The notes below the pieces were generated by a model. The model saw only the letters and a program-made list of their open reading frames with translations. It did no database searches and was not told the origin of the DNA. The position numbers and the translations under genes were made by a program. Below are positions 1 through 20,833 of a stretch of 20,833 nucleotides of DNA, piece by piece (the first letter of the stretch is position 1; the number at the start of each line of letters is the position of its first letter). Source of the DNA: Betaproteobacteria bacterium (GTDB lineage Bacteria; Pseudomonadota; Gammaproteobacteria; Burkholderiales; SG8-41); assembly GCA_029863175.1 (NCBI GenBank), contig JAOTVX010000051.1, positions 1-20,833 on the forward strand, read 5' to 3'.

Positions 1-121
1 CACCCGTGCCCGGCGCCTGAAAAGCGACGATAATGACCTTCGCGACAGGGACGACGAGAAACAGGAACAGGAAGGCCGCGATCAGCAGCGCAACACCCCT
101 CTGTCCCCAATGCGCGTTCAT
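1..121 (-). CDS. ABC transporter permease, N-terminal fragment
   Basis: Only the first 40 codons are inside the window; the gene runs off the left edge. The start ATG is at 121 and the peptide begins MNAHWGQRGVALLIAAFLFL, continuing into a hydrophobic segment (about residues 9-34) followed by a turn rich in Gly and Pro. A short polar N-terminus followed by a first membrane helix of this kind is usual in inner-membrane permease subunits of iron- or polyamine-type ABC importers. It lies 66 bp downstream of the substrate-binding protein gene on the same strand, the usual binding protein then permease order, so it probably forms the import channel for the same substrate. No strong Shine-Dalgarno sequence is visible. 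The family assignment rests mainly on context. Confidence 0.72.
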   Translation of the reverse strand, partial: MNAHWGQRGVALLIAAFLFLFLVVPVAKVIIVAFQAPGTG

Positions 122-149
122 CGAGATGTTCTGTGATGCAGAAACAATA

Positions 150-176
150 AACGGGTCCGGATTGCCCGGACCCGTT
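150..176 (-). terminator. Intergenic hairpin, likely attenuator or partial terminator
   Basis: There is a perfect 11-bp inverted repeat: AACGGGTCCGG at 150-160 and its complement at 166-176, with a 5-nt loop. On the minus strand the stem is followed by the T-rich run TATTGTTT. It sits between the stop of the binding-protein gene (188) and the permease start (121). Such hairpins commonly end most transcripts after the highly expressed binding protein and let a minority continue into the permease. Differential expression is inferred. Confidence 0.7.
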
Positions 177-187
177 CAGGAGGAGAA

Positions 188-1546
188 CTACCGAGCCATC
201 GACAAAGCCTGTTCAGCCTTCGCCAGCGCTTCTGCATAGTTCTTCGTGACGAACGCATCCCACTGTTCTTCTACCTCGGCCTGCCGCTGCGGTAGTTTAT
301 CGGTCTTTTTCCTGCGCTTCTTCTTGAAGACTTTGGAAAACCCCGGATCGGAGGCCTGTGCCTCGGTCACCGGCACTGCCGCCACCAATGCGCGCGCCTC
401 CTTGATCAGTCCAGCAACCTTCTCGTCGTTCGGTCTCTTCGCTGCTGCCGCCTGCGCCTTCTGAATCGCGCGGGTTGCCGCCTTCAAGTCATCGAGCCGG
501 TACGTAACCATCACGTCGAACAAAGAGTTGACGACATTGTAACGACGCTTTGACAAATCCACGTCAAACTTCACAACCGCGCCGATCGACTTGTCCTTGA
601 ACGGATTTGGAAACCCGGGCGGCGCCTTGGCATACGTGGCGGGATTGACCGGAAGGCGGCGAATCTTCGGATCCAGCAGCGTTGTCTGACCTTCCGGGGA
701 GAGCAAAAACTCGATGAAGGCGGCGGCCGCCTGTGGATGCGGCGAATTCTTCAGAATTGCGACGTTGGCCGGCACCAGCGTGGTCACGGTCGGGTACACG
801 AACTCCACCGGGAATCCGGAAGCCTGCGACGACAGACCGAAGAAATCGATCACGATCCCGAAACCGAAATCACCGCTGTTGACGCCGTCCGGAACACCGA
901 AGCTGCGCTCGGTGACCGTCTTGAAGTTGCCGGCCATCTCCTTCCACGATGCCCAGCCTTTCTCCCAGCCTTCGCCTTGCAGAACGGTCTCCACCGTCAG
1001 ATGCGTCGTGCCCGAACGCGACGGTGCCGACATGCCGACGTGCCCGTGATACACGGGTTTAGCCAGGTCCGCCCATTCCTTCGCCGGTTTCAGTTTTTTC
1101 GCTTTCAGGTAGCGCGTGTTCCACATGATGCCGTATCCGGCGGCGGCAAAGCCGGTGTAATAGCCATCGGGATCATTGATCGGATAGGCGCCGACCTTTT
1201 CCGGGATCCCCGCGACCTTCGGCGTGTACTTTTGCAGCAGACCGTCTCCCTTCAACACTTCGAAGGCATCCGGGGCCGAGGCCCAGAAGATATCGGAGGT
1301 GTTGTTAGCGGCTGTTTCCTGGACATACTTGATGCCGGAGCTGGTGTTCTTGCTCAAGATCTCCACTTTCACACCGGGATTGCGCTTCTCGAATTCAGAC
1401 TTGAACTTCCCGGTCAGGTCCTTGGGGAACGACGTCACGACAATGACCTTGTCCTCTGCCGCCTGACCTTGGGTCGGCAGGCCTAAGAGAGCGGGCGCGA
1501 CCGCAAGAAGCAGAACCGCTCGCCGCAAAATACGCGAGGTACTCAT
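188..1546 (-). CDS. Periplasmic substrate-binding protein of an ABC importer, with C-terminal extension
   Basis: This 452-residue protein begins with a signal peptide (residues 1-30: basic start, hydrophobic core, end at GQAA). The mature part starts EDKVIVVTSF and resembles the iron/phosphonate/phosphoglycerate-type binding proteins (AfuA or PgtC-like, COG1840), with typical stretches such as SDIFWASAPDAF and the HPQAAAAFIEFLLSPEGQ helix. Relatives of about 340 residues end near the equivalent of residue 345. Here about 100 residues follow, helical and rich in Ala, Lys and Glu, with a basic cluster KKKRRKK at 408-414. The start is supported by TCCTCC at 1555-1560 (GGAGGA on the coding strand), 8 nt upstream. 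The permease follows after a hairpin. The transported substrate cannot be read from the sequence. Confidence 0.88.
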   Translation of the reverse strand: MSTSRILRRAVLLLAVAPALLGLPTQGQAAEDKVIVVTSFPKDLTGKFKSEFEKRNPGVKVEILSKNTSSGIKYVQETAANNTSDIFWASAPDAFEVLKGDGLLQKYTPKVAGIPEKVGAYPINDPDGYYTGFAAAGYGIMWNTRYLKAKKLKPAKEWADLAKPVYHGHVGMSAPSRSGTTHLTVETVLQGEGWEKGWASWKEMAGNFKTVTERSFGVPDGVNSGDFGFGIVIDFFGLSSQASGFPVEFVYPTVTTLVPANVAILKNSPHPQAAAAFIEFLLSPEGQTTLLDPKIRRLPVNPATYAKAPPGFPNPFKDKSIGAVVKFDVDLSKRRYNVVNSLFDVMVTYRLDDLKAATRAIQKAQAAAAKRPNDEKVAGLIKEARALVAAVPVTEAQASDPGFSKVFKKKRRKKTDKLPQRQAEVEEQWDAFVTKNYAEALAKAEQALSMAR

Positions 1547-1642
1547 GGTAACTATCCTCCAAAGGGGTGATCAAAGGGATGACTATTATCGGTGGCCTGA
1601 AACGCCCCCATAACGAGAAACCCTCAGGCAGACCGGATTTTC

Positions 1643-1671
1643 ATATTACGCGCTAAGGAAACAGGACTCAA
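1643..1671 (-). promoter_or_regulatory. Candidate sigma-70 promoter for the binding-protein operon
   Basis: On the minus strand a -35 box TTGAGT (1666-1671) is separated by 17 bp from a -10 box TAATAT (1643-1648). Transcription would start near 1636 and give a leader of about 90 nt. The leader contains a small inverted repeat (GCCTGA / TCAGGC, 1595-1600 and 1624-1629). The rest of 1547-1800 shows no gene. The match is reasonable but untested. Confidence 0.45.
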
Positions 1672-1800
1672 CCGAATCGGTGCGCTGGCGCCATTCTTGT
1701 TAGATCCGAATGGCCAATGCCAGAAGGGTTTTGGGCGGATTCATAGCCTGAATGGCGACAAGAAAGCGACTCGAGTCATATCCGCGTCTCCCTGACTGCC

Positions 1801-1970
1801 GTGAATCGTGAATGGAGATTTGCTCTTCTTGGCGGTCTTGGCGTCTTGGCGGTTCAATATCGCAATTCTCCGCGCCTCCGCGGTTCAAAGATTGTTCCTG
1901 CTTCTCTTGGCGCCGTGGCGGTTTAGTTTTGGAATTTATCGGCGTTAATCGGCGTCCATCGGCGGCTAAT
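1801..1970. repeat. Composite periodic intergenic array (7-, 8- and 10-bp units)
   Basis: Several short periodic blocks follow one another. Positions 1801-1814 hold GTGAATC and GTGAATG (7 bp). Positions 1828-1857 hold three CTTGGCG(G/T)-type units ending in GGTTCAA. Positions 1868-1890 hold CTCCGCGC and CTCCGCGG followed by TTCAAAG. Positions 1906-1925 hold CTTGGCGC and CGTGGCGG followed by TTTA. Positions 1938-1967 hold three 10-bp units ATCGGCGTTA, ATCGGCGTCC and ATCGGCGGCT. Blocks of different composition each keep their own period. The array lies just downstream of the OsmC-family gene and upstream of the binding-protein promoter. No matching inverted arm was found nearby. Confidence 0.75.
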
Positions 1971-1975
1971 CTTCT

Positions 1976-2425
1976 CTATTCTGTGACGACACGAACTTCG
2001 GTCGTCACAGAATTTGCGATAAAGCACTCGCGATGCGCCTTGTCGTGGAGCCACTCCATGTCGGCCGAAGTGGGCGTCTTGGTTCCGCTGAAAACTATTT
2101 TCGGATGCAGCTCGACGCGGGTCACGGCAAGCTTGCCCTGGGGGTTCTTCTCGAGCGTTCCCACCGCCCGGTCTTCGTAGCTGTCGACGACGAACCCTTT
2201 GTTGGCAGCCAGTGCGAGGAAGGTCAGCATGTGGCAGCTCGAGAGTGCAGCGACAAGCGCACCCTCGGGGTCTACGCGCTCCGGATTACCCAGGTAGGCG
2301 GGCGTGGCTGATGCGGGCACCTCGACACCGTTATCGAAGCGCCAGACGTGGTCACGGCTGTAAGTCTTGATACCGAAGTTCTTGCCGTCGCGGGCCCAGT
2401 GGATGGTGGCTTTGTGTTCTGACAT
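1976..2425 (-). CDS. OsmC-family peroxide-reducing protein
   Basis: The 149-residue product starting MSEHKATIHWARDG matches the OsmC/Ohr fold family, small cytoplasmic thiol peroxidases that reduce organic hydroperoxides. The two family cysteines are present: Cys64 in LSSCHMLTFLAL and Cys134 in HRECFIANS. An acidic residue at Glu54 and an arginine at Arg29 are plausible active-site partners. The PEGALVAALSSCHM segment is characteristic of the OsmC branch rather than Ohr. The frame stays open for 40 more codons upstream, but those codons are the 8-bp repeat array and give a low-complexity peptide, so the ATG at 2425 is preferred. GGA lies about 6 nt upstream of it. The gene appears to be monocistronic between two repeat arrays. 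Confidence 0.88.
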   Translation of the reverse strand: MSEHKATIHWARDGKNFGIKTYSRDHVWRFDNGVEVPASATPAYLGNPERVDPEGALVAALSSCHMLTFLALAANKGFVVDSYEDRAVGTLEKNPQGKLAVTRVELHPKIVFSGTKTPTSADMEWLHDKAHRECFIANSVTTEVRVVTE

Positions 2426-2430
2426 AAATT

Positions 2431-2568
2431 CCGTGAGATCGGGAGGTCGAGAGGTCGGGAGGTCGAAAAGCCGTGAAATCGTGAGATCGGGCGATCGAAA
2501 GTCTTTGAGATCGTCAGATCGGGAGGTCGTGAGGGGAATTTCCATCTCCCGCTCTCACGCCCTCACGT
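2431..2568. repeat. Octanucleotide array with opposing arm
   Basis: Twelve consecutive 8-bp units run from 2435 to 2530, with a consensus near GAGATCGG (GAGATCGG, GAGGTCGA, GAGGTCGG and so on); units such as AAAGCCGT and AAGTCTTT have drifted but keep the register. An opposing arm of about three 8-bp units (CTCTCACG, CCCTCACG) lies at 2542-2567. Its complement matches the start of the array (CGTGAGAGCGGGAG against CGTGAGATCGGGAG), so the two ends could pair. The array fills the gap between the OsmC-family start and the upstream gamma-glutamyltransferase stop. Confidence 0.85.
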
Positions 2569-2569
2569 A

Positions 2570-4159
2570 TCAATAACCCACGGCTTGGCCATCCGTGCGA
2601 CGCTCCGATGCCGCCAGATAACCATCCTCCATGCGGTAGATGAGTTGCGCGCGCCCGAAGTCGGTGCTCCAGCGGTCGGCCTCGGCGAGGCGATGGCCCC
2701 GGCGGCGCAGGTCTTCAAGCACCGCGGCGGAAAATCCGGGCTCGATATTGACGCCAAGACCCTCGTCGACGCGCCAGCGCGGCGCGTCGGAGGCCGCCTG
2801 CGGGTTCTGCTGGTAGTCCGCGAACCGGACCATGACCTGGGAGTGGCCCTGCGCCTGCATCGAGCCGCCCATCACCCCGAAGCTCATTACGGGCTTGCCG
2901 TTGTGGGTGACGAAGGCGGGAATGATGGTGTGGAAAGGCCGCTTGCGCGGCGCCACGACGTTGACATGGTCCGGCCGCAGGACGAAGCCGTAGCCCCGAT
3001 TTTGCATGCTGACGCCCGATGTCACGATGCCGGAGCCGAAGCCCATGAAGTTCGACTGGATGTAGGAGACCATCATGCCCGACGCATCGGCGGCCGTCAG
3101 ATACACGGTGCCGCCGCGGCCGGGGACGCCGTGTTGTGGCGCCTGAGCTTTCTTCATGTCAATCAATCGTGCACGCGTGCGCAGGTATTCCTTGTCAAGG
3201 AGATCGGCGCTTTTCAACCGCATCGTCGCCGGGTCCGAGACATGCTCGTGCAGATCGGCGAAGGCGAGTTTCATCGCCTCGATCTGCAAGTGCAGGCTAT
3301 CCGCAGAATCCGCCGGGAGCGAGGCCAGGTCAAAGCCCTCGAGCATGCCGAGGCTCATCAGCGCGCCGATACCTTGTGTCGCGGGCGGGATTTCGTGCAG
3401 CGTGTAGCCGCGATACGGATAGGCGATCGGTTCCACCCAGTCGATGGTGTGTGCCGCGAGGTCCGCGACTGTCATCGCACCGCCATGCTCCTTCGAATGC
3501 GCAGCGATCTGCTCAGCGAGATCACCCTTGTAGAAAGCTTCGCCTTTCGTCTCGGCGATGCGCTTCAACGTTTTCGCGTGGGCAGGCGCAACGAATTTCT
3601 CACCGGCCTCGGGCGCACGCCCGCGCGGCATGAAGTGTTCCGCGAACCCAGGCACATCGCGCAGATCGGGCACCTGTTTCGCCCACAGCCGCGCGATGGT
3701 CGGCGACACCAGGAAGCCGCCGGCCGCGTAGTCGATCGCCGGCTCGAACAAATTGGTGAACGGCAGCTTCCCGAAACGCTCCGAGAGCGCGACCCAGGCC
3801 GACACGGCACCCGGAACCGTGACTGCGTCCCAGCCGCGCGAGGGCATCGCCGTTCTCCCCTTGAAACGGTCGAGGTGCCAGGCAGCGGGGGAGCGCCCGT
3901 TGGCGTTCAGGCCGTGAAGCCGTTTTCCGTCCCACAGGATGCAGAAGGTGTCGCTGCCGATGCCGTTACTCGTGGGCTCGAGCACTGTCAGCGCGATCGC
4001 GGTGGCAAGTGCGGCGTCGACCGCGTTGCCGCCCTTCAACATCATGCGCAGCCCTGCTTGCGCGGCGAGCGGTTGCGAGGTTGCGACCGCGTTGCGTGCC
4101 AACACCGGCATGCGTTGCGACGGGTACGGGAAATCCCAGCCAAGATCTCCATTCACCAT
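2570..4159 (-). CDS. Gamma-glutamyltransferase family protein (YwrD-like)
   Basis: From the ATG at 4159 this encodes 529 residues of the N-terminal-nucleophile gamma-glutamyltransferase family, whose precursor self-cleaves into two chains. The start (FPYPSQRMPVLARN, then VATSQPLAAQAG and GGNAVDAALATA) resembles the YwrD-type branch. The predicted nucleophile and cleavage site is Thr351 in GRGGTVYLTAAD. The substrate-pocket segment YIQSNFMGFGSGIV (366-379) and a GGSMQAQGH loop (431-439) follow. No signal peptide is seen, so it is probably cytoplasmic. The frame is open to 4360, but that extension would overlap the divergent gene and lacks family similarity. No clear Shine-Dalgarno precedes 4159. 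The substrate, glutathione or another gamma-glutamyl or acyl compound, is not determined. Confidence 0.9.
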   Translation of the reverse strand: MVNGDLGWDFPYPSQRMPVLARNAVATSQPLAAQAGLRMMLKGGNAVDAALATAIALTVLEPTSNGIGSDTFCILWDGKRLHGLNANGRSPAAWHLDRFKGRTAMPSRGWDAVTVPGAVSAWVALSERFGKLPFTNLFEPAIDYAAGGFLVSPTIARLWAKQVPDLRDVPGFAEHFMPRGRAPEAGEKFVAPAHAKTLKRIAETKGEAFYKGDLAEQIAAHSKEHGGAMTVADLAAHTIDWVEPIAYPYRGYTLHEIPPATQGIGALMSLGMLEGFDLASLPADSADSLHLQIEAMKLAFADLHEHVSDPATMRLKSADLLDKEYLRTRARLIDMKKAQAPQHGVPGRGGTVYLTAADASGMMVSYIQSNFMGFGSGIVTSGVSMQNRGYGFVLRPDHVNVVAPRKRPFHTIIPAFVTHNGKPVMSFGVMGGSMQAQGHSQVMVRFADYQQNPQAASDAPRWRVDEGLGVNIEPGFSAAVLEDLRRRGHRLAEADRWSTDFGRAQLIYRMEDGYLAASERRTDGQAVGY

Positions 4160-4328
4160 TGAGCGGAATAATACACCATTCGCCACGGCCCAGACCACGC
4201 TGCACTGCGTGCGCTCAAGGTCACATGCGGCATCGAATGAGCCGCCCGGGCGGAAGGGCGAGTAGAATTCAAAAACCAAGGACGTCGCGGCGCTTACAAG
4301 TAACCGCGCCGCTTTCAGGAGAGGGCGC

Positions 4329-6050
4329 ATGTCATCCAGTCGCATGACCATCATGGGCACCCGGCACGTGATTTCGGCCGGGCATTATCTTGCGGCGCAC
4401 GCGGGATTCGAGATTCTGGAGGCGGGCGGCAACGCTATTGATGCTGGAGTGGCGGCCGGCATTGCGATCGGCGTTCTGCAGACGGACAAGGTCAATTTCG
4501 GCGGCGTCGCGCCCCAGATCATCTATGCCGCCCGCAACCGGAAGGTGCACTGTATTGATGGGCTCGGCGTGTGGCCGAAGGCGGTCACTGCCGACTACTT
4601 CGTGAAGAAGCACGGCGGGAAGATTCCGAAGGGCGTCGAGCGCTGCGTAGTACCGGCCGCACCCGACGCCTGGCTGACCGCGCTCGAGCATTTCGGCACG
4701 ATGAGTTTCGGAGAAGTAGCCGGCGCCGCCATCCGCTTTGCGCGCGAAGGCTTCCCGATGTATCCGCTGATGTCCGAGTTCATAAAAGAAAACCGCAGCG
4801 AGTATGAGCGCTGGCCCTCCAGTGCCAAGGTGTTCCTGCCGAAAGGCCGGCCGCCTGAGGCCGGCGAGATTTTCGTCCAGTCGGATCTTGGCGGGACGCT
4901 TCAGTACCTGGCGGACCAGGAGAAAAAGGCCGCGCGGCGGAAAGGGCGCAGGGCCGGCCTCAAGGCGGCGCGCGAGGCGTTCTACCGCGGTGATATCGCA
5001 CGCACCGTCACGCGCTTCATCGAGAAGCAGGGCGGGTCGATGCGCTTCGAGGATTTCGCGGATTTCCGCGTGCGCTTCGAGCCGACAGTGCGTGCGCGCT
5101 TCGATGGCATTGAGCTGCACGCCTGCGGGCCGTGGTCGCAGGGGCCAGTGCTGCCAATGGCGCTCAACGTCCTGAAGGGCTACGACTTGAAGTCCATGGG
5201 GCATAACTCGCCCGACTACGTTCACGTCGTGACGGAAGCGCTGAAGCTCGCCTTCGCCGACCGCCATCATCATTTCGGCGATCCGCGCTTCGTGGAGGTC
5301 CAGATCAAGGGTCTCATGTCGGAGCCCTATGCGGAGTATCGCCGATCGCTGATTAGTGTGGAGAAGGCGTGGCCCGGCATGCCGCCGGCCGGCGATCCCG
5401 CCACGCTTGCCTCGCTCAAGCATCGTTGCGTGCCGGCGCCGCAGCCGGAGGACGCGCCGGGGCCCGGCGACACGTCGTACGTGTGCGTGATCGACCGGCA
5501 TGGCAACGCGTTCTCGTGCACACCGAGCGACGGCTCGGACAAGACACCGCTCATTCCCGGCGTTGGAATTCTCTGCTCAGGACGCGGGACCCAGTCGTGG
5601 GCCGATCCCGAGCATCCGTCCTCGGTCGCGCCGGGAAAGCGCCCGCGCCTCACGCCCAACCCGGCACTTGCGCTGCGCGGCGGGCGCGCCTACATGCCGT
5701 TCGGGACGCCCGGCGGAGACGTGCAATGCCAGGCGATGCTGCAGGTGTTTCTCAACATCAACGTGTTCGGCATGGACCCGCAGAGCGCGGTGGAGGCGCC
5801 CCGGTTCTCCAATTACAGCTATCCCGGCTCGTTCGAGCCGCACCCGTACTATCCGGGGCGTCTCTACCTCGAATCGCGCATCGATCGTGACACGGGCGAT
5901 GAGCTGGCGAGCCGCGGGCACAAGGTCTACTGGTGGGATGATGCAACCTGGCTCGCCGGGTCGGTGTGCACCATCGTCGCCGATCACAAGAACGGCGTGC
6001 TGCACGGCGGCGCGGACCCGCGTCGCCCGGCGTATGTCCTCGGGTGGTGA
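4329..6050 (+). CDS. Second gamma-glutamyltransferase family protein
   Basis: This 573-residue protein belongs to the same N-terminal-nucleophile superfamily but is distant from its neighbour. It has the early helix AGFEILEAGGNAIDAGVAAG (25-44) and the presumed autocleavage threonine Thr382 in GPGDTSYVCVIDRHGNAFS. An FGTPGGDVQCQAMLQ loop at 458-472 corresponds to the oxyanion and substrate loop. An insertion rich in Lys, Arg and Ala lies at about 198-215. The pocket segment SDGSDKTPLIPGVGIL differs strongly from the NTNFGTG-type motif of classical enzymes, so substrate choice probably differs. CAGGAGAGG at 4316-4324 is a good ribosome-binding site for the ATG at 4329. It is divergent from 2570-4159, with 169 bp between the two starts. 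Confidence 0.9.
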   Translation: MSSSRMTIMGTRHVISAGHYLAAHAGFEILEAGGNAIDAGVAAGIAIGVLQTDKVNFGGVAPQIIYAARNRKVHCIDGLGVWPKAVTADYFVKKHGGKIPKGVERCVVPAAPDAWLTALEHFGTMSFGEVAGAAIRFAREGFPMYPLMSEFIKENRSEYERWPSSAKVFLPKGRPPEAGEIFVQSDLGGTLQYLADQEKKAARRKGRRAGLKAAREAFYRGDIARTVTRFIEKQGGSMRFEDFADFRVRFEPTVRARFDGIELHACGPWSQGPVLPMALNVLKGYDLKSMGHNSPDYVHVVTEALKLAFADRHHHFGDPRFVEVQIKGLMSEPYAEYRRSLISVEKAWPGMPPAGDPATLASLKHRCVPAPQPEDAPGPGDTSYVCVIDRHGNAFSCTPSDGSDKTPLIPGVGILCSGRGTQSWADPEHPSSVAPGKRPRLTPNPALALRGGRAYMPFGTPGGDVQCQAMLQVFLNINVFGMDPQSAVEAPRFSNYSYPGSFEPHPYYPGRLYLESRIDRDTGDELASRGHKVYWWDDATWLAGSVCTIVADHKNGVLHGGADPRRPAYVLGW

Positions 6051-6125
6051 ACGTCGGTAGAGAGGCCTGAGCAACGAAGGTCACAGCGGGTTCGAAAGAG
6101 GCAAAGAAGAAAAATCGATAGGTAA

Positions 6126-6404
6126 CTCACGATTCACTACGCAGACCACCGGCATCTTTGGCGGCTTTCGGGCGGATTCGGCTATCGCTTGCACAAAGAG
6201 CTGTTGCTGGCCGCCGAGGCGGGGATCCGCACCAACCCTGCCAGGGACGACCCATTCCTGCCGGGGCGCAATGGCCACTTCGCGACGCTCGGAGCGATTT
6301 ACTCCCCTACCGAGAAGATTGATATCGCTATCGGGTTCCGAAAGAGCACCAACAGCGGCGAGGCCGACAGAGCGTTTCCCTTCGGCGTAACGTTCCGCTG
6401 GTAG
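6126..6404 (+). pseudogene. 3' remnant of an outer-membrane beta-barrel gene
   Basis: An open frame without a credible start runs from just after a stop at 6123 to TAG at 6402-6404. The last 70 or so residues alternate polar and hydrophobic residues (FATLGAIYSPTEKIDIAIGF) and end in FPFGVTFRW. A terminal aromatic residue after a beta strand is the usual recognition signal of outer-membrane barrels. Only about two to three strands remain and no upstream part of the gene is visible, so it appears truncated. The family is not recognised. A short TTL-start ORF at 6189 could be translated, but nothing supports that. Confidence 0.5.
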
Positions 6405-6424
6405 GGGCGCGGAGCGGGTGTGCT

Positions 6425-7294
6425 ATGGTGATAGGCGACCCGTCGTCTTCCCACACACCGGTTGCGATGCTGCGCATGCTGTGGAACTTTCTGATCCTAC
6501 TGGCGCTGGCCTACGCCGCGTTGGTCGCGCTGGCGTACTTCTTTCAGACGCAGCTGGTCTATTTCCCGCAAATCGGCCGAGAAATGGCGGCAACGCCGCA
6601 GGCGTACGGGCTGGCATTCGAGCCGGTGACGCTCGCGACGGGCGATGGCGAAAAGCTCGCGGCGTGGTGGGTACCTCACGAACGTGCCGCCGGCACGGTG
6701 CTGATCTTTCACGGCAACGCCGGAAACATTTCTCACCGCCTCGATTACCTCACGATGTTCTACCGTCTCGGATACTCGAGCCTCATCGTCGACTACCGCG
6801 GCTACGGCCATAGTACCGGCTCGCCTTCGGAGAAAGGCACCTATCGGGATGCCGAGGCAGCGTGGCGCTGGCTTACGAATGAACGTAGCGTGGCTCCCAG
6901 CGACATCGTCGTTTTCGGCGAGTCTCTCGGCGGCGCGGTTGCCGCGTGGCTCGGCAGCCGCGTCAAATCGCGCGCTCTCGTCCTCGCCTCGACTTTCACC
7001 TCGGTGCCAGACCTCGGCGCACAGGTCTATCCCTTCCTCCCCGTGCGGCTGATCAGCCGTTTTTCCTACGACAGCCGCGAGGCGGTCAAGGCGGTCAAGG
7101 CGCCGATCTTGATCGCGCACAGCCGGGACGATGATATCGTCCCCTTTGCGCATGGCAAGGCGCTCTACGAAGCGGCCCGCGAGCCCAAGCAGTTTCTCGA
7201 GATGCGTGGCGGGCACAACGACGGCTTCATTTTCATGCGGCAGGAGTGGGTTGCGCAGCTTGGCGAGTTCCTCGAAAGCGCTCGCAGCCGCTGA
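6425..7294 (+). CDS. Membrane-anchored alpha/beta hydrolase (Bem46/ABHD13-like)
   Basis: This is a 289-residue serine hydrolase. An N-terminal hydrophobic helix (about residues 18-40) would anchor it in the inner membrane. The oxyanion segment FHGNAGN lies at 95-101, the nucleophile elbow GESLGG places Ser167, and Asp236 (in SRDDDIVPF) and His264 (in GGHNDGF) complete the triad. The DYRGYGHSTGSPSEKG stretch is typical of the Bem46/ABHD13 group. Family members are mostly uncharacterised esterases or lipases, so the substrate is unknown. The ATG at 6425 has GGAG 10 nt upstream; an internal ATG at 6467 would start directly before the membrane helix and is an alternative. Confidence 0.87.
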   Translation: MVIGDPSSSHTPVAMLRMLWNFLILLALAYAALVALAYFFQTQLVYFPQIGREMAATPQAYGLAFEPVTLATGDGEKLAAWWVPHERAAGTVLIFHGNAGNISHRLDYLTMFYRLGYSSLIVDYRGYGHSTGSPSEKGTYRDAEAAWRWLTNERSVAPSDIVVFGESLGGAVAAWLGSRVKSRALVLASTFTSVPDLGAQVYPFLPVRLISRFSYDSREAVKAVKAPILIAHSRDDDIVPFAHGKALYEAAREPKQFLEMRGGHNDGFIFMRQEWVAQLGEFLESARSR

Positions 7295-7310
7295 AAATCA
7301 AGATCATCAG

Positions 7311-7467
7311 CCGCAGATACCCGCAGATGTGCTTACCTAGGATCTCGAACCCCGAACACTGAACACTGAACATGTATCTTAGCCGCCGATGAACGCCGAT
7401 ACACGCCGATCAGATTCGTGAATCGTAAATCGTGAAACGTGTTTAGCCGCAAATAGACACAGATCAG
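7311..7467. repeat. Mosaic of periodic intergenic blocks (7- and 10-bp units)
   Basis: Five short blocks lie one after another: CCGCAGATAC and CCGCAGATGT (7311-7330, 10 bp); GAACCCC, GAACACT, GAACACT and GAACATG (7347-7374, 7 bp); three 10-bp units ending in GCCGAT (7381-7410); GTGAATC, GTAAATC and GTGAAAC (7418-7438, 7 bp); and a degenerate pair containing CGCAAATAGA and CACAGATCAG (7448-7467). The composition changes between blocks, but each keeps a strict period. The array lies in the gap between the hydrolase and the Rid-family gene, both on the plus strand. Confidence 0.75.
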
Positions 7468-7488
7468 AAATCGGACATCCCGAACCGC

Positions 7489-7608
7489 GTGAGTGGTGAG
7501 TGGACAAGACCCGAGCGCTCGGTCACTCTTTACTCATCACTCATCACTCATCACTCATCACTCATCACTCATCACTCATTACCCATCACCCGTCACCCAT
7601 CACCTATC
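7489..7608 (+). repeat. Heptanucleotide array with opposing arm in the Rid-family leader
   Basis: Six perfect ACTCATC heptamers (7532-7573) are followed by five drifting ones (ACTCATT, ACCCATC, ACCCGTC, ACCCATC, ACCTATC; 7574-7608). A short opposing arm, GTGAGTG twice (7489-7502), can pair with the heptamers: 5'-GAGTGGTGAGTG-3' against CACTCATCACTC gives 12 consecutive pairs, one of them G-U in RNA. The array ends 12 nt before the ribosome-binding site of the next gene. Perfect short tandem repeats of this kind are prone to slippage. Confidence 0.88.
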
Positions 7609-7631
7609 ACGCTTTGCAAAGGAGGAGAGTC

Positions 7632-8033
7632 ATGGCACAAAAGAAATTTATCAATCCCGAAGGCATGGCCCGGCCAGGCGCGTACACGCCCGTCGTCACC
7701 GCGCAGGGTGGGAGGACCCTCTACATTTCGGGGCAGGTGTCGCTGAACGAGAAGGGCGAGCTGATCGGGCGAGGGGACCTGATGGCGCAGGCGGAGCAGG
7801 TGTGGCGCAATGTCGGCCTCGCGCTCAAGGGGGCGGGTGCGACCTTCAACGACCTCGTAAAGATCAACGTGTATGTGGTGAACTACAAGCCCGAGTACCG
7901 CGATTATCTGCACCAGGTGCGGTTGCGCTACGTCTCGAAGGAAAACCCGCCGGCAAGCACGCTGGTGGGTGTGCAGGGGTTGGCGCGCGACGGCTTCCTG
8001 ATAGAAATCGAGGCCATCGCGGTGGCGGACTGA
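7632..8033 (+). CDS. RidA/YjgF-family protein lacking the catalytic arginine
   Basis: This 133-residue protein has the Rid-family (YjgF/YER057c/UK114) fold signature, including ISGQVSLNEKGELIG (32-46), a VKINVYVVN strand and the C-terminal IEIEAIAVAD. GGAGGAGAG at 7621-7629 is an excellent ribosome-binding site for the ATG at 7632. In RidA enzymes that hydrolyse enamines and imines, the segment PARSCV supplies the essential arginine. Here the aligned segment is PASTLV, with Ser109 in its place. Rid subfamilies without this arginine are known and generally lack imine deaminase activity, so RidA function should not be assumed. A heptanucleotide array fills its upstream region and a broken copy of its 3' end follows. 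Confidence 0.92.
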   Translation: MAQKKFINPEGMARPGAYTPVVTAQGGRTLYISGQVSLNEKGELIGRGDLMAQAEQVWRNVGLALKGAGATFNDLVKINVYVVNYKPEYRDYLHQVRLRYVSKENPPASTLVGVQGLARDGFLIEIEAIAVAD

Positions 8034-8126
8034 GTTGATTAAGAAGGGACATCGCACAGCGCCAATGACGCGCTCCGGGGTCGCATCCCCGAATACGGGG
8101 CCCCTGCTTCGCCCTTCGCGTGCCCG

Positions 8127-8174
8127 CGCGACGGCTTCCTGATCGAAATTGAGGCGATCGCAGTGGCCGACTAG
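8127..8174 (+). pseudogene. Remnant of a second Rid-family gene (last 15 codons)
   Basis: 48 nt repeat the 3' end of the neighbouring Rid-family gene (7986-8033). Both copies encode RDGFLIEIEAIAVAD and a stop. The five differences before the stop codon are all silent (ATA/ATC, ATC/ATT, GCC/GCG, GCG/GCA, GCG/GCC), and the stop codons differ (TGA against TAG). Upstream of 8127 the similarity ends at once and no reading frame of the family continues. The pattern fits the tail of a once functional paralogue whose body was deleted. Confidence 0.8.
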
Positions 8175-8194
8175 AGGCTATCCCAAAAAAACAT

Positions 8195-8287
8195 AGCCAC
8201 GGAACCACACGGAAAGTTTTGTTTCACTAAGCATACGTCTCCGTTCAGGTCTTCGTCCGTGTAATTCCGTGTGATTCCGTGGTTAAT
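8195..8287. repeat. Inverted periodic element with CACGGAA core
   Basis: The left arm AGCCACGGAACCACACGGAA (8195-8214) faces the right arm at 8255-8287, whose complement reads ACCACGGAATCACACGGAAT and continues with a third unit. Within each arm CACGGAA recurs every 10 bp. The two arms can form an imperfect stem of about 20 bp around a 40-nt loop. It lies between two convergent genes, the Rid-family gene and the response regulator. Confidence 0.82.
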
Positions 8288-8304
8288 GATTTATCGGCAA
8301 TTCG

Positions 8305-8339
8305 AATCACGACTCACGACTCGCGAATCACCATTCACC
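8305..8339. repeat. Five-unit heptanucleotide array
   Basis: Five heptamers in strict register: AATCACG, ACTCACG, ACTCGCG, AATCACC, ATTCACC. Their common part is (A)NTCAC, the complement of the GTGA core seen in the arrays at 7418, 7489, 10384 and 11348. The array lies 36 bp past the stop codon of the response regulator, on its downstream side. Confidence 0.75.
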
Positions 8340-8375
8340 GGTCTTGGGGCGGAAAAAGCGTTTCTGGAGCCGCTT

Positions 8376-9152
8376 CTACTTCACCCCGAGGACGGACTTC
8401 ACGCTGTCGAGCAGGGTGTCGGGTTCGACGGGCTTGGTCATGAAGCCGTTCGCGCCGTAGACCAGCGCGGCGACGACGTCATCGTGCTGGGCCTGCGTTG
8501 TGACGACGATCACCGGCACGGACTTAAACACCGGATGCTCGCGCAGCTTGGCCAGGATTTCAATCCCGACCAAATCGGGTAGCGCCACGTCCATCAGGAT
8601 GAGGTCCGGCGGCGGCTTGCTAAGCTCAGCCAAGATCTCGGCCTCTCGGCAGGCGCTCCGCACATTGTACTTCGCGAGCATCAGCGCGCGGGCCAGCACG
8701 AGTGTGTTGGCCTGGTCCGCATCGATGATCAGGATAGAGTACGTGTCACCCGAACGGGGCAGAATGCGCTTGCTAGACTGGGCGATGATGTTGACGAAGA
8801 AGCCAGACTTCTTGAGCGCGCGCATGCTGGTGAGCGTCGTCTGCTCCGCGTCCTGCCTTTGTTTGGCTGTGGGCGTCGGTGGCGGCCGGTTCATGTACGC
8901 CGCGAAATCTAGGTCATCACTTGCGGTCGCGCTACCCGACCGCTCGATGTAACCCTCCTTGACAAGCGTATCGAGCGCGGCGAGCAACCTATCGAGCGGG
9001 ACCTTGTTGAGCTTCTTCTGTAGTTCTTCGACGGTTGACTGACCGTCGAACATCCCAAGCAGGACCTTCAGGTTGGGGCCGAGGGTGCCAGGTGTTGCAG
9101 AAATCTCGTCCCGGCCCTTTGCCGTCTGCGTGTAAACGACCTTTTCCGACAT
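8376..9152 (-). CDS. Response regulator with N-terminal winged-helix-like module
   Basis: The 258-residue product has a C-terminal receiver domain (about 137-256): acidic pair Asp144/Asp146, phospho-acceptor Asp188 in LILMDVALPDL, Thr218/Thr219, and Lys240 in MTKPVEP. This is an intact phosphorylation site for a histidine kinase not seen here. The first 72 residues are a separate module (VVYTQTAKGRDEI, then LLGMFDGQSTVEELQKKL, then LVKEGYIERSG) resembling a small winged helix. It is clearly homologous to the start of the 14495-17830 product. A DDLDF motif (79-83) and an Ala/Gln-rich linker join the two parts. There is no recognisable output domain after the receiver, so the N-terminal module is probably the output or a docking part. 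The flavoprotein gene lies 80 bp upstream on the same strand and may be cotranscribed. Confidence 0.88.
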   Translation of the reverse strand: MSEKVVYTQTAKGRDEISATPGTLGPNLKVLLGMFDGQSTVEELQKKLNKVPLDRLLAALDTLVKEGYIERSGSATASDDLDFAAYMNRPPPTPTAKQRQDAEQTTLTSMRALKKSGFFVNIIAQSSKRILPRSGDTYSILIIDADQANTLVLARALMLAKYNVRSACREAEILAELSKPPPDLILMDVALPDLVGIEILAKLREHPVFKSVPVIVVTTQAQHDDVVAALVYGANGFMTKPVEPDTLLDSVKSVLGVK

Positions 9153-9232
9153 GGGTTACGCTGTCACCATCACCAGCAAGAATTATCGCATGATCGCGCG
9201 CTCCGCGCCTGGCGGTAATCCACGAATCAGGG

Positions 9233-10333
9233 TCACAGGAGGCTTGCCACATGGTCGGCTATGGCGAGCGACGAGGTCAAGCCGGGTGACTCGATGCCGT
9301 AGAGGTTGACCAGGCCCTCTAAACCATGCTCGTCCTTGCCCTGGATTACGAAATCCTGGGCGGGTTCACCAGGTCCCGTGATCCGGGGGCGGATGCCCGT
9401 ATAGCCCGGTTGCAGCGCGCCGTCACGAAGCCCTGGGTAATAAAAGCGAATGGCTTCGTAAAAGGCCGCTTCGCGGCTGTCGTCAAAACGGTAATCGACA
9501 CGTTGGATCCAGGAGAAATCCGGGCCGAACTTGACCTGCCCGCCGAGATCGATCGTGACATGCACGCCCAGCCAGTCCTGCCGTGCCACGGGATAAATCA
9601 GCCGCCGGAATGGTGCCCTGCCGGTAAGCGTGTAGTAATGACCGATCGCGTAAAAAGAGGGCGGTATCGTGTGCGAGGGCACGCCGGCAATCGAGCGCGC
9701 CACCGCCTGCGCGTTCAGGCCGGCACTGTTGATCACGCTCCGGCATTTGATGGACATGGGCTCCGCGCCGCCGATGTCGAGACGGATGCCGTCGTCCTCG
9801 ATGGCTCCCCCCACGACAGGGCTTTCCAGCGCCAATGAGACGCCGTGCTGCTCCGCGTCTCCCAGATAGGCAAGCATCAATCCATGGCTGTCGATGATCC
9901 CGGTCGAGGGCGAGAGCACACCGGCGACGCTGCGTACTTCGGGCTCGAGCTCGCGCAACGCTGGCGCATCGAGCCAATTCAGATCCGAAACGCCGTTTAT
10001 CTCCGCCTGCGCCTGGTATTTCTGCAGCCCTGGGATCTGAGTCTCGTCGGAGGCGACGATCACCTTGCCGATACGGCGGTGCCCGATGTCATGCTCCTCG
10101 CAGTAGCGATAGAGGAGGTGCCTCCCGGCGACGCACAACCGGGCCTTGAGCGAGCCCGTCGCGTAATAGATACCGGCATGGATGACTTCGGAGTTGCGCG
10201 CGCTGGTATGCGTGCCGAAGGCGGTCTCGGCCTCGAGCACGACGACCTCGCGGCCTTCCAGCGCGAGCTTGCGCGCGATCGCCAGACCCACGACGCCCGC
10301 GCCGATCACCGCGCATTCAATACGTTCTGCCAT
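9233..10333 (-). CDS. FAD-dependent oxidoreductase, L-2-hydroxyglutarate dehydrogenase-like
   Basis: This 366-residue DAO-superfamily flavoprotein begins with a Rossmann motif GAGVVG (11-16) and VVVLEAE, which bind the ADP part of FAD. The segment TSARNSEVIHAGIYY is characteristic of the L-2-hydroxyglutarate dehydrogenase/oxidase (LhgO, L2HGDH) group. YTGIRPRITGPG and LYGIESPGLTSSLAIAD near the end are the usual FAD-closing segments. Such enzymes oxidise L-2-hydroxyglutarate or related 2-hydroxy acids to the 2-oxo acid and pass electrons to quinones. It is somewhat short for the family (around 400) but shows no obvious gap. It is divergent from the DUF3025 gene across a heptanucleotide array. 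Confidence 0.86.
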   Translation of the reverse strand: MAERIECAVIGAGVVGLAIARKLALEGREVVVLEAETAFGTHTSARNSEVIHAGIYYATGSLKARLCVAGRHLLYRYCEEHDIGHRRIGKVIVASDETQIPGLQKYQAQAEINGVSDLNWLDAPALRELEPEVRSVAGVLSPSTGIIDSHGLMLAYLGDAEQHGVSLALESPVVGGAIEDDGIRLDIGGAEPMSIKCRSVINSAGLNAQAVARSIAGVPSHTIPPSFYAIGHYYTLTGRAPFRRLIYPVARQDWLGVHVTIDLGGQVKFGPDFSWIQRVDYRFDDSREAAFYEAIRFYYPGLRDGALQPGYTGIRPRITGPGEPAQDFVIQGKDEHGLEGLVNLYGIESPGLTSSLAIADHVASLL

Positions 10334-10383
10334 AACTCAGGGAGCGAGAATGAAAGCGCATCAGTTTACAATGGATGGAACCG

Positions 10384-10493
10384 GTGAATGGTGAATAGTG
10401 AGTAGACAAACGGGATTGGATTGGCGGCGATCACGGTTTAATCCATTCACCACTCACCACTCACCACTCATCAATCACCAATCACCAGTCACG
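10384..10493. repeat. Inverted heptanucleotide array between divergent genes
   Basis: The left arm has three heptamers, GTGAATG, GTGAATA and GTGAGTA (10384-10404). After a 40-nt loop the right arm has seven heptamers in strict register: ATTCACC, ACTCACC, ACTCACC, ACTCATC, AATCACC, AATCACC, AGTCACG (10445-10493). The arms are complementary in kind (GTGA against TCAC) and can pair over about 20 bp with mismatches. The array ends 12 nt before the DUF3025 start and fills most of the shared divergent region, so any promoters must overlap it. Confidence 0.88.
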
Positions 10494-10505
10494 CCTTTCT
10501 AATGT

Positions 10506-11330
10506 ATGCAATGGGACCCCGATTTTCTCGCGCACTCACCCTTGTTCGAGCCGCTGCGCACACGTGCGCCGGATTCATTCAACGCACAATGGCCCGGACT
10601 GCCGGCGCTACAATCCCTACTCGATCGGCAAGACCCGCCCGTGCGCGTAGCCGGTGGCGCGCTGCTACGTGTCGTGCCGCAAGTTAGCAAGGCCGGCCGC
10701 TCCGAGGTCCGTTACGAGGAGCGAATCTACCGCAGGGGCGAGCTGCAGGTCCGGGCGAACGACTGGCACGATCTCTTCAACCTCCTGGTCTGGCTCACGT
10801 TCCCACGGGCGAAGGCGGCCTTAAATGCGAGGCATCATGCAGCCTTCGAAAGCCGGGCATCGACCGGCGTCACCGACCGCGGGCCGGTCGAGGATGCGTT
10901 GACCCTGTTCGACGAGGGCGGCGTGATTGTTGCGGCTACCTCGCGGGAGCTGCTCGACCAGTTGCGCACATTCGCGTGGAAAGAGCTGTTCTGGCGTAAC
11001 CGGGAAGCGGTCGTGGCGAATATGCGCTTCTTCCTGTTCGGACACGCGCTCTACGAGAAAGCGCTGCGCCCGTTCGCCGGGATTACCGGCCGTGGCCTCT
11101 GTTTCGACATTGATCCGGGATTTCTGCGGGCGCCCCCGGCAGTACAGCTGGCGGAGATGGATGCTCGGGTTGCGGACCATATCGGCGCCACGGACCGGCT
11201 GACGGCCACGCGGGATCTGGCGCCGGTTCCGATCCTTGGCGTGCCTGGCTGGTGCGCCGAGAACACGGTCGAGTCCTACTACGACGATACTAATTATTTC
11301 CGTCCCCGCCCTAAAAGCCGTGAACGGTGA
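10506..11330 (+). CDS. DUF3025 family protein
   Basis: This 274-residue protein matches the DUF3025 family of beta- and gammaproteobacteria by its landmarks: YEERIYRRGELQVRANDWHD (71-90), FNLLVWLTFPRAKAALNARH, DRGPVEDALTLFDEGGV and the C-terminal YYDDTNYFRPRP. The function of the family is unknown, and no catalytic motif or membrane segment is apparent. The conserved NDWHDLFN with following Trp and Pro suggests a folded soluble protein. The ATG at 10506 is close to the repeat array and has no clear ribosome-binding site; an ATG at 10502 is in another frame. An upstream leaderless or weak initiation is possible. Confidence 0.85.
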   Translation: MQWDPDFLAHSPLFEPLRTRAPDSFNAQWPGLPALQSLLDRQDPPVRVAGGALLRVVPQVSKAGRSEVRYEERIYRRGELQVRANDWHDLFNLLVWLTFPRAKAALNARHHAAFESRASTGVTDRGPVEDALTLFDEGGVIVAATSRELLDQLRTFAWKELFWRNREAVVANMRFFLFGHALYEKALRPFAGITGRGLCFDIDPGFLRAPPAVQLAEMDARVADHIGATDRLTATRDLAPVPILGVPGWCAENTVESYYDDTNYFRPRPKSRER

Positions 11331-11420
11331 CCACTGGCCAGGAAATAGTGATGGAAACTGGTGATGAGAAAAGGTGATGATTAATGGTGATATACGATTT
11401 TACGGGCGTTCTTCATCACC

Positions 11421-11429
11421 ATTTCGCAT
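11421..11429 (+). repeat. Left target-site duplication
   Basis: ATTTCGCAT directly abuts the left terminal inverted repeat and is identical to the copy at 11603-11611. The identity can be extended to 11 bp (ATTTCGCATCA) if the element is taken to start 2 bp later, but 9 bp gives symmetrical ends. Confidence 0.85.
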
Positions 11430-11602
11430 CAGTGCTGTCCGGTTAAACCGAAAAACGTCAATTTAGCGTTCGTAAGTGATTGAAACTTCAATCGGTGACT
11501 CTTGATCCGCAATCGAAGTCGTGGACATCCGTAAATGGCGATATCTGTACGTAACGTCAATCACTTACGAACGCCTAAATCGTGTTTAACCGGACACTAC
11601 TG
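11430..11602. mobile_element. 173-bp non-coding inverted-repeat element (MITE-like)
   Basis: The ends are terminal inverted repeats: CAGTGCTGTCCGGTTAAAC on the left (11430-11448) and CAGTAGTGTCCGGTTAAAC read inward from the right end (11602 to 11584), 17 of 19 identical. A further perfect 16-bp inner inverted repeat lies at 11467-11482 and 11558-11573, so each arm is about 45-53 bp around a 75-bp centre. It encodes no protein. The perfect 9-bp flanking duplication and the restored 13-bp phase of the surrounding array after its removal show that it inserted by transposition. No transposase is present in the window, so it must have been moved in trans. A 9-bp duplication would suit IS4-like enzymes, but the family is not established. 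Confidence 0.88.
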
Positions 11603-11611
11603 ATTTCGCAT
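11603..11611 (+). repeat. Right target-site duplication
   Basis: ATTTCGCAT directly follows the right end of the element and matches 11421-11429 perfectly. The following CAC continues the 13-bp array in register. Confidence 0.85.
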
Positions 11612-11645
11612 CACTACTTACCATCACCAATATTCATCACTTCTC

Positions 11646-12695
11646 TTAGGTGGAGAAAAGCGTGATTCGATTCTTGCCGCCGTTCTTGCTCGCGTACGTC
11701 GCGTGGTCGGCCCGTTCCTGCACGGTTTCGAGGTCGTGCCCCTGGTTGGGGTAGCCAGCGATGCCGATACTGACGGTTGCTGTCACCTTCTTGTCGCGGG
11801 TGGTGAGGGGGCTTGATTCGATTGACTTGCGGATGCGCTCGGCTACGCCGACCGCGCCGTTGCTCGACGTGTCAGGCAGCAGCACGACGAATTCATCGCC
11901 GCCATAGCGCGCGACGACGTCGGTCTGGCGCAGCTGGCTCTGAATACACTGCACGGTGAGCTTGAGCAGGCGATCACCCGCCTCGTGGCCGAGCGTATCG
12001 TTCACGGTCTTTAGGTGATCGGAATCGACTATCAGCACGCTGAACGGCCTGGCGTAACGCTCAGCCTGACGGAAAACGCGCTCCGCTACCGCGCCGAAGG
12101 CGCGCATGTTGAGCACACCGGTCAGTTCATCTGTCTCCGACAGGAGTTTCATATGGCCGAAGGCGCGTCGGATGTCGGCGGAGAGCATTGTGGTTATGTA
12201 GGCGACGAGCAGCATGGGGGCAATCTGCGCGACCAGGGTAGTGCCGAACGGCAGCGACAGGGTGTTGCGTTGGGGATAGCCGAGCCAGACGTAGCAGGCC
12301 GCGATCAGGCCCAGCTCCAGCAGCGTGATAGCCTTGCCCAGCGTGAGCGCGCTGACGATGACCACCAAGAGGTAGAGATCGTTGAGGGGGCTGGCCGCAC
12401 CTCCGGTATAGAACAGCACCCAGGTAATGAAGACGATCATGACCAGGGTCTCGGCGACGAGCTTCCAGTGGCTTTCTTTGCTGTAGAAGTTCGCGTAGTG
12501 GAAAGACAGAACGAACGCAGCAAAGAAAAACATCGCCATGGCCAGCGACGCTGCGGTGACCTCGTCGGGCGACAGCACCAGTTGGTAGAGCAGGACCAGG
12601 ATCAGCAGGAGCCATTCGATCTCCGCCACCGTGCGCGCGAAGCCACGCAGCTCCTCTGCTGTGAGAACCGGTTGGAACACCTCATTGGTTTTCAT
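11646..12695 (-). CDS. Membrane-bound diguanylate cyclase (GGDEF)
   Basis: From the ATG at 12695 the product has 349 residues. The N-terminal half carries five or six hydrophobic helices (about 27-43, 50-66, 83-97, 105-120, 124-140, 155-172), probably a membrane sensor. The C-terminal GGDEF domain (about 185-345) has the signature RYGGDEFVVLLP (263-274) with the catalytic loop intact, and the allosteric inhibitory site RQTD (256-259) five residues before it. It should make cyclic di-GMP from GTP and be feedback-inhibited by the product. The frame continues to a GTG at 12728, but the ATG gives a more natural start; neither has a clear ribosome-binding site. It is convergent with the DUF3025 gene. 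Confidence 0.9.
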   Translation of the reverse strand: MKTNEVFQPVLTAEELRGFARTVAEIEWLLLILVLLYQLVLSPDEVTAASLAMAMFFFAAFVLSFHYANFYSKESHWKLVAETLVMIVFITWVLFYTGGAASPLNDLYLLVVIVSALTLGKAITLLELGLIAACYVWLGYPQRNTLSLPFGTTLVAQIAPMLLVAYITTMLSADIRRAFGHMKLLSETDELTGVLNMRAFGAVAERVFRQAERYARPFSVLIVDSDHLKTVNDTLGHEAGDRLLKLTVQCIQSQLRQTDVVARYGGDEFVVLLPDTSSNGAVGVAERIRKSIESSPLTTRDKKVTATVSIGIAGYPNQGHDLETVQERADHATYASKNGGKNRITLFST

Positions 12696-12728
12696 TGCGG
12701 TGCCGATCAGCGGTGAGGTAACGAGCAC

Positions 12729-13484
12729 GTCAGAATCGCGCCGTTAGGTGCGTAACGTCGGTTGCGGTCTGTGTCGTCGCTGACCCGCCGCATCACCACG
12801 GCTACGAGGGTCACAAGCGCGTGGCCGATCCAGCGGGCGCCCATAGCGTCGGAGCACGACCCTTTTCCTTGTCCGATTTCCCCTGAATGCCGCAGTCGGG
12901 AGTTGCGGCTATGTTATTCGAAAAAACCAGCGAGGTGGGAGGATCGGCGGTCACACCGCGTCGAGTTACGGCTGCGGCGACGCAGATCCCGAAGCAGGTT
13001 GCCGAAAAAGATGACGCAATTCACGATGTGAAGAATGATCGTGTTTCGAATACGCCGGGTGCAAAGCGCTTGCCCGCCGAGCGCAGGTGGCGCTTCAGCA
13101 CGAAGTCAAACAGGAGAGGATTGTGCTCGCGGATCGCAGACAGCAAACGCGGTCTGCTCTGGCAGCGGCTTTCCGTCCGTGCTGCGGCGAGTAGCGCAAG
13201 ACAAGCGCCACGGCGCCCAGCACGGTCGCGCCACCGGCCGCGAGGATCAACTCGCGGCGTCGTATGCGGATCTGCAGGGGCCCGCTTATGATAGGCGAGG
13301 AGATTCACGATGATGGCCGCCATACGTTCTGGCTGCGGGTCCGTCCCGGCGGCAGCGCCGCCTGATGGGGGTTTTTGGAATAATATCTTTGTTATTCAAT
13401 AGGATGAAAACGAGCGCGGTCCATTGAACTCGGCCGTCGCGCCCCCATCTAAACACCGTTCCATTTCATAAAGACTGTGCAGGC
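12729..13484. other. Gene-poor region, possibly holding a decayed gene
   Basis: No reading frame here looks like a conserved protein. On the minus strand, about 13170-13275, one frame reads RRRELILAAGGATVLGAVAL, resembling a twin-arginine or hydrophobic export signal. It has no in-frame ATG and the neighbouring frames take over within a few dozen codons, as in a frameshifted remnant. A small GC-rich hairpin with stem GGCGGC/GCCGCC (13348-13362) followed by GGGGGTTTTT precedes htpX and could be a weak terminator. Unlike most other gaps, this one contains no periodic array. Confidence 0.35.
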
Positions 13485-14375
13485 ATGAAAAGAATCTTTC
13501 TGTTCCTGGGAACCAACATTGCCGTGTTGTTGGTGCTGTCCATCACGATGCGGCTGCTGGGAATAGAGGGCATCCTCGACCGGGAGGGAGTGGATCTCAA
13601 CCTGAACGCGCTGCTGGTGATGGCTGCGGTGATCGGCTTCGGCGGCTCGTTCATTTCGCTCCTGATCTCGAAGTGGTCGGCGAAGAGGATGACCGGGGCG
13701 CACGTGATCGAGGCGCCCTCGAACGCCGCGGAGCGCTGGCTCTTCGACACGGTCAAGCGCCACGCCAGCCAGGCGGGCATCGGCATGCCCGAGGTGGCGA
13801 TCTACGAGGCGCCCGAGATCAACGCCTTCGCAACGGGTTGGAACCGCAACAGCTCCCTGGTCGCAGTGAGCACGGGATTGCTGCAGAACATGACGCAGGA
13901 CGAGGCCGAAGCCGTCATCGGCCACGAGGTGAGCCACGTCGCGAACGGTGACATGGTGACGCTGGCATTGATCCAGGGCGTCGTCAACACCTTCGTCATC
14001 TTCCTGTCGCGCATCATCGGCCATCTGGTCGACCGGGTCGTGTTCAAGGTCGAGCGCGGGCATGGCCCCGCGTTCTGGATTACCGCGATCCTCGCGCAGT
14101 TCATCCTGGGTATTCTTGCCTCGACGATCGTGATGTGGTTCTCCCGCCAGCGTGAGTTTCGCGCGGATGCGGGCGGTGCGACGCTCGCCGGCCGTGAGAA
14201 GATGATCGCCGCGCTCGAGCGCCTGAAGCTGAACCACGGGCGGCCGGCGCAGCTACCTGATCAAATTGCCGCCTTTGGCGTCTCGGGCGGTGTCGCGAAG
14301 GGCATCAAGCATCTCTTCATGTCCCATCCGCCGCTTGACGAGCGCATCGCGGCATTAAGAGCCCAGGCCCGATAG
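13485..14375 (+). CDS. htpX: Membrane zinc metalloprotease HtpX
   Basis: The 296-residue protein has the expected size and layout of HtpX, an inner-membrane M48 protease that degrades misfolded membrane proteins. It has two N-terminal helices (about 4-22 and 41-62), the zinc motif HEVSH at 147-151 (ligands His147 and His151, catalytic Glu148), two further hydrophobic stretches (about 160-182 and 196-220), and the third zinc ligand Glu224 in [12 protein letters not shown]. The end [12 protein letters not shown] is typical of the family. The ATG at 13485 has only a weak AG-rich region upstream. A bidirectional terminator follows. Stress induction is common for the family but no specific operator is visible here. 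Confidence 0.95.
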
Positions 14376-14388
14376 CCCCGGCGCCATG

Positions 14389-14413
14389 AAAAAGCCCGGT
14401 CGCGCGGGCTTTT
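14389..14413. terminator. Bidirectional intrinsic terminator
   Basis: A 9-bp stem AAAAGCCCG / CGGGCTTTT (14390-14398 and 14405-14413) surrounds a 6-nt loop. The plus strand ends in TTTTCTTGT and the minus strand in TTTTTC, so it can stop transcription of htpX and of the convergent 14495-17830 gene. Confidence 0.85.
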
Positions 14414-14494
14414 CTTGTCCCTGCATTCGGCGCAAGCCTCACGGATCTCATCCGCGTGTATCTGCCGCTAATGTTTCTTATTTTCTTGCGCGCT

Positions 14495-17400
14495 CTAGGG
14501 TAGCAGCACCGGTGTCGTGAGATTACCGCGCACGGAGAGATTGCGGCGTCCGACGACAATCGATCCGGTACCTACCTCGGCTCTGATGCGTCCGGACAAA
14601 TTGCCGCCCGGGTTGATCGTGATCTCGCCGTTTGCGCGCATGGGACCGGAGCCCAGCCGCAAGTGCTGGTAGGCGTAGCGGCGCCCCGACACCTGCAGCG
14701 TGCCGGAGAGATCGTTGAACAGGGTCTTGCCTCCCCGGATGCCATCGGCGGCCGGGGACTGGATAGCACGCACGATGTCCACGTTGTTCAGCATGCCTTT
14801 CTCGACGCTGAAGGTTACCCGCACGCGTGGATCGTCGAACAGGCCCTCAATGGTGTCGCTCCGCAGCGAGTACGTCCCGTTTAGGTTTAGTGTGCCGCCC
14901 GCCGTAAAGGCGTTGGTAAAGACCGCGAGCAATTCTTTTACTTCGCCATTTGACAGGTTAAAGTTGCCGGCGAGCTGGAAGCCGCGGTCCCAAGATGCGG
15001 TAGCTGAGCCTCTCAAGGTGCCGCGTCCCAATTTCGCTTCGATCTTGCTGACGCGGGCCTGCCGACCCTCGATTACCGCTGTCGCTGTCAGGTCGTCGAG
15101 AGGCAGCGCCGGTCCGAACGGGGGCTCCCAACTGCCAGCCCTGAAATCGGCTTCCAGCGTCTGGCCCTTGGACACCAACTCCATGCTCAACCTGCCGTCG
15201 GACAGCGACCCGCGCTGCAGTGTACCGTCCGCTCCCACGACCACATCGCCATTGAAACTGGGAATATCGATTCCAAGGAACGCGATATTAACGGCGCGGA
15301 ATTTCAGACGGCGCACGTTGAAAGCCTGCCCTTCGACCGCGGGCTTGAGCCAGCCTGGCACCAAGGCGAAGGCCTTTTGGTCAGCCGACACCCCGATCAC
15401 CTCGACTTCGTCGAGCGTGGTGGGCCCACCGAGCAGTTGCGTTGGCAAGGCGCTAACCTCGATGGTGCTGATCTTGATTTCTTCCAGCCTGCCGATGGCG
15501 ACCCGTTCCAGCGTCAGGCGCGGTGAAGGGATGAACGTGTAGCGCACATTGCCGACCTTGACCGGCGCCTGCAGGCGCTGCGAAAGGGCCTGTTCGGCGG
15601 CTGGAACATAGATGGAGAGCGGCAGGACGTGCACTGCCCCAATGATGGCGACAATCAGGGCGACAAGCCCGATGCCCCCCATTTTGAGCCAGTTGATCTT
15701 TGCCCCGGGCGCGCGCACGTAGGTGGTTGCAGACTCGCGTTCCGCGTCTACCCGCTTCCTGCGCACTTTGGCTGAAGTCTTGGCGCGCTCGGCCGCTTGC
15801 TGGCGGTAACGTGCGTCCGCTTCCATCTCCGCGACCTCACGTGCCTTGATCTCGGCCGTGACCCGCGCCGAAATATCCTCTTCTGCCATCTCGCGCAGTT
15901 CGCGTTCGTGCATGACGCGCGAGACGGCTTCTGCCTTGGCGCGGTCCTCGGCATCGGCGCGGGCCCGGCGCTCCATCTCTGCTTTCGCCTCCGCTTCAGC
16001 CTTGGCCTGTGCTGCCGCGTCGGCAATCGCCCGCGCCTCGGCCATCGCCTGCTCCGCCCTGCGCGCGACGGCTTCGGCTTCCATGCGCTGCTGGCGACCA
16101 CGGTTCGATTCGTCGGTCTCGCGCTTCTTGCGGTCGGCGTCGTCGCGCGCTTTGTGCGCAACTTCCGCCTGTCGTAACGCTTCCTCCAGCGCATTCTTTT
16201 CGGCGGCAACCTTGGCGGCGAGCTCGGCTTGTGCATTGCGTTCGGCTTCGTCACGTGCCCTGCGCTCCGCTGCGGCATTGGCCTCGGCTTCCTCGCGCGC
16301 CTGGCGTTCCTTTTCAATTATCCCTTGGACTTCGGCGCGGGCGCGTACTTCTGCTTCTTCCCTGGCTTTGGCGAGCGCCGCTTCGCGCGTCTGGCGCTCG
16401 GCCTCGGCTTTGGCTTCCGCTTCTTCGCGCGCGCGGCGTTCGGCTGCGAGCTTGGTTTCCGCCTCTTCACGCCCGCGCCGTTCCGTTTCGGATCTCGACA
16501 AGGCTTCCGCACGGGCTCTCTGTGCCTGCTCCTGCAGATCCTTCAGCTGAGCTTTCGCGCGCCGGTCGGCTTCCTCGCGTTCCTGGTGTTCGCGTTCCTC
16601 GCGCGCCTTGTACTCTTCCTCTTCGCGCTGACGCGCCTCGGCTTCCTCCCGCGCCCGACGCTCGGCCTCTACACGCGCCTCGCCTTCCGTCCGTGCCTTG
16701 GCTTTTGCCTCCTCGAGCGCTTTCAAGGCCGTATCCATGCGCGCCCGGGCTTCGGCGTCCCCCTCCACGGATTGCATTGCCACCCGCATCTCGGCGTCGG
16801 CCTTCGCGCGTGCAGCGGCTTCCGCCATCGCGCGCGCTTCCGCGACCGCGTCTTCAGCATTCTTTGCGCGTGCCTCGGCTTCTTCACGCGCCTTGCGCTC
16901 GCGCTCCTCCCGGGCCCTGATTTCGCCTTCGACCTTTATGCGCCGCTCGGCTTCCTGTTTGGCGCGCGCCTCCGCCTTGGCGAGCGCCTCCTGGAGTGCC
17001 TTCAGCTGAGCCTCGACCGCCGTCTTCGCCTTCGTTTCGGCGTCAGCCACCGCCTGCGCTTCCTCCTCGGCCTTGGCCCCCGCCTCAGCTTCTTCCCTGG
17101 CCTTGGCCTCAGACAAGGCTTTTTGCTCGGCCTCGGCTTTCGCTCGCGCCTCGGATTCGGCGCGCGCTGTGGCCTCCGCGTCGGCGCGCGCCTGCTCTTC
17201 CATCGCGGCTTTTACCCTGGCCTCGGCTTCCGTGCGGGCCTGCGCATCCGCCGCCGCTTTTGCCTCGGATTCCGCCCTGGCCTTCGCTTCAGTCGCTGCT
17301 TTCGCCGCTGCTTGCGCCTTCAGCTTCGCCTCGGTTTCGGCCTTGGCCTTGGCTTCTGCCATCGCCCGGGCACGCGCTTCCGCTTCCTGCCGGACCTTCG

Positions 17401-17830
17401 CTTCCGCGGCGGCCCGCGCGGCCGCCTGGGCCCTGGCTTTCGCCTGCGCTTCCGTCTTCGATCGCTGCTCGGCTTCGGCATTGAGCTTTACCATCGCAGT
17501 CGGCGAGGTAAAGTCCAGGTCCTCGACCTCGTGCGTCGCGGCAGGCGGGGAAAGGGCGCCGCTGGCAACGGCCATTCTGGGTTGGGTCCGTTCATCTCGA
17601 GTGGGAGCCGGGGAGGAAAAGACCCTGATGTAGCCGTCGGCGACGAGCTTGTCGAGCGCTTCCTCGAGCTTTTTCGCCGGAATTCCCGACTTGCTGACCA
17701 GATTGGAAACGGTCGACTTACCGTCAATGGCGAGAAACACGACGCCAAGTTCGCGCGCCAGCTTGATCGTCTTGTTCTTGACTTCCAGGACGCCCTTGGA
17801 CGTCTTGGTGAATACGGTTTGTGGATGCAT
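14495..17830 (-). CDS. Winged-helix module, giant coiled coil, membrane span and AsmA-like domain
   Basis: This is a 1111-residue protein of unusual build. Residues 1-73 form a winged-helix-like module homologous to the N-terminus of the 8376-9152 response regulator (VFTKTSKGVLEV, then FLAIDGKSTVSNLV, then LVADGYIRVF). A linker with EDLDF (103-107) leads into about 575 residues (115-690) made almost entirely of Ala, Glu, Arg and Lys in heptad-like patterns, a long cytoplasmic coiled coil. A basic stretch precedes a single membrane span (about 714-736, KMGGIGLVALIVAIIGAVHV). Residues 740-1111 resemble AsmA-type proteins (RLTLERVAIGRLEEIKISTIEV early on; FNDLSGTLQVSGRRYAYQHL near the end) and would lie in the periplasm. 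AsmA-like proteins help move phospholipids to the outer membrane and normally carry their anchor at the N-terminus. No Shine-Dalgarno sequence is obvious. The function is inferred only. Confidence 0.85.
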   Translation of the reverse strand: MHPQTVFTKTSKGVLEVKNKTIKLARELGVVFLAIDGKSTVSNLVSKSGIPAKKLEEALDKLVADGYIRVFSSPAPTRDERTQPRMAVASGALSPPAATHEVEDLDFTSPTAMVKLNAEAEQRSKTEAQAKARAQAAARAAAEAKVRQEAEARARAMAEAKAKAETEAKLKAQAAAKAATEAKARAESEAKAAADAQARTEAEARVKAAMEEQARADAEATARAESEARAKAEAEQKALSEAKAREEAEAGAKAEEEAQAVADAETKAKTAVEAQLKALQEALAKAEARAKQEAERRIKVEGEIRAREERERKAREEAEARAKNAEDAVAEARAMAEAAARAKADAEMRVAMQSVEGDAEARARMDTALKALEEAKAKARTEGEARVEAERRAREEAEARQREEEEYKAREEREHQEREEADRRAKAQLKDLQEQAQRARAEALSRSETERRGREEAETKLAAERRAREEAEAKAEAERQTREAALAKAREEAEVRARAEVQGIIEKERQAREEAEANAAAERRARDEAERNAQAELAAKVAAEKNALEEALRQAEVAHKARDDADRKKRETDESNRGRQQRMEAEAVARRAEQAMAEARAIADAAAQAKAEAEAKAEMERRARADAEDRAKAEAVSRVMHERELREMAEEDISARVTAEIKAREVAEMEADARYRQQAAERAKTSAKVRRKRVDAERESATTYVRAPGAKINWLKMGGIGLVALIVAIIGAVHVLPLSIYVPAAEQALSQRLQAPVKVGNVRYTFIPSPRLTLERVAIGRLEEIKISTIEVSALPTQLLGGPTTLDEVEVIGVSADQKAFALVPGWLKPAVEGQAFNVRRLKFRAVNIAFLGIDIPSFNGDVVVGADGTLQRGSLSDGRLSMELVSKGQTLEADFRAGSWEPPFGPALPLDDLTATAVIEGRQARVSKIEAKLGRGTLRGSATASWDRGFQLAGNFNLSNGEVKELLAVFTNAFTAGGTLNLNGTYSLRSDTIEGLFDDPRVRVTFSVEKGMLNNVDIVRAIQSPAADGIRGGKTLFNDLSGTLQVSGRRYAYQHLRLGSGPMRANGEITINPGGNLSGRIRAEVGTGSIVVGRRNLSVRGNLTTPVLLP

Positions 17831-17980
17831 AGTTCGCGATTGTTTCGCTTACTCTAAGTCCGCGCAATGTCAGGGAGCACAATTACACATCGGGACACCT
17901 ATTGTGCAAACTGCAGCCCATCGGATCAACGGAGCAACGCCCCGCGCGATCTCATTCGAATCCTGCGTGATATCTGTCAC

Positions 17981-18002
17981 TGCTATAATCGCTTCATTAT
18001 AG
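17981..18002 (+). promoter_or_regulatory. Extended -10 promoter within a palindrome
   Basis: TGCTATAAT (17981-17989) is a perfect extended -10 element on the plus strand, about 70 bp before the HD-domain gene; no -35 box is visible, as is common for this type. The -10 lies in an inverted repeat, CTATAAT and ATTATAG, with 6 nt between (17983-18002), so TATAAT is also present on the minus strand towards the divergent AsmA-like gene. The rest of 17831-18059 holds no gene. Confidence 0.55.
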
Positions 18003-18059
18003 TTTAATAGTGCGCTAAAGCCCTATCGTACATGGTTTTTTGGATCCCGAGGGTCGTCG

Positions 18060-19019
18060 ATGCGTGACCGGCGAAACGAATACGACGTTACCAACATCGT
18101 CGACACGACCCGTCCTGCGGACGTCTCCGACACGGTCCGTAATATCTACCAGGACCTCTACCAGAAGGACGCACCCAAGAATCTCGGCCAGGCCTTCGCC
18201 GACCTGGGCCTGCTCTATGAGGGCAAGTATCCCGGGTTTCATGAGTGTGAGACGGATTACCACGATGTCCAGCACGTTCTGGATGTGACGCTGGCCATGG
18301 CCCGACTGCTGAACGGCTGCGTGCGCAGCACCGGCACGGATACCGTCGGCGAACGGCTGTTTCGGTTCGGCATTATCACCGCGCTCTATCACGATTGCGG
18401 CTACATTCGGCATCGCAAGGATACGAAGCACTCGAACGGCGCTGAATACACCACGATCCACGTTTCACGCGGTGCGAGTTTCCTGGGGGAATACATGCCC
18501 AGGATCGGCATGGCAGACCTTGCGCAGGCTGCGGCGCGCACCCTCCATTTCACCGGCTACGAGGTTCCGGTGGACAAGATCCGGGTGCCGGCCCCCGAGT
18601 TCCGTCTGATTGGCAACTTGTTGGGCAGCGCCGACATCCTGGCCCAGATGGCCGATCGGTGCTATCTGGAGAAGTGCTACGACCGGCTATACCCCGAGTT
18701 CGTGCTGGGCGGTATTGCGCGCAAGCGGCGCGCGGACGGCTCCGAGCAGGTCATGTTCGCTTCTGCTGCCGATCTGATCTGCAAAACGCCGCACTTTTAC
18801 CAGGGCGCCAACAAGCGCCTGCGGCAGGACCTCGGCGGCTGCTACAACTACATTGAGAAGCACTTCGGCGGGCAGAATCTCTACTTCGACGAGCTCGAGA
18901 AGAACATCGACCACGCGCGCGCGATCGCGGTAGAAGGCGACATTTCAATGCTGCGGCGGCGGCCGCCCGCGCAGGGCGAGGACGAAGAGAACACCGATCC
19001 GCAGCTCCGGCTCATCTAA
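18060..19019 (+). CDS. HD-domain metal-dependent phosphohydrolase
   Basis: This 319-residue soluble protein has an HD-type metal centre: DYHDVQHVLDVT (66-77, His68 and His72), ALYHDCGYIRH (108-118, His111-Asp112), and GSADILAQMADR (189-200, Asp192). The YHxxxHxxDV spacing is reminiscent of class I cyclic-nucleotide phosphodiesterases, so a cyclic or linear nucleotide substrate is plausible but unproven. It is not an HD-GYP protein, because no GYP motif is present. GAGGGT at 18048-18053 serves as ribosome-binding site for the ATG at 18060. It is divergent from the AsmA-like gene. The charged C-terminal tail (about 302-319) looks unstructured. Confidence 0.85.
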   Translation: MRDRRNEYDVTNIVDTTRPADVSDTVRNIYQDLYQKDAPKNLGQAFADLGLLYEGKYPGFHECETDYHDVQHVLDVTLAMARLLNGCVRSTGTDTVGERLFRFGIITALYHDCGYIRHRKDTKHSNGAEYTTIHVSRGASFLGEYMPRIGMADLAQAAARTLHFTGYEVPVDKIRVPAPEFRLIGNLLGSADILAQMADRCYLEKCYDRLYPEFVLGGIARKRRADGSEQVMFASAADLICKTPHFYQGANKRLRQDLGGCYNYIEKHFGGQNLYFDELEKNIDHARAIAVEGDISMLRRRPPAQGEDEENTDPQLRLI

Positions 19020-19077
19020 CTAGAAGGGCGTGACCGGTGATGGGTCACTAGACGCGATCGCGAAAAAACCACACTGC

Positions 19078-19175
19078 AGCCGCCGATGCACGCCAATAGA
19101 CGCGGATAAGAAAGAAGTAAATTTATTTGTGTCGGTTTTCTGTCCGCGTTCATTTGCGTTTATCTGCGGCTAATG
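19078..19175. repeat. Inverted periodic element, 10-bp units
   Basis: The left arm AGC + CGCCGATGCA, CGCCAATAGA, CGCGGATAAG (19078-19110) faces the right arm TGTCCGCGTT, CATTTGCGTT, TATCTGCGGC + TAATG (19141-19175). The complement of the right arm reads AGCCGCAGATAAACGCAAAT and onwards, so the arms can form an imperfect stem of about 33 bp around a 30-nt AT-rich loop. It lies between the convergent HD-domain and quinone-oxidoreductase genes, ending 15 bp from the latter's stop, and could act as a terminator. Confidence 0.87.
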
Positions 19176-19189
19176 ATTGTTTTGATTTT

Positions 19190-20185
19190 TCATGCCACCG
19201 TCAGCAGGATCTTGCCGGTGTGCTGGCTCGATTCCATCAGCGCGTGTGCCTTCGCCGCCTCGGCGAGCGGAAATGTCTGGCGGGTCACTGCGCGGATACG
19301 GCCACTCGCAATGTGCGGCCACACTTTCGCCTCCAGCTCCCGGGCGATTCTTGCCTTGAACGCGGCCGGCCGGGTGCGCAGCGTCGAGCCGGTGTAGGTG
19401 AGCCGCTTCAGCATCACCGGCATCAGGTTGATCTCCACCTTCGAGCCCAGGGCGAACGCAAGCTGAACGATGCGCGCATCATGGCTGGCTGCCTTGAAGT
19501 TGCGCTCGATGTTCGGGCCGCCCACGATGTCGAGAATGACGTTGGCGCCACCTTCATTGCGCACGACTTCCACAAAGTCCTCGCGCCGGTAGTCGACCAC
19601 TCGGTCAGCGCCGAGTTCGCGGCAGATTCCGCAGCGCTCGTCCGGGCTGTCGGTGGCGATCACTTTCGCGCCGAAGGCCTTGCCCAGCTGGATGGCGGTC
19701 GTGCCGATGCCGCCGGCGCCGCCGTGCACCAGCAGAGTTTCGCCAGCGGTGAGGCCGACTCCCATGAAAATATTGCTCCACACCGTAAAGAGAGTCTCCG
19801 GCAGGCCGCCGGCGTCCTGCAGGCTGACCTCGCCCGGAATCGGCAGGCAGTGCGTGGCATCAACCGCGCAATATTCCGCGTAGCCACCGCCGTTCGTGAG
19901 GGCGGCAACCTTGTCTCCGATTTTCCAGCGCTCGGCCGGACCGCCCAGCGCCACAACCTCGCCTGAGATTTCGAGCCCCAGAAGATCGGGAGCCCCCGCG
20001 GGGGGCGGGTAGAGGCCCTTGCGTTGCCACAGATCCGGACCATTGATGCCGGCGGCGGCGACTTTAACCAGGACCTCGCCGGGCTCGACCTTTGGCAGGG
20101 GGCGTTCTCCGGGCTGCAGTGCCTCGGGGCCGCCGGGGGCCGCGGTTGCGACGACCTTCATCGTTGTGGGCAGGCTATTGCTCAT
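19190..20185 (-). CDS. Zinc-free NAD(P)H quinone oxidoreductase (PIG3/TP53I3-like)
   Basis: This 331-residue medium-chain dehydrogenase/reductase has an N-terminal GroES-like domain with GINGPDLWQRKGLYPPPAG (46-64) and the quinone-reductase stretch GGLPETLFTVWSNIF (126-140). Its nucleotide-binding motif is VHGGAGGIGTTAIQLGKAFG (153-172). The catalytic zinc ligands of alcohol dehydrogenases are absent. PIG3-type members reduce quinones with NADPH by one-electron transfer; the exact substrate here is unknown. The ATG at 20185 has no strong ribosome-binding site; an internal ATG at 20161 (MKVVATAAPGG) would match the usual start of the family. Confidence 0.9.
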   Translation of the reverse strand: MSNSLPTTMKVVATAAPGGPEALQPGERPLPKVEPGEVLVKVAAAGINGPDLWQRKGLYPPPAGAPDLLGLEISGEVVALGGPAERWKIGDKVAALTNGGGYAEYCAVDATHCLPIPGEVSLQDAGGLPETLFTVWSNIFMGVGLTAGETLLVHGGAGGIGTTAIQLGKAFGAKVIATDSPDERCGICRELGADRVVDYRREDFVEVVRNEGGANVILDIVGGPNIERNFKAASHDARIVQLAFALGSKVEINLMPVMLKRLTYTGSTLRTRPAAFKARIARELEAKVWPHIASGRIRAVTRQTFPLAEAAKAHALMESSQHTGKILLTVA

Positions 20186-20254
20186 CGTGACTTATGCTAG
20201 CACGCACGGAAGAGATCCGGAGAAGGCTCAGCGGTTCTCAGTGCCGCACAGCTC

Positions 20255-20833
20255 TTAGGCGCCTGCAGCAATTTTCTTGAGGGCCTGGCGGTCGATCTTG
20301 CCCACACGGTTTTCCGGCAATGCATCGAGCACCGTGACGCGTGCCGGCACCCAGGAGTGCGGCAACCGGGCTGCGACCTGATCCTTCAACTCCCTCTCTC
20401 CCGCGCTCTGCCCTTTGTTGGTTACGACAAACGCCACGGGCACCTCGCCCAGGTCCGGATCCGGCGCCCCCACCACGCAGCAGGCGCGTACCGCGTGATG
20501 TCCAGTGAGCGCCTCCTCGATCCGTCCTGGCGAAAGATTCTCGCCGCCGCGGATGATGATGTCTTTCAGTCTTCCCGTCACGGTCAGGTATCCTTCGGCG
20601 TCGAGCCGCCCAAGGTCGCCGGTGCGCAGCCACCCGTTGCGTATGCTGGGCCCATCGGCATGGGTGTCGGCCGGAACGTAGCCTTTCATCACGGAGGGTC
20701 CCGCAATGCAGATTTCGCCGTCGGCGTTTGTCGCTACCGGCTCGTCGGTCTCGGGAGCGAAAATGGCAACACGCTGCCCGTAGAGCGCAGTGCCGACGGT
20801 GCCGATCTTGCGCGAAGCAGGCGGGTTCATGGT
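20255..20833 (-). CDS. Acyl-CoA synthetase (AMP-binding), C-terminal part
   Basis: The gene enters from the right edge; only its last 192 or so codons are here. Core motifs of adenylate-forming enzymes are present in order: NPPASRKIGTVG, GWLRTGDLGRLDAEGYL, GRLKDIIIRGGENLSPGRIE at the hinge, and NRVGKIDRQALKK, whose lysine is the adenylation lysine. The chain ends normally at KKIAAGA. Such enzymes activate a carboxylic acid with ATP and transfer it to CoA. The acid-binding part lies outside the window, so chain length or type cannot be stated. It is followed by the quinone oxidoreductase gene on the same strand, with 69 bp between them. Confidence 0.93.
   Translation of the reverse strand, partial: TMNPPASRKIGTVGTALYGQRVAIFAPETDEPVATNADGEICIAGPSVMKGYVPADTHADGPSIRNGWLRTGDLGRLDAEGYLTVTGRLKDIIIRGGENLSPGRIEEALTGHHAVRACCVVGAPDPDLGEVPVAFVVTNKGQSAGERELKDQVAARLPHSWVPARVTVLDALPENRVGKIDRQALKKIAAGA

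What the first reader, a model, noticed from the sequence alone, without database searches (positions are those of the whole stretch)
1801..19175. Family of phase-constant periodic arrays in most gaps between genes
Seen: seven gaps (1801-1970, 2431-2568, 7311-7608, 8195-8339, 10384-10493, 11348-11640, 19078-19175) hold short cores repeated at a fixed period of 7, 8, 10 or 13 bp. Several keep the register although single units have drifted, and most show two arms facing each other. A GTGA/TCAC core recurs in the 7-, 8- and 13-bp types. Gaps without such arrays (9153-9232, 12729-13484, 17831-18059) are either short or of another kind. Known: heptanucleotide short tandem repeats (STRR) occur in cyanobacteria, but the mixture of periods and the inverted layout does not fit that description directly. 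Inference: one process generates or maintains these hairpin-forming arrays, which may serve as terminators or RNA processing sites or be a self-spreading sequence class.
Basis: partly seen in the sequence, partly recalled or inferred. Interest (0 to 1): 0.8.

Follow-up and report, generated by a model that had tools for sequence, protein, structure and literature searches.

The report
Spreading palindromic repeats between bacterial genes
Many gaps between genes in this group of bacteria hold palindromes whose two arms are short words repeated at a fixed spacing; at least some of them are copies of small DNA elements that have spread through the genome, and what moves them is unknown.

Summary
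In detail: seven gaps carry phase-constant arrays (six at the floor p 0.005 against shuffles; the seventh mainly by its inverted arms). No genome is held for the window; the nearest relative found is the betaproteobacterial MAG SG8_41 (G001). There 131 of 478 gaps carry such arrays (shuffles 1.3, coding pieces 6 of 478); in G017 58 of 197; five smaller samples range from 0 of 9 to 3 of 8. Two arrays in one gap share period and complementary word beyond permutation; facing runs point inwards 36:1, 17:0 and 10:0. In orthologous gaps the array-bearing version is longer in 13 of 15 gene pairs (median +98 bp), often with another word per genome. The window's 8171-8295 array is one copy of a dispersed element with 42 sites in G001; its arms are conserved, its loop drifts, and no compensatory change joins the arms. 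G017 has a second, longer element. Best reading: foldback-type miniature mobile elements whose arms are tandem binding words for an unidentified protein. Terminators are poorly supported. Paired tandem repeats of this layout were described in Geobacter metallireducens in 2009.

The parts
1801..1975 (-). Series of arms read on the minus strand: a period-10 CGCCGAT arm (1935-1964), a period-8/9 CGCCAAGA arm (1827-1853) and degenerate ones between
   Evidence: TRF rows 1827-1853, 1938-1964; lag 10, p 0.005; sequence read
2432..2534 (+). Left arm, period 8 (TRF also 16 and 32): GTGAGATC / GGGAGGTC words
   Evidence: score 25.0, p 0.005
2536..2567 (-). Right arm (CTCACGCC) facing the previous one; 2472-2503 pairs with 2536-2567
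   Evidence: inverted score 16.6, shuffle maximum 9.8
7347..7441 (+). Three consecutive arms: period-7 GAACACT, period-10 TTAGCCGCCGATGAACGCCGATACACGCCGAT (7379-7410), period-7 TCGTGAA (7416-7441); same order in the orthologous gap of L001
   Evidence: orthologue alignment
7523..7610 (-). Right arm, period 7, about 12 units of TCACTCA, ending about 20 bp before the start codon of the L-PSP gene
   Evidence: score 61.4
8171..8295 (+). Copy of the dispersed CACGGAA element: left outer end 8171-8196, left arm 8197-8214 (2 units), loop 8215-8256, right arm 8257-8282 (3 units), right outer end from 8283 (outer borders approximate)
8303..8339 (-). Period-7 array GAATCAC beside the element
   Evidence: score 16.8, p 0.005
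10383..10422 (+). Left arm, period 7 GTGAATG
   Evidence: orthologous arm in L001
10440..10492 (-). Right arm, period 7 CCACTCA; 21 bp (three units) longer than in L001 at the same place
11343..11391 (+). Period-13 array GGTGATGA+5
   Evidence: lag 13, p 0.005
11597..11640 (-). Degenerate ATCACC arm facing 11343-11391
   Evidence: sequence read, by eye
19078..19113 (+). Left arm, period 10 CGCCGAT/CGCCAAT/CGCGGAT
   Evidence: 19078-19113 with 19136-19171, inverted score 16.2
19136..19171 (-). Right arm, period 10 ATCTGCG; with its loop about 75% alike to two G001 places

Best explanation
The arrays are the arms of foldback-type miniature mobile elements that have accumulated between genes. An element has two inward-facing arms, each a short run (2-4 units in the copies read) of a heptamer word (in the period-8 to -10 types C-purine-C-N-purine-A-K plus 1-3 loose bases), a loop, and partly complementary outer ends. 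SHOWN: dispersal of two such elements (CACGGAA type in the window and G001; CGCCGAT type in G017 and G023), inward polarity within word classes, array-bearing orthologous gaps about 100 bp longer, unit-number differences in register, conserved arms beside a drifting loop, no compensatory change between the arms. INFERRED: the words are tandem binding sites of a mobilising protein supplied in trans, so copies with intact arms are the ones that spread; units are gained and lost by slippage; elements persist where they do least harm (after stop codons, away from divergent promoters). NOT SHOWN: the mobilising protein, target duplications, and whether the period-7 and -13 arrays belong to such elements or grow in place.
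For: Window 8185-8295 matches six places in 743 kb of G001 at 70-79% over 85-115 bp, loop included. A sequence model of the seven copies gives 55 rows in G001, 42 distinct sites after merging both-strand rows (my count; some are partial or weak, and only 67 of 633 first-look candidates were scored), and a match in 12 of 60 genomes, G001 included. 12 of 12 copies placed against called genes are intergenic, 30 bp of overlap allowed. Over 27 copies each arm differs from consensus in 40 and 39 of 486 cells; mean consensus frequency 0.88 in the right arm, 0.57-0.69 in the loop, falling to 0.39 outside; matched arm-to-arm changes at chance (4 against 2.8, p 0.28). Left arms have 2 (17 copies) or 3 (10 copies) units. 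In G017/G023 ten loci share arms and a loop of about 110 bp, subsets share outer ends, several have a further hairpin inside an arm. Polarity 36:1, 10:0, 17:0; single runs follow it too. Orthologous gaps longer with array in 13 of 15 pairs, permutation p 0.0005; DUF3025-GGDEF gap 88-315 bp in the window, G001, G003 and G011, -20 to 45 bp in nine others.
Against: After masking arrays, 7 of 185 G001 array gaps share 40 bp or more with another gap, no more than gaps without arrays (11 of 293): most G001 arrays, the period-7 ones above all, show no shared body. No target duplication was seen by eye in the copies. No autonomous copy was found; the end profile is weak (6 hits, E 0.018-0.61, all beside CACGGAA words), so its silence says little. 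The 27 copies were found by similarity that includes the arms, so arm conservation is partly ascertained. In G011 (pair 8,9) period-7 arms lie on both sides of an ordinary terminator hairpin, which one insertion explains poorly. Core variants of the two arms of period-10 hairpins do not agree beyond chance (6 of 17 against 5.0). In one search some rows flagged as arrays are not of these word classes (G002 in pair 15,16, a 2,626-bp gap, inflates that difference; also G016 in 9,10 and G021 in 7,8), two pairs go the other way, and gaps under 40 bp could not score.
Confidence: 0.5

Rival explanations
1. In-place growth: replication slippage multiplies a 7-14 bp word at gene ends and intrastrand template switching (quasipalindrome correction; recalled) copies one arm into the other. 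No mobile unit is needed; the shared vocabulary reflects a few words prone to it.
For: Loops and flanks of most G001 arrays are not shared. Words differ between genomes at the same gap. Unit number differs between orthologues in register (21 bp in the right arm). Two arrays of one gap share period and word beyond permutation. In G011 arms lie around an existing terminator. Heptamers are the most abundant class among 5-11 nt repeats in most genomes of Mrazek's survey, as told in PMC4679880 (section 3, read).
Against: Strict inward polarity within each word class, the same words in many places and several genomes, conserved loops in the CACGGAA and G017 families, no arm-to-arm covariation in the family tested.
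Confidence: 0.21
2. Host-selected binding sites: the tandem words bind a nucleoid or regulatory protein (IHF/HU was proposed in G. metallireducens) and are kept for that function.
For: Arms are conserved word by word without compensatory change; period 9-10 is near one helical turn; published interpretation of paired repeats in PMC2700814.
Against: Patchy even among relatives (25 of 60 genomes for one word); words differ at orthologous gaps; rarer in divergent gaps (9 of 82) than in convergent (28 of 67) and co-directional ones (94 of 329) in G001.
Confidence: 0.12
3. Transcription terminators or RNA-processing hairpins at gene ends.
For: In co-directional gaps hairpins start a median of 14 (G001) and 12 nt (G017) after the stop codon and lie closer to it than to the next start in 88 of 126 decided cases; frequent in convergent gaps; T is raised after the six convergent array hairpins of G017 (0.44, gap average 0.30). 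In the CACGGAA family mispairs are skewed, 30 A-C against 13 G-U on the element strand, which on the other strand is a G-U excess.
Against: G-U equals A-C in co-directional gaps (260, 274; p 0.57); 5 or more T in the 8 nt after the hairpin in 11% of 54 (G001) and 12% of 32 (G017), though hairpins without arrays are little better in G001 (15% of 26), so the test is weak; median loop 40-41 nt; array gaps hold terminator-like sites about as often as others (9 of 154 against 16 of 209; 5 of 61 against 13 of 91).
Confidence: 0.1
4. Elements mobilised by REP-associated tyrosine transposases (a REP/BIME variant).
For: Intergenic, palindromic, paired, downstream of genes, as REPs (PMC3733652 abstract); weak positive correlation of word count with Y1_Tnp count over 60 genomes (rho 0.33, p 0.01). 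Of 12 Y1_Tnp loci read, 4 have some array in a flank; in one (L433, G003) GTCGTCA runs lie on both sides, nearly all in one orientation, the right one beyond an intervening stretch of about 470 bp.
Against: Two carriers with 53 and 29 copies (G006, G014) have no Y1_Tnp match, 22 of 35 genomes with no copy have one (MAGs may be incomplete). No Y1 locus is enclosed by CRCNRAK runs: within 1.2 kb 3 of 12 have a run on one side, 0 on both; some carry other repeats that look like their own.
Confidence: 0.07

Closest known systems
'Predicted global regulator binding sites' classes 1-3 and other multicopy intergenic sequences of Geobacteraceae (Aklujkar et al. 2009, PMC2700814, sections 14 and 22 read, other passages seen; G. 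bemidjiensis PMC2996986 and P. carbinolicus PMC3543383, passages seen)
   Same: Tandem repeats of 7-9 nt in pairs on opposite strands at variable distance; 16-48 sequences per class; class 2 consensus TCTCCGTS[Y] is the complement of a CACGGAG-type word, which occurs here too (2 of 150 runs); G. bemidjiensis has multicopy sequences in 12% of gaps, and several in 31% of those.
   Different: Described one genome at a time and read as IHF/HU sites; in what I saw there are no orthologous gaps, polarity, loop-versus-arm conservation or element borders. Here periods 7-10 and 13, mostly other words, betaproteobacterial MAGs.
Foldback and Galileo transposons of Drosophila (PMC3573991, passages seen)
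   Same: Long terminal inverted repeats with internal tandem repeats of varying number; such repeats have been proposed to hold secondary transposase-binding sites.
   Different: Eukaryotic, far longer, transposase known for Galileo; no homology claimed.
Bacterial MITEs (recalled)
   Same: Short, dispersed, inverted ends.
   Different: Arms are short-period word arrays; no parent element and no target duplication found.
REP/BIME palindromes (PMC3733652, abstract and section 16 read)
   Same: Extragenic, paired, downstream of genes.
   Different: REPs are 20-40 bp, carry a GTAG or CGTC tag, and GTAG types often go with RAYT genes.
Heptanucleotide repeats: TAACTGA repeats (PMC4679880, abstract and introduction read), STRR and long simple sequence repeats (recalled or told there)
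   Same: Period 7, intergenic, patchy over phyla.
   Different: TAACTGA runs are direct repeats near start codons, one indirect repeat beside 169 sets; here arms are inverted and periods vary.

Membership tests
MITE | Many dispersed copies | tested here: met
   42 distinct sites of the CACGGAA element in G001; 12 of 12 placed copies intergenic
MITE | Terminal inverted repeats | tested here: met
   Complementary arms; outer ends partly complementary by eye and weakly conserved
MITE | Target-site duplication | tested here: inconclusive
   None evident by eye in the copies printed; no close strain to show an empty site
MITE | Autonomous relative with a transposase between the same ends | tested here: inconclusive
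   A weak end profile found only CACGGAA copies in about 20% of G001 and the other samples held
Foldback-type element | Inverted repeats built of internal tandem repeats | tested here: met
Foldback-type element | Homologous transposase | not tested
   No enzyme identified; likeness is of layout only
REP/BIME | 20-40 bp palindrome | tested here: not met
   Elements of roughly 110-250 bp
REP/BIME | GTAG or CGTC tag at one end | tested here: inconclusive
   No such tag seen by eye in the consensus ends printed; not scanned systematically
REP/BIME | Flanks a RAYT gene | tested here: inconclusive
   CRCNRAK runs on both sides in 0 of 12 Y1_Tnp loci, on one side in 3; GTCGTCA runs on both sides of one
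Geobacter paired tandem repeats | Tandem 7-9 nt repeats in pairs on opposite strands, variable distance | tested here: met
Geobacter paired tandem repeats | Common descent with, or IHF/HU binding as proposed for, the G. metallireducens classes | not testable with these tools
   Supplementary alignments not available (0 look-ups); no binding data
Intrinsic terminator | Short-loop GC stem followed by a T-tract | tested here: not met
   Median loop 40-41 nt; 5 or more T of 8 in 11-12% of co-directional array hairpins
Structured RNA | Pairing kept by compensatory or G-U changes | tested here: not met
   G-U 260, A-C 274; 4 matched changes against 2.8 by chance; a consensus fold of seven copies has 7 of 27 pairs with a double change but a positive covariation term (+1.47); Rfam gave one sub-threshold match, at the inserted unit
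STRR / heptanucleotide SSR | Plain head-to-tail heptamers | tested here: not met
   Lag 7 is commonest (88 of 131, G001), but arms pair and other periods occur

The most novel reading that the evidence does not exclude
A broad, unnamed class of bacterial foldback elements with 'iteron' arms: each family has its own heptamer word read by its own mobilising protein at a set spacing (period 7 + 0 to 3), and words are swapped or re-acquired at the same gene ends, so that a quarter or more of all gaps in some genomes are built of them. The enzyme would be of an unrecognised kind or act in trans from elsewhere.
Probability: 0.3. Interest if true: 0.82.

Novelty: new variant of a known kind. Interest (0 to 1): 0.6.

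Why it matters
In two genomes sampled, over a quarter of the gaps of 60 bp or more carry these arrays, and orthologous gaps differ by about 100 bp through them: they are a large source of intergenic DNA in this group. In the library searched I found no name or mechanism for them as a class (searches). The family in the window gives a concrete handle, 42 sites with defined arms, to find the protein that reads the words.

Tried and rejected
Terminators: rejected as the main reading. RAYT mobilisation: rejected as the main reading. On re-reading for this report I found that my first wording (no Y1 locus flanked by arms) was too strong: L433 has GTCGTCA runs on both sides. I checked it and moved 0.02 of confidence to that rival from the in-place and binding-site rivals. 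Insertion into the loop of an existing hairpin, giving nested palindromes: nested pairs no commoner than random placement (0.37 against 0.35; at the strictest threshold 17 nested, 17 side by side, 0 crossing where 10% crossing was expected); terminator in the loop of array hairpins 0 of 67 and 0 of 31. Arm-to-arm copying: no support in the CACGGAA family nor from core variants of 17 period-10 hairpins (a three-base spacer test gave 8 against 4.7, p 0.04). An outer end TTARC before the first unit is frequent for periods 8-10 only. A plasmid search with a 47-base piece found nothing. Inverted segments alone are not special: array-poor relatives have them too (9 of 46 gaps in G016, 8 of 49 in G061, shuffles 0). 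IMG/VR contigs hold the words: 52 stretches with the period-10 pattern, at least 120 with CACAGAG at period 9 (scan stopped at its limit) against 43 for that pattern read backwards; the contigs were not opened, so prophage, phage or host flank is unknown. (relatives of the window's GGDEF protein in viral contigs) bore on nothing.
Full report
WHAT WAS CHECKED. The window (20,833 bp, no whole genome held) carries ordinary chromosomal genes, among them a solute-binding protein, OsmC, gamma-glutamyltranspeptidase, an L-PSP protein, a response regulator, an FAD oxidase, DUF3025, GGDEF and an M48 protease (ten proteins scanned). The nearest relative found is the MAG Betaproteobacteria bacterium SG8_41 (L001, genome G001; 73% identity over the DUF3025 protein), with largely conserved gene order. 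Genes were called with a simple codon-usage script of my own; periodicity was scored as the best ungapped self-alignment at lags 5-20 against dinucleotide shuffles.

OBSERVATION. The phenomenon is genome-wide. In a first sample of G001 77 of 250 gaps scored 12 or more, against 4 of 250 shuffled once each and 2 of 250 coding pieces. In the enlarged sample (743 kb) 131 of 478 gaps did, against 1.3 expected and 6 of 478 coding pieces, with lags 7 (88), 10 (17), 13 (11), 14 (9), 8 (2) and four others; in G017 (396 kb) 58 of 197 against 0.3 and 1 of 197, lags 7 (32), 9 (8), 10 (6), 14 (6), 8 (2) and others once each. Smaller samples gave 7 of 50 (G016), 1 of 51 (G061), 1 of 28 (G052), 3 of 8 (G004) and 0 of 9 (G020). 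Inverted arms scoring 13 or more: 84 of 455 gaps in G001 (1 in shuffles, 2 in coding) and 48 of 191 in G017 (0 and 2), but also 9 of 46 in G016 and 8 of 49 in G061. Array gaps by type in G001: convergent 28 of 67, co-directional 94 of 329, divergent 9 of 82; G017: 8 of 25, 47 of 139, 3 of 33. G001 stretches were taken from contigs known through hits of one word, a mild bias.

DISTRIBUTION. The pattern CGCCGATNNACGCCGAT occurs 89 times in G001 and in 25 of 60 genomes (G001 and 59 relatives), never in its reversed control. A longer, looser pattern occurs in 7 of 398 genomes drawn from the phylum, G001 included. The trait is patchy.

GRAMMAR. Arrays sharing a gap share the period more than by permutation (63 against 46.1 in G001, 24 against 10.2 in G017; above all 1,000 permutations) and their words are complementary (mean mismatch 2.19 against 3.63 and 2.00 against 3.46; permutation p 0.0005 each). 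In period-10 arrays the core columns C-G-C-N-G-A-T match between neighbouring units at 0.90-0.99, except the fourth at 0.74, and the three spacer columns at 0.54-0.78; in 12 period-9 arrays the contrast is weaker (core 0.74-1.00, spacers 0.65-0.71). Words of periods 8-10 fit C-R-C-N-R-A-K and are often preceded by TTARC; period-7 words do not share that end. Facing pairs point inwards 36:1 for that class, 10:0 for GTTC, 17:0 for GTRA. Single runs do too: GTRA 26:3 forward in the left half of a gap, 4:29 in the right; GTTC 10:1 and 4:11; CRCNRAK 14:10 and 3:26. Relative to transcription in co-directional gaps, CRCNRAK runs lie 71:48 on the sense strand and GTRA runs 27:50; this is unexplained. 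Word classes were defined after seeing the data; what is informative is the consistency within each.

ORTHOLOGOUS GAPS. Against L001, the gap before L-PSP keeps the order GAAC array, CGCCGAT array, TCGTGAA array although its middle hardly aligns; the oxidase-DUF3025 hairpin is kept with three more units in the window; the gaps after L-PSP and after DUF3025 hold different words (by eye). Across 17 genomes, gaps with an array are longer than orthologues without in 13 of 15 gene pairs having both states, median excess 98 bp, stratified permutation p 0.0005. Some of these differences are small (186 against 174.5 bp in pair 5,6), and one is inflated by a 2,626-bp gap of G002 flagged for a simple repeat. 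The clearest case is the convergent DUF3025-GGDEF pair: 315, 158, 111 and 88 bp in the window, G001, G003 and G011, each with another word (G001 is weak, p 0.07, and was counted as array-free), against -20 to 45 bp in nine others.

ELEMENTS. Window 8185-8295 matches six places in the G001 sample at 70-79% over 85-115 bp, loop included. A sequence-only model built from the seven copies gave 55 rows in G001, 42 distinct sites when both-strand rows are merged, some partial or weak; 12 of 60 genomes have a match, G017 none. With flanks of 20 more copies, outer ends recur beyond the arms, roughly TAGAAGCYATCTCAAAAACAACACAGCC on the left and a partly complementary sequence on the right, though a profile of the ends is weak. 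Over 27 copies each arm differs from consensus in 40 and 39 of 486 cells, with no excess of matched changes (4 against 2.8, p 0.28); mean consensus frequency is 0.88 in the right arm, 0.69 in the adjoining loop, 0.57 further in (ungapped, so an underestimate), and 0.73, 0.55 and 0.39 going outwards. Left arms have two units in 17 copies and three in 10. The 12 copies that could be placed are intergenic.

In G017, 20 loci picked (16 of G017, two each of G013 and G023) were compared. Ten of them, one from G023 (L062), share arms and a loop of about 110 bp; subsets share outer ends, and several have a further hairpin within an arm. A search with one copy gave 40 matching pieces in G017 and pieces in 15 of 40 genomes, many of them arm or end pieces only, with at most 19 candidates per genome scored. 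The outer ends AGAGCNCGTTTCAAAAA (G017) and TAGAAGCYATCTCAAAAAC (G001) look alike by eye; this was not tested.

LIMITS. For most G001 arrays no such body can be seen: after masking arrays 7 of 185 array gaps share 40 bp or more with another gap, against 11 of 293 gaps without arrays (G017: 15 of 75 and 19 of 122). Either those elements are old and only the arms have kept their sequence, or the period-7 and -13 arrays grow in place. This is why the best explanation stands at 0.5 only.

MECHANISM. Arms conserved word by word, spacers and loop free, both arms inward, no compensatory change: this is what one expects of binding sites at the two ends of an element, and less of a hairpin kept for its pairing. 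In transposons, tandem repeats in the terminal inverted repeats have been proposed to hold secondary transposase-binding sites (PMC3573991, passages seen). The mobilising protein is not identified. Y1 transposases fit poorly but are not excluded.

PRIOR WORK. Paired tandem repeats of 7, 8 and 8-9 nt on opposite strands were described in G. metallireducens and read as IHF/HU sites (PMC2700814, sections 14 and 22). G. bemidjiensis has multicopy sequences in 12% of its gaps (PMC2996986, passages). Heptamer repeats are discussed in PMC4679880 (abstract, introduction). A search for six repeat strings found one paper, seen in the listing only and not opened (PMC3090145). So the layout is known; the occurrence across betaproteobacterial genomes, the polarity, the orthologous-gap evidence and the element family in the window are what is added here.

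Noticed in passing
11436-11596: A 161-bp unit with ends TGTCCGGTTAAAC / GTTTAACCGGACA lies inside the period-13 palindrome; it looks like a separate small insertion. No copy passed the cut in the G001 and G017 samples.
   Followed up: partly
8128-8175: A second copy of about the last 48 bases of the L-PSP gene (7985-8033) lies just downstream of it: a partial duplication, seen by eye.
   Followed up: no
12729-13484: The gap looks like a decayed gene: L001 has an open frame called at 12213-13451 and a further small one at 13586-14047 at this place, similar by eye.
   Followed up: no
L425, L432, L434 (Y1_Tnp loci in G001 and G003): Y1 transposase genes lie beside repeats of another kind, such as AAAATGGGGCCGGGTCCACTTTTCC or CAAGAACTGACCCCG, which look like their own end repeats.
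   Followed up: no
L433 (G003), about 1121-1327 and 2728-2796: Runs of GTCAGTCGTCA on both sides of a Y1_Tnp gene, all in one orientation save the two leftmost; the same heptamer forms the array in the L001 gap after L-PSP.
   Followed up: partly
L045, L046, L049, L053, L054 (G017): A hairpin of about 28 bp, TACCCGTCAAGCGGGTATTAAAGTG, sits inside an arm in several elements and also recurs elsewhere in relatives.
   Followed up: partly
IMG/VR contigs listed: Period-9 and period-10 arms occur in contigs filed as viral, up to six times in one stretch; whether in phage DNA or host flanks was not checked.
   Followed up: no
14495-17830: Long open frame (1111 codons) with tandem repeats of 30, 42 and 48 bp, multiples of three.
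   Followed up: no
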